Source: Paenibacillus hamazuiensis (GTDB taxonomy: Bacteria; Bacillota; Bacilli; Paenibacillales; NBRC-103111). From it: 64,000 bases of DNA. Below, one piece after another: positions 1 through 64,000 of the stretch (within the stretch, counting starts at the first letter, position 1; each line of letters opens with the position of its first letter). A program made the translations under genes and the position numbers. Below the pieces are notes generated by a model, which worked only from the letters and a program-made list of their open reading frames with translations, did not search any database and was not told the DNA's origin. Location: contig NZ_JALRMO010000001.1 of the NCBI RefSeq assembly GCF_023276405.1, forward strand, positions 3,286,001 through 3,350,000, in the 5' to 3' direction.

Positions 1-579
1 TTAAAGCTTTTTTCCATGAGCCTCGCGATCGGCACGAATTGCTTCGTCCAGTTCTTCCATGTAGGCCTTCGTACTCTTGGTTACTTCCTCTTGAACAAAC
101 TTTCGTTTATTCGCATTGGCCTTAAGATGAGTTGAGTCGGTGATAAGTACCCGACCGGCAACGAGACGATGTTGAATAGCAAGCAGAACGACCCGGTCGA
201 AGATTTGTTGAAGTACATCGCCTTCTTGAAGACGTTCACGAAAGTAGCTAAGGGTGCTATGATCCGGCACGCGATCCTTGAGCCCAAGCCCCAGAAACCA
301 TCGATAAGCATTATTAGAGAAAACCTCTCTTTCCAACCGTCGTTCGGAGCGAATGCCGTCAAGATACCCGATCAATAGCATCTTGAAAAGCATGATGGGA
401 TCTGCCGAGGGACGTCCATTATCCTCGCAGTAATAAGGACGGACTAAGTCGAGAATAAAGGAAAAGTCGATATGCTTATGTACTTTACGAAGAGGATGAT
501 CTGGATGAACCAGTTCCTCGATACACACCAATTCATATTCATTTTGGACATTCGGATTAGAGCGAAGCATAGGATCCAC
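1..579 (-). mobile_element. IS1182-like transposase, 5' part (left-edge partial)
   Basis: The 192-residue frame matches the N-terminal DUF772 region of IS1182/IS5-type transposases, with a [13 protein letters not shown] block near residue 50, an RRLERE motif near 80 and an [16 protein letters not shown] block near 145. Full-length relatives are roughly 450 residues, so this frame is short. It ends in a TAA at positions 3-1, directly after an A6G run (13-7). Reading one base back continues as KKAL, which fits the family better. The rest of the element lies beyond the window. Either an indel or ribosomal frameshifting explains the stop. The start at 579 has no obvious strong ribosome site. Confidence 0.8.
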
Positions 580-641
580 CGCCTTAAGAGTATATTTACA
601 TTATAACATATTAACGCGGTAATTTGTTAAAGATATTGAAC

Positions 642-674
642 GAAAAAGTAGCCTGTTGGGTTTTTCAACAGGCT
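642..674 (-). terminator. Hairpin between DUF1292 gene and transposase; possible terminator or IS end
   Basis: AGCCTGTTG (650-658) pairs with CAACAGGCT (666-674). On the minus strand the stem is followed by ACTTTTT, so it can terminate transcription from the DUF1292 gene. It may also mark the end of the IS element; the other end is not in the window. Confidence 0.5.
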
Positions 675-675
675 G

Positions 676-700
676 ACCCTTCTTTCGCAAGAAGGGTTTT
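676..700 (+). terminator. Second hairpin downstream of the DUF1292 gene
   Basis: A 9-bp stem, ACCCTTCTT with AAGAAGGGT and a TCGC loop, is followed by TTTT on the plus strand. No plus-strand gene precedes it, so it may be part of the end structure of the IS or a minus-strand processing hairpin. Confidence 0.4.
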
Positions 701-706
701 ATCATC

Positions 707-1015
707 TTATTGTTGATCCTGCTCCATCAATTCCTCGTAAACTTTGACAACGCGATCCCATTCCGCCTCGTCCTCGATGCTGGCAAGGAACGCCTCGTCG
801 TTTTCTTCCTCAATGCGGAAAATTACTCCATCGGCTTCCGGTTCGTTTCGATCGAGCAATACGGCATAAGCTTGTTCCTTCACTTCAAATGTGTACACCA
901 TGACCATTTCATGCTCTTTGCCGTCCTGATCCGTTACGATAAAAATTTCCTCATCATGCTCATGATCGTGATCGTGTCCGCATCCGCAATCATCATGATG
1001 GTTGTGATCGCTCAT
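707..1015 (-). CDS. DUF1292 family protein (YrzB-like)
   Basis: A 102-residue acidic protein of the DUF1292 family; cellular function is not established. The first 22 residues are very rich in histidine and aspartate with a CGC motif, suggesting metal binding (inference). The DUF1292 core begins near residue 24 (EEIFIVTDQDGKE) and contains the YAVLLD block. The ATG at 1015 is preceded by GAGGT at good spacing. In Bacillus the homologue follows ruvX and yrzL; those genes are not seen here because the next gene upstream is an unrelated secreted protein. Confidence 0.85.
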   Translation of the reverse strand: MSDHNHHDDCGCGHDHDHEHDEEIFIVTDQDGKEHEMVMVYTFEVKEQAYAVLLDRNEPEADGVIFRIEEENDEAFLASIEDEAEWDRVVKVYEELMEQDQQ

Positions 1016-1124
1016 CGAATGACCTCATTTCTCGTGAAATTAAGAACCCTTCCGTATCGTACCATTTTCGGATAGCGAGGTCAACGAACGCCGGATTGGA
1101 CGGGTCAACGCCGAAAGGAACCGA

Positions 1125-1742
1125 TTATTCCGAAACGATCACTTTTTTGGAAACAACCACGTAATCGCTGGAATCGTCCAATTTCACTGAAAACTTGACG
1201 ATATAGTTGCCGCTTTCCGAGAAGGTGACAGTAAACGGCCAAGGATACCAAAAGCTGTCCTTCTCTCCGCCAACGGCTTTCTCATGCGGTGCAACCGCTT
1301 GTTCGCCGCTCGGCGTTTCAATCGAAATCTTGAACGAACTGATGCTCGTATCCAGACTGTCCACTTGCGCAAAAACGGCAAAATCAATCGTATCGCCCTT
1401 CTTCACTTTCCCGAAAGGCTGCTTGACGGAATAATCTTTTCCGACCTCCTTCGCCACAAACATATGTACATTAGGTTTAAAAACGTTAACCGTCTTATTG
1501 GCATTGTCCCACTTAACTAACGCTTGAAGCGAGTCGGCGAGCATTCTCACCGGTAATACGGCGCTGCCTTTGACCAAAAAGGCGGGAGTCTCACCGTCGC
1601 TGAATTGTTTCTCCACATTGTTGATGTACAGCTTCGCCCGGCTAAAGCCCTCGAAATCTCCCCAGAGCGAGCTTGCCGTCACCGATGCCGTTCCCAAGAG
1701 CGATAGCGCAAAAGCCAGAACAAGCGCCCGACGAACTTTCAT
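1125..1742 (-). CDS. Secreted protein with copper-amine-oxidase-like stalk domain
   Basis: About 205 residues. The ATG at 1742 is chosen over an in-frame ATG at 1760 because GGAGG lies 9 bases before it. The N-terminus is a Sec signal peptide (MKVRRALVLAFALSLLG). Residues about 30-95 form the stalk domain common on Paenibacillaceae surface proteins (PAFLVKGSAVLPVRMLADSLQALVKWD pattern: pocket lining, RML, W near the end). The C-terminal 100 residues resemble an Ig-like or BsuPI-like beta domain. The exact role is unknown; extracellular location is a confident inference. Confidence 0.75.
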   Translation of the reverse strand: MKVRRALVLAFALSLLGTASVTASSLWGDFEGFSRAKLYINNVEKQFSDGETPAFLVKGSAVLPVRMLADSLQALVKWDNANKTVNVFKPNVHMFVAKEVGKDYSVKQPFGKVKKGDTIDFAVFAQVDSLDTSISSFKISIETPSGEQAVAPHEKAVGGEKDSFWYPWPFTVTFSESGNYIVKFSVKLDDSSDYVVVSKKVIVSE

Positions 1743-2089
1743 AAATGAACCCTCCATCATGTCGTAAGCTTTAATCTATATGATTATACTCCCAAGGCGA
1801 AAAAGAGTTGCGCGCAGCGTTTGTATTTTTATAAAAAAAACTATATCTTGTAGCATACAACATTCTCCTCGTCACCCTGTCACAAAATATAGTGTCGAAA
1901 GCACAGGAACAGCTGTCGATTCCGCCCGCAATACCGCACATTTTCAAATCTTCTGCGGTTGCCCGGGAAATGAAAAGTTTAATCTATTTTTAGACAACGC
2001 ACCGGAAAATAGCTTGATAAACCGAAGAGTTGCATGATAGATTTAAAAAGATACACAGTGTTTTGTCACCCGGAAGTGGAGGTTATGTT
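1743..2089. other. Divergent intergenic region without a gene
   Basis: No convincing coding frame. On the minus strand a TATAAT-like box lies upstream of the stalk-domain gene, but its -35 is weak. On the plus strand the bases before 2090 contain only weak promoter-like boxes. Nothing else is evident. Confidence 0.5.
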
Positions 2090-2836
2090 GTGAACCTGCA
2101 AGTTCAAATGCTGGGAACAGGTACAGTCTTTACAAAAAAATATTATAATAATAATGCCTTGGTATATGTAAACGGATATAAGCTGATGATCGACTGCGGC
2201 GTCACCGCCCCCCGTTCGCTTTCCGAATTGCAAATTCCGCTCCATGCCATTGACGGCATTTTGATATCACATATCCATTCCGACCATGTCGGAGGTCTTG
2301 AAGAAGTCGCTTTTCACCTGATGTACAGCGCACGGACCAAAATTAAACTGTTCGTTCCCTCCTCAATCGCAGACCCTTTATGGGAACGATCGCTAAGAGG
2401 CGGACTGGAAAATCCGGCTGATGGAATCAATAGGCTTGAAGATTATTTCGACGTCGTCACGATCGAGGATAATACGAAGACCGATCTGTTTGAAGGCTTA
2501 AGCATTGAAGCGATTCGGACGAAACATATTCCGCAAAAGCCAAGCTATTCTTTTGTCCTTAACGATTACGTGTTTTACAGCGCGGACACGGTTTTTGATT
2601 TTTCGTTGCTTAAAGAAATGCACGAAAATCGAAAATGCAAGTATATTCTGCATGAATGCCAATTCAATTCGCCCGGTCTCGTACATGCCACCCTGGACGA
2701 GCTGCTCACGCTGCCGGACGAAATTCAGGAAAAAGTATTTCTCATGCATTATAACGACAACAAAGACCAATACGTCGGCAAAACCGGCCGAATGCGTTTT
2801 TTAGAGCAGCATCAACTATATGAATTTCCGTTATAA
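2090..2836 (+). CDS. MBL-fold metallohydrolase, RNase Z/phosphodiesterase-like
   Basis: A 248-residue metallo-beta-lactamase-fold hydrolase. The metal motif H61-x-H63-x-D65-H66 (SHIHSDHVGG) is intact, and later ligands are likely D187-type (YSADTVF) and the H in LMHYNDN. The N-terminal VQMLGTG strand and overall layout resemble the RNase Z and PhnP/cyclic phosphodiesterase branch. The GTG at 2090 is chosen because GGAGG at 2078-2082 is 7 bases upstream; upstream in-frame residues lack a ribosome site. Substrate cannot be assigned from sequence. It is monocistronic, with a terminator just downstream. Confidence 0.8.
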   Translation: MNLQVQMLGTGTVFTKKYYNNNALVYVNGYKLMIDCGVTAPRSLSELQIPLHAIDGILISHIHSDHVGGLEEVAFHLMYSARTKIKLFVPSSIADPLWERSLRGGLENPADGINRLEDYFDVVTIEDNTKTDLFEGLSIEAIRTKHIPQKPSYSFVLNDYVFYSADTVFDFSLLKEMHENRKCKYILHECQFNSPGLVHATLDELLTLPDEIQEKVFLMHYNDNKDQYVGKTGRMRFLEQHQLYEFPL

Positions 2837-2864
2837 CTTACATTCGTCTTTTAGAGGAAGCACG

Positions 2865-2899
2865 CCTCCGTTATTTCATAGCGGAGGTATGTTTTTTTT
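2865..2899 (+). terminator. Rho-independent terminator after the MBL gene
   Basis: CCTCCG (2865-2870) pairs with CGGAGG (2882-2887), followed by a run of eight T at 2892-2899. Confidence 0.75.
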
Positions 2900-3013
2900 G
2901 CTTTCCATCTGACTGATCATGGATAATTTTACATTTTCTTTTGCAGGGATTCAGTTACGGGCATAGAATTACTATTTTGGTCACTTATTCTCGAATCCTT
3001 GCGAGGTGATACC

Positions 3014-4636
3014 ATGAGCTTTCGCTGGCTTATTTCCGGTTACACCGCAGCCGTTATCGTATCTTCGATCGTTTTTCGCCAATCGGAATCACCGCAGCTG
3101 TTGATATTGCTGGGTCTTCTATATGTTGTCTCCCATTCCATTGAAAAAAAAATATTTTCCAACGGTTATTTGCAATTTATGCTGCTCGTCGCCATCCATT
3201 GGTACAGCGGCACCGATTGGAGCTTAACCTTATATATGGCGCAGCTCGGACGATCTTTCAACCACATGCGTTCTTATGGGCAAGCTGCATCTATATCGAC
3301 CTTGTTTATTCTCGCCTACGGAGTGATCGTCTTTGAGCATGACCGGGTGGAATCGGTTCAGGAAACGCCGATTCTTTTCCACATTCTTTACTACAGCGTG
3401 ACCTTCTTTATACTTGCCTTGTTTTTATTTAAATATATGCGCACTTCCCAGCATCAAACGGTAACCTTAAACAGGGAAAAGGAACGGTTGATCACTCACG
3501 ATTCGTTGACCGGACTCATCAACTTCGAAGAGTGCCACCGTCAGCTTGAAAAAATGGTCCATGACGGACGTCCGATCATCTTTGTGCTGCTCGATTGCCG
3601 GGATTTAAAATCGCTCAATTCCAGCACCGGATTTCAAGGCGTCAATCTGCTGCTCAAGCAAGTCGCCCAACTGCTCGGCATTATGTTCCCCGACGCATTA
3701 TTTACTGCCAGATACGGCGGCGACGAGTTTGCGGTGGCGCTCCAAATGGACGACCATGAAGAGACGTACACCCATATTTCAGGCAAGCTCGGCTCCGAAT
3801 TTCCCAAGCTGACCGGCATTCAAATTACTTACGGCATTGCCGCTTATCCTTATGAAGCCTCTACCAAAGACGATTTGATTTCGATCGCGGAAAAAAAACT
3901 GTTTATGATGAAACGAGATGCATGGTTAAAGCAGGAGGAACACATGCTCCGTTCGGAAAAGCTGAAGGTGGTCGGAGAGCTCGCTTCCGGAATGGCTCAC
4001 GAAATTCGCAATCCGCTGACGACCGTCAAAGGATTTCTCCAACTGGCAAAAGCAAACGGTTACAATGTCCGGCAATGGTACGAGCTGATCATGATGGAAA
4101 TCGACCGCATGAGCATGCTGACCGGGGAGTTTTTGCAATTTTCCAAACCTCATCCGAAAGAGTTTCAAATTCACACGCTGCAGGAATGTGTCGCCAGAGT
4201 GCTGTCCTTGATGGAGTCGGAGACGGCAAGGCTCGGGCACCAGCTCCGAACCGAACTTCCGGAACAACCGGTGCATATGTGGATGGACCCGGACAAAATA
4301 CTGCAGCTTCTGCTCAATCTTGTGAAAAATGCATATGAAGCGATGAGCACGGAAGGTGTTGTACTCATACGCGTCAGTGTGGAGCGGGACCAGGCCGTTA
4401 TGGAAGTACGCGACAACGGAAACGGGATGACGCCGGAGGAGCTGGAGCAAATTTTCACCCCTTTTTATACAACCAAGGAAAGCGGGACCGGCCTGGGCCT
4501 CGCCATTTGCCATAAAATCATTCAGGATCACAAAGGCAGGCTGGAAGTCGAAAGCGTCAAACACGCCGGCACAACTTTCACCATTTCATTTCCGCTCGCC
4601 GAGTCTGCTGCGGTCCAAGAAAAAACCCCGACATAA
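3014..4636 (+). CDS. Membrane GGDEF-domain / sensor histidine kinase fusion
   Basis: A 540-residue membrane protein. Hydrophobic helices fill residues 1-150. A GGDEF domain follows (about 160-300) with an intact RYGGDEF at 235-239. A HisKA domain has phospho-acceptor H329 in GMAHEIRNPL, and a HATPase domain has the N box LVKNAYEAM, DNGNGM and TGLGLAI. The kinase part is close to sporulation-type kinases such as KinB/KinE (inference). In the GGDEF domain the usual substrate residues are altered: the GHxxGD region reads GFQGVN, so cyclase activity is doubtful. ATG 3014 is preferred to TTG 2999 because GAGG lies 7 bases before it. No response regulator is adjacent. Confidence 0.85.
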   Translation: MSFRWLISGYTAAVIVSSIVFRQSESPQLLILLGLLYVVSHSIEKKIFSNGYLQFMLLVAIHWYSGTDWSLTLYMAQLGRSFNHMRSYGQAASISTLFILAYGVIVFEHDRVESVQETPILFHILYYSVTFFILALFLFKYMRTSQHQTVTLNREKERLITHDSLTGLINFEECHRQLEKMVHDGRPIIFVLLDCRDLKSLNSSTGFQGVNLLLKQVAQLLGIMFPDALFTARYGGDEFAVALQMDDHEETYTHISGKLGSEFPKLTGIQITYGIAAYPYEASTKDDLISIAEKKLFMMKRDAWLKQEEHMLRSEKLKVVGELASGMAHEIRNPLTTVKGFLQLAKANGYNVRQWYELIMMEIDRMSMLTGEFLQFSKPHPKEFQIHTLQECVARVLSLMESETARLGHQLRTELPEQPVHMWMDPDKILQLLLNLVKNAYEAMSTEGVVLIRVSVERDQAVMEVRDNGNGMTPEELEQIFTPFYTTKESGTGLGLAICHKIIQDHKGRLEVESVKHAGTTFTISFPLAESAAVQEKTPT

Positions 4637-4650
4637 TGTCAGGGTTTTTG
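4618..4650. terminator. Bidirectional terminator between convergent genes
   Basis: AAAACCCCGACAT pairs with ATGTCAGGGTTTTT. It overlaps the stop codon of the kinase gene and can also serve the minus-strand PAP2 gene. Confidence 0.75.
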
Positions 4651-4669
4651 TCCATGTGTGCACTTCGCT

Positions 4670-5146
4670 TCAGAACCATCTTTTTCGCCGATTGCGGTCC
4701 GTCAAATAACTTAATGTTCCAATCGCGACTCCGAATAATGCGCCTCCAAGCACTTCCCTGGGCATGTGGCCAAGCCGCTCCTCCAGCTCCTTTTGCATTT
4801 TTCGGTGATATATTTGAGGGTGCTGTTCCGTCAGTTTTTCAACCTGCGTCTCAAGGCGGTTCACTTCCATGGCAATTTCTCCGGCACGGCGGCGTATGCC
4901 CATGGCATCGTACATGACGATAAGTCCAAAAAGCGAGGCAAGCGCGAACGGAACGGAAGAAATTCCTTTTTTCAATGCAACGTAAGTTGCAAGTGATGAA
5001 ACCCCTGCCGAATGAGAGCTTGGCATCCCTCCGGTCTGAACGGCGGTTTTCCAATCCCACCGTCCGGTACCGACAAATTTGATGGGAACCTTGAGCAGCT
5101 GTGTGGCCCCGATACTGATTAGGGATGTCATCAATGCCTTGTTCAT
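4670..5146 (-). CDS. Divergent PAP2 family membrane protein (DUF212, YuiD-like)
   Basis: A 158-residue membrane protein of the divergent PAP2 (DUF212) family. Hallmarks are the N-terminal QLLKVPIKF helix, GRWDWKTAVQTGGMPSSHSAG (PSSH motif near residue 45) and LIVMYDAMGIRRRAGE. PAP2 proteins are acid phosphatases of lipid phosphates, but the function of this branch is not proven. Two to four hydrophobic segments are visible. The ATG at 5146 follows GAGGTGAT. It converges on the kinase gene, sharing the terminator. Confidence 0.85.
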   Translation of the reverse strand: MNKALMTSLISIGATQLLKVPIKFVGTGRWDWKTAVQTGGMPSSHSAGVSSLATYVALKKGISSVPFALASLFGLIVMYDAMGIRRRAGEIAMEVNRLETQVEKLTEQHPQIYHRKMQKELEERLGHMPREVLGGALFGVAIGTLSYLTDRNRRKRWF

Positions 5147-5245
5147 CCGATCACCTCATGTATAGAATCCGAAGATTGCCGGTTTTCTATGCGAAGTCAA
5201 TGCCGGATGAGGGAAGAACTATTTGTTAAATCTAAACACGGGCAA

Positions 5246-6211
5246 TCAGTTAATAACGCGTTTGGCCGAAACGATGCGACTTTTCCAGTTTTTATCCAGC
5301 TCCGTCACCGTCACGCCGATGCCGACCCGAAACGTGTGCAGCAGCTTGTTGTTTCCCGCATAGACGGCCACATGCCCAATGTGATCGATGCCGGTTTTAT
5401 TTTTTCTTTGGGGAGTCGTGAAAAATATCAAATCGCCTTTGCGGAGTTCGGCAAGATCGACCGGAGTTCCTTTCTGGCTCTGCTGCCGCGAATCCCGCGG
5501 CAGCTTGATTCCTTGCTTACCAAATATGTAGCCGACAAAGGACGAACAGTCAAACGTATTCGTTTGCCCTGCCGCTGCACCGAATTGGTATGGCGTTCCG
5601 AGGAAGGTGCCGCCAAGGCGAATGATCGCGTCAGCTTTTTGTTCCCAGGACGGCCTGTCCGCTTCCGCAACATAATCGGTTGCCGCCATATCCACATAAC
5701 CTTCCGCACCGTTATTTTGCACCTTAATCAGCTTTCCGTCCTCGCCTAGAACTTTTAGCTTAGTACCGGCCGGAATCGATGTGCCGCCTTGCGAGTCCGC
5801 CGGTGATGTTCGGATGGAAGCCGCGGACAATACGGATACTTCCGGGGCAAGATCCAATATCGTGCTTTTGTTCGCAAACGGACCGGGGAGATCGCTGATT
5901 GGATCGTCCTCATTATCCGGTGGAACGATGGTTGCCGTATTGGTGCTGCCGTCCCAATCCACCTTGAAGCCTAGTGTTTCCGCGAGCAGGCGAATCGGTA
6001 TATAGGTGGTGCCGTTATAGTTCAAGCTGGAGGGCAGCGTCGTAGTTCCATCGCTGTAGCCATCCTGGGAAGAATACGTCTTATCCCCGACTTTCCAATG
6101 AAACGGAGCCGCTACAGTTTCAAATGAAACGAGTCCGGTTGCTGCCGAGGCCGTCGTGATTAACGCGGCGCTTGCCGCCGCAACTAAAATGATCGTAATC
6201 CGCTTTTTCAT
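5246..6211 (-). CDS. Secreted NlpC/P60 peptidoglycan endopeptidase with stalk and SH3 domains
   Basis: 321 residues. A signal peptide (about 1-23) is followed by a copper-amine-oxidase-like stalk domain (about 38-97, with YIPIRLLAETLGFKVDWD), an SH3b domain (about 128-180) and a C-terminal NlpC/P60 domain (about 195-321). The catalytic Cys is C222 (TFDCSSFVGY), the general-base His is H280 (GHVAVYAG), and H292 is the likely third residue. NlpC/P60 enzymes cut gamma-glutamyl-diamino acid bonds in wall peptides. The product should act in the cell wall. It has no evident operon partner. Confidence 0.9.
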   Translation of the reverse strand: MKKRITIILVAAASAALITTASAATGLVSFETVAAPFHWKVGDKTYSSQDGYSDGTTTLPSSLNYNGTTYIPIRLLAETLGFKVDWDGSTNTATIVPPDNEDDPISDLPGPFANKSTILDLAPEVSVLSAASIRTSPADSQGGTSIPAGTKLKVLGEDGKLIKVQNNGAEGYVDMAATDYVAEADRPSWEQKADAIIRLGGTFLGTPYQFGAAAGQTNTFDCSSFVGYIFGKQGIKLPRDSRQQSQKGTPVDLAELRKGDLIFFTTPQRKNKTGIDHIGHVAVYAGNNKLLHTFRVGIGVTVTELDKNWKSRIVSAKRVIN

Positions 6212-6323
6212 ATTCGTCCTCCCGGCTGACTGGTAAGGGGAAAACGCCCCTTTTCAACAAATCATTCGCAATGGGCCGGGAGGATGAATGGGTATCTGTC
6301 TACTCCAAATGATGGCAAAGGCG

Positions 6324-6620
6324 TTATTCCGCTTTTTCCAGCACGGAAATAAGGAAACTCGCTTCCTTTTCGCTGTCCGTTTCCCCCCAAGCCATCACCC
6401 CGTTCAAATACACCAAGCGAAAAAGCTCTTTCCGTCCCCGGACCCTGTAGGTTCCGGGCGTAAATTGCTCGGGGTTCAGCGTGTACGCCTTTGCCGTATC
6501 ATACCTGCTTTGCAGTATTTCCCTCTGGCTCGGAAATTCGGCTTTCTCTATTTCGCCCAAGATGGACTCCATTTCCGCTTCCAGCTCAGTACGGGTCATT
6601 TCGCTGAATCTTTTTTTCAT
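6324..6620 (-). CDS. DUF1811 family protein (YfhH-like)
   Basis: 98 residues. It matches the YfhH/DUF1811 family in its N-terminal MKKRFSEMTRTELEAEM helix, the central MAKAYTLNP-like block (DTAKAYTLNPEQF, then PGTYRV) and the YLNGVMAWG strand. Function is unknown. ATG 6620 is chosen over 6647 because AGGTGCAGGA precedes it closely. Upstream it is divergent from the PilZ gene. Confidence 0.8.
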   Translation of the reverse strand: MKKRFSEMTRTELEAEMESILGEIEKAEFPSQREILQSRYDTAKAYTLNPEQFTPGTYRVRGRKELFRLVYLNGVMAWGETDSEKEASFLISVLEKAE

Positions 6621-6681
6621 TCCTGCACCTCTCAACCAAATCAACAAAAATTGCGAATCGGCTTTTATTTCTTTCGGCTTA

Positions 6682-6709
6682 TTGCCAGATTACCCCATAA
6701 TCATATAAG
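6682..6709 (+). promoter_or_regulatory. Sigma-A promoter of the PilZ gene
   Basis: TTGCCA at 6682-6687, 16-base spacer, TATAAG at 6704-6709, 40 bases before the PilZ ATG. Confidence 0.6.
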
Positions 6710-6748
6710 ATTAATGAAGAAACTTACTTAGATAAAGGTGCTGTCCTC

Positions 6749-7177
6749 ATGAATACTGAAAACAAACGCAGTTTTTTCCGACTATCTTTCGTTCACCCGC
6801 TTTGTGCGGAACTCAAAATCATCGGGCTGCCGGATGACGCCGAAGTCAAAACCGCGAAAATCGCCATTCACGATATTAGTGCAGGCGGCATGCGATTCGT
6901 ATCCGACATCAACTTCAGCGAAGAGCTGAACGTGCTGTTTGAAGTCAAATTTACCGCTTTGGGCAAACCATACAAAATCCTTGGGCAGCTCCTGCGGGTG
7001 AAAGAAGTCAAACCCCAGATTTACGAGTATTCGACCAAATTCTCCTTAAATGAACCGGAGGAATCCGCGCTGGTCAGCATGCTGAACGCCTTGTCGATCA
7101 AGCTTCGCAAAGTGAACGTGCTGTCCAGCTGCAGCTTCTGCACGGATGAAGAACTTGCCCAATTCAAGCTGCTCTAA
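6749..7177 (+). CDS. PilZ-domain protein (c-di-GMP binding)
   Basis: 142 residues forming a PilZ domain. Both ligand motifs are present: RxxxR as R7-S-F-F-R11, and (D/N)xSxxG as D42-I-S44-A-G-G47. Binding of c-di-GMP is therefore expected from family knowledge. No output domain is attached, although the C-terminal 35 residues contain a SCSFC cysteine cluster. The gene lies 2.1 kb from the GGDEF/kinase fusion. Its stop overlaps by 3-4 bases the stop of the convergent minus-strand gene, with no terminator between. Confidence 0.85.
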   Translation: MNTENKRSFFRLSFVHPLCAELKIIGLPDDAEVKTAKIAIHDISAGGMRFVSDINFSEELNVLFEVKFTALGKPYKILGQLLRVKEVKPQIYEYSTKFSLNEPEESALVSMLNALSIKLRKVNVLSSCSFCTDEELAQFKLL

Positions 7178-8082
7178 GCTTGTATGCCGCTTCCCGCAAG
7201 GCCGGCGGCAACAAACTGCTTGTCCCTGCCGAGCGGCCATAGCCAGGTGGTGAAATGAGTTTGTTCCGGATTCATCCGGTCGAACGCACCCTTCATACCG
7301 GCTATGGCCGCTTCCATTCCATATTGGCCAAAGGCCGTAAATATGCGGCGAACCCGCTCTTTTTCCGTTCTCTCCATATACAATTCATCCATTACCTGCT
7401 GTGTTTGTTCGTTTACGATCATCATATCCGACCAGATGACGATTCGCCCACCCGGCTTGAGCATGGAAAACAACACCCGGTTGTACGCTTCCACACAAAT
7501 ATCCCTTACGGAAGAGATTTGTCGCGTCAATTGCGCCGTTTGCTCCGGCCCGTAATTTTCCATATACGGCGCGAGCATGAGCATCGCATCGATGTAAAAC
7601 AATTGCGTATATACCGGCAACGAAACGACCAAAGAAAACTGCCGCCCGATCTGCTCCAATGGCCGCGCCTGTTTCACGTGCTCGCCCGTCTCGCCGAGAA
7701 ATGCGATCAATTGCCCGGGCTCCGCCCCGCTCTCCAGCAGGCTCTGAAACCGCTCCTGGAATCGGACTTGCTCCAGACCGATCAAATCGGCGTTCGTATG
7801 AACGGTTACTTTACGCGAGAGCGGTCCCGTAAGCCCTTGCACAGCCGACTGCCCTCCTGATCTCCCGAGATCGAAGACCGTAATATTGGATACGCGTGCG
7901 GTTATTTCGGTCCAATCCACGTCGTCCCAACATCCCGTTCCGACTACCGCCGCTTCGACCGGCTCAGGAGATTTGTTCAGGGCGTGGATAATAAGCTGCA
8001 TCGCTTCCCAGCGGTGCAGCTCCGCCTCTTCCTGCCAGCTTTCCACAATATCCCGTTTTTCGTCCATCTTCTTAATCATCAT
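7174..8082 (-). CDS. Uncharacterised cytosolic protein, possible methyltransferase-like fold
   Basis: About 302 residues; not recognised with certainty. It has a Rossmann-like start (AAVVGTGCWDDVDW near residue 37), a central FSLVVSLPVYTQLFY block, and a methyltransferase-like LFSMLKPGGRIVIWSDMM segment. No complete AdoMet-binding glycine motif is obvious. ATG 8082 (or 8079) is chosen over 8199 because GAGGG precedes it and because the -10 box lies inside the longer frame. It converges on, and slightly overlaps, the PilZ gene. Confidence 0.6.
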   Translation of the reverse strand: MMIKKMDEKRDIVESWQEEAELHRWEAMQLIIHALNKSPEPVEAAVVGTGCWDDVDWTEITARVSNITVFDLGRSGGQSAVQGLTGPLSRKVTVHTNADLIGLEQVRFQERFQSLLESGAEPGQLIAFLGETGEHVKQARPLEQIGRQFSLVVSLPVYTQLFYIDAMLMLAPYMENYGPEQTAQLTRQISSVRDICVEAYNRVLFSMLKPGGRIVIWSDMMIVNEQTQQVMDELYMERTEKERVRRIFTAFGQYGMEAAIAGMKGAFDRMNPEQTHFTTWLWPLGRDKQFVAAGLAGSGIQA

Positions 8083-8122
8083 CGATCCCTCGCTCGCTTG
8101 GCTTGTGTCGTTTCTGAACAAG

Positions 8123-8151
8123 ATTATAGCACAAAGCGTGCGCCCTCTAAA
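8123..8151 (-). promoter_or_regulatory. Sigma-A promoter of the 7174-8082 gene
   Basis: Minus strand TTTAGA (8151-8146), 17-base spacer, TATAAT (8128-8123). It supports the shorter start. Confidence 0.6.
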
Positions 8152-8382
8152 TCCCCCGCATAGATTTCTCAACACAACAAATAAACCTTGATTTCTCAAG
8201 GTTAAAGCAGGATCGGTTGAATCGAAAAACTTGATACATTAGGTATTGAATAAGGACTATTTACGGATTTTTTCGATACTTTTTTGTATCGTAAGTTATT
8301 TCATTTTATAATAATCCATAGGTGTACGCTTTGGGAAAAAAATAGCCAATCTTGTTGTCGGCTTAAAAACAACCACCGCTAA

Positions 8383-8417
8383 AACAACCCCTATAAACTA
8401 ATTAGGGGTTGTTTCTC
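8383..8417. terminator. Hairpin with T-rich tail
   Basis: AACAACCCCTA (8383-8393) pairs with TAGGGGTTGTT (8403-8413), followed by T-rich bases. The surrounding 8152-8486 region has no gene. Confidence 0.5.
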
Positions 8418-8460
8418 CTAGTACGCCACCGCTCCTGATTCCGTATAAAATAAATAAAGC

Positions 8461-8475
8461 CCTTGATAATCAAGG
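8461..8475 (-). terminator. Terminator of first tRNA-Val gene
   Basis: The palindrome CCTTGATAATCAAGG is followed on the minus strand by a T-rich stretch, 11 bases after the tRNA 3' end. Confidence 0.55.
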
Positions 8476-8486
8476 ACTCTTGGGTA

Positions 8487-8559
8487 TGACCTGTAGTGGG
8501 CTCGAACCACTGACCCCCACCCTGTCAAGATGGTGCTCTCCCAGCTGAGCTAACAAGTC
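8487..8559 (-). tRNA. tRNA-Val (GAC)
   Basis: Full cloverleaf: acceptor GACTTGT with ACAGGTC, D stem GCTC/GAGC, anticodon stem CCATC/GGTGG with loop TTGACAG (anticodon GAC), and T stem AGTGG/CCACT with loop TTCGAGC. The discriminator is A and CCA is not encoded. A second copy lies at 8711-8783 with a different T stem. Confidence 0.92.
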
Positions 8560-8593
8560 GTATTAGCAACACATAATTTTCGACGCGTTTACT

Positions 8594-8622
8594 ATTATAA
8601 AATAAATAATTCCAGTTGTAAA
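8594..8622 (-). promoter_or_regulatory. Sigma-A promoter of first tRNA-Val
   Basis: Minus strand TTTACA (8622-8617), 17-base spacer, TATAAT (8599-8594). Confidence 0.75.
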
Positions 8623-8673
8623 GACTTCTTTTAAAAATTTATGAAGTCGATTACGCGCAATGTACGAGTAGAT

Positions 8674-8704
8674 AACAGCTCCTTAAAAGGATCAAGGAGC
8701 TGTT
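8674..8704 (-). terminator. Hairpin downstream of second tRNA-Val
   Basis: AACAGCTCCTT (8674-8684) pairs perfectly with AAGGAGCTGTT (8694-8704). The T-tail is weak. Confidence 0.5.
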
Positions 8705-8710
8705 GTCATA

Positions 8711-8783
8711 TGACCTGTGCAGGGCTCGAACCTGCGACCCCCACCCTGTCAAGATGGTGCTCTCCCAGCTGAGCTAACAAGTC
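8711..8783 (-). tRNA. tRNA-Val (GAC), second copy
   Basis: Identical to the copy at 8487-8559 in acceptor, D arm and anticodon arm (anticodon GAC), but the T stem is GCAGG/CCTGC instead of AGTGG/CCACT. Discriminator A, no encoded CCA. Confidence 0.92.
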
Positions 8784-8820
8784 AAGTTCCAAACCGACCG
8801 CCGTTTGCGTCGGTTTTTAT

Positions 8821-8849
8821 ATAATAGCAGGGCTCGCGGGAGAAGTCAA
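8821..8849 (-). promoter_or_regulatory. Sigma-A promoter of second tRNA-Val
   Basis: Minus strand TTGACT (8849-8844), 17-base spacer, TATTAT (8826-8821), about 38 bases before the tRNA. Confidence 0.75.
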
Positions 8850-8880
8850 GACTTGCCACGTAAAATATCCACTCTATGTT

Positions 8881-9069
8881 TTATCCTTTTTTTGTATATT
8901 CCATACAGGGCTGCCCGGAAGATTTCAACACCAGTGCGGAAGGCATCTCGCTTGTTTTAAACCCGAAAGCCCGGCAGCCGCGCGGGAAAGACGGATCCCA
9001 CGTCACGTAAAAATGCTTGCAGCCGAAGCAATTAATTTTACCCTGCACAGCGGACGGTTCGTTTTTCAT
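8881..9069 (-). CDS. Small cysteine-containing conserved protein
   Basis: 62 residues. Four cysteines (C14, C17, C32, C55) with the pattern CxxC-HFYVTWDPxFPRGCRAFGFK suggest a small metal-binding protein. Homologues in Firmicutes are sometimes labelled uracil-DNA glycosylase, but nothing here supports that activity. It starts 7 bases after the VOC gene stop and is probably co-transcribed with it. Confidence 0.7.
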   Translation of the reverse strand: MKNEPSAVQGKINCFGCKHFYVTWDPSFPRGCRAFGFKTSEMPSALVLKSSGQPCMEYTKKG

Positions 9070-9075
9070 CGCGCC

Positions 9076-9465
9076 CTACCTGGTCGTTTGAAAAAATTCG
9101 ATCCACTCGCCGTCCGGTCCGTAAAAGAAAAAGTACCTGGAGCCGTTCGGCAGCGTCGTAATTTCCTGGTCGATGAGCTGTACCGGAAGCGTCTTGATCC
9201 GGACAAACTCGACTTCGACATCATCTACCGTAAAAGCGATATGATGGACCTTGCCCTCTTGCGGCAGCTTGTCGTTGTACCCCTGAACCAGCTCCAGTTC
9301 CGTCTCCTCCGCATTGGCAAATCCGAGAAAAGCGAGCTCAATGACCCCATTCGTATGCCGCATCCGATATTTGAGCTCGAGACCGACAATATCGCGGTAA
9401 AATGCGATAGACGCTTCGATATCCTTAACCATGATACCGACGTGTTCAATTTTCTTTCCAGCCAT
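9076..9465 (-). CDS. VOC superfamily (glyoxalase-like) protein
   Basis: 129 residues with the paired beta-alpha-beta-beta-beta modules of the vicinal oxygen chelate fold. Likely metal ligands are the H in KIEHVGI, the E in TELELVQG, the H in KVHHIAF and the E in GEWIEFFQ. It resembles lactoylglutathione lyases or methylmalonyl-CoA epimerases, but the substrate is not determined. It is followed closely by the small cysteine protein gene. Confidence 0.8.
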   Translation of the reverse strand: MAGKKIEHVGIMVKDIEASIAFYRDIVGLELKYRMRHTNGVIELAFLGFANAEETELELVQGYNDKLPQEGKVHHIAFTVDDVEVEFVRIKTLPVQLIDQEITTLPNGSRYFFFYGPDGEWIEFFQTTR

Positions 9466-9647
9466 CTGATGTACCTGCCTTTCCGCAGCGATTTCTCACG
9501 ATTCGGAAATAGTGTACCATAAAATGGCGCACCTGTCCTCTGCAGACAGGCAAATGGGAACAAACAAATACCCGATCCGTCCTTAGGGAGAACGGGTCCG
9601 GGCGAATTTTCCCTTATCGGGGGTATTTCCGCTGAAACTTACGCTTG

Positions 9648-9812
9648 TTATACGGTTAAAATGCGCTTGCGCACCTGCACGTTGCTGCCGTATTTCGCTT
9701 TAACTTCCTTCAGTTTTCCCTGCGTCAGCAAGTAAATATCTTTCATCCGCTGACTCATCGGCTTGACCGTTTCCTTCACTTCTCCGTTGACGACAATATC
9801 GAAAACTAACAC
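9648..9812 (-). CDS. Small conserved-looking protein, 54 residues
   Basis: A GTG start at 9812 is preceded by GGAG at 8-base spacing. The frame runs 54 codons to TAA. The product is basic, starting MLVFDIVVNGEV, with a central MSQRMKDIYLLTQGKLKEV helix and ending VQVRKRILTV. No family is recognised. A good ribosome site, a strand-helix-strand pattern and codon use like its neighbours support it as a real gene. Confidence 0.6.
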   Translation of the reverse strand: MLVFDIVVNGEVKETVKPMSQRMKDIYLLTQGKLKEVKAKYGSNVQVRKRILTV

Positions 9813-9970
9813 GTTTCACAGCTCCATTTCGTTTGTTTCATTAATCCTAGTGTAGTTTATATTTATTAAGCGAGCATTAAATGCAGATGCCGAATTTGTG
9901 AACTTTCAAAGGCATTGTGAAAAGAAAAAATGAAGGCTGATTTATTCGTCCGCCTAAGCTTTTACAAACG

Positions 9971-10171
9971 TCACGCCCGTCCTCTGGTCAGAATACATGG
10001 GACCCCTTTGCCTATTGCCCCAGGCAGAGACATTTTATCCAAATAAGCGATGCCGCGCGCACATTTGCGGCATGAACTGCACACGTCCGAAGTGACCACC
10101 TTCATGTTGAACTGCGATTTGTCTATGCTGCTGGGAGGCGTATTTTTTTTCTTGTTTTTAGCTTTGCTCAT
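9971..10171 (-). CDS. Small basic protein with CxxCxxC motif
   Basis: About 66 residues from ATG 10171, which follows a GGGGTG at slightly long spacing. The N-terminus is very lysine/asparagine-rich (MSKAKNKKKN) and a CSSCRKC motif lies near residue 32, with one further Cys near the end. This suggests a small zinc-binding protein; no family is assigned. Confidence 0.55.
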   Translation of the reverse strand: MSKAKNKKKNTPPSSIDKSQFNMKVVTSDVCSSCRKCARGIAYLDKMSLPGAIGKGVPCILTRGRA

Positions 10172-10322
10172 GGCTTGAATGCACCCCGTTCTCCAAAAAT
10201 AGCCGCATTTATAGGTATGCAGCGGCACATCTCACGGACACGGCGTCAGCCTAGGTTGCCTTCTGCCGCCGTCCGGACTATGATGATCAGGTAAGCTTCA
10301 TCGTTAAGGAGGGTTGCATCGG

Positions 10323-10796
10323 GTGGACAAGCTGCTTAATCAAGTGCAAATCGTACGTGCCATCACGTTGAAAACGCTGCGCGAAACCGATCCGGCTATC
10401 TTCGATACGATGCCGCCCGGGTACAGCAATACGATCCGCTGCAATGCGGGCCACATCCTGATCGTACAGGACACGGTTTCGGCGCATTTTGCCGGCCTTG
10501 AGCCCCGGCTTCCGCCCGAATACCTGCAATGGTTCGGCAACGGATCGCGGCCGTCGCTTTGGGAAGGGACTCCTCCCGGTACGGAGCGTCTGCTCGCCGA
10601 GCTTGAAGAGCAGACCGGGCATATCATACGGCAGCTCGGACCGCGCCTCAATGAACGGGCGGTCAAGCCGTTTTCAAGACTTGGCTACAAAATGGAAACG
10701 ATCGGCGAGCTGCTGAATTACAGCTTATATCACGAGGGCGTTCACATGGGGATGATTAATGCGTTGAGCAAAGCTGCGGTTTCGCTGAAGGCGTAG
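10323..10796 (+). CDS. DinB/DUF1572-like four-helix protein
   Basis: About 158 residues. The fold signature is the DinB superfamily: the N-terminal helix of about 20 residues, GHILIVQD with the first His, and YHEGVHMGMIN with the second and third His. These three histidines usually bind a divalent metal. A thiol-transferase role is known only for some members. GTG 10323 is preferred because AAGGAGGG at 10306-10313 gives a usable spacing; TTG 10314 would be too close. Confidence 0.75.
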   Translation: MDKLLNQVQIVRAITLKTLRETDPAIFDTMPPGYSNTIRCNAGHILIVQDTVSAHFAGLEPRLPPEYLQWFGNGSRPSLWEGTPPGTERLLAELEEQTGHIIRQLGPRLNERAVKPFSRLGYKMETIGELLNYSLYHEGVHMGMINALSKAAVSLKA

Positions 10797-10819
10797 GCTT
10801 CGACTCTTTCGAATGGACA

Positions 10820-10852
10820 AAACCCGCTGCGAAAGACTCAGCGGGTTTTTGG
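10820..10852. terminator. Bidirectional terminator
   Basis: AACCCGCTG (from 10821) pairs with CAGCGGGTT (from 10839), followed by TTTTT. It lies between convergent genes and serves both. Confidence 0.8.
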
Positions 10853-10856
10853 GGTC

Positions 10857-11687
10857 TTATTTGTCCAGTACCGTTAAAATAAACCGCTTCGTCTCGGCAA
10901 TCGCTTGATCCAGCGATTCCGTCGTTCCGGCGAAAGGATGCACCGCATTAAACGTATGATTCCCGCCTTCTACGGCGACATACCGGATCGACGGATTCGC
11001 CGCAAGCAGCTTGGCGGAACCTTTGCGCAGCCGATCGTGATCTTCTGTACCCTGGATCAGGGCGACCGGAACATCGATCGTGCCGATGCGCCGCAATAGG
11101 TCGAATCGTTCGCGGTTTTGCGCAATATCGTCCAAAATGACCCGATCCAGCGGCATTTGCTGCTTCGTGCGTCCATTGAGCGTGTAGGAGCGGCCGCGCG
11201 ACCGCATTTCCTCCACATTTTCCGCCGAAAAAATATTGACGTCGGCGATACCGTTCCAACTGATGACACCTGCGGTTTCGCCGGGATGGTCGAGCGCGTA
11301 TATCAGGCTCGTTCCCGCTCCCTTGCTGTGTCCGAGCAGGAAAATCGGATTTCCGTGCACCGAAACGTCCCCTATCGCTTTGGACTTGACGGCGCGGACT
11401 ACCGCAGCCAAATCCTCTACCTCCAGGGAATACGTATTTTGCGCGAATTTTTCGAGTTCGGTAAACTGCTGCAAATCATCGCCTACACCGTTATGTGAGA
11501 AATTGAAGCTGATCACATCAAGAAATTCGGAAAGTTGTTCCGCGGCATACGGGAAAAATCCCCAGTCCTTAAAGCCCTTGAAGCCGTGGCTTATAATCAA
11601 GGTACCACGTGCTTCCGTATTCACGTGAAACACGCTGGCGCGAATGACGCGGTTCTCCCCTAAATCAAGCTTTACGGATGATGGCAT
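10857..11687 (-). CDS. Alpha/beta hydrolase
   Basis: 276 residues of the alpha/beta hydrolase fold, with oxyanion motif ISHGFKGFKDWG near residue 35, nucleophile in GHSKGAG, acid in EDHD and His in GGNHTF. It resembles dienelactone-hydrolase or prolyl-oligopeptidase-like esterases; substrate unknown. ATG 11687 is chosen because AAGGAG lies 7 bases upstream. Only about 30 bases separate it from the anti-sigma gene, with no promoter or terminator, so it is probably the third gene of the sigma operon. Confidence 0.85.
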   Translation of the reverse strand: MPSSVKLDLGENRVIRASVFHVNTEARGTLIISHGFKGFKDWGFFPYAAEQLSEFLDVISFNFSHNGVGDDLQQFTELEKFAQNTYSLEVEDLAAVVRAVKSKAIGDVSVHGNPIFLLGHSKGAGTSLIYALDHPGETAGVISWNGIADVNIFSAENVEEMRSRGRSYTLNGRTKQQMPLDRVILDDIAQNRERFDLLRRIGTIDVPVALIQGTEDHDRLRKGSAKLLAANPSIRYVAVEGGNHTFNAVHPFAGTTESLDQAIAETKRFILTVLDK

Positions 11688-11717
11688 AACGCTGCTCCTT
11701 CCATACAAATTAATGTG

Positions 11718-12470
11718 TTACGACCCGAGCATCTTTTTGCCTCTCGGCTGGTTGCCGTTCGAATCCGGCTCCAGCGTGATGCCGATCGTATCGAAATCGT
11801 GCTCGGTCTCCGTGATCATATACGTATGGACGCCGTTGCCTCCGGGATCAACCTTAAACGTCCCGCAATTTTGACGTTTGCCGTCCTTGACGCCCCAAAC
11901 TTGGTACGCCTGCTCTCCTTCCAAAACAGGCAGCCCGCTCGTCTGCAGTACGAGTTCCATGCTGGAGCCTTTCTTGGTAAGCCAAGCCTGGCCTTTGGCG
12001 GCAGGTGCCGAATTGTCGAACGATTTGAGCGTATACTGCTTAAGCATTTGCGACGGCGCCTTTTCCTGCTGCTTAAGGGCGGTTGGGGGATCTCCCTGCT
12101 TCTGCATTTGCGTCAGCCCCCACCAGCTTGCCGCTCCGAGCACAAGCAATCCGGCGGCTGTAGCCGCGGCATAACGGCTGAACCTTCTCCAAGCCGGTTC
12201 TTTAGTTACCGTAAACCCTGCAGTCCGGATGTTTTCCTGCGATTCAGCGCCGATAATGCCGCCAAGCAGCTCCTCTTTCCATTCCGCAGGCGGCTCCATC
12301 TCTTCCATTTCGTAAGGGAGTACCTGCCAAACCTGCTGCAGCTCCTCGTATTCTTCCCGGCAATCCGCGCAGGAGGACAAATGATCGGCAAAATCGGTTC
12401 TTTCTTCCTCCGTCATCTCTCCTGCCATATATAAAACGAGCTGATCGCAAGGACGGATCTCGCTTTTCAT
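11718..12470 (-). CDS. Anti-sigma factor (zinc-finger plus RskA-like domain)
   Basis: 250 residues. The N-terminal ZAS zinc motif is H30-x3-C34-x2-C37 (DHLSSCADC). A single membrane helix lies near residues 98-117, and the C-terminal extracellular part is RskA-like (AYQVWGVKDGKRQ...). It should bind and inhibit the sigma factor encoded just upstream. The genes overlap by 4 bases (ATGA), so translation is coupled. Release is expected to follow proteolysis of the membrane anchor (family knowledge). Confidence 0.9.
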   Translation of the reverse strand: MKSEIRPCDQLVLYMAGEMTEEERTDFADHLSSCADCREEYEELQQVWQVLPYEMEEMEPPAEWKEELLGGIIGAESQENIRTAGFTVTKEPAWRRFSRYAAATAAGLLVLGAASWWGLTQMQKQGDPPTALKQQEKAPSQMLKQYTLKSFDNSAPAAKGQAWLTKKGSSMELVLQTSGLPVLEGEQAYQVWGVKDGKRQNCGTFKVDPGGNGVHTYMITETEHDFDTIGITLEPDSNGNQPRGKKMLGS

Positions 12471-13042
12471 TCTGTAACCTCCTCCCGAAGCGATGCCAGA
12501 TGTTTGCGAAGTATTTTAAGCGTCTGATGAAGCCTGCTTTTCACCGTACCGAGCGGCTCGCGGTTATTTTCGGCAATTTCGCTGAGCGTATAACCTTCCC
12601 AATAAAACGAGCGGATCAGGCTTATTTGCGCTTCCGACAAATGCTTATACGCTTTCTCGATATGCTCCTTAAGCCATCTTCGCGATACGATATCCTCCGG
12701 GCGAAGCAGCGCCAGTTCCGGCGCCTGTTCCCAAACCCCGGGCTCGTACGGCACGAGGGCCGCCTGCTTTCGGGATTTGCGCAGCTGATCGATCGTAATA
12801 TTCCGCGTAATCGTAATCAGCCAATTGACGAATAGACCTTTAGCCGGATCATAGCCCTTTTCCGTCGTCCAAAGTCGGGTAAAGACAAGCTGAACGATCT
12901 CTTTGGCAAATTGGGGGTCCTTGTTTGTTTTCATCGCAAAGGAATAAACCAAGCGGGAATAACGATCATACAAGATCTCCAGCGCTTCGCCTTCTTTGTT
13001 CATAATCCTTTGCATCAATTGTTCGTCGGAAAATTGTTGCAT
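12467..13042 (-). CDS. ECF RNA polymerase sigma factor (SigK/RpoE-like)
   Basis: 191 residues. Sigma region 2 spans about 10-80 (ILYDRYSRLVYSFAMK, then GLFVNWLITITRNITIDQLRK) and region 4 about 125-180 (LSEAQISLIRSFYWEGYTLSEIAENNREPLGTVKSRL). It directs RNA polymerase to ECF promoters. The gene is preceded by AAACCG-N15-CGTTAC, which is also found before the SLH/cupredoxin gene, so autoregulation is likely. It is cotranscribed with its anti-sigma factor and probably with the hydrolase. Confidence 0.92.
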   Translation of the reverse strand: MQQFSDEQLMQRIMNKEGEALEILYDRYSRLVYSFAMKTNKDPQFAKEIVQLVFTRLWTTEKGYDPAKGLFVNWLITITRNITIDQLRKSRKQAALVPYEPGVWEQAPELALLRPEDIVSRRWLKEHIEKAYKHLSEAQISLIRSFYWEGYTLSEIAENNREPLGTVKSRLHQTLKILRKHLASLREEVTE

Positions 13043-13081
13043 ACCGGGCTCTCCCCAAGGTCGCTGCGACCTTCAATATAG

Positions 13082-13108
13082 GTAACGGCGTTCAACGGCG
13101 TTCGGTTT
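13082..13108 (-). promoter_or_regulatory. ECF-type promoter of the sigma operon
   Basis: Minus strand AAACCG (13108-13103), 15 bases, CGTTAC (13087-13082), 40 bases before the sigma ATG. The same elements and spacing occur at 14879-14905. In common ECF notation this is AAAC-N17-CGTT. Confidence 0.7.
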
Positions 13109-13139
13109 CTCCATGTTATTGTAACATCAACCGGTTTGA

Positions 13140-13191
13140 CAAAAAAAGACCGATTTTCCAAAGGAACGAAGCCATTCCCGGAAAATCGGCC
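13140..13191 (-). terminator. Terminator of the SLH/cupredoxin gene
   Basis: CCGATTTTCC pairs with GGAAAATCGG, followed on the minus strand by TTTTTTT. It separates the surface protein gene from the sigma promoter. Confidence 0.8.
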
Positions 13192-13213
13192 TGATTGGGC
13201 TGCGAAGCGCGTT

Positions 13214-14824
13214 TTATTTAACGATGATGGTGCCCTTCATCGATGCCTTATGCGGAGCGCAGTAATACGTATATACGCCCGGCTTGTCAAAGGTAAGCGT
13301 TGCGGATTCGCCCTCGCCCAGCAGCGGCGTCTCGAACAAAGGTTTATCCCCGTTCATTTCATCGGAGACGACGTTATGTTTGAACTGATCCCGATTTGTG
13401 AAGGTGATGCTCGATCCGGCTTCGATCGTAATCTCCGGCTGCGCAAACTTAAAGCTCTTGATGTCCATTGCGTAAGCTTTGGCAGCAGGCTTCGCCGCTT
13501 CCGTCTGCTTGGAAGGAGTCGGATCGATCACGTACCATACTTTGCCGACATCCTGCCCTTTCACGTCTCCCGGCTTTTCGTCTTTGACGTAATAATAAAG
13601 CGGCCAGCCCTTGTAGGTTGATTGTTTTGTGCCGTCATCGCGAACGATGACACCGAAATCCTCCGCCTTCAAATCTCCGCCGGAGGTGATGTGCTCCGAG
13701 TAGAAGACCGGCCATGCGACTTCGCAGTTGCCGTAGCAGACGCTTTTGTTGGTTGTATCCTTGGTGTACAAGTACAGTGCCATGCCGCGGGAATCGGCCA
13801 AATAAGGACCGAGTTTGTCGTCCTTGGCGACGATGACGGCGGAATGAGGAACAACATACCACACGTTATTGACGCCTTGCCCTTTTACATCGCCCGCCTT
13901 TTCATCTTTGGCAAAATAATAAAGCGGCATCCCTTTGTACGTCGTCTGCTTTTTGCCGTCTTCGCGCACGATCGTTTTGAAGTCGGCAGCGTTCAGCTCG
14001 GACGAAACCTGGATATTCTCCGCGTAATAAATCGGCCAGTTCACCGCACATTGATCTTTGCACATGCTCATATCCGGCATATCTTTGGCGTAGTAATACA
14101 GCGTTTTTCCTGCAGCGTCGACCAGGAAGCTGCCAAGCTCCGGCGTCTGTGCCACGTTAATCCGGGCCGCTTGGACAAGAACCGCCTTCGCTTTGTCGAC
14201 CACCTTTTGATCGGCCAGCATGTCGGCCAGCGTTTTCCCGCCCCCCTTGACTTTGAGGCCGAGAGCCTCTACCGTCGCTGTGGCGATATGGCTGTTGCGC
14301 AATCCTCCGGTACCCGCGATTTGCGACAACCCATGATCTTTGGCGAAGGCTATTACGTTGTCGTATGTAAAATCGCTGTCCTGCTTGTATCCGAGCGCTT
14401 CAAGCAGCACTTTGTAATATTGCTGGTCGGTAATGCTCGCGGACGGATCGAACTTGCCGCTGCCCGTTCCGGCCCAACCAAGGCTCGGATTCGCTTTCAA
14501 ATAGGCGAGAATCGCCTTGTTGCTGTCGCTGACGGACGATGCGTCGGAGAAGTTGTCCGTACCGGTAAAAGAGAGCGCGGTTTGCTCCAGTCCTTTCAAA
14601 CGCAAAAATAAAATGGCGGCTTGCAGGCGCGTCGTCGTTTTCGCCAGGTAGGCGGCTGTTACTCCGTTTCCGTCTCCCTGCAAAATGCCGAGATCTGCGG
14701 CAACCTCCGCATCGGTTTTAACACCGGGCGATGCCTGCGCATCGGCGGCAAGTGACGGCGCGGCAGCCGAAAGCACCATCGCACCTGAAAGCAGCGCCGC
14801 AGCAAACGAATGTCGTTTTGTCAT
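13214..14824 (-). CDS. Surface protein: SLH-like region, two COG4315 repeats, cupredoxin domain
   Basis: 536 residues. A signal peptide (about 1-26) is followed by SLH-like repeats (about 35-210). Two secreted repeats of the Y-x4-D/COG4315 type follow, each with CxxxCxxxWP (MCKDQCAVNWP and VCYGNCEVAWP) and a Y-KG-PLYY block. The C-terminal 90 residues are a plastocyanin-like cupredoxin with likely copper ligands H (KHNVV), C and H (YYCAPH) and M (ASMKG). A wall-bound electron-transfer or copper role is inferred. It is expressed from an ECF promoter matching that of the adjacent sigma operon. Confidence 0.85.
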   Translation of the reverse strand: MTKRHSFAAALLSGAMVLSAAAPSLAADAQASPGVKTDAEVAADLGILQGDGNGVTAAYLAKTTTRLQAAILFLRLKGLEQTALSFTGTDNFSDASSVSDSNKAILAYLKANPSLGWAGTGSGKFDPSASITDQQYYKVLLEALGYKQDSDFTYDNVIAFAKDHGLSQIAGTGGLRNSHIATATVEALGLKVKGGGKTLADMLADQKVVDKAKAVLVQAARINVAQTPELGSFLVDAAGKTLYYYAKDMPDMSMCKDQCAVNWPIYYAENIQVSSELNAADFKTIVREDGKKQTTYKGMPLYYFAKDEKAGDVKGQGVNNVWYVVPHSAVIVAKDDKLGPYLADSRGMALYLYTKDTTNKSVCYGNCEVAWPVFYSEHITSGGDLKAEDFGVIVRDDGTKQSTYKGWPLYYYVKDEKPGDVKGQDVGKVWYVIDPTPSKQTEAAKPAAKAYAMDIKSFKFAQPEITIEAGSSITFTNRDQFKHNVVSDEMNGDKPLFETPLLGEGESATLTFDKPGVYTYYCAPHKASMKGTIIVK

Positions 14825-14878
14825 TTCGAAAATTCCTCCTTGATTGATGAATTATTTCTGAAACGGCTTACATTGAAA

Positions 14879-14905
14879 GTAACGGAACCTTTAACGAAAC
14901 GGTTT
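14879..14905 (-). promoter_or_regulatory. ECF-type promoter of the SLH/cupredoxin gene
   Basis: Minus strand AAACCG (14905-14900), 15 bases, CGTTAC (14884-14879), 55 bases before the ATG. Identical in both hexamers and spacing to the promoter before the sigma gene. Confidence 0.7.
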
Positions 14906-14999
14906 GATGTTTGATAAATAAAGAAGAGGATGCCCGGCGGGTCACCCTCTAGATCGATCGACGTAAAACATGTTCCATAAATAAATAGTAGTATCACGC

Positions 15000-15046
15000 A
15001 AAAAAATCCTCCTCTGCCTTATCCTGATAAGCAAAGGAGGATTTTC
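15000..15046 (-). terminator. Terminator of the tRNA cluster
   Basis: AAATCCTCCTTTG-type stem with inner stem CTTATC/GATAAG, followed on the minus strand by seven T. It closes the Leu/Ile/fMet tRNA unit. Confidence 0.8.
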
Positions 15047-15122
15047 AAACCGTTACATTATGTATGTACTACACGAGACAATGCAATCCAATATAGATTG
15101 TTAAGCTTGAAATTTCGGAAAG

Positions 15123-15208
15123 TGCCGAAGACCGGACTCGAACCGGTACGGTAGTCACCTACCGCAGGATTTTAAGTCCTGTGCGTCTGCCTATTCCGCC
15201 ACTCCGGC
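15123..15208 (-). tRNA. tRNA-Leu (TAA)
   Basis: 86 bases with a long class II variable arm (CGGTAGGTGACTACCG). Acceptor GCCGGAG/CTTCGGC; anticodon stem CAGGA/TCCTG with loop CTTAAAA (anticodon TAA). Discriminator A. Confidence 0.92.
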
Positions 15209-15237
15209 ATGCTTCGGACATCGACGCTGCCTTTGCA

Positions 15238-15314
15238 TGGTGGGCCCTGAGGGACTCGAACCCCCGACCAATCGGTTATGAGCCGACCGCTCTAACCAAC
15301 TGAGCTAAGGGCCC
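15238..15314 (-). tRNA. tRNA-Ile2 (CAT, lysidine type)
   Basis: Acceptor GGGCCCT/AGGGCCC, anticodon stem GTCGG/CCGAT with loop CTCATAA, CCA encoded. The CTCATAA loop and acceptor resemble the Bacillus isoleucine tRNA whose CAT anticodon is modified by TilS, not elongator Met (TTCATAC loop). Confidence 0.8.
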
Positions 15315-15327
15315 CTAACAAAAGGGT

Positions 15328-15404
<77 letters not shown>

Positions 15405-15439
15405 TTAATTTTCACCGTCTTTTCACAGCGACAAAAATA

Positions 15440-15469
15440 ACTATACACCAATCCGTACGTGGAAGTCAA
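15440..15469 (-). promoter_or_regulatory. Promoter of the fMet-Ile2-Leu tRNA cluster
   Basis: Minus strand TTGACT (15469-15464), 18-base spacer, TATAGT (15445-15440), about 36 bases before the fMet gene. Confidence 0.7.
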
Positions 15470-15569
15470 TACTTTTTTTCTTTGAAGAATCGGAATTTAT
15501 AAGCCGAAGGCGTAAAACATCTTATCACAATGAAAACTCCGCCTAAATGCGGGGCCTGTTATCTTGGTC

Positions 15570-15734
15570 TTATATCATATAACGTACGCCGAAGCGTCCT
15601 TTTTTCGAACGAAACACTTCCACTTCCTGAGGGCATTCGTAGCCGTAAATCCACCAGTCTTCTTCCATCCGTTTGGCAAGGCATCCGGCCTGGAATTTGC
15701 TTTCGTACAGCTTCACCCAATAAACCCATTTCAC
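15570..15734 (-). CDS. Small aromatic-rich protein, 54 residues
   Basis: A GTG start at 15734 is preceded by AGGAG at 8-base spacing. The product begins MKWVYWVKLYESKF and is rich in Trp and Tyr (EEDWWIYGYECP), with two Cys. It ends FGVRYMI before TAA. A small CCGC/GCGG hairpin with a T-rich tail follows. No family recognised; a likely real gene missed by length cut-offs. Confidence 0.65.
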   Translation of the reverse strand: MKWVYWVKLYESKFQAGCLAKRMEEDWWIYGYECPQEVEVFRSKKGRFGVRYMI

Positions 15735-15782
15735 CTTGATCACTCCTGAAAGAGATTATAGTGTGCAGCTATAGCATAACCC

Positions 15783-15813
15783 AAAAAAAGCTCCCTTATT
15801 TCTAAGGAAGCTT
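15783..15813 (-). terminator. Terminator of the PgpA-like gene
   Basis: AAGCTTCCTTA pairs with TAAGGGAGCTT, followed on the minus strand by TTTTTTT. Confidence 0.75.
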
Positions 15814-15830
15814 CTCTTGCCTATTCGGCA

Positions 15831-16379
15831 TCAGCTGGCATTTTCCCCCAGGAGCCCATCTTTTTGGGCGGCCGTTTTTTCTTCGACATCTCTCTGATGG
15901 TGCGCGATCCGGCTCGAGGCCGAAGCCGCTATGCTGGCGACCAAATCGTCCAAAAACGTATGCACGCGGCTGCCGATTTTCGTATCCAGCTTTTTAATAA
16001 TGCCCGTCTTCTGTTTATCTAAATGCCCAAACGTCGTTACGGCTATGCTGCCGTAACCGAATACCGAGCCGAGCGCCAGCGTTTCGTCGCAGCCGAACAG
16101 CCCTTCGTCGGATTCGATGATCGATTGGATCGGTTCGGACAGCATTCCTTTTTCCGCAAGCACGTCAAGTTCGATTCCGACCAAAATCGCGTGCTGCAGC
16201 TCGCGTTTTTGCAGGACGGCTTTAACCGATTCGACGCATTCCTCCAACGTCAGGTTCGGGTTATAAGGGAGCTGCATCTCCCTGACAATATGCGCAATAT
16301 CGACGAGCTCCACTCCGCGTTCGGCAAGTTTACGAAAGACGGCTTCTTTCACTTCGTTACTGTGGACTTGACGCTTCAT
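15831..16379 (-). CDS. Phosphatidylglycerophosphatase A-family protein (YutG-like)
   Basis: 182 residues of the PgpA/YutG family. Key blocks are HAILVGIELDVLAEKG, the ESDEGLFGCDETLALGSVFGYGSIAVT segment and KLDTKIGSRVHTFLDDLVASIAA. Canonical PgpA dephosphorylates phosphatidylglycerophosphate; the Bacillus YutG branch is soluble and its role is less certain. ATG 16379 is preferred to 16403 because AAAGGA lies 8 bases upstream. Confidence 0.8.
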   Translation of the reverse strand: MKRQVHSNEVKEAVFRKLAERGVELVDIAHIVREMQLPYNPNLTLEECVESVKAVLQKRELQHAILVGIELDVLAEKGMLSEPIQSIIESDEGLFGCDETLALGSVFGYGSIAVTTFGHLDKQKTGIIKKLDTKIGSRVHTFLDDLVASIAASASSRIAHHQRDVEEKTAAQKDGLLGENAS

Positions 16380-16576
16380 ATGGATCGTCCTTTCTCTATG
16401 CAAGTATACTCAGGCCATGCCCACACATGAATGTTTTGTGAACGTTTGTGGAACAGCTTCATTATAGCATGTTCATACTTCGTCTGCCGAAAAATGTTTG
16501 AAAAGGTGGTGATCGGGGGAACGTAGATTTATAATATATATGAGGAAGCGAAAACTCGTATGGGAGGGGATGCTTC

Positions 16577-17089
16577 ATGTTATACGGAGTAGCGATTTTT
16601 CCGTCAAAAGAAGTGCAGGACGTTGCCAACAGCTATCGAAAACGGTTCGACCCTCATTACAATCTTATTCAGCCCCATTTAACGGTCAGGGAAAAAGAGG
16701 AATGGAACGACGAGCAGCTCGCCAAGGCAATTACCCACTTGCAGTCGGTCGCCGATCAAACGGCTCCGTTCACCGTTCATTTCAACCGGTTTTCCACCTT
16801 TTATCCGGTGGGTAACGTGATTTATATGGCTTTATCGCAACCGGAACCGCTGGTGAAGCTGTATCATAACATATGCAGCGGGTTATGGAAGGAACCGGGC
16901 AAGCCTTACGGCTATACCCCTCATCTTACGATTGGTCAACAACTGTCAAGCGACGAACTGCACGACGTGCTGGCCAGCCTGCGCAAAACGCCGCTCGATC
17001 TCACCGCGAACATCGACCGGTTTCATTTGTTATACCAAACGGAGAACGAAGCCTGGACGGTTCATCAAACATTTCAGCTTAAAGGCTAA
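16577..17089 (+). CDS. 2'-5' RNA ligase superfamily protein (YjcG-like)
   Basis: 170 residues of the 2H phosphoesterase superfamily. Both catalytic HxT motifs are present: H34-L-T36 (QPHLTV) and H116-L-T118 (TPHLTIG). The layout matches the YjcG family of Firmicutes, whose substrate is not known. A GGGAGGGG ribosome site precedes ATG 16577. A TATAAT lies about 45 bases upstream. Monocistronic. Confidence 0.88.
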   Translation: MLYGVAIFPSKEVQDVANSYRKRFDPHYNLIQPHLTVREKEEWNDEQLAKAITHLQSVADQTAPFTVHFNRFSTFYPVGNVIYMALSQPEPLVKLYHNICSGLWKEPGKPYGYTPHLTIGQQLSSDELHDVLASLRKTPLDLTANIDRFHLLYQTENEAWTVHQTFQLKG

Positions 17090-17187
17090 ATCGATCATCC
17101 CGGATAACTCGCCAAAGCGCGTGTCTATGGAAACGTGCGTTCCTCAATCCATGCAACAAAACTCCAACAAAGCCTTCTTTCTCTATT

Positions 17188-17221
17188 AAAAAGCCGTCCG
17201 ACAATGTCGGACGGCTTTTTT
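17188..17221. terminator. Bidirectional terminator
   Basis: AAAAAGCCGTCCGAC pairs with GTCGGACGGCTTTTT around a short AAT centre. It serves the 2H protein gene and the minus-strand RND operon. Confidence 0.85.
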
Positions 17222-17237
17222 GTCGCGGATACACCGC

Positions 17238-18980
17238 CTAGCTTTTGTATACGCCCAGCAGACGCTTCGATTCTCCCGCCGGGGTGGTGAACACCTCGTA
17301 CAGCTTCACCGTGATCGGGCGTTCCATTTGCTCGGTCGTTCCTTCCAGCATAATGTTGTTTTCTCCGGTAACCAGCTTGCCGGTTCCGATCAGGCTCGCC
17401 TGCTTCGTGGCAACGAGCCGGTTAAGCGTGTCGTAAGCTTCGAACTGCAGCTTGGAGAATCCGGCATCCACCTGCACTTGAGGATCGCGATTGATCGTCA
17501 AATCGAATCTCAGCTTGTACGAATATGTCATATTGCCCAAACGGTTAAACAGCGGCTGTACCGTGTAATAATCCACCTTGACGTCAAACGGATAAAGCGT
17601 GAACTGCTTGTCGTCCATCCCTTCCTGCAGCGTAACTCCATAAGCCGCAATCGTGGACTTGTAAGGTGCCGCGGTTGTCACATCCTGAATCTTGATGGCG
17701 AGCCCTTGACCGGTCTCGGAAACTGGCAGCGTGAACGAATATCCTATCACGAGGCTGGAGTTCGGCAGCACTTGCGTCGTCGTTACGTTTTGCCGGTTGC
17801 CCGAGTACAAATAGCCGTCCGCGCTTTGCAGGTCGGCCTGGAATACCGGTACTGCCATCGGCCGATCGCTTTTGTTCGTCAGCTTGAACTTCGCGGTCAT
17901 GTTTTTGGAGCCTTCGTCTTCGTTGTCGCTCATCCGGAATTCGACCATCGACACTTCCATATCCGGGTGAATGACATCGCTGACCCGGTCGAACTGCATC
18001 GGCTTGCCCATAACATACGGTTCGAAGGAAGAAGCGGCAGCGGACTTATCGGATGGAAGTATAATGTTAACGCGGCCAACGTTATAGCTGACGACCGAGT
18101 TCGATCCGGATTGCGCGAACTTCTCCGGAGTGAGTACGTTCAAGCTGGTGAGCTCGGAATCCAGCTCTGTGCTGATGACGTAATGAATGTATTTCTCTTC
18201 CTGAGCCTCGAGCACGATCGATTCCTGTTCAGCACGCTTGCCGCTGAACACCTTGACCTCCGTTTTTCCGTCGATATTGAAATCCGGCACCGTTTCGCGT
18301 TGGCTGCCAGGGTTTTTGACCAAAAGCTGAACCGTATAATTGGCTCCTTTATCCGTAATCTCTTTGTTGATATTGACCGGCGTATATTCAAGCGGAGAAA
18401 TGAAAGGCAGCACCTTAAACGTTTCTCCCCATTTTTTCACCATCGATTTATCGGTAATCTCCGTATCGCTGCCTTTCCAGGTTTGGTCCGTCACAGGCAC
18501 GGTAAGGATTCTCGTTTCCAGCTTCGGATACACATAAACGTCCACGTCGGTCCAGTTGACCTCGGTCAGCGAGAACGTATCGGTCCGGTCAATCACGGAC
18601 ATATAGCTCAGCTCCTGCGTCGTTTTCGGCTGGATCGAGCGCGGATTCGTCGCGCTCGGCTGGAGCGTATATTCAACGCCGTCCGACGTTTTAATCCGCA
18701 GCTCGTACGTATCGGGAACGCGGGTAATTTGCGTGCCTTTATTGGTCATGCGGACGACGACCCCAACGCGGGTGCCTCCGGTCACATATTCGCTGAGCAC
18801 ACTTTTGATTTCGACATCAAGCAGATCGGTAAGCTTATATTTGGCATACGCTTCGCTTGCGCTGCTTGCCGGCGCCGCACTCTGAGCCGGAGCATCGGCG
18901 GCGTATGCCGCCGCGCCGGCCGTCGTCAGCGCCATCGTAAGCACCACGGAAGTTACGGTCTTTTTCCAGTTCTTGTTCAC
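17238..18980 (-). CDS. Large secreted protein of tandem Ig-like domains, end of RND operon
   Basis: 580 residues, function unknown. Starting at GTG 18980 (GGAGGAG upstream), it has a signal peptide (to about residue 28) and then several repeated beta-sandwich-like modules. These carry the pattern V-x-MTNKGT-x-I-x-RVP-x-x-YELRI-x-TSDGVEY. The same module type occurs in the 704-residue protein at 24342-26456. The gene lies 27 bases after the adaptor gene and is the last of the RND operon. A role in substrate delivery or assembly at the cell surface is only inference. Confidence 0.75.
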   Translation of the reverse strand: MNKNWKKTVTSVVLTMALTTAGAAAYAADAPAQSAAPASSASEAYAKYKLTDLLDVEIKSVLSEYVTGGTRVGVVVRMTNKGTQITRVPDTYELRIKTSDGVEYTLQPSATNPRSIQPKTTQELSYMSVIDRTDTFSLTEVNWTDVDVYVYPKLETRILTVPVTDQTWKGSDTEITDKSMVKKWGETFKVLPFISPLEYTPVNINKEITDKGANYTVQLLVKNPGSQRETVPDFNIDGKTEVKVFSGKRAEQESIVLEAQEEKYIHYVISTELDSELTSLNVLTPEKFAQSGSNSVVSYNVGRVNIILPSDKSAAASSFEPYVMGKPMQFDRVSDVIHPDMEVSMVEFRMSDNEDEGSKNMTAKFKLTNKSDRPMAVPVFQADLQSADGYLYSGNRQNVTTTQVLPNSSLVIGYSFTLPVSETGQGLAIKIQDVTTAAPYKSTIAAYGVTLQEGMDDKQFTLYPFDVKVDYYTVQPLFNRLGNMTYSYKLRFDLTINRDPQVQVDAGFSKLQFEAYDTLNRLVATKQASLIGTGKLVTGENNIMLEGTTEQMERPITVKLYEVFTTPAGESKRLLGVYKS

Positions 18981-19006
18981 AGTTTTCTCCTCCAAAAATT
19001 AGGGTG

Positions 19007-20263
19007 TTATTTCGCCAGTTGTACTTTCTCTTTATCTTTGAGCTGATGCTGGCCGGAAATGACGAGCTGTTCGCCTTCCTTAAGCCCGGAAATGACCTCC
19101 TGCACCGTTTCGTTCAAACGGCCGAGAGTAACTTTGCGGCGTTCCACCGTATCGCCGTTCAGCACGAAAGCGTAGGTTTCCCCACCTTCGCGAACGACGG
19201 CGAGGGTCGGTATCGTTACAACGATCTGGTCGTTGTCTTCAGTCAATTGAATTTGTACCTTCATACCCGGCTTCAGCTTTTTGTCCGGATTGGACACTTC
19301 CAGTTCGAGTGGATACGATTTGCTCGAGGCGCTCATGACGTCGGCAAGATAACTTATTTTGCCTTTCGTTTTCTCGCCGCTGCCAGGTACGTAGAAGGTC
19401 AGCTCGCTCTTGCCGCGTACAAGCTTAGCCGCTTCTTCAGTCAGATCCGCCTTGATTTTGATCGGATCGAGCTTCTGCATCTGTGCCACCTTAAATCCGC
19501 CCTGCACGCTCATTCCTACCTCTACAGGCAGATCGGTGATGACGCCGCTCGTCGGCGCCTTCACCTCGAGGTTGTCGAGCGTGCGCTCCACTTCCTTCAG
19601 GCTCAGGTTGGACGACTGCGCCTGCTGCTCCAAACCGGCCAGCGAGTTCGTGCTCTCGAGTGTCTTCAGCTTGTCCTTGTTACCCTGCAGATCAAGCCGC
19701 AAATTATTCACCTGCGTCTCCATCTGATCAAGTTGGAATTTAGTGACAAGCCCTTGATCGTAATCGTTTCTCATTTTGTTGAAAGATTTTTCCTGTTCCT
19801 TGAGCGAAGCTTCCAATTTGGCAATGCCGTTCCTAAGCTCCTGCTTGGAGTTTTCCAAGTCTTCCTTCGATTTGGTGAGCTGAAGCTCTGCGCTTCTTAA
19901 CGCAACGGCAGCCTTGTCGCGGGAGAGCAGCACGTCGGTCGGATCCAGCCGAAGAATGACATCTCCCTGCTCTACGTAATCTCCACGTTTCTTTAAAATA
20001 TCCTGAATGTCGCCGCCGGCTTTCAGCACGACATCCATTTGAATCGAGGAGGCCACGTCGGCCACCTGCTCAATCGGGTCTCCGATTTTTTGTTTCTCGA
20101 TCTTGGCAACCTTTACGGTTTTCAGCTGCGCTTCCGCCGGCTTCTCCTCCGGCTGGGCCGCCGGGGCGCCTGCCGAGCAGCCGGCCACAATGGCCGTGCT
20201 CAGCAGAACAACGCCGGCAATTTTCGTGCTTTGTTTTACGGTATGGGCAAACAGCATCTTCAT
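19007..20263 (-). CDS. RND/HlyD-type membrane fusion lipoprotein (efflux adaptor)
   Basis: 418 residues. Lipobox IVAGCSAG marks it as a lipoprotein. Then follow a split barrel-sandwich (biotinyl-lipoyl-like) domain, with DVVLKAGGDIQDILKKRGDYVEQGDVILRLD, a long coiled-coil hairpin (about 115-220), APTSGVITDLPVEVGMSV completing the lipoyl domain, and beta-barrel and membrane-proximal domains. It should couple the RND pump encoded upstream to the cell surface. ATG 20263 follows GGGAG at 8 bases. It is within the four-gene operon. Confidence 0.9.
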   Translation of the reverse strand: MKMLFAHTVKQSTKIAGVVLLSTAIVAGCSAGAPAAQPEEKPAEAQLKTVKVAKIEKQKIGDPIEQVADVASSIQMDVVLKAGGDIQDILKKRGDYVEQGDVILRLDPTDVLLSRDKAAVALRSAELQLTKSKEDLENSKQELRNGIAKLEASLKEQEKSFNKMRNDYDQGLVTKFQLDQMETQVNNLRLDLQGNKDKLKTLESTNSLAGLEQQAQSSNLSLKEVERTLDNLEVKAPTSGVITDLPVEVGMSVQGGFKVAQMQKLDPIKIKADLTEEAAKLVRGKSELTFYVPGSGEKTKGKISYLADVMSASSKSYPLELEVSNPDKKLKPGMKVQIQLTEDNDQIVVTIPTLAVVREGGETYAFVLNGDTVERRKVTLGRLNETVQEVISGLKEGEQLVISGQHQLKDKEKVQLAK

Positions 20264-20301
20264 CGGTTGATCTCCCTTTCTCTTCACCTTAAGGTCCCGT
20301 T

Positions 20302-23300
20302 TCAGTTAGCCGGTACGGTTGCCGAATCGGCAGCGCCTGATTTGGCTTTCCGGTGGAACAAGCGGGACATTCTCTTTTTGAATTTATAGATCAGCTCGTA
20401 AGCGATCGGAACAATGACAAGCGTGAGCAGCGTCGATGTAGTCAACCCGCCGATAACGACGACGGCGAGTCCCTTGGAGATGATGGTCCCCTTGGATAAA
20501 CCGAGTGCGAGCGGCATCAGGGCAATAATCGTTGCGCCGGCTGTCATGATGATCGGACGCAGACGCGTCATACCTGCTTCGACCAGCGCGTCGCGAATTT
20601 CGTAACCTGCTTCGCGCAGCTGCTGCACGCGGTCGACGAGCACGATCGCGTTGGTAACGACGACACCGATCAACATCAGGAAGCCGATCAGGGAAGTGAT
20701 GTTGATCGATTCCTTGGTAATAACCAGTCCCAGCAAGCCGCCGATCGCCGCAAGCGGGAGGGAGAACAGAATCGCAAACGGCGCGCTGGCGTTGCCGAAG
20801 GCGAGAACCATTACGAGATACACGATGAAAATCGAAGCGAACATAGCCAAAAACATTTCTTTAAAACTTTTTTCGATATCGTCGGTAACCCCTTTGACCT
20901 GGGTCCGCACACCGCTCGGCAGGTCGACCGTTTTGAGCGCCTGGGACACCTTTTGGCTGACGCCGCCTTTGTCTTTGCTGTCGATATTGGCAGTCACGCT
21001 CACGATCTGCTCCTGGGCTTCCCGGCTGATCGAAACCGGAGCGTCCACCTGCCGCACTTTCGCCACCTCGTTGAGAGCAACTTCTGTTCCTGCAGGGGTT
21101 TTAATCGTAAGTTGGCCGAGCTTGTCGATGGAGTTTTTATACTTCGGATCAAGCTCGATTTTTGTTTTATAAAGGACGTTGTCGAAACGCAGATCCCCGA
21201 CTTTATCCTCCATAATCCAAACGCGGACGCTGTCCATGATTTGTGCGGAGCTCAGTCCGTACAAACGGGCTTTGTTCTGGTCGACCGTAATTTCCACTTC
21301 CGTTTTCGATTCTCCCAGAGAGTCTTTGATTTCCGTAAGCTCCGGAAACTCTTTCATCTTCTCTCTGACCCGCTCCGCAGCAACCTTCAGCAAATTCAAG
21401 TCGTCGCCGATCAGCGCGTACGAGAAATCCGCTCCTCCGCTTGGCGGACCTCCGGAGAGCAATTGACCGTCGGCTTCAGATCCCTTTGGCAGCAAATAAG
21501 CGATTTTTTCCTTGAATTCCTTGGCAACCTGTTTGGCATTCGAGGCTTTCGACGCTTCCGCAAAAAACATCGTCCGGTATGCGACCCGGTCCGTACTTTG
21601 ATTGTAGCCGATGAGCGATTCGTAGTAATTGAAGGTCGGCTGCCCTGCCGGATCTTTCGCTTCCTTCATCATCGCTTCGATTTCTTTTACCTTTTCATTC
21701 ATCGTTTCGATCGTAGTTTCGCGAGGCATTTTGATCGTAAACATCATCAATTTGTCCGTCTCGCTTTCCGGCATGAAAGATGTCGGAAGGTTCGGAACGG
21801 TGCCAACGAGTGTCACAATGAACAGCAAGAATGCGATAACCGACGTTTTGATCGGATTTTTGAGCGACCACAGCAGTACGCTTCTATATTTTTTCGCCAC
21901 TTTGCCGACTTCGTTTTCGTCATGATGCTTCAGTTTTTTCGACCGCAGCACCATCAACTTGGCCATCATCGGAATGACGGTCAGCGCCACGATAAGCGAG
22001 GACAACAGCGCGCAGCAGATCGTAATTGCGAACGGGCGGAACACTTCGCCGACGACCCCGCTGACGAAGGCGATCGGGGCGAACACGCCGACTGTCGTAA
22101 TCGTCGACGAGGTGATCGCCGAGGCGACCTGCCCGGTAGCGAGTCGAATGACCGACTCGTTGCGTTCGTGCGCTTTTTGCAGCTGGCTGAAAATATTTTC
22201 GATGACGACGATACTATCGTCGACGACACGCCCGATCGCTATCGCGAGCCCGCCGAGCGTCATAATGTTAAGCGAGATGCCGAGCGGTGCCATGATCAGC
22301 AGCGTGATCAGGATGGACAGCGGAATCGAGACGAGCACGATCACTGTCATCCGGACGTTGCGCAGGAACAGCAGGATCATCAGCGATGCGAGCACGGCTC
22401 CCATGCCGCCTTCCTGCACCATGCCGTGAATCGATTGTTTTATGTCCGTGGCGCTGTTGTAGATCGTGTGGAACGTAATGTTCGGGTAATCCTTTTTCCA
22501 GCCTTCCATCAGCTTGTCGGCCGCTGCGGCGAACTCCACCGCATTGGCGCTTTTGGTTTTGTACAGGTTAATGCCGATCGCAGGCTGACCGCTGAGTCGC
22601 GACAGAAATTCGGATTCCTGAATCGCCTCGACACGGGCAAGCTGCTTCAGAAGCACTGTATCTCCTTTGGCCGTTGTGATTTTGACGTTTTCCAGACCGA
22701 AAATCGTGTTGGCGTCGCCTTTGACGCGAACCATCTGCTCGTTCCCGTTAAAATCGACGGAACCGGCCGGGCTCGACACGAGCGCCGCTTTGATGGATTG
22801 AGACAACTGAGCCGGCGTAAGGCCGTAGTTGTTCATCGCATACATGTCGAGCTTGATGTTCAGCACCGCTTCCTGATTGCCGATGGAATCGACGTGGTCG
22901 ATCCCTTTGATCGAGTTGAAGCCCGGCAGGATGACATCCTTATAGACGCGATCGAGCTCCTCCTGACTCATTCCGTTTTTCGCATATGCGGACAAGTAGT
23001 AAACCGGCTCGGAAGCGAACCCGACGGTGAGCACCTTCGGTTTCTCGGAGCTTTCCGGAAGCTTGACGTTGGAAATGAGACTTTCCACGTCTTTTTTCAC
23101 ATCGTCCGGTTTTTTCTCCTGTTCCAGCTCGATGACGATTTGCGAAAAGTTGTCGCTTGAAGTCGACTTGAGGCTTTTGATTCCTTCCAGGCTCGCTATC
23201 GCTTTCTCCAGCGGCTTCGTGACGTCTTCAAGCACATCCTTCGGCGGTGCCAAATATTGCGTCGAGACGACGACGACCGGAAACGTGATATCCGGCATGC

Positions 23301-23409
23301 TTTCCACTTTCAAAGAGGTTGACGCAAATACGCCCCCCACGAACAGCAGCAAGATCAAAATGATAACCGCTGCAATGTTCTTCATGGAAAAATCGGTTAA
23401 CTTCAACAT
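20302..23409 (-). CDS. RND family efflux transporter (AcrB/MMPL-like permease)
   Basis: 1035 residues, the normal length for HAE1-type RND pumps. Visible are the N-terminal helix, two large extracytoplasmic loops (PN1/PC1 and PN2/PC2), and TM4 with GLAIAIGRVVDDSIVVIENIFSQLQK, whose two adjacent Asp are the proton relay. TM10 onwards ends with GVVVTNAIVLVDRVQQLREAGYEIRDALVEAGMTRLRPIIMTA. It is proton-driven and exports an unknown substrate. Repression by the adjacent GbsR-type regulator is likely. ATG 23409 has GGGAGG upstream. Confidence 0.92.
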   Translation of the reverse strand: MLKLTDFSMKNIAAVIILILLLFVGGVFASTSLKVESMPDITFPVVVVSTQYLAPPKDVLEDVTKPLEKAIASLEGIKSLKSTSSDNFSQIVIELEQEKKPDDVKKDVESLISNVKLPESSEKPKVLTVGFASEPVYYLSAYAKNGMSQEELDRVYKDVILPGFNSIKGIDHVDSIGNQEAVLNIKLDMYAMNNYGLTPAQLSQSIKAALVSSPAGSVDFNGNEQMVRVKGDANTIFGLENVKITTAKGDTVLLKQLARVEAIQESEFLSRLSGQPAIGINLYKTKSANAVEFAAAADKLMEGWKKDYPNITFHTIYNSATDIKQSIHGMVQEGGMGAVLASLMILLFLRNVRMTVIVLVSIPLSILITLLIMAPLGISLNIMTLGGLAIAIGRVVDDSIVVIENIFSQLQKAHERNESVIRLATGQVASAITSSTITTVGVFAPIAFVSGVVGEVFRPFAITICCALLSSLIVALTVIPMMAKLMVLRSKKLKHHDENEVGKVAKKYRSVLLWSLKNPIKTSVIAFLLFIVTLVGTVPNLPTSFMPESETDKLMMFTIKMPRETTIETMNEKVKEIEAMMKEAKDPAGQPTFNYYESLIGYNQSTDRVAYRTMFFAEASKASNAKQVAKEFKEKIAYLLPKGSEADGQLLSGGPPSGGADFSYALIGDDLNLLKVAAERVREKMKEFPELTEIKDSLGESKTEVEITVDQNKARLYGLSSAQIMDSVRVWIMEDKVGDLRFDNVLYKTKIELDPKYKNSIDKLGQLTIKTPAGTEVALNEVAKVRQVDAPVSISREAQEQIVSVTANIDSKDKGGVSQKVSQALKTVDLPSGVRTQVKGVTDDIEKSFKEMFLAMFASIFIVYLVMVLAFGNASAPFAILFSLPLAAIGGLLGLVITKESINITSLIGFLMLIGVVVTNAIVLVDRVQQLREAGYEIRDALVEAGMTRLRPIIMTAGATIIALMPLALGLSKGTIISKGLAVVVIGGLTTSTLLTLVIVPIAYELIYKFKKRMSRLFHRKAKSGAADSATVPAN

Positions 23410-23490
23410 TCTCTGTGAATCCTCCCATCCTTGGATGCAATTGCCAATATGATAAGACGCAATACGTCTGTAACAACCCTTCAGTACATC

Positions 23491-24018
23491 TTAAAACGTT
23501 TCGTTAAAGTTCAACTGCTCTCTCCGCTTCTGCCAATCGTCCTCCAGACCTGTCAGCTTATCGATAAACAGCTGATACATCGCCTGCATTTCGATAAACC
23601 GGCGCTTGAATGCATTGTGCGACGGCACATCCTCTTCGGATATGTCCCTGAGCTGGCCGAGCTTGTGCAAGGCCGAATCGATTTGGTTAAGTACGTCTTT
23701 CATTTTGCGTATAACGGAAGCTATCACAATCATGCTGAAATCGGGAGCTATGTAATAGTAGTCTTTGCGGTCGCTGCTGGTCGGCAGCTTGTTGCACATC
23801 GATTGCTTCTCCAGCGTCCTTACCTGAACGCTGACCGCCGCTTTTGTAACGCCGAGCGTCCCTGCCATTTCCTGAAGGCTGACCGGCTCCGGAGCAAAGA
23901 GGAGGAGCGCCAATATTTTTCCGGCGAGCGGACTGAATCCTTCGTTTTCGTACATAAGCGACATATGGTTGCTGATGCCGTTTTTCAAATCCGCGAAGGA
24001 AAAATCTGCATTACTCAT
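23491..24018 (-). CDS. GbsR/MarR-type transcriptional regulator
   Basis: 175 residues from ATG 24018 (GAGGAG upstream; the longer frame from 24087 lacks a ribosome site and would run through the promoter). The winged HTH covers about residues 30-100 (EPVSLQEMAGTLGVTKAAVSVQVRTLEKQSM), with a C-terminal dimer helix. The GbsR subfamily regulates osmolyte or efflux genes. It is the first gene of the RND operon, and a perfect inverted repeat overlaps its promoter, so autorepression is likely. Confidence 0.85.
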   Translation of the reverse strand: MSNADFSFADLKNGISNHMSLMYENEGFSPLAGKILALLLFAPEPVSLQEMAGTLGVTKAAVSVQVRTLEKQSMCNKLPTSSDRKDYYYIAPDFSMIVIASVIRKMKDVLNQIDSALHKLGQLRDISEEDVPSHNAFKRRFIEMQAMYQLFIDKLTGLEDDWQKRREQLNFNETF

Positions 24019-24040
24019 AGTAGTCTCCTCGGTATTTACA

Positions 24041-24074
24041 TTATTATCGTTTAGAAAGTTGTTAACGATAATAA
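24041..24074 (-). promoter_or_regulatory. Perfect inverted repeat, probable operator of the GbsR-type regulator
   Basis: TTATTATCGTT (24041-24051) and AACGATAATAA (24064-24074), separated by 12 bases, are perfect reverse complements. They overlap the -10 box and start region of the operon promoter. Confidence 0.75.
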
Positions 24075-24101
24075 CATACTTTGCCAATAAAAAAGTGTCA
24101 A
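24073..24101 (-). promoter_or_regulatory. Sigma-A promoter of the regulator/RND operon
   Basis: Minus strand TTGACA (24101-24096), 17-base spacer, TATGTT (24078-24073). The -10 box abuts the inverted repeat. Confidence 0.75.
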
Positions 24102-24274
24102 TAACATTTTCATGAATTTAACAATTCGCTCACACCACCTGCCGTAACAATGAAATTCCGGGTAACCCGCATGCCGCTTTATGATGTCAATTTTACTTGA
24201 TCTTCCATTTGCTTTCGCCCGGCTGCGGTCTGATTTTTCCAGTTCGAAATCTCCGTCTCGAGACGGAGGAAAAA

Positions 24275-24326
24275 CGAAAAAACACCGTGTCTCATCCCTC
24301 GATCCGGAGATTTAACACGGTGTAAT
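24275..24326 (-). terminator. Terminator of the ABC/SBP operon
   Basis: ACACCGTGT pairs with ACACGGTGT, followed on the minus strand by TTTTTTCG, about 16 bases after the stop of the 704-residue protein gene. Confidence 0.75.
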
Positions 24327-24341
24327 ATTCAAAACAAAGAA

Positions 24342-26456
24342 TTAGTCAGTTATGGAAAACCAGGCGATCTCTTGCGTACCGATCAGCTTTTTCTGTCCCT
24401 GGAAAGAGTCGTATACGCTTAACCGGTACGTTTTAAGCGTCTCCAGCTTATAGATAAGCTCCTCGTCCGTTTCCTTGATTTCGAACTTTTCCACTTTGCC
24501 GAGCCGGATTTTCGTATCTTTCGTTCCGTCGTTTGGCTCGCTTGCATCGAAATCTTTAAAATCGAACTCCCGCGAGAACGTTTTAGCCCCTTTTTCATCC
24601 TCAAACGTGATGATCAGCTTGCGGCCTTCCGTATTCGTTTCGAGCAGCAGGTCTCTCGTCAGCTCGTAGTTGAATGTCAGCCTCAGCTCCCGCGAATTCA
24701 GCCAAGTGGAAATGTGGTTGATGGTGAACGTGTACGGCGCCAAAACGAGCTTATCCAGTGTTTTCTGCACGGTCAAGTCTTCTTCCGGCAGCCAATACGC
24801 GGAGCCGTTGATGTATCCGTCCGGCTTGCCGTCGCCTTCCGTGAGCTTGCCTTCGGTGATCGCCTCGCCGATCAGCAAATGCAGCCCCGTAGCCGGGAAT
24901 CCTTTCGGTACGTTCGCCCACAGGAATAACAGCGCCTTGCCGCCGGGATTGATTTTTTTCTTGACTTCGTTGATCGTGGCCGGATAAACGGTGCCGTCGG
25001 GCGTTTTAAACTGGGCGACCAATTTGGTGCCATTGACAGAGCGTTTCTCCAGATTCTCGACCTCAAGCTGCACCATAAACGTATCGTTCGCGTCCCCCAA
25101 AAAGGTATGCACATTGCGCACCTTGTAGCTCGCATTCCGTCCGACGTGCTGGACGGTGAACTTTTCGCCGACGTTGTTGTACGGAATATTCATCATTTCC
25201 GAGCTGTTGACGAATTCGAGCAAATCGTTCGTTTTCGTATCGCTCTCTTTTTCCTGCAGCACCAGCTTTACCTTGGAAAAATTATACGTGTACGGCAGCT
25301 TTCCGATGAATTGAAAATTGATCGACGAACCGACAGGAAGGCCGATAATATTGTCGGTGCGAATCAGCTTGGCCTCGATCTTGACGGCTTCGTCGAGAAA
25401 AAAGTAACCGGTCAAATCGGGAATCGGCAGCGCATCGACCCCCTGGTTGGACAAAACGAGATTGGCCGTCAGCATATCCTGATCTTCCCATGGCATACGG
25501 TTGAAGGCGGTCACTTTGGCGTGATACAGCCCTTTTTTCGTCGTGAAGGTGTAATCTTTGCCGACATCCACGCCCTCCGTTTCCGTTACGGCCGGCAGCT
25601 CGTAATAAGCGACCGACAGATTTAGCTTCAGATCGGCGATATTTTGGATGATGACAAGCTGCCACCCGTCCGGTGAAACGGAGACCGGCAAGGAACCGGA
25701 CAACTCGAGTTCCTTGTCGACCTGCGGATCGATGGTCAGATCCTTCAGGTTTTTCGCTTCGAGCGGGTACATATAACCTTCGCTCGTACGGATCGCGAAC
25801 TGATAGGCGGGAACGGCGATGCTTTTGGTACCGACGTTTTGCATGACAAAGACGACGGTGGCGTTGTAATTTTTCTCGTTTTTGCTCGTCAGCAGCTTCT
25901 TGATGCTCGTTTTCATCGGGATGCCGGTCATCTTCACGATGCGTGAGCCGCCGGCCGGCGTTACGACAGAGTAGCTGTCGCTGACGCTGATCTCCCCGAG
26001 ATTCCTTTCGAAGTTCGGCTGGCTGAAGTCCCATTTGATGAACCGGAACACAAGGTCTGACAGCTCCGTCTTCTCGTTCACCGTCGCATAAAACCCGATG
26101 TCCTGCGTCGATTTCGGCGTAATGCGGTTTTTATCCTTGAATTCGGGCAAAATTTTCACCGATATTTGATTGCCGGACTTCGTCAGCAGGTGAACCCAAT
26201 AGTCGATAAACATCAGGTCGGTCGAGTCGTTATTATGAATCGTGACTGTGAAGGCGACGTTTTTGGAGCCTTGGTCCGGCAGCATGTATACGTCCTTCAG
26301 CTCGAAAAAGCTGTTGTCCGTTATGTTGACTTTGCCGAGCGTCGGCACCCCTTCTTCAGCGCCGCCGTCGCCGTCCGCAAGGACGGTAACAGCATTGCCG
26401 AAGATCAGGGCGCAGACAAGCAGCAGCACGGTCAGCCTGTTATAAGTTCGTTTCAT
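24342..26456 (-). CDS. Large secreted multi-domain beta-rich protein, end of ABC operon
   Basis: 704 residues, function unknown. A signal peptide (to about residue 28) is followed by tandem Ig-like modules. The pattern MQNVGTKSIAVPAYQFAIRTSEGYMYPL is close to that in the 580-residue protein at 17238-18980, showing shared ancestry. It is the last gene of the ABC/adaptor/SBP operon and sits 155 bases behind the binding-protein gene. The intervening bases carry a 78-bp tandem repeat, so its expression may differ from the upstream genes. Confidence 0.75.
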   Translation of the reverse strand: MKRTYNRLTVLLLVCALIFGNAVTVLADGDGGAEEGVPTLGKVNITDNSFFELKDVYMLPDQGSKNVAFTVTIHNNDSTDLMFIDYWVHLLTKSGNQISVKILPEFKDKNRITPKSTQDIGFYATVNEKTELSDLVFRFIKWDFSQPNFERNLGEISVSDSYSVVTPAGGSRIVKMTGIPMKTSIKKLLTSKNEKNYNATVVFVMQNVGTKSIAVPAYQFAIRTSEGYMYPLEAKNLKDLTIDPQVDKELELSGSLPVSVSPDGWQLVIIQNIADLKLNLSVAYYELPAVTETEGVDVGKDYTFTTKKGLYHAKVTAFNRMPWEDQDMLTANLVLSNQGVDALPIPDLTGYFFLDEAVKIEAKLIRTDNIIGLPVGSSINFQFIGKLPYTYNFSKVKLVLQEKESDTKTNDLLEFVNSSEMMNIPYNNVGEKFTVQHVGRNASYKVRNVHTFLGDANDTFMVQLEVENLEKRSVNGTKLVAQFKTPDGTVYPATINEVKKKINPGGKALLFLWANVPKGFPATGLHLLIGEAITEGKLTEGDGKPDGYINGSAYWLPEEDLTVQKTLDKLVLAPYTFTINHISTWLNSRELRLTFNYELTRDLLLETNTEGRKLIITFEDEKGAKTFSREFDFKDFDASEPNDGTKDTKIRLGKVEKFEIKETDEELIYKLETLKTYRLSVYDSFQGQKKLIGTQEIAWFSITD

Positions 26457-26474
26457 GGTGAGGTCCTCCTAAGA

Positions 26475-26608
26475 GTTTTGCGTCAGCAAAACTCGCATCG
26501 TAAGGATAAGCTAAGTTTCGCCCTGGCGGAACTTGCTTCGTAAGCATCTGCCGTTTTGCGTCAGCAAAACTCGCATCGTAAGGATAAACCGAGTTGCGCC
26601 TCGGCGAA
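26475..26608. repeat. Imperfect tandem 78-bp repeat with hairpin core
   Basis: A 35-bp segment occurs at 26475-26509 and again at 26553-26587, period 78. Each contains TTTTGCGTCAGCAAAA, a 6-bp stem hairpin, then CTCGCATCGTAAGGATAA. The following bases of each unit are similar but diverged. The reverse complement of the hairpin (TTTTGCTGACGCAAAA) recurs at 50411-50426. The second unit runs up to the binding-protein stop. Confidence 0.75.
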
Positions 26609-26610
26609 AA

Positions 26611-28107
26611 TTATTTCGCAATAGGCACTGCTGTAGCGGCTCCCATATCGATCTGCGCGTTCGGGTTATCCTTCAACTGCTGCAGCGCCGCATCCCCTTG
26701 CGACTGCCATTTCTTCAGGGCGTCGCGCGCACCGGTTTTGCCTTGGAGCACTTCCTGGAACACGTTGCGTCCTATATCGCGTACTTGATAAATGTTTTGC
26801 TTTTCCCTGTAAATCTTGTAATCATCCTGTCGGTTTGCCGGAGCCAGCTTCGCGAACGCTTCGATATTAAAGTCGAGTCCGTCTTTCGGCTTCAAATATT
26901 TTTTGCGGGAAACGAGCTGCTGGTTGCTCTTCGACTTGAGGCGCGCCCAGTCTTCGCCGTTAATGAACTTGATGAATTTCCATGCATCGTCCGGGTTTTG
27001 CGCCTTGGCGTTAATGCCCATAATACCGTTCATGCCGATGTACCCGCCCACGCCCGGCGCCTCCTGATGGGTCGGCAGCGAAACGACGTTCCAGTCGATC
27101 GGCGTGAACCCTTTGATGTTGGCCGCGCTTTTGTTCGCATTGACGATCTGATCGATTTGCCCGTAGCCGATAATCGTCATCGCAACGCGGCTCGACAGGA
27201 AATCGTCGTGCTGGAACGGATTGAAATCCTCCGGATTCGTGCTCATCATGCGTTCTTTCATTTGGCGCGGGTCCTGCACCGGCGGCATGATTTTTTCGTT
27301 GTTCAGCTGGACCATCGTCTTCCATACTTTTTCCCACTGATCGGAATCGACCGTCATTTTCTCGCCTTTGTCGTCAAAGACACGCAGCTGGAGAGGAGCC
27401 GTATATATATCCATCGAATAGAACAAATCTCCTCCGGAATACGGGCTGAAGGCGAAGCCGTATTTCCGGTTATCCCCTTCTCCTTTGGCGACGCGCCGGG
27501 CGAGGTCGAACGTTTCGTCCCATGTCATGCCGTCTTTCGGGTAGGGGACCCCCGCTTCGTCGAACATTTTTTTATTGTAAATAAGGGCGGACGAATAAAA
27601 CGTCGGAGACAGCGCGTACAGCTTGCCGTCGCCTTGCTTCTTGATACCGTCGATCACCGCAGGCACGTAGTCCGAAACGTCGAATTTGTCTTGGGCGATC
27701 TTCGGATCAAGCTGCGTCAGCAGGTTGCTCGAAACCAGGTCGTTCAGCTGCTCGTAGTTCACCATGACGACATCCGGCGGATTGTCGCCTTCCATCGCTT
27801 TTTTCAGCTGCTCAAGCGGGTCCGGCATTTTTTCTCCGGGAGCCATCCGCCCGTAGCCGTAGCGGTATTTATCGTCCATCGTCTGCACCATTTCGATCTT
27901 GATATTCGGGTTCGCGAATTCGAATACTTCCGTGAACTGCTGACGGAAGTAATCGTCGTCGCCGAATCCCATGCTCGTCGCGATGCGCAGCACGCGTTCG
28001 GTTTTCGTATCGGTATTTCCCTGCCCTTTGCTGCAGGCCGCCAGCAGCGGTACCATCATGCTGACAGCGATCGTGAGCGGAACCGCTCGATGAATCCATT
28101 TTTTCAT
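26611..28107 (-). CDS. Extracellular solute-binding lipoprotein (family 1) within an FtsX-type ABC operon
   Basis: 498 residues. Lipobox VPLLAACSKG with lipidated C25. The body is a family 1 binding protein (EMVQTMDDKYRYGYG, DVVMVNYEQLNDLV, LYALSPTFYSSALIYNKKMFDEAG, GMTWDETFDLARRVA), normally partner of a sugar or oligosaccharide importer. No importer permease is next to it; it follows the AbrB-tailed ATPase by 25 bases. Its ligand is unknown. Co-location with export-type ABC genes is unusual and suggests a sensing or scaffolding role (inference). Confidence 0.88.
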   Translation of the reverse strand: MKKWIHRAVPLTIAVSMMVPLLAACSKGQGNTDTKTERVLRIATSMGFGDDDYFRQQFTEVFEFANPNIKIEMVQTMDDKYRYGYGRMAPGEKMPDPLEQLKKAMEGDNPPDVVMVNYEQLNDLVSSNLLTQLDPKIAQDKFDVSDYVPAVIDGIKKQGDGKLYALSPTFYSSALIYNKKMFDEAGVPYPKDGMTWDETFDLARRVAKGEGDNRKYGFAFSPYSGGDLFYSMDIYTAPLQLRVFDDKGEKMTVDSDQWEKVWKTMVQLNNEKIMPPVQDPRQMKERMMSTNPEDFNPFQHDDFLSSRVAMTIIGYGQIDQIVNANKSAANIKGFTPIDWNVVSLPTHQEAPGVGGYIGMNGIMGINAKAQNPDDAWKFIKFINGEDWARLKSKSNQQLVSRKKYLKPKDGLDFNIEAFAKLAPANRQDDYKIYREKQNIYQVRDIGRNVFQEVLQGKTGARDALKKWQSQGDAALQQLKDNPNAQIDMGAATAVPIAK

Positions 28108-28132
28108 TGTGGTTTCCCCTTTTCTCTCACCG

Positions 28133-29014
28133 TTACGGCGTATTGGTCGGCGAATCGTTCAGGCGCTTCGGGGCCCGGATGATGATCGATTCGCCGTCAA
28201 ACTCCATCGAAGCTTTATTGTCTATTTTGAGCGCCTGCAAATATGCTTTCGGTATTTGCAGGCGGCCGGCTTTGTCAAGCACGACGTATTCCTCGTGCAC
28301 CTCCTGAATCGACTGGCCGGCTGTATCCAAATTCGGATTACGTTTAATAAATTCCGTGCTGGTCATCCCGTCGCGGATCGCGACGACGCGGTCCACCTTG
28401 CTCGCAAGCGACAAGTCGTGGGTGACGATGACGATCGTAACGCCGAGCTCGCGGTTCAATCGCCGGAAAATGTCCATGATCATGTCGGACGTCCGCGTAT
28501 CGACGGAGCCGGTCGGTTCGTCCGCGAGCAGCAGCTGCGGCCGGTTGGCCAGCGAAATCGCAATCGCGACGCGCTGCTGTTCGCCGCCTGACAGCTGGTG
28601 CAGCTTGTTGTGGATCCGGTCCTTGAGGCCGACCCATTCAAGCAGCTGCAGAGCGTATTTGCGATCGTATTCGCCGCTCAGCATCATCGGCGTTTCGACG
28701 TTTTCCAGCGCGGTCAAATAGGAAATCAGGTTGCGCGCGTTGTTTTGCCAAATGAAACCGACTGTTTTCCGCTTGTACTGTACAAGCTGATCGTCGGTAA
28801 TTTTCAGCAAATCCCACTCGCCGACGCGAACCTGGCCTGCAGACGGGCGGTCGAGGCCGCCCAAAATGTTAAGCAGCGTCGACTTCCCGCTTCCGCTGTT
28901 GCCGATGATCGCCATCATTTCGCCTTGCGAAACGGCGATGTTGAGTCCTTGCAGCGCGACGACCTCGATGTCGTCGGTTTTGTATATTTTCACAAGCCCT
29001 TCGCACGTGATCAT
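28133..29014 (-). CDS. ABC transporter ATPase with C-terminal AbrB-like domain
   Basis: 293 residues. MacB/LolD-type ATPase: Walker A GNSGSGKST at 38-46, signature LSGGEQ at 141-146, Walker B LLLADEP at 161-167, and H-loop THD at 198-200. Residues about 242-283 form an added AbrB/SpoVT-like swapped-hairpin domain (YVVLDKAGRLQIPKAYLQAL, then EFDGESIIIR). AbrB domains usually bind DNA or dimerise. The gene starts 4 bases after the permease stop, so it is coupled to the long permease. It is the second ATPase of this operon. Confidence 0.88.
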   Translation of the reverse strand: MITCEGLVKIYKTDDIEVVALQGLNIAVSQGEMMAIIGNSGSGKSTLLNILGGLDRPSAGQVRVGEWDLLKITDDQLVQYKRKTVGFIWQNNARNLISYLTALENVETPMMLSGEYDRKYALQLLEWVGLKDRIHNKLHQLSGGEQQRVAIAISLANRPQLLLADEPTGSVDTRTSDMIMDIFRRLNRELGVTIVIVTHDLSLASKVDRVVAIRDGMTSTEFIKRNPNLDTAGQSIQEVHEEYVVLDKAGRLQIPKAYLQALKIDNKASMEFDGESIIIRAPKRLNDSPTNTP

Positions 29015-29017
29015 CGC

Positions 29018-31948
29018 TTATTTCTCCTCCCCCAGCTTGACGGCCTGATGCACGCGCAATCGCCGGATATGCAGCAGGAGCAGCGTCGCCCCCGTCAGCA
29101 TCATGAAGGCGACGACCATGTACAGCTGATCGGTATCGCGCGCGTTAAACACAACCCTGAACGGCGGCACCTGCGTTTTGACGTTGTCCGCCGTCTGCAG
29201 AAACGGCAGGAACAGGTAGCTCGTCAGTTTGCCGATGCCGATGCCGAGTGCGATCGACAGTCCGGCGGTGGAGATTTGCTCGAGCAGCAGCATGCCGGTG
29301 AGCTGTTTTCGCGACAGCCCCATCGCCCTCAGGACGCCGAACTGCACGACCCGGCTCGACAGGTTGAAAAACCAGTACAGCACATAGCCGATCAAGGACA
29401 CGATGACCGAGACGAGGAAGCCGAGGCTGAGAATGCCGAACACCCCGCCGCGTGACGGATGTTTCTTTTGCGTGATCAGCTCGTTTCGCACATCCTGGAC
29501 GCTTGCGACCTGGATGTTTTGGGCGGCGAGCTTCTCGAGAATCGGGGCGACCTTGGCGCCGTCGTTCATCTTGAGCCATACCTCGTACGGGATCACCGAA
29601 GCCTGGTCGTAAATATACTCCAGATTCGTAATGAAAAAAGGCATCTGATCCGGATATTGCCCGGGCCAATAAGGAAGCGACGCCACGACGACGAACTCGA
29701 GCTGCTGCTGCGCGACCGAGATCGTGATCAAATCGCCCTCCTTGATCTGGTACTTTTGGGCGAAGCCGCTCGGAACGATCACCGCCTGCTCGTATGTGCC
29801 GAGCAGGTTCAAATATTGATTCGGGTGCGCCTTGAACAGGTCGCGCCGGAACCAGCCGACCTTGGCGAAATCGACATTGTCGATGCCAAGCACCATGCCT
29901 TGGCCGGCCGACTTGCCGCCTACAACCACATTCCCTTTCGTCTTCAGCACGCGCGCTGCGGCGGAGACGCCGTCCAGCTCGCGAAACACCTCGAAAGGCG
30001 GCTCCACGTAGCGCACTTTCGAAGGAGGCGGTTCCCCGCCGGGCCCTCCCGGCATGCCGCCCGGAACTCCGCCAGCGCCTTGGCCGGATCCTTGACCGCC
30101 TCCGGCTCCCTGCGCTCCGCCGCCTCCCGCCTGGCTGCCGCCACCCTGCTGCTGGCCCGCGTTCGGATCGGGCAAATCGTCGGAGAAGCCTTCCCATACC
30201 GTCTGGATGATGACGTCCGTGCCGTATTTGTACAGCGTCCGTTCGGTCGAGTTCAGATCGATCGTGCGGGCTGCGGACGAGTTGTATACGCCGAGCCCGA
30301 GCGTCAGGATGAGCAGCAGCATGAGCGGGTAATACGCTTTGGACGAACGCGACAGCTGCGTCAGCGTTAAATACACCGGTACCGGCAAAAACCTTCTGCC
30401 GAGCCAATTGCCCAGACGCAGCAGCCATGGGAATACGCGCAGGAAAAAAAGTCCGAGCGCAATGATCGACAGCGCGGGCACGAAGAACAGCAGCGGATGC
30501 ACCTGCAGCTGGTCGCTTGTCAGCCCTGTCTGCAGCGACAGCATCTGGCGCTGGTCGAAAAGGTAGTAGCCGTAGCCGACGAGCGCGAGCAGCGCGAGAT
30601 CGAGAAACCAGCGCTGCCATACGGGAGCGCGGTCCGAACGGGCGAGCTGCTTCTTATAGTCGACGATCGACGCTCTGGCGTACAGGATCGCCGGGATCAC
30701 GCTCGCGAAGAGTGCGATCACCACTGCGGCGACGCCGTACAGCAGCGCCTCCGCCGATACGCCGACAGGCACCGCCTTCCGGTCGACGAAGGTGAGAAAC
30801 CCGCTGGAGGAGCCGATGCTTTTGGCCATAAACCAACCGAGCAGCGGTCCGATGACAAGCGAGATGCCGCCGAGAATCAATCCTTCCAGCAAATATACCC
30901 CGATGATTTGCCGCGTGCTGCCTCCCCGGCTGCGCAGCACGGCGATGACGCTCCGCTGGCGCTCGAGCGACTGGCGCGCATTCATCACGATGTAATAAAA
31001 CACCATCGCGATCATCGGCGCCGCCAGCGTGAACAGCAATATTTGCAGCTGCAGGCTCATCTTCTTGAATTCGCCGAGCGTCGGCAAAAACGAAACGTCC
31101 ACGCGGGTGTCTTTCAGCTTCTGGAACAGCACGATATCGAGCCGTTCCAGCTTTTTTTCAAGCGCTGCGATCTGGCTGGTCTGGATTTCCCGCAGGTCGA
31201 ACGCGTAATACCAATTCGCCAAATTCAGCGGTATTTTTTTCTGCTTCAATATGTAATCGCCAAACATCGCTTCGCTTACGTAAAACTGGCTTAAAATCCC
31301 TTCCATTCCTTGATACCAGTAAGGATCGCCGTCCTGCTTCGGCTTGAACGTTCCGGTGACCTTCACTTTGAGCGGCGCGATGCCGAGTCCGCCGGCAATC
31401 GGGTAGCTGAATACGTCGCCGACGTGAATGTCGTTCCGGTACATCGCCTCCTCGTGAATAACGGCCTCGACGACGCCGTTTTCCACCTTGTCCGAAGGGA
31501 GCTGCCCGTTTGTCATCTCCACGTGGTCGGCAAGATCGTTTTGACCGACGATCGTCATTTGCCGGCGTTTGCTCGGATCCACCTTCGACGGGTCTTCCGG
31601 TGTAATTTGCGTGCCGCGGATCGAGTAGCTTCGCACATATGCGCCGTAAGGAAACCCGATTTCCTGCGGCAGCTCGCTTTGGATATATCCGTCCACATCG
31701 GCCAGCGCATCCAGGTCCGCCCTGTCGCTTCCCACCGCCTGGTAGCGGATCAGCACCGCTCCGGCCGGAAAGCCGCTGTTTTTCTCCTCCAGCGTTTTGG
31801 CGACGACCCGTTTCAGCGAACCGTCCGCGTACATCGGGATGCTCGTCGTAAAGGCGACCGCCATGATCAGTCCGAGCAACGTGCTGGCCGTCAGCCATCG
31901 GGTATTCCACATTTTGCGGTATAAAAACCGCAGCATCGGCATGCCCAT
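29018..31948 (-). CDS. Very long FtsX/MacB-type ABC permease
   Basis: 976 residues. It has an N-terminal TM helix, an extracytoplasmic MacB-like domain, an FtsX core near 305-430 (PMIAMVFYYIVMNARQSLERQRSVIAVLRSRGGS), further helices, and a second extracytoplasmic domain. A final FtsX core is near 850-960 (FGVLRAMGLSRKQLTGMLLLEQ). A Gly/Gln/Pro-rich linker lies near residues 590-640 and includes GGGSQAGGGGAQGAGGG. The two FtsX cores in one chain mean it can work as a pseudo-dimer. The ATG shares one base with the adaptor stop (TGATG). Confidence 0.88.
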   Translation of the reverse strand: MGMPMLRFLYRKMWNTRWLTASTLLGLIMAVAFTTSIPMYADGSLKRVVAKTLEEKNSGFPAGAVLIRYQAVGSDRADLDALADVDGYIQSELPQEIGFPYGAYVRSYSIRGTQITPEDPSKVDPSKRRQMTIVGQNDLADHVEMTNGQLPSDKVENGVVEAVIHEEAMYRNDIHVGDVFSYPIAGGLGIAPLKVKVTGTFKPKQDGDPYWYQGMEGILSQFYVSEAMFGDYILKQKKIPLNLANWYYAFDLREIQTSQIAALEKKLERLDIVLFQKLKDTRVDVSFLPTLGEFKKMSLQLQILLFTLAAPMIAMVFYYIVMNARQSLERQRSVIAVLRSRGGSTRQIIGVYLLEGLILGGISLVIGPLLGWFMAKSIGSSSGFLTFVDRKAVPVGVSAEALLYGVAAVVIALFASVIPAILYARASIVDYKKQLARSDRAPVWQRWFLDLALLALVGYGYYLFDQRQMLSLQTGLTSDQLQVHPLLFFVPALSIIALGLFFLRVFPWLLRLGNWLGRRFLPVPVYLTLTQLSRSSKAYYPLMLLLILTLGLGVYNSSAARTIDLNSTERTLYKYGTDVIIQTVWEGFSDDLPDPNAGQQQGGGSQAGGGGAQGAGGGQGSGQGAGGVPGGMPGGPGGEPPPSKVRYVEPPFEVFRELDGVSAAARVLKTKGNVVVGGKSAGQGMVLGIDNVDFAKVGWFRRDLFKAHPNQYLNLLGTYEQAVIVPSGFAQKYQIKEGDLITISVAQQQLEFVVVASLPYWPGQYPDQMPFFITNLEYIYDQASVIPYEVWLKMNDGAKVAPILEKLAAQNIQVASVQDVRNELITQKKHPSRGGVFGILSLGFLVSVIVSLIGYVLYWFFNLSSRVVQFGVLRAMGLSRKQLTGMLLLEQISTAGLSIALGIGIGKLTSYLFLPFLQTADNVKTQVPPFRVVFNARDTDQLYMVVAFMMLTGATLLLLHIRRLRVHQAVKLGEEK

Positions 31949-33042
31949 CAGCGACCCACTACTTTCTGCCCCGGCGTAAGTCCCTTCACGATTTCCACGT
32001 CGGTTGAGGTTTGTTGGCCGATCTCCACATCGACTTCCCGCTTGTTGCCTTTATCGTCCACCACCTGCACATAGTTGCGCCCCGAATACGAACGCAGCGC
32101 CGCAAGCGGGATCGTGACCGCATTTTCCTTGCGCTGGGTAATGATGGACACGCTCAGCGGCGTCCCCCGGTTTAAATTAGGCGGAAATTCGTCCAATTGA
32201 ATCAACAAATAATTGTCGATCGAATCCGGCACGCGCTGCTGCCCGTTCGATTGCCCGGGGAAGCCGCCACCGGACTGCGAGCCGCCGCTTGTCGAATCCG
32301 GGTTCGGCAGCTGCAGCACCTTGCCTTTTTGCTGGCCCACGCCGTTGATATCGACGACCGCTTCCATGCCGACCGCCACTTTCTTCAGGTCGTCCGGGCC
32401 GATCGTCGCCGCTACGGTGAGCTGATTCAGATCCGCAATCACGGCGACCGCGTCGTAAGCCTTCACGGTATCGCCTTTTTTCAAATAAACGGAGACGACG
32501 GTGCCGGAAAAAGGAGCGGTCAGCTTCGCCCTGGCCACATCCTGCTCAAGCTTGTTCACATCTTCGCGCTTCAGCTCGAAATCGATCTTGGCCTGTTCGA
32601 GCTGCTCGGCGCTCATTTCGTCGGCTTTGCGCAGCGTTTCGATCATCTGCAGCTCGTCCTTGCGCAGCTGCAGCTTCCTCTGCTTGAGCTGGGTCTCCTG
32701 TTCGGTCACATCAAGCTCGGCGAGCAACTGGCCCTGCTCCACTTTGTCGCCGGTTTTCACATACATCTCCTTAAGCCGCTTGTTCGTATCGTCGGTAAAA
32801 TAAAGCTCTTCCTCCTTCGTCGCCATCAGCCGACCGGAGCCGCGCACCTTCGTTTCCAACGTTTCCGTCTTGACCGTGTACTCGGGTTTTTTGGACAGCT
32901 TCGGCGGATTGATGGCGGGAAGCGTCTCCTCTTCATCTTCCTTAGGGAGCACCGAGCAGCCGCTCGAAACAGCCAGCGCGGCTGCGACGCACACGAGCAT
33001 CACCGGACGAACGGCTCTTTTAGCCGGCCAAAAATTTTCCAT
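31948..33042 (-). CDS. HlyD-type membrane fusion lipoprotein (ABC export adaptor)
   Basis: About 364 residues. Lipobox AVSSGCSVL. A lipoyl-like domain starts around VRGSGRLMATKEEELYF and resumes with LTAPFSGTVVSVYLKKGD, on both sides of a coiled-coil hairpin. A beta barrel and a C-terminal domain with VVDDKGNKREVDVEIGQQTSTDVEIVKGL follow. It should link the ATPase/permease complex to the surface, as MacA does for MacB. The start at 33042 overlaps the upstream ATPase gene by 22 bases. An alternative at 33000 would leave a signal without basic residues. Confidence 0.85.
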   Translation of the reverse strand: MENFWPAKRAVRPVMLVCVAAALAVSSGCSVLPKEDEEETLPAINPPKLSKKPEYTVKTETLETKVRGSGRLMATKEEELYFTDDTNKRLKEMYVKTGDKVEQGQLLAELDVTEQETQLKQRKLQLRKDELQMIETLRKADEMSAEQLEQAKIDFELKREDVNKLEQDVARAKLTAPFSGTVVSVYLKKGDTVKAYDAVAVIADLNQLTVAATIGPDDLKKVAVGMEAVVDINGVGQQKGKVLQLPNPDSTSGGSQSGGGFPGQSNGQQRVPDSIDNYLLIQLDEFPPNLNRGTPLSVSIITQRKENAVTIPLAALRSYSGRNYVQVVDDKGNKREVDVEIGQQTSTDVEIVKGLTPGQKVVGR

Positions 33043-33826
33043 CCACCATCTCGTAGACATGGTCGGCAACCTCCATTATCGTCGTATCGTGTGTCGTCAT
33101 GCAGATCGTGATATGTTCGTTTGCGATAATATCGCGAAACACCGCCATAATCTGCGCTCCCATCTGCGAATCGAGCTCCGCGGTCGGCTCGTCGGCCAGG
33201 ATGAGCGACGGCCTGTGGGCAATCGCCTTGGCGATCGCCACGCGCTGCTGCTCGCCGCCGGACAGCTCGAACGGCCGGTGATGCATCCGTTTGCCGAGGC
33301 CGACAAGCTCCATGCAGTGGGTCACGCGCTGCTTCCACTGCGATTTCGGCACTCCTGCCATGCGAAGCGACAGCTCGACGTTTTCGTAAGCGGAGAGCAG
33401 CGGCATCAGCGCGAACGACTGAAAAATAAAGCCGATCTGCCTCCTGCGGATAAGCGTCCGCTCGTCGTCGCCGCAGCGGTGAAACGGATGATCCATGAAC
33501 ATGATCTCGCCTTTGTTCGGCTGGTCGAGTCCTCCCATCAGATTCATCAGCGTCGTTTTGCCCGAGCCGGAACGTCCCTTCAGCATGATGAGACGCTCCG
33601 GATACATCGTCAAATTAATCCCTTTGAGCACATGAAGCTGCTGTCCGCCGACCTGAAACGACCGCTCCACATCCGTGACGGTCAGCAGCGGCTTGGCCGG
33701 TGCCGGCGGCGTCTCCCGCAAGCCGGATTGCCCGTCTTCGGATCCGGAAGCGTTACTGTGTTCCAAAGTGCCTTCTGCGTCATCGGGTTCGCGGCGCTCT
33801 TGTTTTTTGCGAAACCATGATGCCAT
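33020..33826 (-). CDS. MacB/LolD-type ABC transporter ATPase
   Basis: 268 residues. The N-terminal 45 residues are a polar tail. The ATPase core follows, with Walker A KGRSGSGKTT near 83, signature LSGGEQQ near 188, Walker B LILADEP near 208 and H-loop THD near 243. It is the first gene of the six-gene operon. A TGTAAC-N17-CGTC element lies 66 bases upstream and a ribosome site GGAGGAAG lies just before ATG 33826. Confidence 0.9.
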   Translation of the reverse strand: MASWFRKKQERREPDDAEGTLEHSNASGSEDGQSGLRETPPAPAKPLLTVTDVERSFQVGGQQLHVLKGINLTMYPERLIMLKGRSGSGKTTLMNLMGGLDQPNKGEIMFMDHPFHRCGDDERTLIRRRQIGFIFQSFALMPLLSAYENVELSLRMAGVPKSQWKQRVTHCMELVGLGKRMHHRPFELSGGEQQRVAIAKAIAHRPSLILADEPTAELDSQMGAQIMAVFRDIIANEHITICMTTHDTTIMEVADHVYEMVDGKFLAG

Positions 33827-33891
33827 GTTTTCTCTTCCTCCTGCTCTGTCCTAGTAAACTAGCAAAATTATGTAAGTATGACATATTTATA

Positions 33892-33918
33892 GACGAGGCA
33901 AATTGGAGAAAGGTTACA
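33892..33918 (-). promoter_or_regulatory. ECF-type promoter of the ABC/adaptor operon
   Basis: Minus strand TGTAAC (33918-33913), 17-base spacer, CGTC (33895-33892). This fits Bacillus sigma-M/sigma-X type ECF promoters. It differs in the -35 from the AAACCG/CGTTAC pair at 13082 and 14879. No sigma-A promoter of similar quality is seen in the gap. Confidence 0.6.
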
Positions 33919-34045
33919 GCTTTAAAAAAATTTTAGAAACCGAAATGCCGTTTGTGCCGATGAAATCGCTTTTACTCCTTGTCATTTAACCATAAATTGT
34001 CTATTATTACATTGGTTTAAACAATCATAAAGGAGCATTTTACCT

Positions 34046-34924
34046 ATGAGCAGCAAAGAAACAACGGCTTTACACGCTTTGGTGGGCAGCAAGGGGTTCG
34101 GCAATTTCATTTTGCTCTGCATCTTTTTTAATGCAATCATCATGGGGCTGCAATCTTATCCTTCCATTAACGCAGCCTACGAATCTTTGTTCGAAATACT
34201 CGACGGGGTACTGCTCGGCATTTTTACGGTCGAAATCATACTTAAGATCATCGTTTACCGAAGCCGTTATTTCCGGGACCGCTGGAACCTGTTCGACTTC
34301 CTCATCGTGGCGGGCAGCCTTGCCTTCATGCAGTCCCAATTTATCAGCATATTGCGAATGCTGCGGGTGCTGCGGATTCTTCGGACGATTTCGTCCATCC
34401 CTTCGCTGCGCCGCATCGTAACGTCACTTTTTATGGCCGTTCCGACGATCGGCAGCATTTCGCTGCTCATGTTCATTATTTTTTATATTTACGGCATTAT
34501 CGGATCGACCTTTTACGGAGAAATTTCGCCGGAATACTTCGGGGATTTATCTTCATCGCTGGTGACGCTGTTCCAAATCGCCACGTTCGACGATTGGGCG
34601 AATATTTACCGGTCAATTGCCGAAGTTTATCCGATCTCGGTGCTCTATTTCATTTCGTTTATTTTGATCGCGGTGTTCGTCGTGCTGAACCTTGTCGTCG
34701 GGGAAATCGTCAACAACGCGGCAAAAATCCCTTCGGATGACAATGGCGAAGATGAGCCGGGATCCGGGGATGCGGCGTCCGAAATCGCGCAGCTGCGCAA
34801 AGAAGTGCGCGAGCTGAAATATTTATTGCAGGGAGCATCCCTGCCGCCCCAAAGCGAAACGCTCCCGAGGACGCATTCCGGAAGACCCCAAGCTTCCGGA
34901 GGTTTTGCGGAGCAAAGCTCTTAA
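34046..34924 (+). CDS. Bacterial voltage-gated cation channel (NaChBac/CavAb-like)
   Basis: 292 residues, a single 6-TM subunit expected to form tetramers. S4 carries arginines every third residue (R104, R107, R110, R113). The pore is TLFQIATFDDWANIYRS, with the filter T180-F-D182-D183-W184-A-N186, aligned with TLESWSM of NavAb. Asp at both acidic positions matches the engineered Ca-selective channel CavAb (TLDDWSD), so calcium permeability is likely. After S6 (VVLNLVVGEIV) comes an acidic linker and a coiled coil (about 244-262, EIAQLRKEVRELKYLL) as in NaChBac relatives. AAAGGAG precedes ATG. Confidence 0.88.
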   Translation: MSSKETTALHALVGSKGFGNFILLCIFFNAIIMGLQSYPSINAAYESLFEILDGVLLGIFTVEIILKIIVYRSRYFRDRWNLFDFLIVAGSLAFMQSQFISILRMLRVLRILRTISSIPSLRRIVTSLFMAVPTIGSISLLMFIIFYIYGIIGSTFYGEISPEYFGDLSSSLVTLFQIATFDDWANIYRSIAEVYPISVLYFISFILIAVFVVLNLVVGEIVNNAAKIPSDDNGEDEPGSGDAASEIAQLRKEVRELKYLLQGASLPPQSETLPRTHSGRPQASGGFAEQSS

Positions 34925-34950
34925 GGCGCCTCCGGCGCCCAGTCCCCACG

Positions 34951-34980
34951 AAAAAGCCGCAATTAATGCGGCTTTTTTTG
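34951..34980 (+). terminator. Terminator of the channel gene
   Basis: AAAGCCGCA pairs with TGCGGCTTT, followed by TTTT. Confidence 0.8.
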
Positions 34981-34995
34981 TTCACCCGTTAGGGA

Positions 34996-35493
34996 TCATC
35001 TGGTCACCTCAAAACCGGCTGTGTTCGTTTTCACTTGAAACCGGTTATCCTCAATCGCAAATTCGGCCGTCGCCGTTACCTCGTAATGTCCCGGTTTTTC
35101 AAGTTTATATGTATACGTTTCGGCAAATTTTGCCCTTGCCGGGAACGGACGGGTAATTCCCACCTCAGGCATAACAAAAGTATTCACCGTCTTGCCGCTG
35201 CTGTCCTTTATAATGAAATAAAAAATTTTTGCCGCATGCGCCATTGTGAAATCATTGTCGGACAAGTTTTCCAGCGAGGCTTCAACGACGAACTCTTCAT
35301 TTGCTTTTACCTGTCCGGGGACGTATATTTTTGCCGAAAAAGATTGCTTCTGCTCAGAGGCAGGGATTGAAAAGTCACCCGCTTTGATGTTCGGATTATC
35401 GCGATTTTCGGCAACAGGCTCCGGCGGAGTTGAAATTGTACTGCACGCCGCCGCACTCATAAAAACACCGATAATAAGTAGCCACTTTCTCAT
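34996..35493 (-). CDS. Small lipoprotein with Ig-like (BsuPI-like) domain
   Basis: 165 residues. Lipobox SAAACSTIS gives the lipidated Cys near residue 17. The mature part is a single beta-sandwich with the alternating pattern FSAKIYVPGQVKANEEFVVEASLENLSDNDF and ending VTATAEFAIEDNRFQVKTNTAGFEV. It may be distantly related to intracellular proteinase inhibitor-type (BsuPI) or CARDB folds. Function unknown; monocistronic. Confidence 0.7.
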   Translation of the reverse strand: MRKWLLIIGVFMSAAACSTISTPPEPVAENRDNPNIKAGDFSIPASEQKQSFSAKIYVPGQVKANEEFVVEASLENLSDNDFTMAHAAKIFYFIIKDSSGKTVNTFVMPEVGITRPFPARAKFAETYTYKLEKPGHYEVTATAEFAIEDNRFQVKTNTAGFEVTR

Positions 35494-35555
35494 TGATCAT
35501 CACCCCCCAATAACAAACGAGAGGATTTCATCATTTGTTTCAAATTTTTTCCTGA

Positions 35556-35586
35556 CAAAAAAATAATGGCCCCCTTCCGGGAGCCG
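35556..35586 (-). terminator. Terminator of the CotF-like genes
   Basis: GGCTCCC/GGGGGCC stem around a GGAA loop, followed on the minus strand by ATTATTTTTTT. Confidence 0.75.
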
Positions 35587-35605
35587 CGGGGACTTCAAAT
35601 TCAAA

Positions 35606-35920
35606 TTATGCCAAACCTGTCGCGGTTTGGGCGTTTTGCAAATCCAGCTGAATTTGCTGTTTCACCTGAGTCGGGTGATACAGTCCTTTTTGGATCATGT
35701 AAGCCGAAATTTTTTCGTGGGAAGAAATCGCTTGGTCCAGCTGCTTTTTCAAAATTTGCCGAACCTCCGGCGTCGTCGCCTCGGTAAGGGCCACCGCGCA
35801 ATCCTTGATGCCCGTTTTAGCGGCAATCAGCAAATCGTTTGCGATCACCTGATCGGTCATGCTGCCCATCCCCGTCATATTTTCCAGCAGCGTATTCATA
35901 AGATCATCTCCGTTCGTCAT
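35606..35920 (-). CDS. Spore coat protein, CotF-like
   Basis: 104 residues of the CotF coat family: the DQVIANDLLIAAKTGIKDCAVALTEATTPEVRQILKKQLDQAISSHEKISAYMIQKGLYHP pattern is typical. It belongs to the spore coat (family knowledge). It follows the second CotF-like gene by 9 bases and shares its terminator, indicating a two-gene coat operon. Confidence 0.85.
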   Translation of the reverse strand: MTNGDDLMNTLLENMTGMGSMTDQVIANDLLIAAKTGIKDCAVALTEATTPEVRQILKKQLDQAISSHEKISAYMIQKGLYHPTQVKQQIQLDLQNAQTATGLA

Positions 35921-35928
35921 TGGTTATG

Positions 35929-36162
35929 TCATACTTTGGATAAAATTGCGGAAAGCTCCTGGATTGCTTGCTTGGATTGCTGTACATCCTGTTGAAGCAA
36001 TGTTTTCAATTCCGGGTCGGAAGCCAGCGCTTGCATCGTTGCGGATTTGGTCAGGCAAACATTTTTGCTGGACAAAAGCTCTCTCATCTCCAAAATCTCA
36101 TGCGTCGCCAAGTTGACGGCTCCAATCGTTTGCGCCTGAGGGGATTGCGTCGTCGCGTTCAT
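35929..36162 (-). CDS. Small CotF-related protein
   Basis: 77 residues from ATG 36162, which is preceded by AAAGGAGGT; the longer start at 36183 sits on the ribosome site. The sequence (TLATHEILEMRELLSSKNVCLTKSATMQALASDPELKTLLQQDV pattern) is a shortened CotF-type helix pair. It is the first gene of the coat pair. A sigma-E/K promoter could not be read with confidence. Confidence 0.75.
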   Translation of the reverse strand: MNATTQSPQAQTIGAVNLATHEILEMRELLSSKNVCLTKSATMQALASDPELKTLLQQDVQQSKQAIQELSAILSKV

Positions 36163-36290
36163 CTGTTGCACCTCCTTTTGCAAAAGACCTGCCGAACACC
36201 ACCTTACTTTTTGCTTGTTTCCGCAAGCTTATGCGGCAGGTCCTGTTTTTTCCACTTGCATAAAACCGTTCGGATAAGATACATTAAATA

Positions 36291-36304
36291 CGAACATATA
36301 TTCG
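36291..36304 (+). promoter_or_regulatory. Near-consensus LexA (SOS) box
   Basis: CGAACATATATTCG matches the Bacillus-type box CGAAC-N4-GTTCG with one to two differences. It lies just after a TTGCAT-N17-ATACAT promoter-like pair (36256-36284) and 21 bases before the radical SAM ATG. Confidence 0.5.
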
Positions 36305-36324
36305 CTATTATGAGGTGGAAAACG

Positions 36325-37266
36325 ATGAGCAAACCGGTAACCTTTGAACATATCCGCTCGAAAACCGCTTTGAACCAAGTAACGGCCCCTTCCATGCCTT
36401 TTTCCTGGTCGCTCAATCCGTATCGCGGCTGCCAGCATGGCTGCAGCTTTTGCTATGCCCGCTCCACCCATTCGTTTCTCGGCATGGAGACGGACGATAC
36501 GTTCCAAAAGCATATTTTTATCAAGGAAAACGTGCCCGAGGCGCTGGAAGAGCAGCTGCGGAAAGCGGCAAGAAGCCGCGGCGGGTTAAAGAAGTTCGGC
36601 AAAGTCGCCGTCGGCACGGCGACCGACCCGTACCAGCCGGTGGAGGCGAAAGCCCGGCTGACCCGGCAAGCGCTGGAGTTGTTCGCCCGCTACGGAGTCC
36701 CGGTCAGCGTGACGACGCGCTCTCCGCTCATATTACGCGACATCGATTTGCTTCAAGCGATCCCGGACGCTACTGTCAATATAAGCCTCAATACGCTCAA
36801 TCTTAAAATATGGCGGGACTTCGAGCCGTTCACCCCTTCCCCGCTTGAACGGCTGAAAACGATCGGCCGGCTGGGAGAGATGGGTATCCGAGCGGGAATT
36901 TTTATGGCTCCGATTTTGCCGCTTTTGATGGATACGGAGGACGAGCTGCGCCGGCTGCTCGGCGAAGCCCGCTCTTATGCGCCGCGCTTTGTCATGCCGT
37001 CGTATTTACGCCTGAATACCCGGGATGTCAAAGTCTGGTTTTTCCAGACCTTGCGTACCGGCTACCCACACCTGGTGGAGGAGTATGCTCGTTTTTACGC
37101 ATCGTCTCCTTATTTGCCCGCCGATTACCGGAAAGAAGGAATCGCCCGCGTCAACACCTTATTGGAAGAGTACGGATTCATCTCGTACGAACCGTACTCG
37201 GGACGGGAAGGCGACGAAGACGAAGCGTCCGAAGAGAAACCGGTGCAGCTCAGCTTCGCTTTTTAA
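36325..37266 (+). CDS. Radical SAM protein, spore photoproduct lyase (SplB)-like
   Basis: 313 residues. The radical SAM cluster motif is C36-x3-C40-x2-C43 (GCQHGCSFCY). The core fits the SPL_rSAM/Rv2578c-type family: YARSTHSFLGMETDDTF, AVGTATDPYQPVEAK, VSVTTRSPLILRDIDLL and RAGIFMAPILPLLMD. Canonical SplB has about 340 residues and a C-terminal catalytic Cys; that residue is not obvious here, so direct DNA photoproduct repair is uncertain. ATG 36325 follows GAGGTGG. A LexA-like box lies in the promoter. Confidence 0.8.
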   Translation: MSKPVTFEHIRSKTALNQVTAPSMPFSWSLNPYRGCQHGCSFCYARSTHSFLGMETDDTFQKHIFIKENVPEALEEQLRKAARSRGGLKKFGKVAVGTATDPYQPVEAKARLTRQALELFARYGVPVSVTTRSPLILRDIDLLQAIPDATVNISLNTLNLKIWRDFEPFTPSPLERLKTIGRLGEMGIRAGIFMAPILPLLMDTEDELRRLLGEARSYAPRFVMPSYLRLNTRDVKVWFFQTLRTGYPHLVEEYARFYASSPYLPADYRKEGIARVNTLLEEYGFISYEPYSGREGDEDEASEEKPVQLSFAF

Positions 37267-37344
37267 ACATCGCCCGTTCGCATAAGCAGCCGCTTCCTGA
37301 AAAAAGATATAGGTGTACCTAATCTTAATAAAGGAGCGACTTTC

Positions 37345-37851
37345 ATGAACGCATTGAAAAGCGTTGCTATCGCCGTGCTGCTCATGGCAGGTTTGCCGAT
37401 GACGGTCATATCCGCGGAATCGGCTTCTGCAAATACGGCTTCCTCCGCTTCAACCACCCGCAATAATGTCGTCACGAACAATAGCGATTACACGCCGTAC
37501 GGTTCGCTCGGTACGGCGGGTCATTTGGGCACTTTCGGCAATAACGGAACAGGGCCTGCCGGTCTCGGCAACCGCGGCACCGATGCGACGCCGGTCCGCA
37601 ATTTTGCCGCCCAGCAGGGGACCGGGTATGCAGGAGGGGATAACATCCGGCCCAATTCGATCGGATATGCCGCCGACGGCTCCGTTACCGGCATCACGTA
37701 CGGAGGCCAGCGCGGAACCGCGTATCGCGATAACAGCTACACCGCCACCTCTGTGGATAACCGGACCAATTACGATTGGGTCGGCTGGCTTGGGCTGCTC
37801 GGCTTGCTGGGCTTGTTCAACCGGGGAAGGGCGGGCGAAAACCGCGGATAA
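37345..37851 (+). CDS. Secreted WGxxGxxG-type small protein
   Basis: 168 residues. A signal peptide (about 1-25, ends VISAESASA) is followed by a Gly/Asn/Thr-rich, low-complexity middle, and a C-terminal DWVGWLGLLGLLGLFNRGR. That end is the WGxxGxxGxxGL type anchor seen on Firmicutes surface proteins. The processing enzyme and role are unknown. AAGGAG precedes the ATG. Confidence 0.75.
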   Translation: MNALKSVAIAVLLMAGLPMTVISAESASANTASSASTTRNNVVTNNSDYTPYGSLGTAGHLGTFGNNGTGPAGLGNRGTDATPVRNFAAQQGTGYAGGDNIRPNSIGYAADGSVTGITYGGQRGTAYRDNSYTATSVDNRTNYDWVGWLGLLGLLGLFNRGRAGENRG

Positions 37852-37866
37852 TAACCGATCCCTTTC

Positions 37867-37901
37867 GAAAACAGCTTCCTGCCTTTAAGGGAGCTGTTTT
37901 C
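37867..37901 (+). terminator. Terminator of the WGxxGxxG gene
   Basis: GAAAACAGCTTCC pairs with GGGAGCTGTTTTC. Confidence 0.7.
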
Positions 37902-37997
37902 CATTTGCAGCCGCCTATAAAAGACAATGCAGCCGGGTTAAATGTCTGCCTTCAGACGAATTGGTGATTATAGGAAGCAATTGGCACATTTTATACA

Positions 37998-38026
37998 TTG
38001 AAACCATTCGGGTACTGTGGTACTTT
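37998..38026 (+). promoter_or_regulatory. Promoter of the c-di-AMP riboswitch transcript
   Basis: TTGAAA (37998-38003), 17-base spacer, TACTTT (38021-38026). Confidence 0.6.
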
Positions 38027-38033
38027 TTATAAA

Positions 38034-38150
38034 GTGTCGAATCCAATACGGAAAGTATTGGTACGGGGGACGCTTCGCAATTGGGGTGAATGCAAGATTA
38101 TTCAAGCTAGGGAAACCTCTTCCCGAACCCGTCAACTAACCTCGGAGGCA
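38034..38150 (+). ncRNA. c-di-AMP (ydaO-yuaA) riboswitch
   Basis: The conserved blocks of the ydaO class are in order: CGAATCC, ACGGGGGAC, TTGGGGTGAAT, AGGGAAACC, CCCGAACCCGTCA and CTAACCTCGGAGGC. It precedes the 3D-domain protein gene, and this class usually controls wall hydrolases or ion/osmolyte transporters. Ligand binding normally stops expression. Confidence 0.88.
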
Positions 38151-38164
38151 ATAGGAGGTAAGCT

Positions 38165-38980
38165 TTGAACAAACTGATAGCAGGATTGGTTTTAGTCTGC
38201 TCGATGGTTTCTTTACATTTGTCCGCCCCTGCCCCGGCTAAGGCCGAACCGCTTTTGGCAGATGACGTGAAGGTGCAAGTTAATGATGAGCTTGTGCAAT
38301 TTCCCGATGCGGAGCCTTTTGTGGACGAGAACAGCAAGCTGCAAGTTCCGGTTCGTACGATGACGGACAAGCTCGGCTATTCGATCGATTGGCAAAAGAC
38401 GGGCGAACAAATCAAATTAACCATCGCCGGCAAAAAGAAAACAATTGCTTTAACGACGGGAGATTCCACCGCTGTCGTTGACGGCAACAAGGTAAGCTTG
38501 GGCACGCAGGCCCGCATTTTGAACGGCCGCGTCTATATTCCGTTTCGCTTCATCTCCGAAACGATGGGAATCCGGGTACAATGGGATCCGGACAATCGGA
38601 TCGCGATTTTGAACGAGGACGGCCAATATCACGCTCCGGCCTGGTACGCCCCGAAGTACGATAAAATCGTCGAGGCGAAAGCGACGGCGTACACCGGCGC
38701 TGCCAGTGAAAACGGAGGCAGAGCGGCAGTCGATTATTTCGGCAACCCTCTGCGGATCGGCACCATTTCGGTGGATCCTAACGTCATCCCTCTCGGCTCG
38801 CTCGTCTATATTGAAGGCTATAGCTATGACGGCCTTCCGCAGGGTGGCATGATGGCCAGAGCGCTGGATACGGGCGGCTCCATCAAAGGCAACAGGATCG
38901 ACATTTTTGTCCCCGGCACACAAAAAAAAGCTTCCGAGTTTGGTATTCAAAATGTAAAAATTTACGTGTTGAAGAAATAA
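38165..38980 (+). CDS. Cell-wall protein: stalk domain plus 3D (lytic transglycosylase-like) domain
   Basis: 271 residues from TTG 38165, which has AGGAGG at 6-base spacing. Signal peptide (about 1-27), then the copper-amine-oxidase-like stalk domain (about 34-155, with RTMTDKLGYSIDWQ and YIPFRFISETMGIRVQWD), then a 3D domain (about 170-270) with three Asp in AVDYFGNPLRIGTISVDPNVIPLG and ALDTGGSIKGNRIDIFV. Such domains occur in RpfB/YocH-type muralytic enzymes. Expression is under the c-di-AMP riboswitch. Confidence 0.85.
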   Translation: MNKLIAGLVLVCSMVSLHLSAPAPAKAEPLLADDVKVQVNDELVQFPDAEPFVDENSKLQVPVRTMTDKLGYSIDWQKTGEQIKLTIAGKKKTIALTTGDSTAVVDGNKVSLGTQARILNGRVYIPFRFISETMGIRVQWDPDNRIAILNEDGQYHAPAWYAPKYDKIVEAKATAYTGAASENGGRAAVDYFGNPLRIGTISVDPNVIPLGSLVYIEGYSYDGLPQGGMMARALDTGGSIKGNRIDIFVPGTQKKASEFGIQNVKIYVLKK

Positions 38981-38985
38981 GCTCG

Positions 38986-39020
38986 AAAAAGCGGCCGCAT
39001 CCCCGTGCGGCTGCTTTTTC
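38986..39020 (+). terminator. Terminator of the 3D-domain gene
   Basis: AAAAAGCGGCCGCA pairs with TGCGGCTGCTTTTT. Confidence 0.8.
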
Positions 39021-39103
39021 TTGCTTTTTTTGTCATGCATAAGGACATTTTCCCCTATGAGATAATACAAAGGCGAGATGTGCTTACAAAGGGGGGCGGA
39101 GCC

Positions 39104-39808
39104 TTGAAGTCATGGAAACTTCGGATGGCTGTGTTATTGCTCTGCGGTTGCTTGACCGGCGCACCGCCGGCTGTCGCGGGACCGCGCAGCGAGGTTGTTT
39201 TTAATATCGAGACGGATCAGAAGCTTATCGCACTGACGTTCGACGATGGCCCTAACCCGGTATACACCCCGCAAATTTTGGACCTCCTGAAGGAACATGG
39301 AGCCAAGGCGACGTTTTTCGTATTGGGCAAAAGGGTGCAGTCGTTCCCGCAAATCGCTATTCGCGAGGTGAACGAGGGTCACGAAATCGCCAATCATACG
39401 TTTGATCACCATTTTTTGAAAAACGTATCTCCCGACAAGCTGAAGGAGGAGATTCGCCAAACGCAGGAGGTCATTTTCGACATCACCGAGCAAATGCCTC
39501 ACGTGTTCCGGCCTCCCGGCGGATTTTACGACGATGCGCTGATCGATTTGGCGCGCGAGGACCATTTTACCGTCGTCATGTGGTCCTGGTATCAGGATAC
39601 GAAAGACTGGAGGCGGCCGGGTGTGCGCAAAATCGTCGATACCGTGCTGAGTAATGTGCATAACGGCGATATCATTTTGTTTCACGACCTCGAAGGGGAT
39701 TGCAGCCAGACGGTGGAATCGCTCAGGCAAATTTTGCCGAAGCTCAAGGAGCAAGGCTACCAGTTCGTTACCGTGACCGATTTGATGCAGCGAACGTACG
39801 GCAAATAG
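39104..39808 (+). CDS. Polysaccharide deacetylase (NodB-type)
   Basis: 234 residues from TTG 39104, preceded by a GGCGGAG ribosome site; the longer frame from 39005 covers the upstream terminator. A signal peptide precedes a NodB domain with metal and catalytic motifs LTFDDGPNP, NHTFDHH (H-x3-H type) and RPPGGFYDD; a later HD in ILFHDLEG. It likely deacetylates peptidoglycan or another N-acetylated glycan at the cell surface; the true substrate is open. Confidence 0.88.
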   Translation: MKSWKLRMAVLLLCGCLTGAPPAVAGPRSEVVFNIETDQKLIALTFDDGPNPVYTPQILDLLKEHGAKATFFVLGKRVQSFPQIAIREVNEGHEIANHTFDHHFLKNVSPDKLKEEIRQTQEVIFDITEQMPHVFRPPGGFYDDALIDLAREDHFTVVMWSWYQDTKDWRRPGVRKIVDTVLSNVHNGDIILFHDLEGDCSQTVESLRQILPKLKEQGYQFVTVTDLMQRTYGK

Positions 39809-39819
39809 TTTGGGTATTA

Positions 39820-39866
39820 AAAAAAAGCCTTTCAAGCGGGCGAACTGCCCGCCTGGAAGGCTTTAA
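39820..39866. terminator. Bidirectional terminator
   Basis: AAAGCCTTTC-x-GCGGGC pairs with GCCCGC-x-GGAAGGCTTT between convergent genes. Confidence 0.8.
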
Positions 39867-40375
39867 TAATTTCCTTTCATTTTTCTCCGCACCCAGCGGT
39901 ATACGAAATAAATAACAACCGCCCAAAAGGCAATTCCGAGCAGAGAAAAACCGGTATTGACCGGATAGCCGTAACCTCCTCCACCGAACCAGCCGAACGG
40001 ATGAAACAGGCTGCCGAGCAGCGTCCCTGCGGCAAGCCCGCCGAAAAAACCTCCGAACCCCGTTCGGGCCGGAGTTGCCGCCGCTCCGCCGGGAGCCGTA
40101 TTGCGCGGGTTCCCGGTACCAACCGTATTCGGGTTGCGCGGCCCCGTCGTATATCCCGCTCCTGTACGCGGGGCCGTCGTCGTGCCGCCGCGGGACGGGG
40201 AATAGGTGGAACGCCCCGACCTGTAGCCTTGAGTTTCGTATGTGCCGCTTTCCGTTTGCTCTACGCGATCCACCTGCTCGCCTGCGGCTGCAATGGCCGG
40301 CGTTTCGAGCAAACCGGCGTGCAGTTGAGCCGCCAATGCGAAGCATAAAGACAAAATCAGACTCCGGCGATGCAA
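39863..40375 (-). CDS. Secreted/membrane low-complexity protein
   Basis: 170 residues from TTG 40375 (GGGAGGG 7 bases upstream); the longer frame from 40525 has an extra hydrophobic segment but no clear ribosome site. The N-terminus looks like a signal peptide (LILSLCFALAAQL). A Thr/Pro/Gly/Asn-rich region follows, then GGFFGGLAAGTLLGSLFHPFGWFGGG and a C-terminal TM helix with basic tail. The layout resembles Tim44-like or DUF1517-like proteins lacking the globular domain. Function unknown. Confidence 0.65.
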   Translation of the reverse strand: MHRRSLILSLCFALAAQLHAGLLETPAIAAAGEQVDRVEQTESGTYETQGYRSGRSTYSPSRGGTTTAPRTGAGYTTGPRNPNTVGTGNPRNTAPGGAAATPARTGFGGFFGGLAAGTLLGSLFHPFGWFGGGGYGYPVNTGFSLLGIAFWAVVIYFVYRWVRRKMKGNY

Positions 40376-40510
40376 ATGAGGCCCTCCCTTGTTGTGCATA
40401 CTTTGTATGAATAGTAGTATCGGCAGAGCAAAGAACGAGTATGCGAAAATGATGCCAAAATCAAATCCCCCTTTCCACAAAATTGGCTGCGCAAAAGTTC
40501 TAACACTAAC

Positions 40511-40538
40511 AAAAATCCCGCCCAATGGACGGGATTTA
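40511..40538. terminator. Terminator of the uptake/catabolic operon
   Basis: AAATCCCG pairs with CGGGATTT, with A and T tracts on both sides. Confidence 0.7.
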
Positions 40539-40565
40539 AAATGTAACGTTGAAGACTCCGGCTGT

Positions 40566-41558
40566 TTACGCCATGACTTCCCACATTCTTTCGCTCACTT
40601 CGTAAACCGTCTTTTCATTTTGCAAACCGCGGATAATATCTTCCACGACTTCCTCCATCAGCGCAAGATGCCCCTGCACCGTAGCACCGGCTACGTGCGG
40701 AGTGATCAGCACGTTCGGCAGCTTGCGAACAGGATGGTCCGCCGGAAGCGGCTCCTTCTCGAACACGTCGAGCGCCGCGAAAAACCGGCCGCTTTCCAGC
40801 GCCTCCATAAACGCCTGTTCGTCAAGACATTGCGCACGGGACGAGTTGATGAAGATGGCTCCGTCCGGAATGCGCGCGATCAACTCGCGGTTTAACATTC
40901 TCTCGGTTGCCGGCAGCTTCGGAACGTGCACTGAAATAATCGGGCAGCTCATCACTTCCTCCAGCGATGCCTTTTTCGCATTCAAGTTCGCTGCCGCTTC
41001 ATCGGATAAGTACGGGTCATAGATCAGAATGTTCGCATGGAACGGCGCAAGCAGCTTGATAAAGGCCCGTGCCGTCGAGCTGGCGGAAACGATGCCGACC
41101 GTGCTTCCGGTCAGCTCCCTCCCCTTCAGGCCGAGCTCTCTCCACTGCCCGGCACGGAGCGATGTGTCCAGCGTCGGCAAATAACGTAATGACGCAAGCA
41201 GCGCCGCTAGGCAGTATTCCCCGACGCTGAGGGCGATGCGGGGCGCCGCAGAATAAACGCGTACTCCGCGGGAAAAAATTCGCTTCGGAACGAGGTTTTT
41301 CACCGTACCGGCCGCGTGGCCGACCGCGCGCAGCTTGCCCGCCTTCTCCAGCGCCTCCTCGGTCAAGCTCGGCGAACCCCAGCTTGTCACGATCACTTCA
41401 GCGTCATGGACCATCCCGGCAAGCTCTTCCTTCGTATAATCGCGACCGGTTTCATTCCAGGTGACGTCGAAATATTCGTTTAACCGGGCCCGGCATTTAG
41501 CCGAACAAACCTCTTTCAAACGCGACTCGGGTGACAGCACTAATGCTTTCATTTTCAT
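40566..41558 (-). CDS. D-2-hydroxyacid dehydrogenase family protein
   Basis: 330 residues of the NAD-dependent D-isomer 2-hydroxyacid dehydrogenase family (PGDH/GRHPR). Visible are the NAD domain (GRELTGSTVGIVSASSTARAFIKLLAPF) and catalytic blocks ISVHVPKLPATERMLN, FINSSRAQCLDEQAFMEAL, ALDVFEKEPLPADHPVRKLPNVLITPHVAGAT. The usual GxGxxG is altered to GIVSASSTA, so cofactor binding may differ. Substrate unknown. It is the last gene of the operon, behind the binding protein. Confidence 0.85.
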   Translation of the reverse strand: MKMKALVLSPESRLKEVCSAKCRARLNEYFDVTWNETGRDYTKEELAGMVHDAEVIVTSWGSPSLTEEALEKAGKLRAVGHAAGTVKNLVPKRIFSRGVRVYSAAPRIALSVGEYCLAALLASLRYLPTLDTSLRAGQWRELGLKGRELTGSTVGIVSASSTARAFIKLLAPFHANILIYDPYLSDEAAANLNAKKASLEEVMSCPIISVHVPKLPATERMLNRELIARIPDGAIFINSSRAQCLDEQAFMEALESGRFFAALDVFEKEPLPADHPVRKLPNVLITPHVAGATVQGHLALMEEVVEDIIRGLQNEKTVYEVSERMWEVMA

Positions 41559-41595
41559 AAGTATAGTTTCCTCCTCGTAAAAGGCCGCCTTCTTC

Positions 41596-43134
41596 TTATT
41601 TGCCGGCTTTTTTATCTTGATAAGACTTGTTGAATTCGTCGATCATCTTCATATAGTTCGCATCGGCCTTTAACGATTTTACCATAGCGTCCCATGCTTC
41701 GATCGGTTCTTTGCCCATGATGATCTTCACCTTCAGATCGTCTATCTTTTTCTTATAATCCGGGCCCATCTTCAAATCGGTATCGGAAAGCAGCCCGATC
41801 GAGACATCGGCAACCCCGTATTTGCCGCGTTCATCGACGATTTTTTTGTTGCGCTCGAACATCGCCTTCGGCATGCCGACGCGATAAGCCCACAGATATG
41901 GGTCGTAGCGAGCGAAAATTTTACCGAACGAGCTTTGCGACACACTATCCTTCACCGCTTGCTCGGTAGCGGTTTTAAAGCCGTCCACCACCTTGAAATG
42001 GACGTCCGGAAGGCCGTAGCAGGCCAGCTCGAAGCCTTCCTCGGAAGCGCCGTAATCCATCAAGGCCAAAATTTTCTTCATCTTCTCTTCAGGCACTTTT
42101 TTCGGGATCAGGTACAACCCGGCGAAGCCGCTGCCCGTATGCACCATTTTGCCGGCAGAGCTCTCCAAATACGTCATCGCTACGAAATCGGCTTTCGGAT
42201 CAAGCTTTCGCGCGCCTTCCGTGGCACGGAAAACGCCTTCCGTCGTATCCATCTGCACGCCGACTTTGCCGGCTTTGGCCATGTTTTCAAAATCGGTCGT
42301 TTTCATGACGGCGAAATCTTCCGGCAATATTTTGTCCTTGTACATTTTGTTCAAATATACAAGTCCTTCCCTGGTGCCCGGCTCCAGGTCGGTATCGACG
42401 ATTTTGCCATCCATCTCTTTCCATTTGCCGTTGCTGTGGTTGAATATATCGATAACCTTTTCCCAGTTTTTCCCGTTGTAGCCGTACGTATCGTTTTTCC
42501 CATTTTTATCCGGATCCTTTTCCACAAAAGCCTTGAGTGCGGTATACAATTCGTCCATCGTGTGCGGCATCGGAAGTCCTACGTTATCGAGCCAATCCTG
42601 GCGTATGTTGAAAAAGCTGCTGCCGTGAAGCGGGCGCACCGAAGGTAGAATGTATTGCTTTCCGTTTACCTTCACGCTGTCCATAATTTCTTTCGGATAA
42701 GCGGACAAGTTTTTATAGTCCTTCAGGTACGGGGTCAAATCCCAGAAAGCGCCCTGCTTGATCATGTTGATCGCTTGCGTCTGCTTCATATCTTTGATCT
42801 TCATCAGGTCGGGCAGGTCGCCGGAGGCAAGCATCACGTTTTGTTTTTCCTCCCACGCATTGGGAGAAGCCCATGTAATGTTCAGCTTGGTGTTCGTCCT
42901 CTTTTCGAACTCCTTGGTGACCGGATTGTCGGCGGCCGGCGGTTCCGGCGTACTGAACTCGGTGAAGATGCTGATTTCCGTCGGCTTGCCGTTATCGGCT
43001 GCAGCGCCTTTGCTGCTGCCTCCCGGGCTTGGCGTCGTGCCGCCGGCACAAGCCGACAGGACGGAAGTGACCATGACGAGAGCAAGAGATGCAGGCAGCG
43101 ACTTGCTTTTGAGCAACTTCTCTTTTTCTTTCAT
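41596..43134 (-). CDS. Lpl-type extracellular solute-binding lipoprotein
   Basis: 512 residues with lipobox VTSVLSACAGG. Family 1 solute-binding protein, LplA-like in length and pattern (NITWASPNAWEEKQNVMLASGDLPDLMKI; SVRPLHGSSFFNIRQDWLDNVGLPMPHTMDELYTALKAF). It should capture a saccharide-type substrate for the two permeases encoded upstream. An ATPase (usually MsmX-like and shared) is not encoded here. GGAGGG precedes ATG 43134. Confidence 0.9.
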   Translation of the reverse strand: MKEKEKLLKSKSLPASLALVMVTSVLSACAGGTTPSPGGSSKGAAADNGKPTEISIFTEFSTPEPPAADNPVTKEFEKRTNTKLNITWASPNAWEEKQNVMLASGDLPDLMKIKDMKQTQAINMIKQGAFWDLTPYLKDYKNLSAYPKEIMDSVKVNGKQYILPSVRPLHGSSFFNIRQDWLDNVGLPMPHTMDELYTALKAFVEKDPDKNGKNDTYGYNGKNWEKVIDIFNHSNGKWKEMDGKIVDTDLEPGTREGLVYLNKMYKDKILPEDFAVMKTTDFENMAKAGKVGVQMDTTEGVFRATEGARKLDPKADFVAMTYLESSAGKMVHTGSGFAGLYLIPKKVPEEKMKKILALMDYGASEEGFELACYGLPDVHFKVVDGFKTATEQAVKDSVSQSSFGKIFARYDPYLWAYRVGMPKAMFERNKKIVDERGKYGVADVSIGLLSDTDLKMGPDYKKKIDDLKVKIIMGKEPIEAWDAMVKSLKADANYMKMIDEFNKSYQDKKAGK

Positions 43135-43168
43135 ACGAACCCTCCTGATTTTGAAATGAAAATGAAGT

Positions 43169-44050
43169 TTATCCTTTCACCGAACCCAGCATCACGCCTT
43201 TGGCAAAATGCTTTTGCAGGAACGGGTAAACACAAAGGATCGGAAGTGTCGCGATCACGACGGCGGCCATTTTTAATGTTTCGGCCGGAATATTTTGCTC
43301 CGACATCATTTCGGCGGCCGCCGATCCTCCCGCCTGGGTGGACGAATCGATCAGCATGTTGCGCAAGACGAGCTGAAGCGGCCACTTCGCATGATCGTTG
43401 ATGTAAAGCACCGCGTGAAAGAAAGTGTTCCAGTAAGCCACCGCATAAAACAAGCCGAAGGCGGCGAGCGCAGGAAGCGACAAAGGTAAAACGATACGGA
43501 AAAATACTCCGATATCGGTAGAGCCGTCAATCACCGCCGATTCCTCGAGCTCGACGGGAATGCTGTCAAAGAAACTTTTCATCAGGATGACGTACCATCC
43601 GCTGGTGAGCACCGGAATGATCAACGACCAGATGCTGTTGATCAAGCCCAAATCACGCACCAGCAAATACGGCGGGATCAGCCCGGGACTGAACAAAAGC
43701 GTGATGAGAATCATCAGCATGATGATTCTTCGGCCCTGCAGCCTCTTGCGGGATAACCCGTAAGCCATGGCCGCCGTGACGACCAAACTTAATGCGGTAC
43801 CCACCGTCGCAAGAAATACGCTGACCATCGTGGCATTTTTAAAGGCGGAGGTGGACAGCAAATATTTGTAGGACGCCAGTGTCCAGTTTTCCGGAAATAA
43901 GATGAACCCCTGCTTCTGGATGTATTCTGCCGGATCCGTGAACGAAACGACAAAAACGTAATAAAGCGGATACAAAGTGATGATGGCTATCATGCCGAGC
44001 ACGATGATATTCGTCGTATCGAATATGCGGTCGCCCAGGCTCAGTTTCAT
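43169..44050 (-). CDS. Carbohydrate ABC permease (LplC/YtcP-like)
   Basis: 293 residues, about six TM helices. The binding-protein-dependent transport loop is visible as ESAVIDGSTDIGVFFRIVLPLSLPALAAFGLF (EAA motif). The C-terminus KHFAKGVMLGSVKG is typical. It pairs with the LplB-like permease. GGGGGGATCG precedes ATG 44050. Confidence 0.92.
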   Translation of the reverse strand: MKLSLGDRIFDTTNIIVLGMIAIITLYPLYYVFVVSFTDPAEYIQKQGFILFPENWTLASYKYLLSTSAFKNATMVSVFLATVGTALSLVVTAAMAYGLSRKRLQGRRIIMLMILITLLFSPGLIPPYLLVRDLGLINSIWSLIIPVLTSGWYVILMKSFFDSIPVELEESAVIDGSTDIGVFFRIVLPLSLPALAAFGLFYAVAYWNTFFHAVLYINDHAKWPLQLVLRNMLIDSSTQAGGSAAAEMMSEQNIPAETLKMAAVVIATLPILCVYPFLQKHFAKGVMLGSVKG

Positions 44051-44077
44051 GACGATCCCCCCGTTTCGCGGATTGCG

Positions 44078-45049
44078 TTAATATACGCCTTCTTCTCCGA
44101 GCTTTTTGGCCAGCTTGTTGGCACCGATGACCAGGATAAAACCGACGGCCGACTTAAATAATCCGACGGCGGTGCTGAAGCTGAACTGCCCCTGCTGTAT
44201 TCCCAGCCGGTATACGTAGGTTTCAAAAACGTCGGCTACGTTCGAAACAGCACCGTTCATCATCAGAAACACCTGCTCGAAGCCGACGTCCATGATGTGG
44301 CCGAGCCGCAAAATGAACAAAACGACGATGACGCTGCGGATCGCGGGCAAGGTGACGTGCCATGCCTGCCTTAAGCGGCTTGCTCCGTCCATTTTCGCCG
44401 CTTCATAGAGCTGAGGGTCGACGCCGGCGATCGCTGCGAGGAAAATGATCGTACCCCAGCCGGCTTCTTTCCACGAGTTTTGTATCGTCAGCAGCATCCA
44501 GAAATTATTTTCGTTCGTTAAAAAGTCGTATTTCGGATACCCCAAGCTGACCAACGCCTGATTGACGATCCCTTTGGACTGCGACAGCAGCAAAAAGGTG
44601 ATTCCTGCGATAATGACCCATGATAAAAAGTGCGGCAGGTAGACGATAGACTGAATCCATTTTTTATACACTTCGCTTCGCAGCTCATTCAGAAGCAGGG
44701 ATAGTACGATCGGCAAAGGGAAAAAGAAAATGAGGTTCAGCAAGCTGATCGCCATCGTGTTGCGGAACAGCAGAAAGAAGTCCTGATTGGAAAAGAAGCG
44801 GGCAAAATGCTCGAAGCCGACCCACGGGCTTTCCATCACGCCCATATACGGCGAGTAATCCTGGAAGGCGATAACGATGCCCCACATCGGAACATATTTG
44901 AAGATAAGAAAAAACAAGACGCCGGGAGCTATGAGCAAATAAAGGAATTTATCCCTCCTCAACCCGTGCAGCACCGATTTCCATCTGCTGTTTTGCGCCG
45001 TTTTCACGAGATTGCCGTTGCGTAGTCTTATTTCGCTTTGAGCAGCCAT
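44078..45049 (-). CDS. ABC permease (LplB-like)
   Basis: 323 residues, six TM helices and the EAA loop YEAAKMDGASRLRQAWHVTLPAIRSVIVVLFILRLG. The YVPMWGIVIAFQDYSPYMGVMESPWVGFEHF segment is diagnostic for the LplB family. It forms the inner-membrane channel together with the next gene product. Confidence 0.92.
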   Translation of the reverse strand: MAAQSEIRLRNGNLVKTAQNSRWKSVLHGLRRDKFLYLLIAPGVLFFLIFKYVPMWGIVIAFQDYSPYMGVMESPWVGFEHFARFFSNQDFFLLFRNTMAISLLNLIFFFPLPIVLSLLLNELRSEVYKKWIQSIVYLPHFLSWVIIAGITFLLLSQSKGIVNQALVSLGYPKYDFLTNENNFWMLLTIQNSWKEAGWGTIIFLAAIAGVDPQLYEAAKMDGASRLRQAWHVTLPAIRSVIVVLFILRLGHIMDVGFEQVFLMMNGAVSNVADVFETYVYRLGIQQGQFSFSTAVGLFKSAVGFILVIGANKLAKKLGEEGVY

Positions 45050-45083
45050 TCGTAGTGCACCTGCCTTTCAAATTCTCCATTGT

Positions 45084-45902
45084 TCAGTTGTCCGCTTCCA
45101 AAAGCGATTTCGCGTAGGCAAGATCCTCCGCGATATATTTGTCTTTGTTCGCCAGATCCGTATACTCGGCGGTTAAGCAAACGACGCCCGAGTACCCCCG
45201 CTCCTTCACGTATTTCGCGATGCGCGGCCAGTGGGCCATTCCGTGCCGACCGGTCGTAAAGTGGCGCTTCCATTCGGCTGTTTCGGCTTCGGGACCGTTG
45301 CTGCGGACGAAAAAGCCGTTTTTCAAATTCAGCATGGCGAGATGGGACCATACGATATCCAGCCCGTATTCGGGCTGCTGTCCCGCAAACGCATCATGCG
45401 CCGCGTCCCAAACGGCCCCTACATGCACAGGGTCGAGATGTTCCATCAACCGCATGAGCCCGTTCGAATCGTTGATGAAGTTTCCGTAATGCTGCTGAAC
45501 GCCCACTCTCACGCCGTATTTTTCACAAAGCGGGACAAGCTGTTCGAGCTTCCGCTTCATCTTCTCCTCCGCTGCCTTGTAACCCTCCCGTTCTATGCCG
45601 GCCATAATCCGGATGAGCGGCACTCCGGCTTCCGCACACGCGGCGAAGACCGTTTCATCGATCTCGGCGGCGACGCTGAGAATGCCGACTCCCTGTTCGC
45701 CGAGCTGCTTGGCGAGCTCTGGCAGCGTCCGGAAAGCGGTTTCAGGTTCCACCCAAAAGCCGCTGCGGATCGGAAGTTCGATGCCGTCAAAGCCCGTTCC
45801 CCGGACAAAACGTCCGAGTTCGCCGGGCGTCAGGTCTTTCCAATGCTTGACAAAAAGCGAATAAGAAAACGGCTTCTCATTTATAGTCACTGTGCTTCGC
45901 AC
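45084..45902 (-). CDS. Sugar phosphate isomerase/epimerase-like TIM-barrel protein
   Basis: About 272 residues (AP endonuclease 2/xylose isomerase-like superfamily). Blocks include GFDGIELPIRSGFWVEPE, GVQQHYGNFINDSNG, HVGAVWDAAHDAF and VVCLTAEYTD. The metal ligands are likely E, D/H, E. The frame opens with GTG at 45902; an internal GTG at 45890 has better AAGGGAG spacing and may be the true start. Substrate is unknown but probably the same acid sugar or its derivative as its neighbours. Confidence 0.75.
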   Translation of the reverse strand: MRSTVTINEKPFSYSLFVKHWKDLTPGELGRFVRGTGFDGIELPIRSGFWVEPETAFRTLPELAKQLGEQGVGILSVAAEIDETVFAACAEAGVPLIRIMAGIEREGYKAAEEKMKRKLEQLVPLCEKYGVRVGVQQHYGNFINDSNGLMRLMEHLDPVHVGAVWDAAHDAFAGQQPEYGLDIVWSHLAMLNLKNGFFVRSNGPEAETAEWKRHFTTGRHGMAHWPRIAKYVKERGYSGVVCLTAEYTDLANKDKYIAEDLAYAKSLLEADN

Positions 45903-45998
45903 TCCCTTGTTTCAACATTTGACGCGGTTTATGACAGCGCTTACCGTTTCAACCGCCAAGGCCGCCGCAGCCGGCGGCACCGCGAATTCCCATGAGCT

Positions 45999-47189
45999 CT
46001 AATGAAAGGAAGCTTTTACGTCGACATCGATCAGGCTGCCGTCGACGTCCGGCTTCCGATACGTTGATTTTTCGATCAGTCTGCGAAGCGATTGTTCGTA
46101 TTGTTCGGCATCGATCGGCACGTGCAGCTTGCACCCTTGGAGCGCGGACAGCACCATGCCGTTGATCATCATGAGCGAATGAAGCCCTTCTTCCGCCGGA
46201 ACAAGCGGGGATTTCCGCTCTGCGACGGCATGCAGGAAGTCCGACAAAATCAACCTGTGGCCCGATTCGGCCCCGTCGTCCGCCTCGATCTCGCTTATAT
46301 GGTGCTGAACTTTGCCGAACGCCTCCTTGGAGGAGTATATATATTCGAGGGCCGACTCCGTATTTTGGTACAGGCGGATCTTTTTATCCTCGCAAACCAA
46401 CTTGCCGTATTCCCCGACAATTTCGAGCCGGTCCGTTCCCGGGCTTTCGGAGGTCGAAGCGACAAACGTTCCAACCAGGCCCCCCGAATACTCCAAAATG
46501 GCGTGGACTTCGTCCTCGACTTCGATATCGTGGTATTTGCCGAACGCGGCGGTTGCCGTAATCGCTTCCGGCCGTCCGAACAACCACCACATCAAATCGA
46601 TATTATGCGCGCACTGGTTGAGAAGAACGCCTCCCCCTTCCCCCTGCCAGGTGCCGCGCCAATTTCCGACGTTAAAATACGCCTGCGGCCTAAACCAGTT
46701 CGTATTTATCCACGAAAAGCGCATAATTTTACCGAGCTTGCCTTCCTGAATCGTTTGTTTGATCGTTTTCCAGCGGCTTGCCGTCCTTAGCTGATAAATC
46801 GCCGCGAAGACAAGCCCGGGATTCATCCGTTTCTGTTTTTCGTAGACGGCGATCATTCGCATGGCGTCGCTAAGGTGCGCCGCCACCGGCTTTTCCACAA
46901 GAACATGGATGTTTCTCCGCAGCGCTTCGATCGACATTTGCGTATGCTGATAATGCGGCGTGGCTACAATGACGGCATCGAGATCGTCCGCATCCAGCAT
47001 GGCGTCCACATCCGTGTAGCCTTGGATTTGGTAAGCGGCAGACAGCGTCCTGACCTTCTCTTCGTTTTGGCTCCAGATCGAAACGACGCGGCAGCCGTCC
47101 ATACCATCCAGCAGCTCCAGATAAAGCTTGCCCATATTCCCCATTCCGATAATCCCAATCTGAATGTCTCCTTGCACCGGCCTCACCAC
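45999..47189 (-). CDS. Gfo/Idh/MocA-family oxidoreductase
   Basis: 396 residues. N-terminal Rossmann domain (IGIIGMGNMGKLYLELL), the EKPVAAHLSDA block with catalytic Lys, and the C-terminal beta domain (WRGTWQGEGGGVLLNQCAHNIDLMWWLFG). NAD(P)-dependent oxidation of a sugar or cyclitol is expected. It overlaps the enolase-family gene by 7 bases; GTG 47189 or 47177 could be the start. Confidence 0.85.
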   Translation of the reverse strand: MVRPVQGDIQIGIIGMGNMGKLYLELLDGMDGCRVVSIWSQNEEKVRTLSAAYQIQGYTDVDAMLDADDLDAVIVATPHYQHTQMSIEALRRNIHVLVEKPVAAHLSDAMRMIAVYEKQKRMNPGLVFAAIYQLRTASRWKTIKQTIQEGKLGKIMRFSWINTNWFRPQAYFNVGNWRGTWQGEGGGVLLNQCAHNIDLMWWLFGRPEAITATAAFGKYHDIEVEDEVHAILEYSGGLVGTFVASTSESPGTDRLEIVGEYGKLVCEDKKIRLYQNTESALEYIYSSKEAFGKVQHHISEIEADDGAESGHRLILSDFLHAVAERKSPLVPAEEGLHSLMMINGMVLSALQGCKLHVPIDAEQYEQSLRRLIEKSTYRKPDVDGSLIDVDVKASFH

Positions 47190-48598
47190 CTCTCCGACAG
47201 CATAAAATGAACCGCCGGCTCGGGGAGCGGCCTCTGCATTTCCTCCACGCGGTAGCCGAACCCGTAGCCCTGCACCGTATCAAAACGCACTTTGCCTTGC
47301 TGCCTGCGATATAATCCGGGGTGAACGAGGGCCTCATACGACGAGGCTTCCGGGTAAAACTGCATCCCGTTCGTTTCCACGCCCATTATCGTGCCGGCAT
47401 GGTAAGCCAGCAGCACGTGGGGGATTTGTGCGAGCATCGGATTCGTTAAATCCTGCACCATCAGCGTCATCCCGTGCGCTTTCGCCCAGCAAAGGCTGAG
47501 CAGTGCACCGGTCTGCGTCTTGCACGTTTTCAAGGCCACTCCGGTCCAGCCGAGCTCCCTGCCCAGTTTAATCAATTCCCAGTCGTGAGCGCTCTCGTCC
47601 ATAAAAAGCGGCTTTCTTGCGCTGACGCTGCGGACATCGAGCCGGTTCGCTTCCAAATCGTACGGAAACGGCTGTTCGATATACAAAATGGCTTTGTAAA
47701 TGTCCGGATGCTCGTTCATCAAACGGTCCAAAATATCGTTTACGTAAGCGCTATCAGTAACTTGGCAGTTAAAATCCGCAGTCAGCCAAACGACGTTCCG
47801 GCTCAAAGCAATGCCACCCACCTCGACAAGCCGGTTATAATCCCAGGCGGAATCGCTGCCTGTCAGCTTGATTTTTAAGCACTGCAGCCCGTCCCGCTCA
47901 ATCCAGTCCTCCAGCGTGTAAGGATATCCGTCAACCTTTTCTTCCCCGGTCAGCTCGTGCCTGTGCAAAAGATCTTTGCCCCCGACCAGGTGCCAGGCAA
48001 GCAGCTCCTTTTGCGGCGGTTTTTGAAAAAAATGCTCCGGATAGAAACCGTCAAAACGAACGATGGCATCTTCGGCAGGCTGCAAATAGGCCGACAGGTC
48101 TGCATTCATATAACGACGGTTGTACGTTTCATAAACGGGGACCCGGTTAGTTCTTCCATAGGCGTCATGAAGTGCGATGTCGAAAAGGGAAAAGCAGACA
48201 AGCGCCGCCAAGTAAGGGAGCGGCTCCGGCAATCCGGAACCGGCGTTAAAACTGTCGACAAGACCGGGCAGCCGCTCTTTCTGGAATTTGTAGCCGAGCT
48301 CGAACGCATGTCCCTGCTCCTTCCACTGGGAAAGGTCGTTTGCGATAAGTTCGCACATTTTTTGCAAAGCTTGCTCGCGCACCTCATACCCGAGCGAGCT
48401 GGGCCATACCCACTGCACGCTCAAAGGCGTTTCTCCCCATCCATCCGAGCATTCGCCCCGCCGGTTTTCCGTAACGATGCAAACGCGGGCGCAAGTCACG
48501 TTCGTCAACACCTCCGCACCGAACTTCAGAGGAACACGGGTTTTTACCGGCAAAAAGTGCAGGGTAAGCCCTTTTATCGATATATCATAAGATTTCAT
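47183..48598 (-). CDS. Enolase-superfamily enzyme (mandelate racemase/MLE-like)
   Basis: 471 residues, longer than the usual 360-400. The barrel domain has KxK (LKIKLTGS), metal ligands D (LTADFN), E (YIEQPF) and D/E (LFMDES), and a late Lys (VALKTCKTQTG) typical of the muconate lactonising group. The N-terminal domain (LKFGAEVLTNVTCARVCIVTENRRGECSDGWGE) is extended by insertions near 120-190. It should dehydrate or racemise an acid sugar. First gene of the operon, GAGGAG before ATG 48598. Confidence 0.8.
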   Translation of the reverse strand: MKSYDISIKGLTLHFLPVKTRVPLKFGAEVLTNVTCARVCIVTENRRGECSDGWGETPLSVQWVWPSSLGYEVREQALQKMCELIANDLSQWKEQGHAFELGYKFQKERLPGLVDSFNAGSGLPEPLPYLAALVCFSLFDIALHDAYGRTNRVPVYETYNRRYMNADLSAYLQPAEDAIVRFDGFYPEHFFQKPPQKELLAWHLVGGKDLLHRHELTGEEKVDGYPYTLEDWIERDGLQCLKIKLTGSDSAWDYNRLVEVGGIALSRNVVWLTADFNCQVTDSAYVNDILDRLMNEHPDIYKAILYIEQPFPYDLEANRLDVRSVSARKPLFMDESAHDWELIKLGRELGWTGVALKTCKTQTGALLSLCWAKAHGMTLMVQDLTNPMLAQIPHVLLAYHAGTIMGVETNGMQFYPEASSYEALVHPGLYRRQQGKVRFDTVQGYGFGYRVEEMQRPLPEPAVHFMLSERW

Positions 48599-48998
48599 GT
48601 AGTCCCCTCTCCTCGGGCGTATCTTTCTTGATGCAGTTCATGCTCGCTTACCTAGCAGACAATTACTTTTGTCGTGTTTTAAACAAAGTCCTCTTATCCA
48701 CATCTTATACCACGCCTAAATCTTACGTCAAGATTTAAATTATGTTTCGCGGATACAAATTGTTTAGCAGCATAGCCCTTATCGCCTCGGCGCCCATTGC
48801 GCTTTTTTTTAAATGACAAAGGGTTCACTCGCAAAAAACAAACCGTTCCGCACTTTTTTGACTCTTGTCCAACTTACGTTTATATTTAAATTATGTTTAC
48901 CGGATTAATCGCATTGTTATCTATGATATAATGGGTATATTCACTTACTCGGACCGAATGGCAAATTTCCCGAATTCTACGACACAGGGTGCTTGATT
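48599..48998. promoter_or_regulatory. Divergent control region with two copies of a 22-bp element
   Basis: Minus promoter: TTGACG (48731-48726), 16 bases, TATAAG (48709-48704). Plus promoter: TTGACT (48858-48863), 17 bases, TATATT (48881-48886). The element ATTTAAATTATGTTT-NN-CGGAT occurs at 48733-48754 and 48884-48905 (20 of 22 identical). One copy abuts the minus -35, the other overlaps the plus -10. They are likely ROK regulator sites. Confidence 0.7.
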
Positions 48999-50198
48999 AT
49001 GACGAACTCCATCGAACTGAAAGATCAAAAAGGAAGCAAATTGGCCATTCTGCAGACGCTGCGCGTCCACGGAAGCATGTCGCGCATAGAGCTCACGCGA
49101 CTAACCGGCCTCAGCCGCGCTACCATCTCGATTTCGATCGCCGAGCTGATCGAATGCAACCTCGTTTACGAAACGGACAACCGTTTAACCACCAAAGGAC
49201 GGCCGGCAACGACGCTGGAGCTTGTCCCCCATTCCACGCTGATTGTCGGTGCGGACCTGGACAATAAAACATGGACGCTCGGCGCCTTCGACCTGCTCGG
49301 CAATGTCGTTAAAACGGTACAAATTCCGGTCCATACGTTCGATCCGGAAGGCACCTTTAAAACGCTTGCAGCCGAAGTCGCCAAATTTGTCGAAGGGCTT
49401 GATAAAAAGCCGGTTCCGCTTCTCGGACTCGGGGTGCCCGGACTCGTCGATGCGGGACACGGCATCATTCGCAGCGCTTCCGAATCAGGCTGGCATAATG
49501 TCAACGTAGCGGAGCTCATGCAAAAGGAGATCGGCTGGCCGACGGTCGTCGTCAACCGCCATCGTGCGCGCGGTCTGACCGAATGCCGGTACGGCGCCGG
49601 CCAGCAATACGGCAATATGATTTATATCGGGGTCGGGATGGGGATTGCAGCCGGGCTGTACATCGACCGGCAGCTGCTTTCCGGATCGCTCGGCGGCGCC
49701 GGGGAGATCGGGCATACAACGATTGAGCCGGACGGACCGCTCTGCCCGTGCGGCAATCATGGCTGCCTGCAGATGCTCGCCGCAGGCCCCGCTATGGAGC
49801 AGGAGTACCGCAAACTGCTGCGGTCCGCCGATCAACCGCTCATATCGGACAGCATTGAAGATTTACACGCTCTGAAAGTACAGGACGTTTGCGCCGCGGC
49901 GGAGGAAGGGGACGAGCTCGCCGTCCGGGTCGTCAAAAAAGCGGCATCTTACCTCGGTATTGCAATGGCAAACCTGCTTAATACGTTTAACCCGGAAGCG
50001 GTTGTCTTGGGAGGCACCATTCCAAGCTCGAGCCCGCTTTTTGTGGAAACGGCGACGAAGGTGATGAAGATGAGGGCCATGCGTCCGCTTTCGGCAGGAA
50101 CTCCCGTCAAAACGTCGATGTTCAAAGATATCGGCGGTGCGATGGGGGCGGCCAATTTTGCGTTTGATAAAAATATTTCGATTTCGTTTTTTACTTAG
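48999..50198 (+). CDS. ROK-family transcriptional regulator
   Basis: 399 residues from ATG 48999 (AGGGTG upstream; the TTG at 48993 is too close). An N-terminal winged HTH (LRVHGSMSRIELTRLTGLSRATISISIAELIE) is followed by a ROK domain, with GADLDNKTW..., the zinc motif CPCGNHGCLQ and the sugar-binding GEIGHTTIEPDGP. XylR/NagC-type repressors use this architecture. It should sense the substrate of the divergent operon and bind the paired elements upstream. Confidence 0.9.
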   Translation: MTNSIELKDQKGSKLAILQTLRVHGSMSRIELTRLTGLSRATISISIAELIECNLVYETDNRLTTKGRPATTLELVPHSTLIVGADLDNKTWTLGAFDLLGNVVKTVQIPVHTFDPEGTFKTLAAEVAKFVEGLDKKPVPLLGLGVPGLVDAGHGIIRSASESGWHNVNVAELMQKEIGWPTVVVNRHRARGLTECRYGAGQQYGNMIYIGVGMGIAAGLYIDRQLLSGSLGGAGEIGHTTIEPDGPLCPCGNHGCLQMLAAGPAMEQEYRKLLRSADQPLISDSIEDLHALKVQDVCAAAEEGDELAVRVVKKAASYLGIAMANLLNTFNPEAVVLGGTIPSSSPLFVETATKVMKMRAMRPLSAGTPVKTSMFKDIGGAMGAANFAFDKNISISFFT

Positions 50199-50293
50199 AA
50201 GTGCCCCCCTAAATCCCCCCGCCGGGGGGACCCCAGGCGCTCGGGCGCCCTGGACCCGCCCGTGGGAGGGAGTGCTCGCTTCTAGTTCGCGTT

Positions 50294-50342
50294 TGTCCGG
50301 CATGGATTTATTGCAGTTAGACAATAAATCCTATGCCGGACA
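50294..50342. repeat. Hairpin repeat element, copy 1
   Basis: TGTCCGGCAT-GGATTTATTG pairs with CAATAAATCC-TATGCCGGACA, followed by CGCTTTACT. Copy 2 at 50399-50439 has the same plan. Confidence 0.7.
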
Positions 50343-50398
50343 CGCTTTACTTTTGGAGCGCAGACGTTGGGAGTCCGGACGTGCCTCTTCCTCGCGGT

Positions 50399-50439
50399 TG
50401 TCTGCCATGATTTTGCTGACGCAAAATCTATGGCTGACA
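50399..50439. repeat. Hairpin repeat element, copy 2
   Basis: TGTCTGCCAT-GATTTTGC pairs with GCAAAATC-TATGGCTGACA, followed by CGCTTTACT. Its core TTTTGCTGACGCAAAA is the reverse complement of the hairpin in the repeats at 26475 and 26553. Confidence 0.7.
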
Positions 50440-50580
50440 CGCTTTACTGTTGTAGCAGCGATCCGGCTACTTTGAACAACGAGCATCGCATGAGTTCGGC
50501 ACGGTTCGGCTGACTCCGAATTGGTGCCGGAACACAGCAAACAAATAACAATCATGAAACTACAAACTCAAGCGACAAAC

Positions 50581-50623
50581 AAAAAACGCCCGAAGGAATC
50601 GGTGGATTCCACGGGCGTTTTTT
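50581..50623. terminator. Strong bidirectional terminator
   Basis: AAAAAACGCCCG pairs with CGGGCGTTTTTT with an inner GGAATC/GATTCC stem. It may close the pyr operon, whose last stop is about 300 bases away. Confidence 0.75.
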
Positions 50624-50661
50624 GGTTGGTTCGAAGGGGCTCCCCAAATATATGGACAGGC

Positions 50662-50844
50662 TAACGGTTGCTGCTGAGCTTATTTGGCTCAAAAACGTCA
50701 TTTTTACTTTGTAACGGTTGTGGCAGAGCTTATTTCTCATTTTGTACCTCTCCATACGATGAAAGTTTACAAATAACAGCGCTGGCAACCGTTACCGTTC
50801 TAAAATCACCTATTTGGCCTCAATAAGCTCATCTGCAACCGTTA
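50662..50844. repeat. Cluster of four AACGGTTG-type repeats
   Basis: TAACGGTTG at 50662-50670 and 50712-50720, and its complement CAACCGTTA at 50786-50794 and 50836-50844. Three copies extend into GAGCTTATT-like bases. The first two point right, the last two left. Confidence 0.7.
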
Positions 50845-50920
50845 TACGATGCACCCGTGTTTACCGCATGAGCCGAAACCGATCTATGCACCATGTATAT
50901 GTTTTGTTCAACTTGTATTG

Positions 50921-51568
50921 CTACGCTTGGTTGCCGTATGCGGACGGATTTTGTCGCCACGATTGCAGAGAGGCCATATCTTCCTCTTTGATTTTGCCGA
51001 GAGAAAGCGCTACGTCAAGCAGCGTCGAATAGTTCGACAGCGAGCCGAACGGAACACCCGCCTCGCCGAACGCCTCGGCCGCCTTGTCGAATTCGTACGA
51101 GAAGATCGCGTGAACGCCGAGCGCCTTGGCTCCGGCGTCGTTTACGGCCAAAGCGACTTTGAGAGAGCTTCCGCCTGTAGAGATCAAGTCTTCGATCACG
51201 ACCGCCTTTTGACCGGGGCGGATGACGCCTTCGATCAAGTTTTCTTTGCCGTGTCCTTTGGCTTTGTCACGAACGTAAATCATCGGCAGATTGAGCTTTT
51301 GCGCGACCCATGCGGCATGCGGAATGCCGCCTGTCGCCGCTCCGGCAATGACCTCGGCGTCCGGATATTTTTCACGGATGACGGCGACGAAAGCTTCCGC
51401 GATCATATCGCGGATTTCCGGGTAAGAGATCGTCAGCCGGTTGTCGCAATAGATCGGCGATTTGAGGCCCGACGTCCAAGTGAACGGCTGGTGCGGGCGA
51501 AGGCCGACCGCTTCGATTTGCAGCAGGGCGGCGGCGATTTTTTCGGCAGTCGTTTCGGATGTGATCAT
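50921..51568 (-). CDS. pyrE: Orotate phosphoribosyltransferase
   Basis: 215 residues. Makes OMP from orotate and PRPP. The PRPP-binding motif KAVVIEDLISTGGSS is present, and YVRDKAKGHGKENLIEG is the catalytic loop. Last gene of the pyr operon, 25 bases after pyrF. AGGAGGGTTC precedes ATG 51568. Confidence 0.95.
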   Translation of the reverse strand: MITSETTAEKIAAALLQIEAVGLRPHQPFTWTSGLKSPIYCDNRLTISYPEIRDMIAEAFVAVIREKYPDAEVIAGAATGGIPHAAWVAQKLNLPMIYVRDKAKGHGKENLIEGVIRPGQKAVVIEDLISTGGSSLKVALAVNDAGAKALGVHAIFSYEFDKAAEAFGEAGVPFGSLSNYSTLLDVALSLGKIKEEDMASLQSWRQNPSAYGNQA

Positions 51569-51592
51569 GGGATGAACCCTCCTCTAATTTTA

Positions 51593-52315
51593 TCAAACGA
51601 TGGAATCGATGATCGCCTGTATAGCTTCCCTCGGATCAGGCGCCGCGGTAATGGGACGGCCGATGACGACGTAGTCGGTTCCCTGCCGAAAAGCCTCCGG
51701 CGGCGTCATGACGCGGGACTGGTCGCCGATATCCGCACCGGCAGGCCGAATGCCCGGTGTCACAGTGAGAAACGGGCTGCCGCAGGCGGCCTTGATCGCG
51801 GTTACCTCAAGCGGGGAAGCAACGACGCCGTGCAGACCGGCTCTTTGTGCAAGGCGGGCGTAGCGGATAACCGCCTCATCGACCGGGCCGGGGATGCCGA
51901 TCTCGTCGTTCATCACATGCCGGCTCGTGCTCGTCAGCTGCGTTACGGCGATGACGATCGGCTTCGCGGAGCCGGAGGCTTGACCCTTGTCCACGCCTTC
52001 CAGCGCCGCCTGCATCATCTGCGCGCCGCCTGCGGCATGCACGTTAAACATGTCGACACCGAGGCGCGTTACGCTTTCCGAGCCGCCTTTGACCGTGTTC
52101 GGGATGTCGTGCATCTTCACGTCGAGAAACACCTTATAACCCCGGGCTTTCAGCCTCTCGACAAAACCGGGCCCCGCTGCATAAAACAGCTGCATGCCGA
52201 CCTTCATCCAGCACGGAATTCCCTCCAGCTGCTCGATGAGCCGCTCCGCGTCCTGCGCGGTCGGGTAATCCAAAGCGACCATAATGCGGCCGGCAGCATT
52301 CGAAATCGTTGCCAT
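51593..52315 (-). CDS. pyrF: Orotidine 5'-phosphate decarboxylase
   Basis: 240 residues. Converts OMP to UMP. Catalytic motif FLDVKMHDIPNTV (D-x-K-x-x-D-I) and the phosphate-binding TPGIRPAGADIGDQSRVMTP are present. ATG 52315 is preferred to 52339, where GGAGGAGG is inside the frame. Confidence 0.94.
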   Translation of the reverse strand: MATISNAAGRIMVALDYPTAQDAERLIEQLEGIPCWMKVGMQLFYAAGPGFVERLKARGYKVFLDVKMHDIPNTVKGGSESVTRLGVDMFNVHAAGGAQMMQAALEGVDKGQASGSAKPIVIAVTQLTSTSRHVMNDEIGIPGPVDEAVIRYARLAQRAGLHGVVASPLEVTAIKAACGSPFLTVTPGIRPAGADIGDQSRVMTPPEAFRQGTDYVVIGRPITAAPDPREAIQAIIDSIV

Positions 52316-52397
52316 CAGTCCGTTTCCTCCTCCAAACATGCGGTTAGCACAGCCATCCGCCTTGGGCAGGCCGGCGCTGTGCTAACTTCATGACGAT

Positions 52398-55596
<3,199 letters not shown>

Positions 55597-55610
<14 letters not shown>

Positions 55611-56769
55611 AAGTAAGCTCTCCTTTCTCTAAGGCAGGAGCCGGGTTAAATTTTGCTGCTGCGGAAAGCTGCGCCTGCCGGGGCAGACTCGGGTTATCCT
55701 GCTTGAACTTGCGGATATTTTCCAGGAAGTCGTCGAAAAGATAACTCGAATCGAACGGTCCCGGCGCGGCTTCCGGGTGGTACTGCACCGAGAAAGCCGA
55801 ATATTTTTTATGGCGCAAGCCTTCGATGGTCCGGTCGTTGTTGTTGATGTGGGTCACTTCCAGCTCGGTGCCGGCAATTGAATCTTCCTTCACCGTGTAG
55901 CCGTGGTTTTGCGATGTGATGTAGCAGCGGCCGCTGAGCAAATCTTTCACCGGATGGTTGCCGCCGCGGTGGCCGAACTTCAGCTTCTCGGTATCCGCTC
56001 CGCAAGCGAGCGCAAACAGCTGATGTCCGAGGCAGATGCCGAAGATCGGGAATTCGCCGAGCAGCTCGCGGATCATTTGGACCGCATGCTGCACATCTTT
56101 CGGGTCCCCCGGGCCGTTGGACAGCAGGATACCGTCCGGAGCCAGACGGCGGATTTGCTCCGCCGTCGTGTCGTGAGGCACGACCACGACATCGCAGCCG
56201 CGCTTCACGAGGTCGCGCAGGATGCCGCTTTTCGCGCCGAAGTCGACGAGCACTACGCGCTCTTTAAAGCCCGGCGAGCTGAATACGCTCTTCGTAGACA
56301 CGCGCGGCACCTGATCGGTCATGAGCGGGCTTGCCTTCATTTGCTCCATCAGCTCCGCCACGGATTTATTCGATGTGGTGAGAATTCCTTTCATTACGCC
56401 GTGGTGGCGAATGCGACGGGTCAGCATACGCGTATCGATTTCGCTGATGCCGATGATGCCGTATTCCTTCAGCAAATTGCCGAGCGAATATTCCGCCCTC
56501 CAGTTGCTGGGCACTTCCTCGTGCCGTCTGACGACAAACCCGTGTATGTAAGGGCGCACGGATTCGAAGTCGTCGCGGGCAATGCCGTAGTTCCCGATCA
56601 GAGGGAAAGTCATCGTAACGATTTGTCCGCAATAGGACGGATCGGACAATACTTCCTGATACCCTGTAATCCCTGTATTAAAAACGACCTCGCCTACCGA
56701 GTCGCCTTCCGCACCAAACGATTTTCCCGTAAACAAAGTGCCGTCTTCCAGCAATAATCTCGCTTGCAT
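55597..56769 (-). CDS. carA: Carbamoyl-phosphate synthase, small subunit
   Basis: 390 residues. N-terminal CPSase domain and C-terminal class I glutamine amidotransferase with nucleophile in FGICLGHQ and the HxE of [10 protein letters not shown]. Supplies ammonia to CarB. It lies between pyrC and carB in the pyr operon. Confidence 0.96.
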
Positions 56770-56793
56770 CGTTATATCAGCTCCTTCGCAGTA

Positions 56794-58092
56794 TCAAGCT
56801 TTCGTTAGTTCGCTATAAACGCTCACGCCGTTAACGATCGTGTGAACGGGCCAGCCTTTAAGCTTCCAGCCGGTAAAAGGCGTATTGCGGCTTTTCGAAG
56901 CGAATTCGGCCGGGTCGACCGCTTTTTCCGTCTCAAGATCGATGATCGTAATATCCGCCGCTTTCCCGCTTTCCAGCGTTCCCCATGGAAGGCCGAACAC
57001 TTGGGCCGGAATTTGCGTCATCCGCTCGACCAAAAATTGCAGCGTCCACTGACCCGTCGCCACGAACTTCGAGTACATCAGCGGAAACGCCGTCTCGAAG
57101 CCGAGAATGCCGAACGGCGCCAGCTGCAGTCCGCGTGCTTTCTCTTCTTCGCTGTGCGGTGCATGGTCAGTGACGATGATATCGATCGTGCCGTCCAGCA
57201 CACCTTCAATGCAGGCTTGTACGTCCCTCGGCGTGCGCAGCGGCGGGTTCATCTTCCAATTCGCGTCCATGCTGTCCGGAATGTCCTCGTCCGACAGCAC
57301 CAAGTGGTGCGGGCACACTTCCGCGGTCACGTTGATGCCGATCTGCTTCGCCTGGCGAATGAGCCGCACCGACTGCTCCGTGCTCACGTGGCACACATGG
57401 TAGTGCACGCCCGTCGCTTCCGCGAGCAGGATATCCCGCCCGACGTGAATCGCTTCGGATTCGTTCGGAATGCCTTTCAGCCCATGTTTTCGGGCAAAAG
57501 CGCCCTCGGACACCGCCGCGCCTTCGACCAGCGTATTGTCCTCGCAGTGCGCGACGATCGGCAGTCCGAGCTTCGCCGCCTCGCGCATCGCGTCCTTCAT
57601 CATCTGCGCGCTTTGCACGCCCACTCCGTCGTCGGTGAAGCCGATCACTCCCGCATCCTTAAGAGCAGCGAAATCGGTCAGCTCGCGGCCGAGCTCGTTT
57701 TTCGTGATGCAGCCGTACGGCAGCACACGCACGACGCCTTCGGTTTCGGCTTTGCCGAGCACGTACTTCACCGTTTCCACCGTGTCGATGACCGGCCTCG
57801 TGTTCGGCATGCAGGCGACAGTGGTGAAGCCGCCTTTCGCCGCAGAACGGGTGCCGGTCGCGATCGTCTCCTTATGTTCGAAGCCGGGCTCACGCAGGTG
57901 AACATGCATGTCGATCAGCCCCGGCGTGACCAGCTTGCCCGCCGCGTCGATCGTTTCGTGCCCTGCTGTATCCGGATGGCCGCTCGCCGCGTCCACAATG
58001 CCGGCAATTTTATCGCCATCGATGAAAATATGCTTTTTTTCCAGCTCGTTGCCGGATTTAATGACGTTAGCGTTTAAGATCCAAATGCCCAT
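56794..58092 (-). CDS. pyrC: Dihydroorotase
   Basis: 432 residues, class I zinc dihydroorotase. Metal ligands in [10 protein letters not shown], catalytic FTDDG(V) and DHAPHS, bridging carbamylated Lys region [11 protein letters not shown]. Cyclises carbamoyl aspartate. AGGAGG precedes ATG 58092; 54 bases separate it from pyrB. Confidence 0.95.
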
Positions 58093-58146
58093 GGTTCCCT
58101 CCTGAGAGCTTTTTAGCTTTTTCGAAAAAAGCTTGCTTCGTAAGCT

Positions 58147-59740
<1,594 letters not shown>

Positions 59741-59900
59741 AGGTTCGCACTTAACTGCATGTACGCAAACAGAGGAGGACCTTCGTCGCTTCGCGTACAG
59801 CGGTCCTTCACGGACACGGCTGCACCGGGCAGTCAGTCATTTCCTTCTCGAACACCTTGCCAGCCTCACGGGACTGTCTTTAAAGGTTCTATTCAGCTAA
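59741..59900 (-). promoter_or_regulatory. PyrR-binding leader (anti-antiterminator region)
   Basis: The block AGTCCCGTGAGGCT (59875-59862) matches the PyrR recognition hairpin sequence of Bacillus pyr leaders. Together with the downstream terminator this forms one attenuation switch; only one such site is found in the operon. Confidence 0.85.
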
Positions 59901-59904
59901 AAGG

Positions 59905-59933
59905 ATTATCCCACTTTCGACAAAAGAAGTCAA
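59905..59933 (-). promoter_or_regulatory. Sigma-A promoter of the pyr operon
   Basis: Minus strand TTGACT (59933-59928), 17-base spacer, GATAAT (59910-59905). Confidence 0.8.
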
Positions 59934-59977
59934 CACCATTTTGCTGAAGATTTCCTGTGCGCGGATTCAAGAACGGC

Positions 59978-60006
59978 TTGGAAAACGGAACGCTTTTTGG
60001 TACTAT
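59978..60006 (+). promoter_or_regulatory. Sigma-A promoter of dapH
   Basis: TTGGAA (59978-59983), 17-base spacer, TACTAT (60001-60006), 55 bases before ATG. No lysine riboswitch is seen. Confidence 0.65.
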
Positions 60007-60061
60007 AACTAATGACCATTTTAAAAATCGACACGATATGTGAAAAAAGGAGAATCCCTTC

Positions 60062-60772
60062 ATGTCCGAAATGAACACGATGGAAATTATCAACTTTATT
60101 AAAAACAGCGTGAAAAAGACACCGGTCAAAGTATACATAAAAGGCAACCTGTCCGCGATCGATTTCGGCGCCAATGTGCAGTCGTTCATCTCCGGCGGCA
60201 CCGGCGTGCTGTTCGGCGAGTGGAACGAGATCGGGCCGATCCTGGAAGCAAACAAAGCGAATATCGAAGATTATGTTGTGGAAAACGACCGTCGCAACTC
60301 GGCGATCCCGCTGCTCGACCTGAAAGGAATCAACGCGCGCATCGAGCCGGGCGCGATCATCCGCGATAAGGTGCACATCGGCAACAACGCGATTATCATG
60401 ATGGGTGCGGCGATCAACATCGGCGCCTCGATCGGCGACGGCACGATGATCGACATGAACGTGGTCGTCGGCGGCCGCGTGCAGGTCGGCAACATGTGTC
60501 ACATCGGCGCAGGCTCCGTGCTCGCCGGCGTCATCGAACCGCCGTCCGCTCAACCGGTCGTCATCGAAGACGACGTGCTGATCGGAGCTAATGCAGTTGT
60601 GCTGGAAGGCGTGCGAATCGGCAAAGGCTCCGTCGTTGCGGCAGGCGCCATCGTCACCCAGGACGTTCCGGAATACAGCGTCGTCGTCGGCGCACCGGCG
60701 CGCGTCATCAAGAAAGTGGACGAGAAAACGAAGTCCAAAACGGAAATTTTGCAGGAGCTGCGCCAGCTGTAA
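60062..60772 (+). CDS. dapH: Tetrahydrodipicolinate N-acetyltransferase
   Basis: 236 residues. A left-handed beta-helix hexapeptide acetyltransferase ([34 protein letters not shown]), with the N-terminal DapH domain ([30 protein letters not shown]). Transfers acetyl to tetrahydrodipicolinate, the first step of the acetylated lysine/DAP route. GGAGAAT precedes the ATG. The deacetylase gene follows by 90 bases. Confidence 0.94.
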
Positions 60773-60861
60773 GCGGCAGGCAGCCCGACATAAAAACACC
60801 CCTATAAGGCCGGAGGATCCCCTCCGGCCCCTACTATATATTCGGAAGGTTGTGGACTGCA

Positions 60862-62004
60862 ATGACACCCGTTGCCTCAGAGAGTCCGTTTGTCCGGCTG
60901 CGCAGGGAGCTTCATCAAATTCCCGAACCCGGCTTCCAGGAGTTCAAAACGCAAGCGCTGCTGCTTGAAACCATCGCCAAGCTGCCTCAGGAGCATATCG
61001 AGGTTCGCACTTGGAAAACCGGCATTATCGTCCGCGTCAAAGGAACCGCCCCAACGAGGCGCTTCGGCTACCGCGCCGACATGGACGGGCTGCCGATCCC
61101 GGAGGAAACATCGTACCCGTTCCGCTCCCAGCATCCGGGTTTTATGCATGCTTGCGGACACGATCTGCATATGGCTATCGGCATGGGAGTATTGAGCTCT
61201 TTTGCCGCAAAACCGATGAAGGATGACTTGATCGTGATCTTCCAACCGGCCGAGGAAGGCCCGGGTGGTGCGCTGCCGATGCTGGAAAGCGAAGAGCTTC
61301 GCGACTGGATGCCGGATCAGATGGTGGCGCTGCACATCGCTCCGGAATATCCGGTCGGCACGATCGCCACGAAGCCGGGCATCTTGTTCGCCAATACGTC
61401 CGAGCTGTTTATCGACCTGACGGGCAAAGGCGGCCACGCTGCATTCCCTCACCTGGCTAACGATATGGTCGTCGCCGCCTCGCAGTTCGTCGGCCAGCTG
61501 CAGACGATCGTCGCTCGCAACATCAACCCGCTTGATCCCGCCGTCATCACGATCGGCAAAATCGAAGGCGGCACAAAGCAAAACATCATCGCCGAAAAAG
61601 CCCGCCTGGAAGGCACCATCCGTACGATGTCGATCGATACGATGAAAAAGATCAAATCGCGCATCGAAGCGCTGGCCAAAGGGCTGGAAGCCGCTTTCGA
61701 ATGCAGGACGGACATCGATTACGGCTCGAATTACTACCAGGTGTACAACAACGAAGCGATCACCGGCGAATTCATGGACTGGGCCCGCGCCCATGGCTCC
61801 ATGCAGGTGATCGAATGCAAGGAAGCGATGACCGGCGAAGATTTCGGCTATTTTCTCGATCGCATCCCCGGCTTCATGTTTTGGCTCGGCGTCGATACAC
61901 CATACGGGCTGCACCACGCCCGCATCGAGCCGAACGATCAGGCGATCGACCCGGCCATTGAGCTCATCACGGGTTACCTGCGCTGGAAATCGGAGCAGCG
62001 ATGA
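60862..62004 (+). CDS. N-acetyldiaminopimelate deacetylase (M20 family)
   Basis: 380 residues, M20 metallopeptidase family. Motifs: [44 protein letters not shown], and [20 protein letters not shown]. It matches B. subtilis YkuR in length and context and should remove acetate from N-acetyl-LL-DAP. ATG 60862 is chosen over TTG 60850 because the GGAAGG site would touch the latter. Its stop overlaps a remnant phosphotransferase gene (ATGA). Confidence 0.9.
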
Positions 62005-62346
62005 TCAAGGCCGGCTGGGAAAGACTTCAGCCTATCGTTCCGCTGACCCCGGAGCAAATTTCTCATATGCTGGCCCCGCTTTACTCATTCTCTGCCGACC
62101 TGGAATATGCCGTTTCTCTGGGAGGGGGCTTTAGCAACACCAACGCCCGGTTCACTGTTTGAACGTCATTTCATTCGCAGCTACACGGAAGCCGGAGGGC
62201 AGCTGCCCGAACGTTGGCCGATTCTGGCCAAATTAAACGACTTGATCAGCCTCTGCGAGTTGCTGAACCATTCTTCCGGGGCGCCCAACCGGGTACGCGA
62301 TCTCGTGAGGCTGATTCACGGCATTTTACAGGAGTATGATCGTTAA
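62001..62346 (+). pseudogene. Aminoglycoside/choline-kinase-like phosphotransferase remnant with central deletion
   Basis: Frame 1 (62001-62159) encodes [13 protein letters not shown] through LGGGFSNTNARFTV, the N-terminal glycine/SNTN motif of APH-like phosphotransferases, then a TGA. The +1 frame picks up at the same point with LFERHFIRSYTEAGG and continues to 62346 (LNDLISLCELLNHSSG), resembling the C-terminal helices of the same family. The catalytic middle (HxDxxxxN, about 150-200 residues) is missing. ATGA overlap with the deacetylase gene suggests it was once in that operon. A deletion by short homology with frame loss is the simplest reading. Confidence 0.6.
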
Positions 62347-62391
62347 AAAGTAACTATTTTGTTCTCTATCCCGGAAAACGCAAAAACGGAG

Positions 62392-62431
62392 CGCTAACGA
62401 AAACAAAAATTTTCGATAGCGCTCCGTTTTC
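62392..62431. terminator. Long bidirectional terminator
   Basis: AAAACGGAGCGCTA-CGAAAA pairs with TTTTCG-TAGCGCTCCGTTTT, a stem of about 18 bp, after the remnant gene. Confidence 0.85.
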
Positions 62432-62504
62432 CTATCCTGTGCCCGTTTTTCCCGAGTAACGGAAATATACATTCCGCTATTGTTTCCGATTGACGATTTC
62501 CACA

Positions 62505-62552
62505 CAAAAAAACCGCGATACGGCGCTCATAAAGCACCGATTCGCGGTTTTA
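62505..62552 (-). terminator. Terminator of patA
   Basis: AAAACCGCGAATCGGTGC-type stem pairs with the complementary GTATCGCGGTTTT, followed on the minus strand by TTTT, 25 bases after the patA stop. Confidence 0.75.
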
Positions 62553-62576
62553 CTCACATCGCGCCGCTTTTCCGAT

Positions 62577-63743
62577 CTATCGAATCGCCCCGACAAACCG
62601 CTCCAGCCGGTTCATCGCTTCGGCGAGCGATTCCATCGAATACGCATACGAAATGCGGATGAATCCTTCCCCGTACGAGGAGAACGCGTCTCCCGGGACC
62701 ACGGCAACCCGCTCCCGCTCCAGCAGCTTCATCGTAAAATCCATTGAGCTGAGCCTGAACTTGGCGATGCTAGGGAACATATAAAACGCGCCTTCCGGCT
62801 TTTCGACCGGCAGCCCGACTTCGTCCAGACGGCGATGCACGAACTCGCGTCTTTCCCGGTAAGCCTCTTTCATCGGCTCGGCGTCGTCGATCCCGTTCGC
62901 GAGCGCCTCCAGCGCGGCATACTGGCTGACCGAGCTGGCGCACGTTACATTGTATTGGTGCACCTTCACCATATGCTGCGACAAGTAAGCCGGCGCAAAG
63001 GTGAAGCCGATGCGCCACCCGGTCATCGAATGCGACTTGGACAAGCCGTTGATGACGACCGTGCGCTCCCGCATCCCTTCCAGTGAGGCGATCGACCGGT
63101 GCGGTCCGTCGTAGACGAGCTCACTGTAGATCTCGTCCGAAATCACGAAGATCTGCCGATCCTTCAGCAGCTTCGCCATCGCTTGCAGTTCGGCCTCGCC
63201 CATCACCCGCCCCGTCGGGTTCGACGGGTAACACATGACGATGCAGCGCGTGCGCGGCGTAATCGCCTTCGCGAGCTGCTCCGCGGTCAGCTTGAAGCCG
63301 GTTTCCGTCGTGTCGACGTAAACCGGCACGCCTCCGCACAGCCGCACGAGCGGCTCGTAGCCGGGATAGATCGGCCCCGGCAAAATCACCTCGCTGCCCG
63401 GCTCCAGCACCGTGCGCAGCGTGATGTCCAGCGCTTCGCTCGCGCCGGCCGTGACGATAACCTCCTTGTCCGGGTCGTAGGACAATCCGTACTTTTGCTC
63501 CAGAAATGCCGCAGCGGCTCGGCGCAGCTCGATCAGTCCGGGATTGACCGTATACACGGTCTTTCCGGCGTCAATAGCCCGTTTCCCCGCTTCCAAAATA
63601 TGAGCGGGCGTCGGAAAATCCGGCTGCCCGATCGTTAACGTAACGACATCCTCCATCGAAGCGACCATATTCGAAATTTTCCGGATGCCCGATATTTGAA
63701 TGTCTTTCACCTGCCGATTCACTAACGATTCCATCGACGACAT
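62577..63743 (-). CDS. patA: Aminotransferase (N-acetyl-LL-diaminopimelate aminotransferase)
   Basis: 388 residues from ATG 63743, with GGGAGGGG upstream. Class I/II PLP aminotransferase closely following B. subtilis PatA: ISGIRKISNMVA, TLTIGQPDFPTP, VTAGASEALD, LPGPIYPGYEPLV, PSNPTGRVMGEAEL, and PLP Lys in NGLSKSHSMTGWRIGF. It makes N-acetyl-LL-DAP, linking DapH and the deacetylase encoded convergently. The stop is close to the terminator shared by that cluster. Confidence 0.9.
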   Translation of the reverse strand: MSSMESLVNRQVKDIQISGIRKISNMVASMEDVVTLTIGQPDFPTPAHILEAGKRAIDAGKTVYTVNPGLIELRRAAAAFLEQKYGLSYDPDKEVIVTAGASEALDITLRTVLEPGSEVILPGPIYPGYEPLVRLCGGVPVYVDTTETGFKLTAEQLAKAITPRTRCIVMCYPSNPTGRVMGEAELQAMAKLLKDRQIFVISDEIYSELVYDGPHRSIASLEGMRERTVVINGLSKSHSMTGWRIGFTFAPAYLSQHMVKVHQYNVTCASSVSQYAALEALANGIDDAEPMKEAYRERREFVHRRLDEVGLPVEKPEGAFYMFPSIAKFRLSSMDFTMKLLERERVAVVPGDAFSSYGEGFIRISYAYSMESLAEAMNRLERFVGAIR

Positions 63744-63775
63744 GCGTTCCCCTCCCATGCTTATGCAACCGACCG

Positions 63776-64000
63776 CTACTGCTTGCGCAGCACATCCAGC
63801 AGACGTTCCATCTCCGCCGGAAGCGGTGCTTCAAATTGCATGCGCTCCCCGCTTCGCGGATGCGTAAAACCAAGCTCCGCCGCGTGCAGCGCCTGCCCTT
63901 CGACCTCCATCGTAATGCCCTTGCTGCGACCATAGGCCGGATCGCCGACCAGCGGATGCCCGATAAACTTCATATGTACGCGAATTTGATGCGTACGCCC
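63776..64000 (-). CDS. RluA/RluD-family pseudouridine synthase, C-terminal part (right-edge partial)
   Basis: The last 74 residues of a 23S rRNA pseudouridine synthase. GRTHQIRVHMKFIGHPLVGDPAYG is the conserved C-terminal part of the catalytic domain. The frame is open to the end of the window, so the N-terminus and the catalytic Asp lie outside. Only 33 bases separate its stop from the patA start, so they may be co-transcribed. Confidence 0.88.
   Translation of the reverse strand, partial: GRTHQIRVHMKFIGHPLVGDPAYGRSKGITMEVEGQALHAAELGFTHPRSGERMQFEAPLPAEMERLLDVLRKQ

Follow-up and report, generated by a model that had tools for sequence, protein, structure and literature searches.

Tripartite efflux pumps of Gram-negative bacteria draw on the engine families (RND, MFS and MacB ABC) and the adaptor families that also occur in the loci described here. 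In both cases the gene for the third component adjoins the adaptor gene, and this component is of one kind across engines. Unlike the TolC-type outer-membrane channel, the third component of our loci, termed SEC, is an Ig-like rod that is secreted and apparently not anchored. An outer membrane is not expected in the Paenibacillus lineage.

The accessible parts of PMC5768738 and PMC5985334 describe the MacAB-like pumps of monoderms, Spr0693-0695 and YknWXYZ, as an adaptor, a MacB-type permease and an ATPase; in contrast to the SEC-bearing operons, no secreted third protein is mentioned there. According to excerpts of PMC4338810, YknW, the extra component of YknWXYZ, is a membrane protein, the conservation of the adaptor hairpin is "puzzling", and there is "a significant gap in knowledge". 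In a related system, FtsEX-EnvC/PcsB, an FtsX-type ABC permease acts through a separate extracellular protein (FtsEX working with PcsB is reported in an excerpt of PMC5768738). EnvC is an amidase activator and PcsB is a hydrolase, whereas Pfam finds no hydrolase domain in the two SEC proteins studied here, SEC_A and SEC_B. A secreted Ig-like adaptor partner is not described in the accessible parts of the literature searched, including PMC8277102, PMC5985334, PMC4338810, PMC13328181 and PMC5768738.

Two adjoining export operons

The window is a 64,000-nucleotide stretch of the Paenibacillus hamazuiensis genome (GCF_023276405.1, NZ_JALRMO010000001.1, 3,286,001-3,350,000), and all coordinates below are window positions. 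An earlier note, made from the sequence alone, had proposed two neighboring export operons on one strand, each with its own adaptor and each ending with a large secreted protein, and Pfam bears this out. Operon A encodes an RND transporter with an HlyD-type adaptor, operon B an FtsX/MacB-type ABC transporter with an HlyD/MacA-type adaptor, and the terminal gene of each encodes a secreted multi-domain beta-sandwich protein (Table 1). Operon B also contains a solute-binding protein and a second ATPase, which the earlier note left unnamed.

As in the tripartite pumps, the engine is encoded together with an HlyD/MacA adaptor. A TolC/OEP outer-membrane factor as third component was found in neither operon: no gene reaches the OEP cut-off, and the sub-threshold score of the operon A adaptor is 16 of 22 bits. 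Operon B has the content of the Gram-positive MacAB-like pumps, i.e. an adaptor, a MacB/FtsX-type permease and a separate ATPase. The permease of those pumps is a 4-TM protein with a single extracellular domain; that of operon B, at 976 aa and with two FtsX stretches, gave no Pfam match to MacB_PCD. In adaptors related to that of operon B, the hairpin region comprises 56-58 residues. The start codon of SEC_A is GTG with GGAGG upstream; an alternative TTG at 18995 would yield a protein of 585 aa.

The two operons look like separate transcription units. The terminator-like structure downstream of operon B is omitted by the stem-loop scan, which permits loops of at most 8 bases. Promoter-like sites, such as the one before operon A, are roughly as frequent in the region (13) as in its shuffled versions (10.2). 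The true start of the MarR gene is probably an ATG near 24018, downstream of this site. The palindrome preceding the gene is a possible MarR operator; palindromes of the same form are present in 5 of 51 MarR-class loci. No Rfam family scored above threshold between positions 16000 and 36000.

Table 1. Genes and putative regulatory signals of operons A and B, in window coordinates.
Feature	Position	Strand	Comment
SEC_A	17238..18980	-	secreted, 580 aa, four beta-sandwich domains; closes RND operon A
Operon A adaptor (MFP), HlyD/RND-type	19007..20287	-	lipoprotein by lipobox (Cys37); alpha-hairpin of ~120 residues; adjoins SEC_A
RND transporter (ACR_tran), 1035 aa, operon A	20302..23409	-	Pfam
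MarR-family regulator, operon A	23491..24087	-	Pfam
8+8 bp palindrome TTATCGTT-n12-AACGATAA	24044..24071	-	precedes MarR gene
Promoter-like site TTGACA-17-TATGTT	24073..24101	-	before operon A; motif scan
Terminator-like stem-loop	24276..24323	-	3' of operon B; 9-bp arms, 24-base loop, T run; by eye
SEC_B	24342..26456	-	secreted, 704 aa, ~five beta-sandwich domains, DUF4352-like module; closes ABC operon B
Extracellular solute-binding lipoprotein (SBP_bac_1), operon B	26611..28107	-	often adjoins SEC_B
ABC ATPase, LolD/MacB class, second ATPase of operon B	28133..29014	-	Pfam
FtsX-type permease, 976 aa, operon B	29018..31948	-	two FtsX stretches; Pfam
Operon B adaptor, HlyD/MacA-type	31948..33069	-	lipoprotein by lipobox
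ABC ATPase heading operon B	33020..33826	-	Pfam

Sequence and predicted fold of the SEC proteins

The module NKGT...VP...TSDGY, described in the earlier note as common to both proteins, is present at positions 80 and 369 of SEC_A and 207 and 468 of SEC_B. Profile alignment with hhalign (probability 98, E 1.7e-13) relates the two proteins more closely than chance would, and by this measure they are distant homologues. The N...G...P...D-G...Y module is also common to SEC and DUF4352 proteins. At a gathering cut-off of 25.9 bits for DUF4352 (PF11611), SEC_B scores above (33.5) and SEC_A below (21.6); therefore SEC_A is DUF4352-like but is not assigned to the family. At E 0.001, DUF4352 matches were found in 28 of 45 SEC_A relatives and 22 of 29 SEC_B relatives.

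The predicted structures are almost entirely beta. AlphaFold models SEC_A as four beta-sandwich domains (pLDDT 84, pTM 0.72) and SEC_B as approximately five (pLDDT 80, pTM 0.57). A structural search with SEC_A (VIA-align) gave, in match lists that leave room for other relatives, mostly generic Ig/fibronectin-type matches, the best being PDB 5bxg (Z 9.6, rmsd 4.1 A over 123 residues). This is the 151-residue chain of CD630_09570 from C. difficile, an uncharacterized beta-sandwich of similar fold; SEC proteins differ from it in having four or five tandem domains and in being encoded mostly beside pump adaptors. A sequence search of PDB with the SEC proteins gave no match at E 0.1.

The N-termini of SEC_A and SEC_B read by eye as Sec signal sequences, although a crude test of N-terminal hydrophobicity is passed by only 64 of 97 SEC_A and 66 of 75 SEC_B proteins. 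No cysteine and no membrane anchor were seen in SEC_A, and none of the 97 SEC_A proteins has a TM-like stretch after the N-terminus. SLH and other known wall-binding families had no match in the window proteins, nor any at E 0.001 in 45 SEC_A and 29 SEC_B. Conservation in the 45 closer SEC_A proteins is spread across all four domains.

A near-constant SEC_A-adaptor pair with exchangeable engines

The P. hamazuiensis genome encodes eight SEC_A relatives (the family of the window copy; in one, L034, the match is confined to residues 290-579) and three of SEC_B, and all eleven adjoin an HlyD/MacA-type adaptor. Conversely, 12 of the 14 HlyD_D23 proteins of this genome lie within SEC_A or SEC_B loci. 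Four of its eight RND genes are accompanied by both an adaptor and SEC_A, three lack both, and the remaining one lacks SEC_A and is accompanied by an adaptor of unusual length. Natural negative controls for the pairing thus exist within one genome.

Among 100 further distinct SEC_A genes, nearly all from one bacterial family, an adaptor is present in the same-strand gene run in 97 cases and beyond a gap in one; the other two loci are at contig ends. The adaptor immediately precedes SEC_A in 87 of the 100 (median gap 25 bp). The reverse association also holds: of 24 closely related adaptors in nine single-contig genomes (E 5.1e-86 or lower), 23 have SEC_A directly downstream. The same genomes contain 46 SEC_A profile matches, the excess, in the part that was read, being due to other adaptor classes and partial matches. 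Over 98 genomes, SEC_A profile matches total about 500. Neither close adaptors nor SEC_A were found at the thresholds used in 20 genomes of a sister family. In one locus (L239, genome G065) an adaptor with the usual 120-residue hairpin and an RND transporter occur with no SEC_A, so SEC_A is not an obligatory partner.

The engine varies. The 97 SEC_A genes are associated with RND transporters (70), Wzz/kinase systems with lasso-type genes (13), MFS (8), ABC-2 (4), a polysaccharide system (1) and MacB (1). The tree requires four switches to or from RND, and well-supported branches force at least three of them. Genome comparison thus reveals a near-constant pair of SEC_A and adaptor with an exchangeable engine. 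The earlier note considered such proteins unusual in these pumps; in this bacterial family SEC_A is a regular pump part, and its near-constant adaptor context also answers the objection, raised in that note, that the modules could occur mostly in unrelated surroundings.

The divergence of SEC_A tracks that of the adaptor more than that of the RND pump. Across 70 RND operons, distance correlations are 0.954 for SEC and adaptor and 0.890 for SEC and RND; the partial correlations are 0.77 (SEC and adaptor given RND), a value reached by none of 999 permutations, and 0.24 (SEC and RND given adaptor). Co-evolution within one operon may be expected in the absence of contact, and slower evolution of RND may be another cause.

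The adaptors paired with SEC_A in RND and MFS loci have hairpins of 109-153 residues. Longer hairpins occur in seven of eight measured SEC-less RND/MFS adaptors (194, 194, 218, 218, 299, 301 and 301 residues; L242 is left out of this set), a contrast that reflects few independent events because these adaptors make up only about four groups of relatives. A rank test (p 1.5e-6) was set aside since the rows are related. A strict hairpin-length rule was rejected: it is broken by L239, by the four ABC-2 cases, in which SEC_A is present beside a 194-residue hairpin matching some SEC-less ones, and by the sister-family MacB-type adaptors L247 and L248, whose hairpins are short (69 residues where measured) and which have no SEC gene within reach. 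In three RND operons whose adaptor is very long (L198, L242, L244), an RCC1-SLH protein occupies the terminal position of SEC_A.

SEC_B is less exclusive to adaptors than SEC_A, and for SEC_B the objection of unrelated surroundings holds in part. In 20 hand-picked same-family loci (L178-L197), an adaptor is encoded on the same strand in 14 and is absent from six, some of which are S-layer gene clusters. Outside the family, adaptors are present in 9 of 18 loci (L118-L137, minus L132, a SEC_A locus, and L133, with no SEC_B recognized). Two broader counts were set aside. In the first, an adaptor lies in the run in 60 of 76, an inflated figure, as many loci are SEC_A-centered and the run enters operon A; in the second, one lies within three genes in 34 of 56, an underestimate, as a six-gene operon places the adaptor four genes away and some loci are fragments (L071). 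A T7SS reading of SEC_B loci L118, L122, L135-L137, L191 and L192, suggested by ORF sizes, was rejected; in L136 and L192 Pfam identifies SLH surface proteins (also Big_5 in L136) and S-adenosylmethionine synthetase and no T7SS, and L118, L122, L135, L137 and L191 were judged from gene size and order alone.

Possible roles of the SEC proteins

SEC_A pairs almost throughout with one adaptor class whatever the engine, which makes it a good candidate for the outer part that these pumps lack. Very probably, SEC_A partners a single class of HlyD-type adaptors that carry hairpins. Whether it also docks on the adaptor and extends the export path we regard as an evenly balanced question. Overall, we lean toward SEC_A as a dedicated extracellular adaptor partner that corresponds, in monoderms, to the outer-membrane duct. 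With its four Ig-like domains forming a secreted rod, it would dock on the adaptor ring, with the hairpin tips as the probable site, and would carry, guide or anchor the export path where it crosses the zone of the cell wall, in the place held by TolC-type ducts in diderms. SEC_B would play the equivalent role in the FtsX/MacB-type operon, and some of its copies may serve the S-layer region with no adaptor. Of the extracellular extension suggested in the earlier note, the partner role is supported by an adaptor beside SEC_A in every non-truncated locus examined, by the reverse association and by the shared divergence; docking and reach are what we infer from it.

A different, rather unlikely role is that of a wall or S-layer anchor, SEC tying the adaptor-pump complex to peptidoglycan, a secondary polymer or the S-layer with no extension of the conduit. 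The SEC_B copies near SLH and Big_5 surface proteins, the RCC1-SLH protein in the SEC_A position and the resemblance to generic Ig/fibronectin-type rods agree with it, but the SEC proteins scanned match no SLH or known wall-binding family, and a general anchor needs no tight pairing with a single adaptor class.

An N-terminal half of SEC_A that can differ (it is absent from the L034 match), plausible differences among operons in the exported compound, and the solute-binding protein beside SEC_B in operon B and many relatives would suit a substrate receptor or chaperone, which binds the compound outside the membrane and exchanges it with the adaptor, like CusF with CusBAC, or senses it. We consider this role still less likely, as conservation extends over all four domains and the neighbor that stays constant is the adaptor, whereas the substrate is set by the engine. 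The occurrence of SEC_B away from pumps might also indicate a general envelope-stress protein that is merely co-regulated and does no pump work; this is very improbable given the reverse association, the lack of SEC_A at the three adaptor-less RND loci of the same genome and the retention there of eight divergent paralogues beside adaptors. Least probable is the proposal of the earlier note that SEC proteins are pump substrates: they close their operons, as some secretion substrates do, but they have Sec-like N-termini, a single family accompanies RND, MFS, ABC-2, MacB and polysaccharide/lasso-peptide-type systems that share no plausible common protein substrate, and we know of no RND or MFS pump that exports folded proteins of 60-75 kDa.

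Returning to SEC_A as an adaptor partner, we tentatively speculate on three-part trans-envelope pumps in monoderms, in which an engine-independent SEC rod on the adaptor hairpins could extend the path through the wall zone, while SEC-less adaptors might often compensate with longer hairpins and some with a wall-anchored RCC1-SLH protein. SEC_A is a named candidate for what the adaptor hairpin binds. If the proposal is true, drug and antibiotic export in these monoderms would use a third, surface-exposed component.

Association of SEC_A with pump adaptors

SEC_A, the type of secreted protein that ends RND operon A of the window, goes with the adaptor (an HlyD/MacA-type, HlyD_D23 protein with an alpha-hairpin) and not with the engine, the transport part of the pump. 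The 8.8-Mb genome of the window contains eight SEC_A and three copies of SEC_B, the type ending ABC operon B, and an adaptor is present in the neighbourhood of each. The SEC_A genes belong to four RND operons, two MFS loci (L032, L033), one MacB operon (L034) and one polysaccharide cluster (L029) with genes for Wzz, a kinase-like ATPase, UDP-glucose dehydrogenase and glycosyltransferases; the SEC_B genes belong to three FtsX/MacB-type loci. These loci account for twelve of the 14 HlyD_D23 proteins found in this genome; the remaining pair consists of a long-hairpin adaptor of 706 aa (L198) and a short one of 213 aa accompanied by an MFS transporter (L199). Three of eight RND genes (one further weak match is left out of this count) have no adaptor, and all three lack SEC_A; one of them is in two pieces.

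In genomes of the same family, SEC_A was found in 92 of 98 and SEC_B in 96 of 98 (E 1e-10). In a class-wide survey of 299 genomes, with at most four candidates scored per genome, SEC_A at E 1e-10 was found only in the genome of the window and one other, where the single copy (L132) is likewise next to an adaptor and RND; SEC_B was found in 24 of 200 class genomes at E 0.001, the genome of the window included. The examined loci comprise all 60 from the set of Paenibacillus and close kin, nine more from the genome of the window, 40 hand-picked, non-random ones among the SEC_A matches listed, and 40 mainly chosen for SEC_B. Removal of duplicates leaves 100 distinct SEC_A with a length of 400 aa or more (the window's own left out). 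In 97 of them the same-strand run includes an adaptor; of the remaining three, the adaptor of L033 lies past a gap, and L068 and L069 end at contig edges. Within three genes on either side, an adaptor accompanies all 106 non-edge SEC_A, duplicates included. The association is a rule, not a single pair. A simple lipobox pattern is present in 94 of 99 main-class adaptors. In L071 (Paenibacillus sp. P25), the reading frames of RND, MarR, SEC_A and SEC_B seem fragmented, perhaps through sequencing error or decay.

In the reverse direction, the window adaptor has 24 close relatives (E at most 5.1e-86) in nine single-contig family genomes, and SEC_A is directly next in 23; in the lone exception (L229/L239), a TetR gene lies between adaptor and RND. 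Nine weaker matches (E 2e-24 or weaker) were left out of this count. The seven read include three MFS loci also with SEC_A (L240, L241, and G091 at 6.30 Mb by coordinates), three long adaptors with RND and without SEC_A (L242-L244), and one adaptor with SEC_B (L224). The same genomes yield 46 SEC_A profile matches versus 24 close adaptors; many of these SEC_A, partly read, therefore either accompany adaptors of another class or match the profile only in part. The sister family, sampled in 20 genomes, yielded neither close adaptor relatives nor SEC_A; three of these genomes contain between them six partial adaptor matches (best E 1.7e-18), all with no SEC_A in reach.

The engines of the 97 SEC_A with a full adaptor are RND (70), Wzz/kinase (13), MFS (8), ABC-2 (4), polysaccharide (1) and MacB (1). 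On the SEC_A tree, the RND state requires four changes, at least three of them forced by well-supported branches. All 13 Wzz/kinase loci contain homologues of a lasso-type asparagine-synthase gene and an HPr-kinase-like gene, and ten have PqqD and transglutaminase-like genes within reach (domains identified by Pfam on L176). From these domains and general knowledge of such clusters we take them to be lasso-peptide clusters; they give the impression of combining peptide export with envelope export.

The window operons and SEC_B contexts

Operons A and B look like separate units, because a terminator-like stem-loop (by eye) follows SEC_B, and the MarR gene has both a palindrome and a TTGACA-17-TATGTT site upstream of it. 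A palindrome of the same form is near MarR in 5 of 51 MarR-class loci. The adaptor end and SEC_A start are separated by 26 bp, with GGAGG ahead of the start.

Features of the window and of compared loci (lipoprotein labels in the window are from the lipobox)
Feature	Locus	Coordinates	Strand	Content
Operon A	window	24087-17238	minus	MarR regulator, RND transporter, HlyD-type lipoprotein adaptor, 580-aa secreted SEC_A
Operon B	window	33826-24342	minus	ABC ATPase, lipoprotein adaptor, 976-aa FtsX-type permease, second ATPase, solute-binding lipoprotein, 704-aa secreted SEC_B
Solute-binding gene	window	26611-28107		sugar-importer type
Exact repeat	window	26476-26587		34 bp, two copies 78 bp apart
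Membrane protein	window	34046-34924	plus	292 aa
Open frame	window	17220-19046	plus	608 aa, antisense to SEC_A
SEC_B locus	L027	6304-13762		importer-type permease, adaptor, MacB_PCD protein, solute-binding protein
SEC_B relative	L136	1293-13591		SLH and Big_5 surface-protein genes, S-adenosylmethionine synthetase
SEC_B relative	L192	11-12333		SLH surface-protein genes, S-adenosylmethionine synthetase
Long-adaptor RND operon	L198	2997-11194		very long adaptor (706 aa; 663-746 aa over L198, L242 and L244); RCC1-repeat protein bearing SLH domains at end
Long-adaptor RND operon	L242	6872-14987		as L198
Long-adaptor RND operon	L244	1568-9883		as L198
Presumed lasso-peptide-type cluster	L176	778-12925		Wzz, tyrosine-kinase-like ATPase, adaptor, SEC_A
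Presumed lasso-peptide-type clusters	L083, L089, L090, L096, L154, L159, L160, L168, L171, L174, L175, L177			as L176

The solute-binding protein sits within a MacB/FtsX exporter operon; elsewhere in the class, in other families (L127-L130), it likewise adjoins SEC_B. L027, of the same genome as the window, mixes the genes listed for it above. The repeat between the solute-binding gene and SEC_B has no third copy within the window, and its 22-bp core was found only in loci covering the same place. By its translation, the 292-aa protein resembles a single-domain voltage-gated ion channel. The antisense frame is most likely a base-composition artefact.

A same-strand adaptor is present in 14 of 20 SEC_B-centred loci of the family and 9 of 18 outside it. 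The six-gene series ATPase-adaptor-FtsX-ATPase-solute-binding protein-SEC_B is kept in other orders (L127, L128; L129 is similar) and looks ancestral. SEC_B is not exclusive to pumps, since some sister-family copies are within SLH/Big_5 surface-protein clusters (L136 by Pfam, others by gene size). The relatives near SLH surface-protein genes in L136 and L192 suggest a second role at the S-layer.

Structure and possible role of SEC_A

Both window proteins have signal-like N-terminal segments (by eye); SEC_A has no cysteine, and the only one of SEC_B is inside this segment. A later TM-like stretch is absent from all 97 distinct SEC_A of 500 aa or more and from all 75 SEC_B. A lipobox occurs in none of these SEC_A, and a lipobox-like string in one SEC_B; three of the SEC_A carry an LPxT[GA] string close to the C-terminal end. 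Of the 97 SEC_A, 64 pass a crude N-terminal hydrophobicity test, as do 66 of the 75 SEC_B. As read from sequence, SEC_A is secreted and apparently unanchored. It is predicted to be a multi-Ig rod: its AlphaFold model has four beta-sandwich domains (roughly 46-168, 190-310, 320-455 and 456-580, boundaries set by us), and that of SEC_B has about five. The structural neighbours are mostly generic Ig/fibronectin-type proteins (top for SEC_A 5bxg, Z 9.6); PDB sequence searches gave no match at E 0.1. The profiles of SEC_A and SEC_B align with probability 98.

The hairpin region spans 109-194 residues (median 120) in 96 SEC_A-paired adaptors, and 120, 194, 194, 218, 218, 299, 301 and 301 residues in eight SEC-less RND/MFS adaptors; it has about 300 in L198 and L244. 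An RCC1-SLH protein closes the operon in the three long-hairpin loci checked by Pfam. By textbook values, a helix rises 1.5 Å per residue and an Ig-like domain is ~35-40 Å long, hence 120 residues would reach ~90 Å and 300 residues ~225 Å, and four Ig-like domains would add ~150 Å. From these lengths, reach could be gained either through SEC_A or through a long hairpin; this arithmetic covers few independent groups and has exceptions.

Distance matrices of 70 RND operons correlate at 0.954 for SEC-MFP (MFP being the adaptor), 0.890 for SEC-RND and 0.899 for MFP-RND. The partial correlation of SEC-MFP given RND is 0.77, reached in 0 of 999 permutations, and that of SEC-RND given MFP is 0.24. 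This pattern is as a SEC_A-adaptor contact would predict, but it can also arise in part from unequal evolutionary rates and a common history.

The role of the adaptor in monoderms is described as open in two papers (PMC5985334; PMC4338810), and a streptococcal model places the adaptor apex ~154 Å above the membrane, about as high as the inner wall space is thick (PMC5768738). No description of a SEC_A-adaptor pairing was found in the literature searched. We propose that SEC_A would bind the adaptor ring and may extend or stabilise the path of export within the wall zone.
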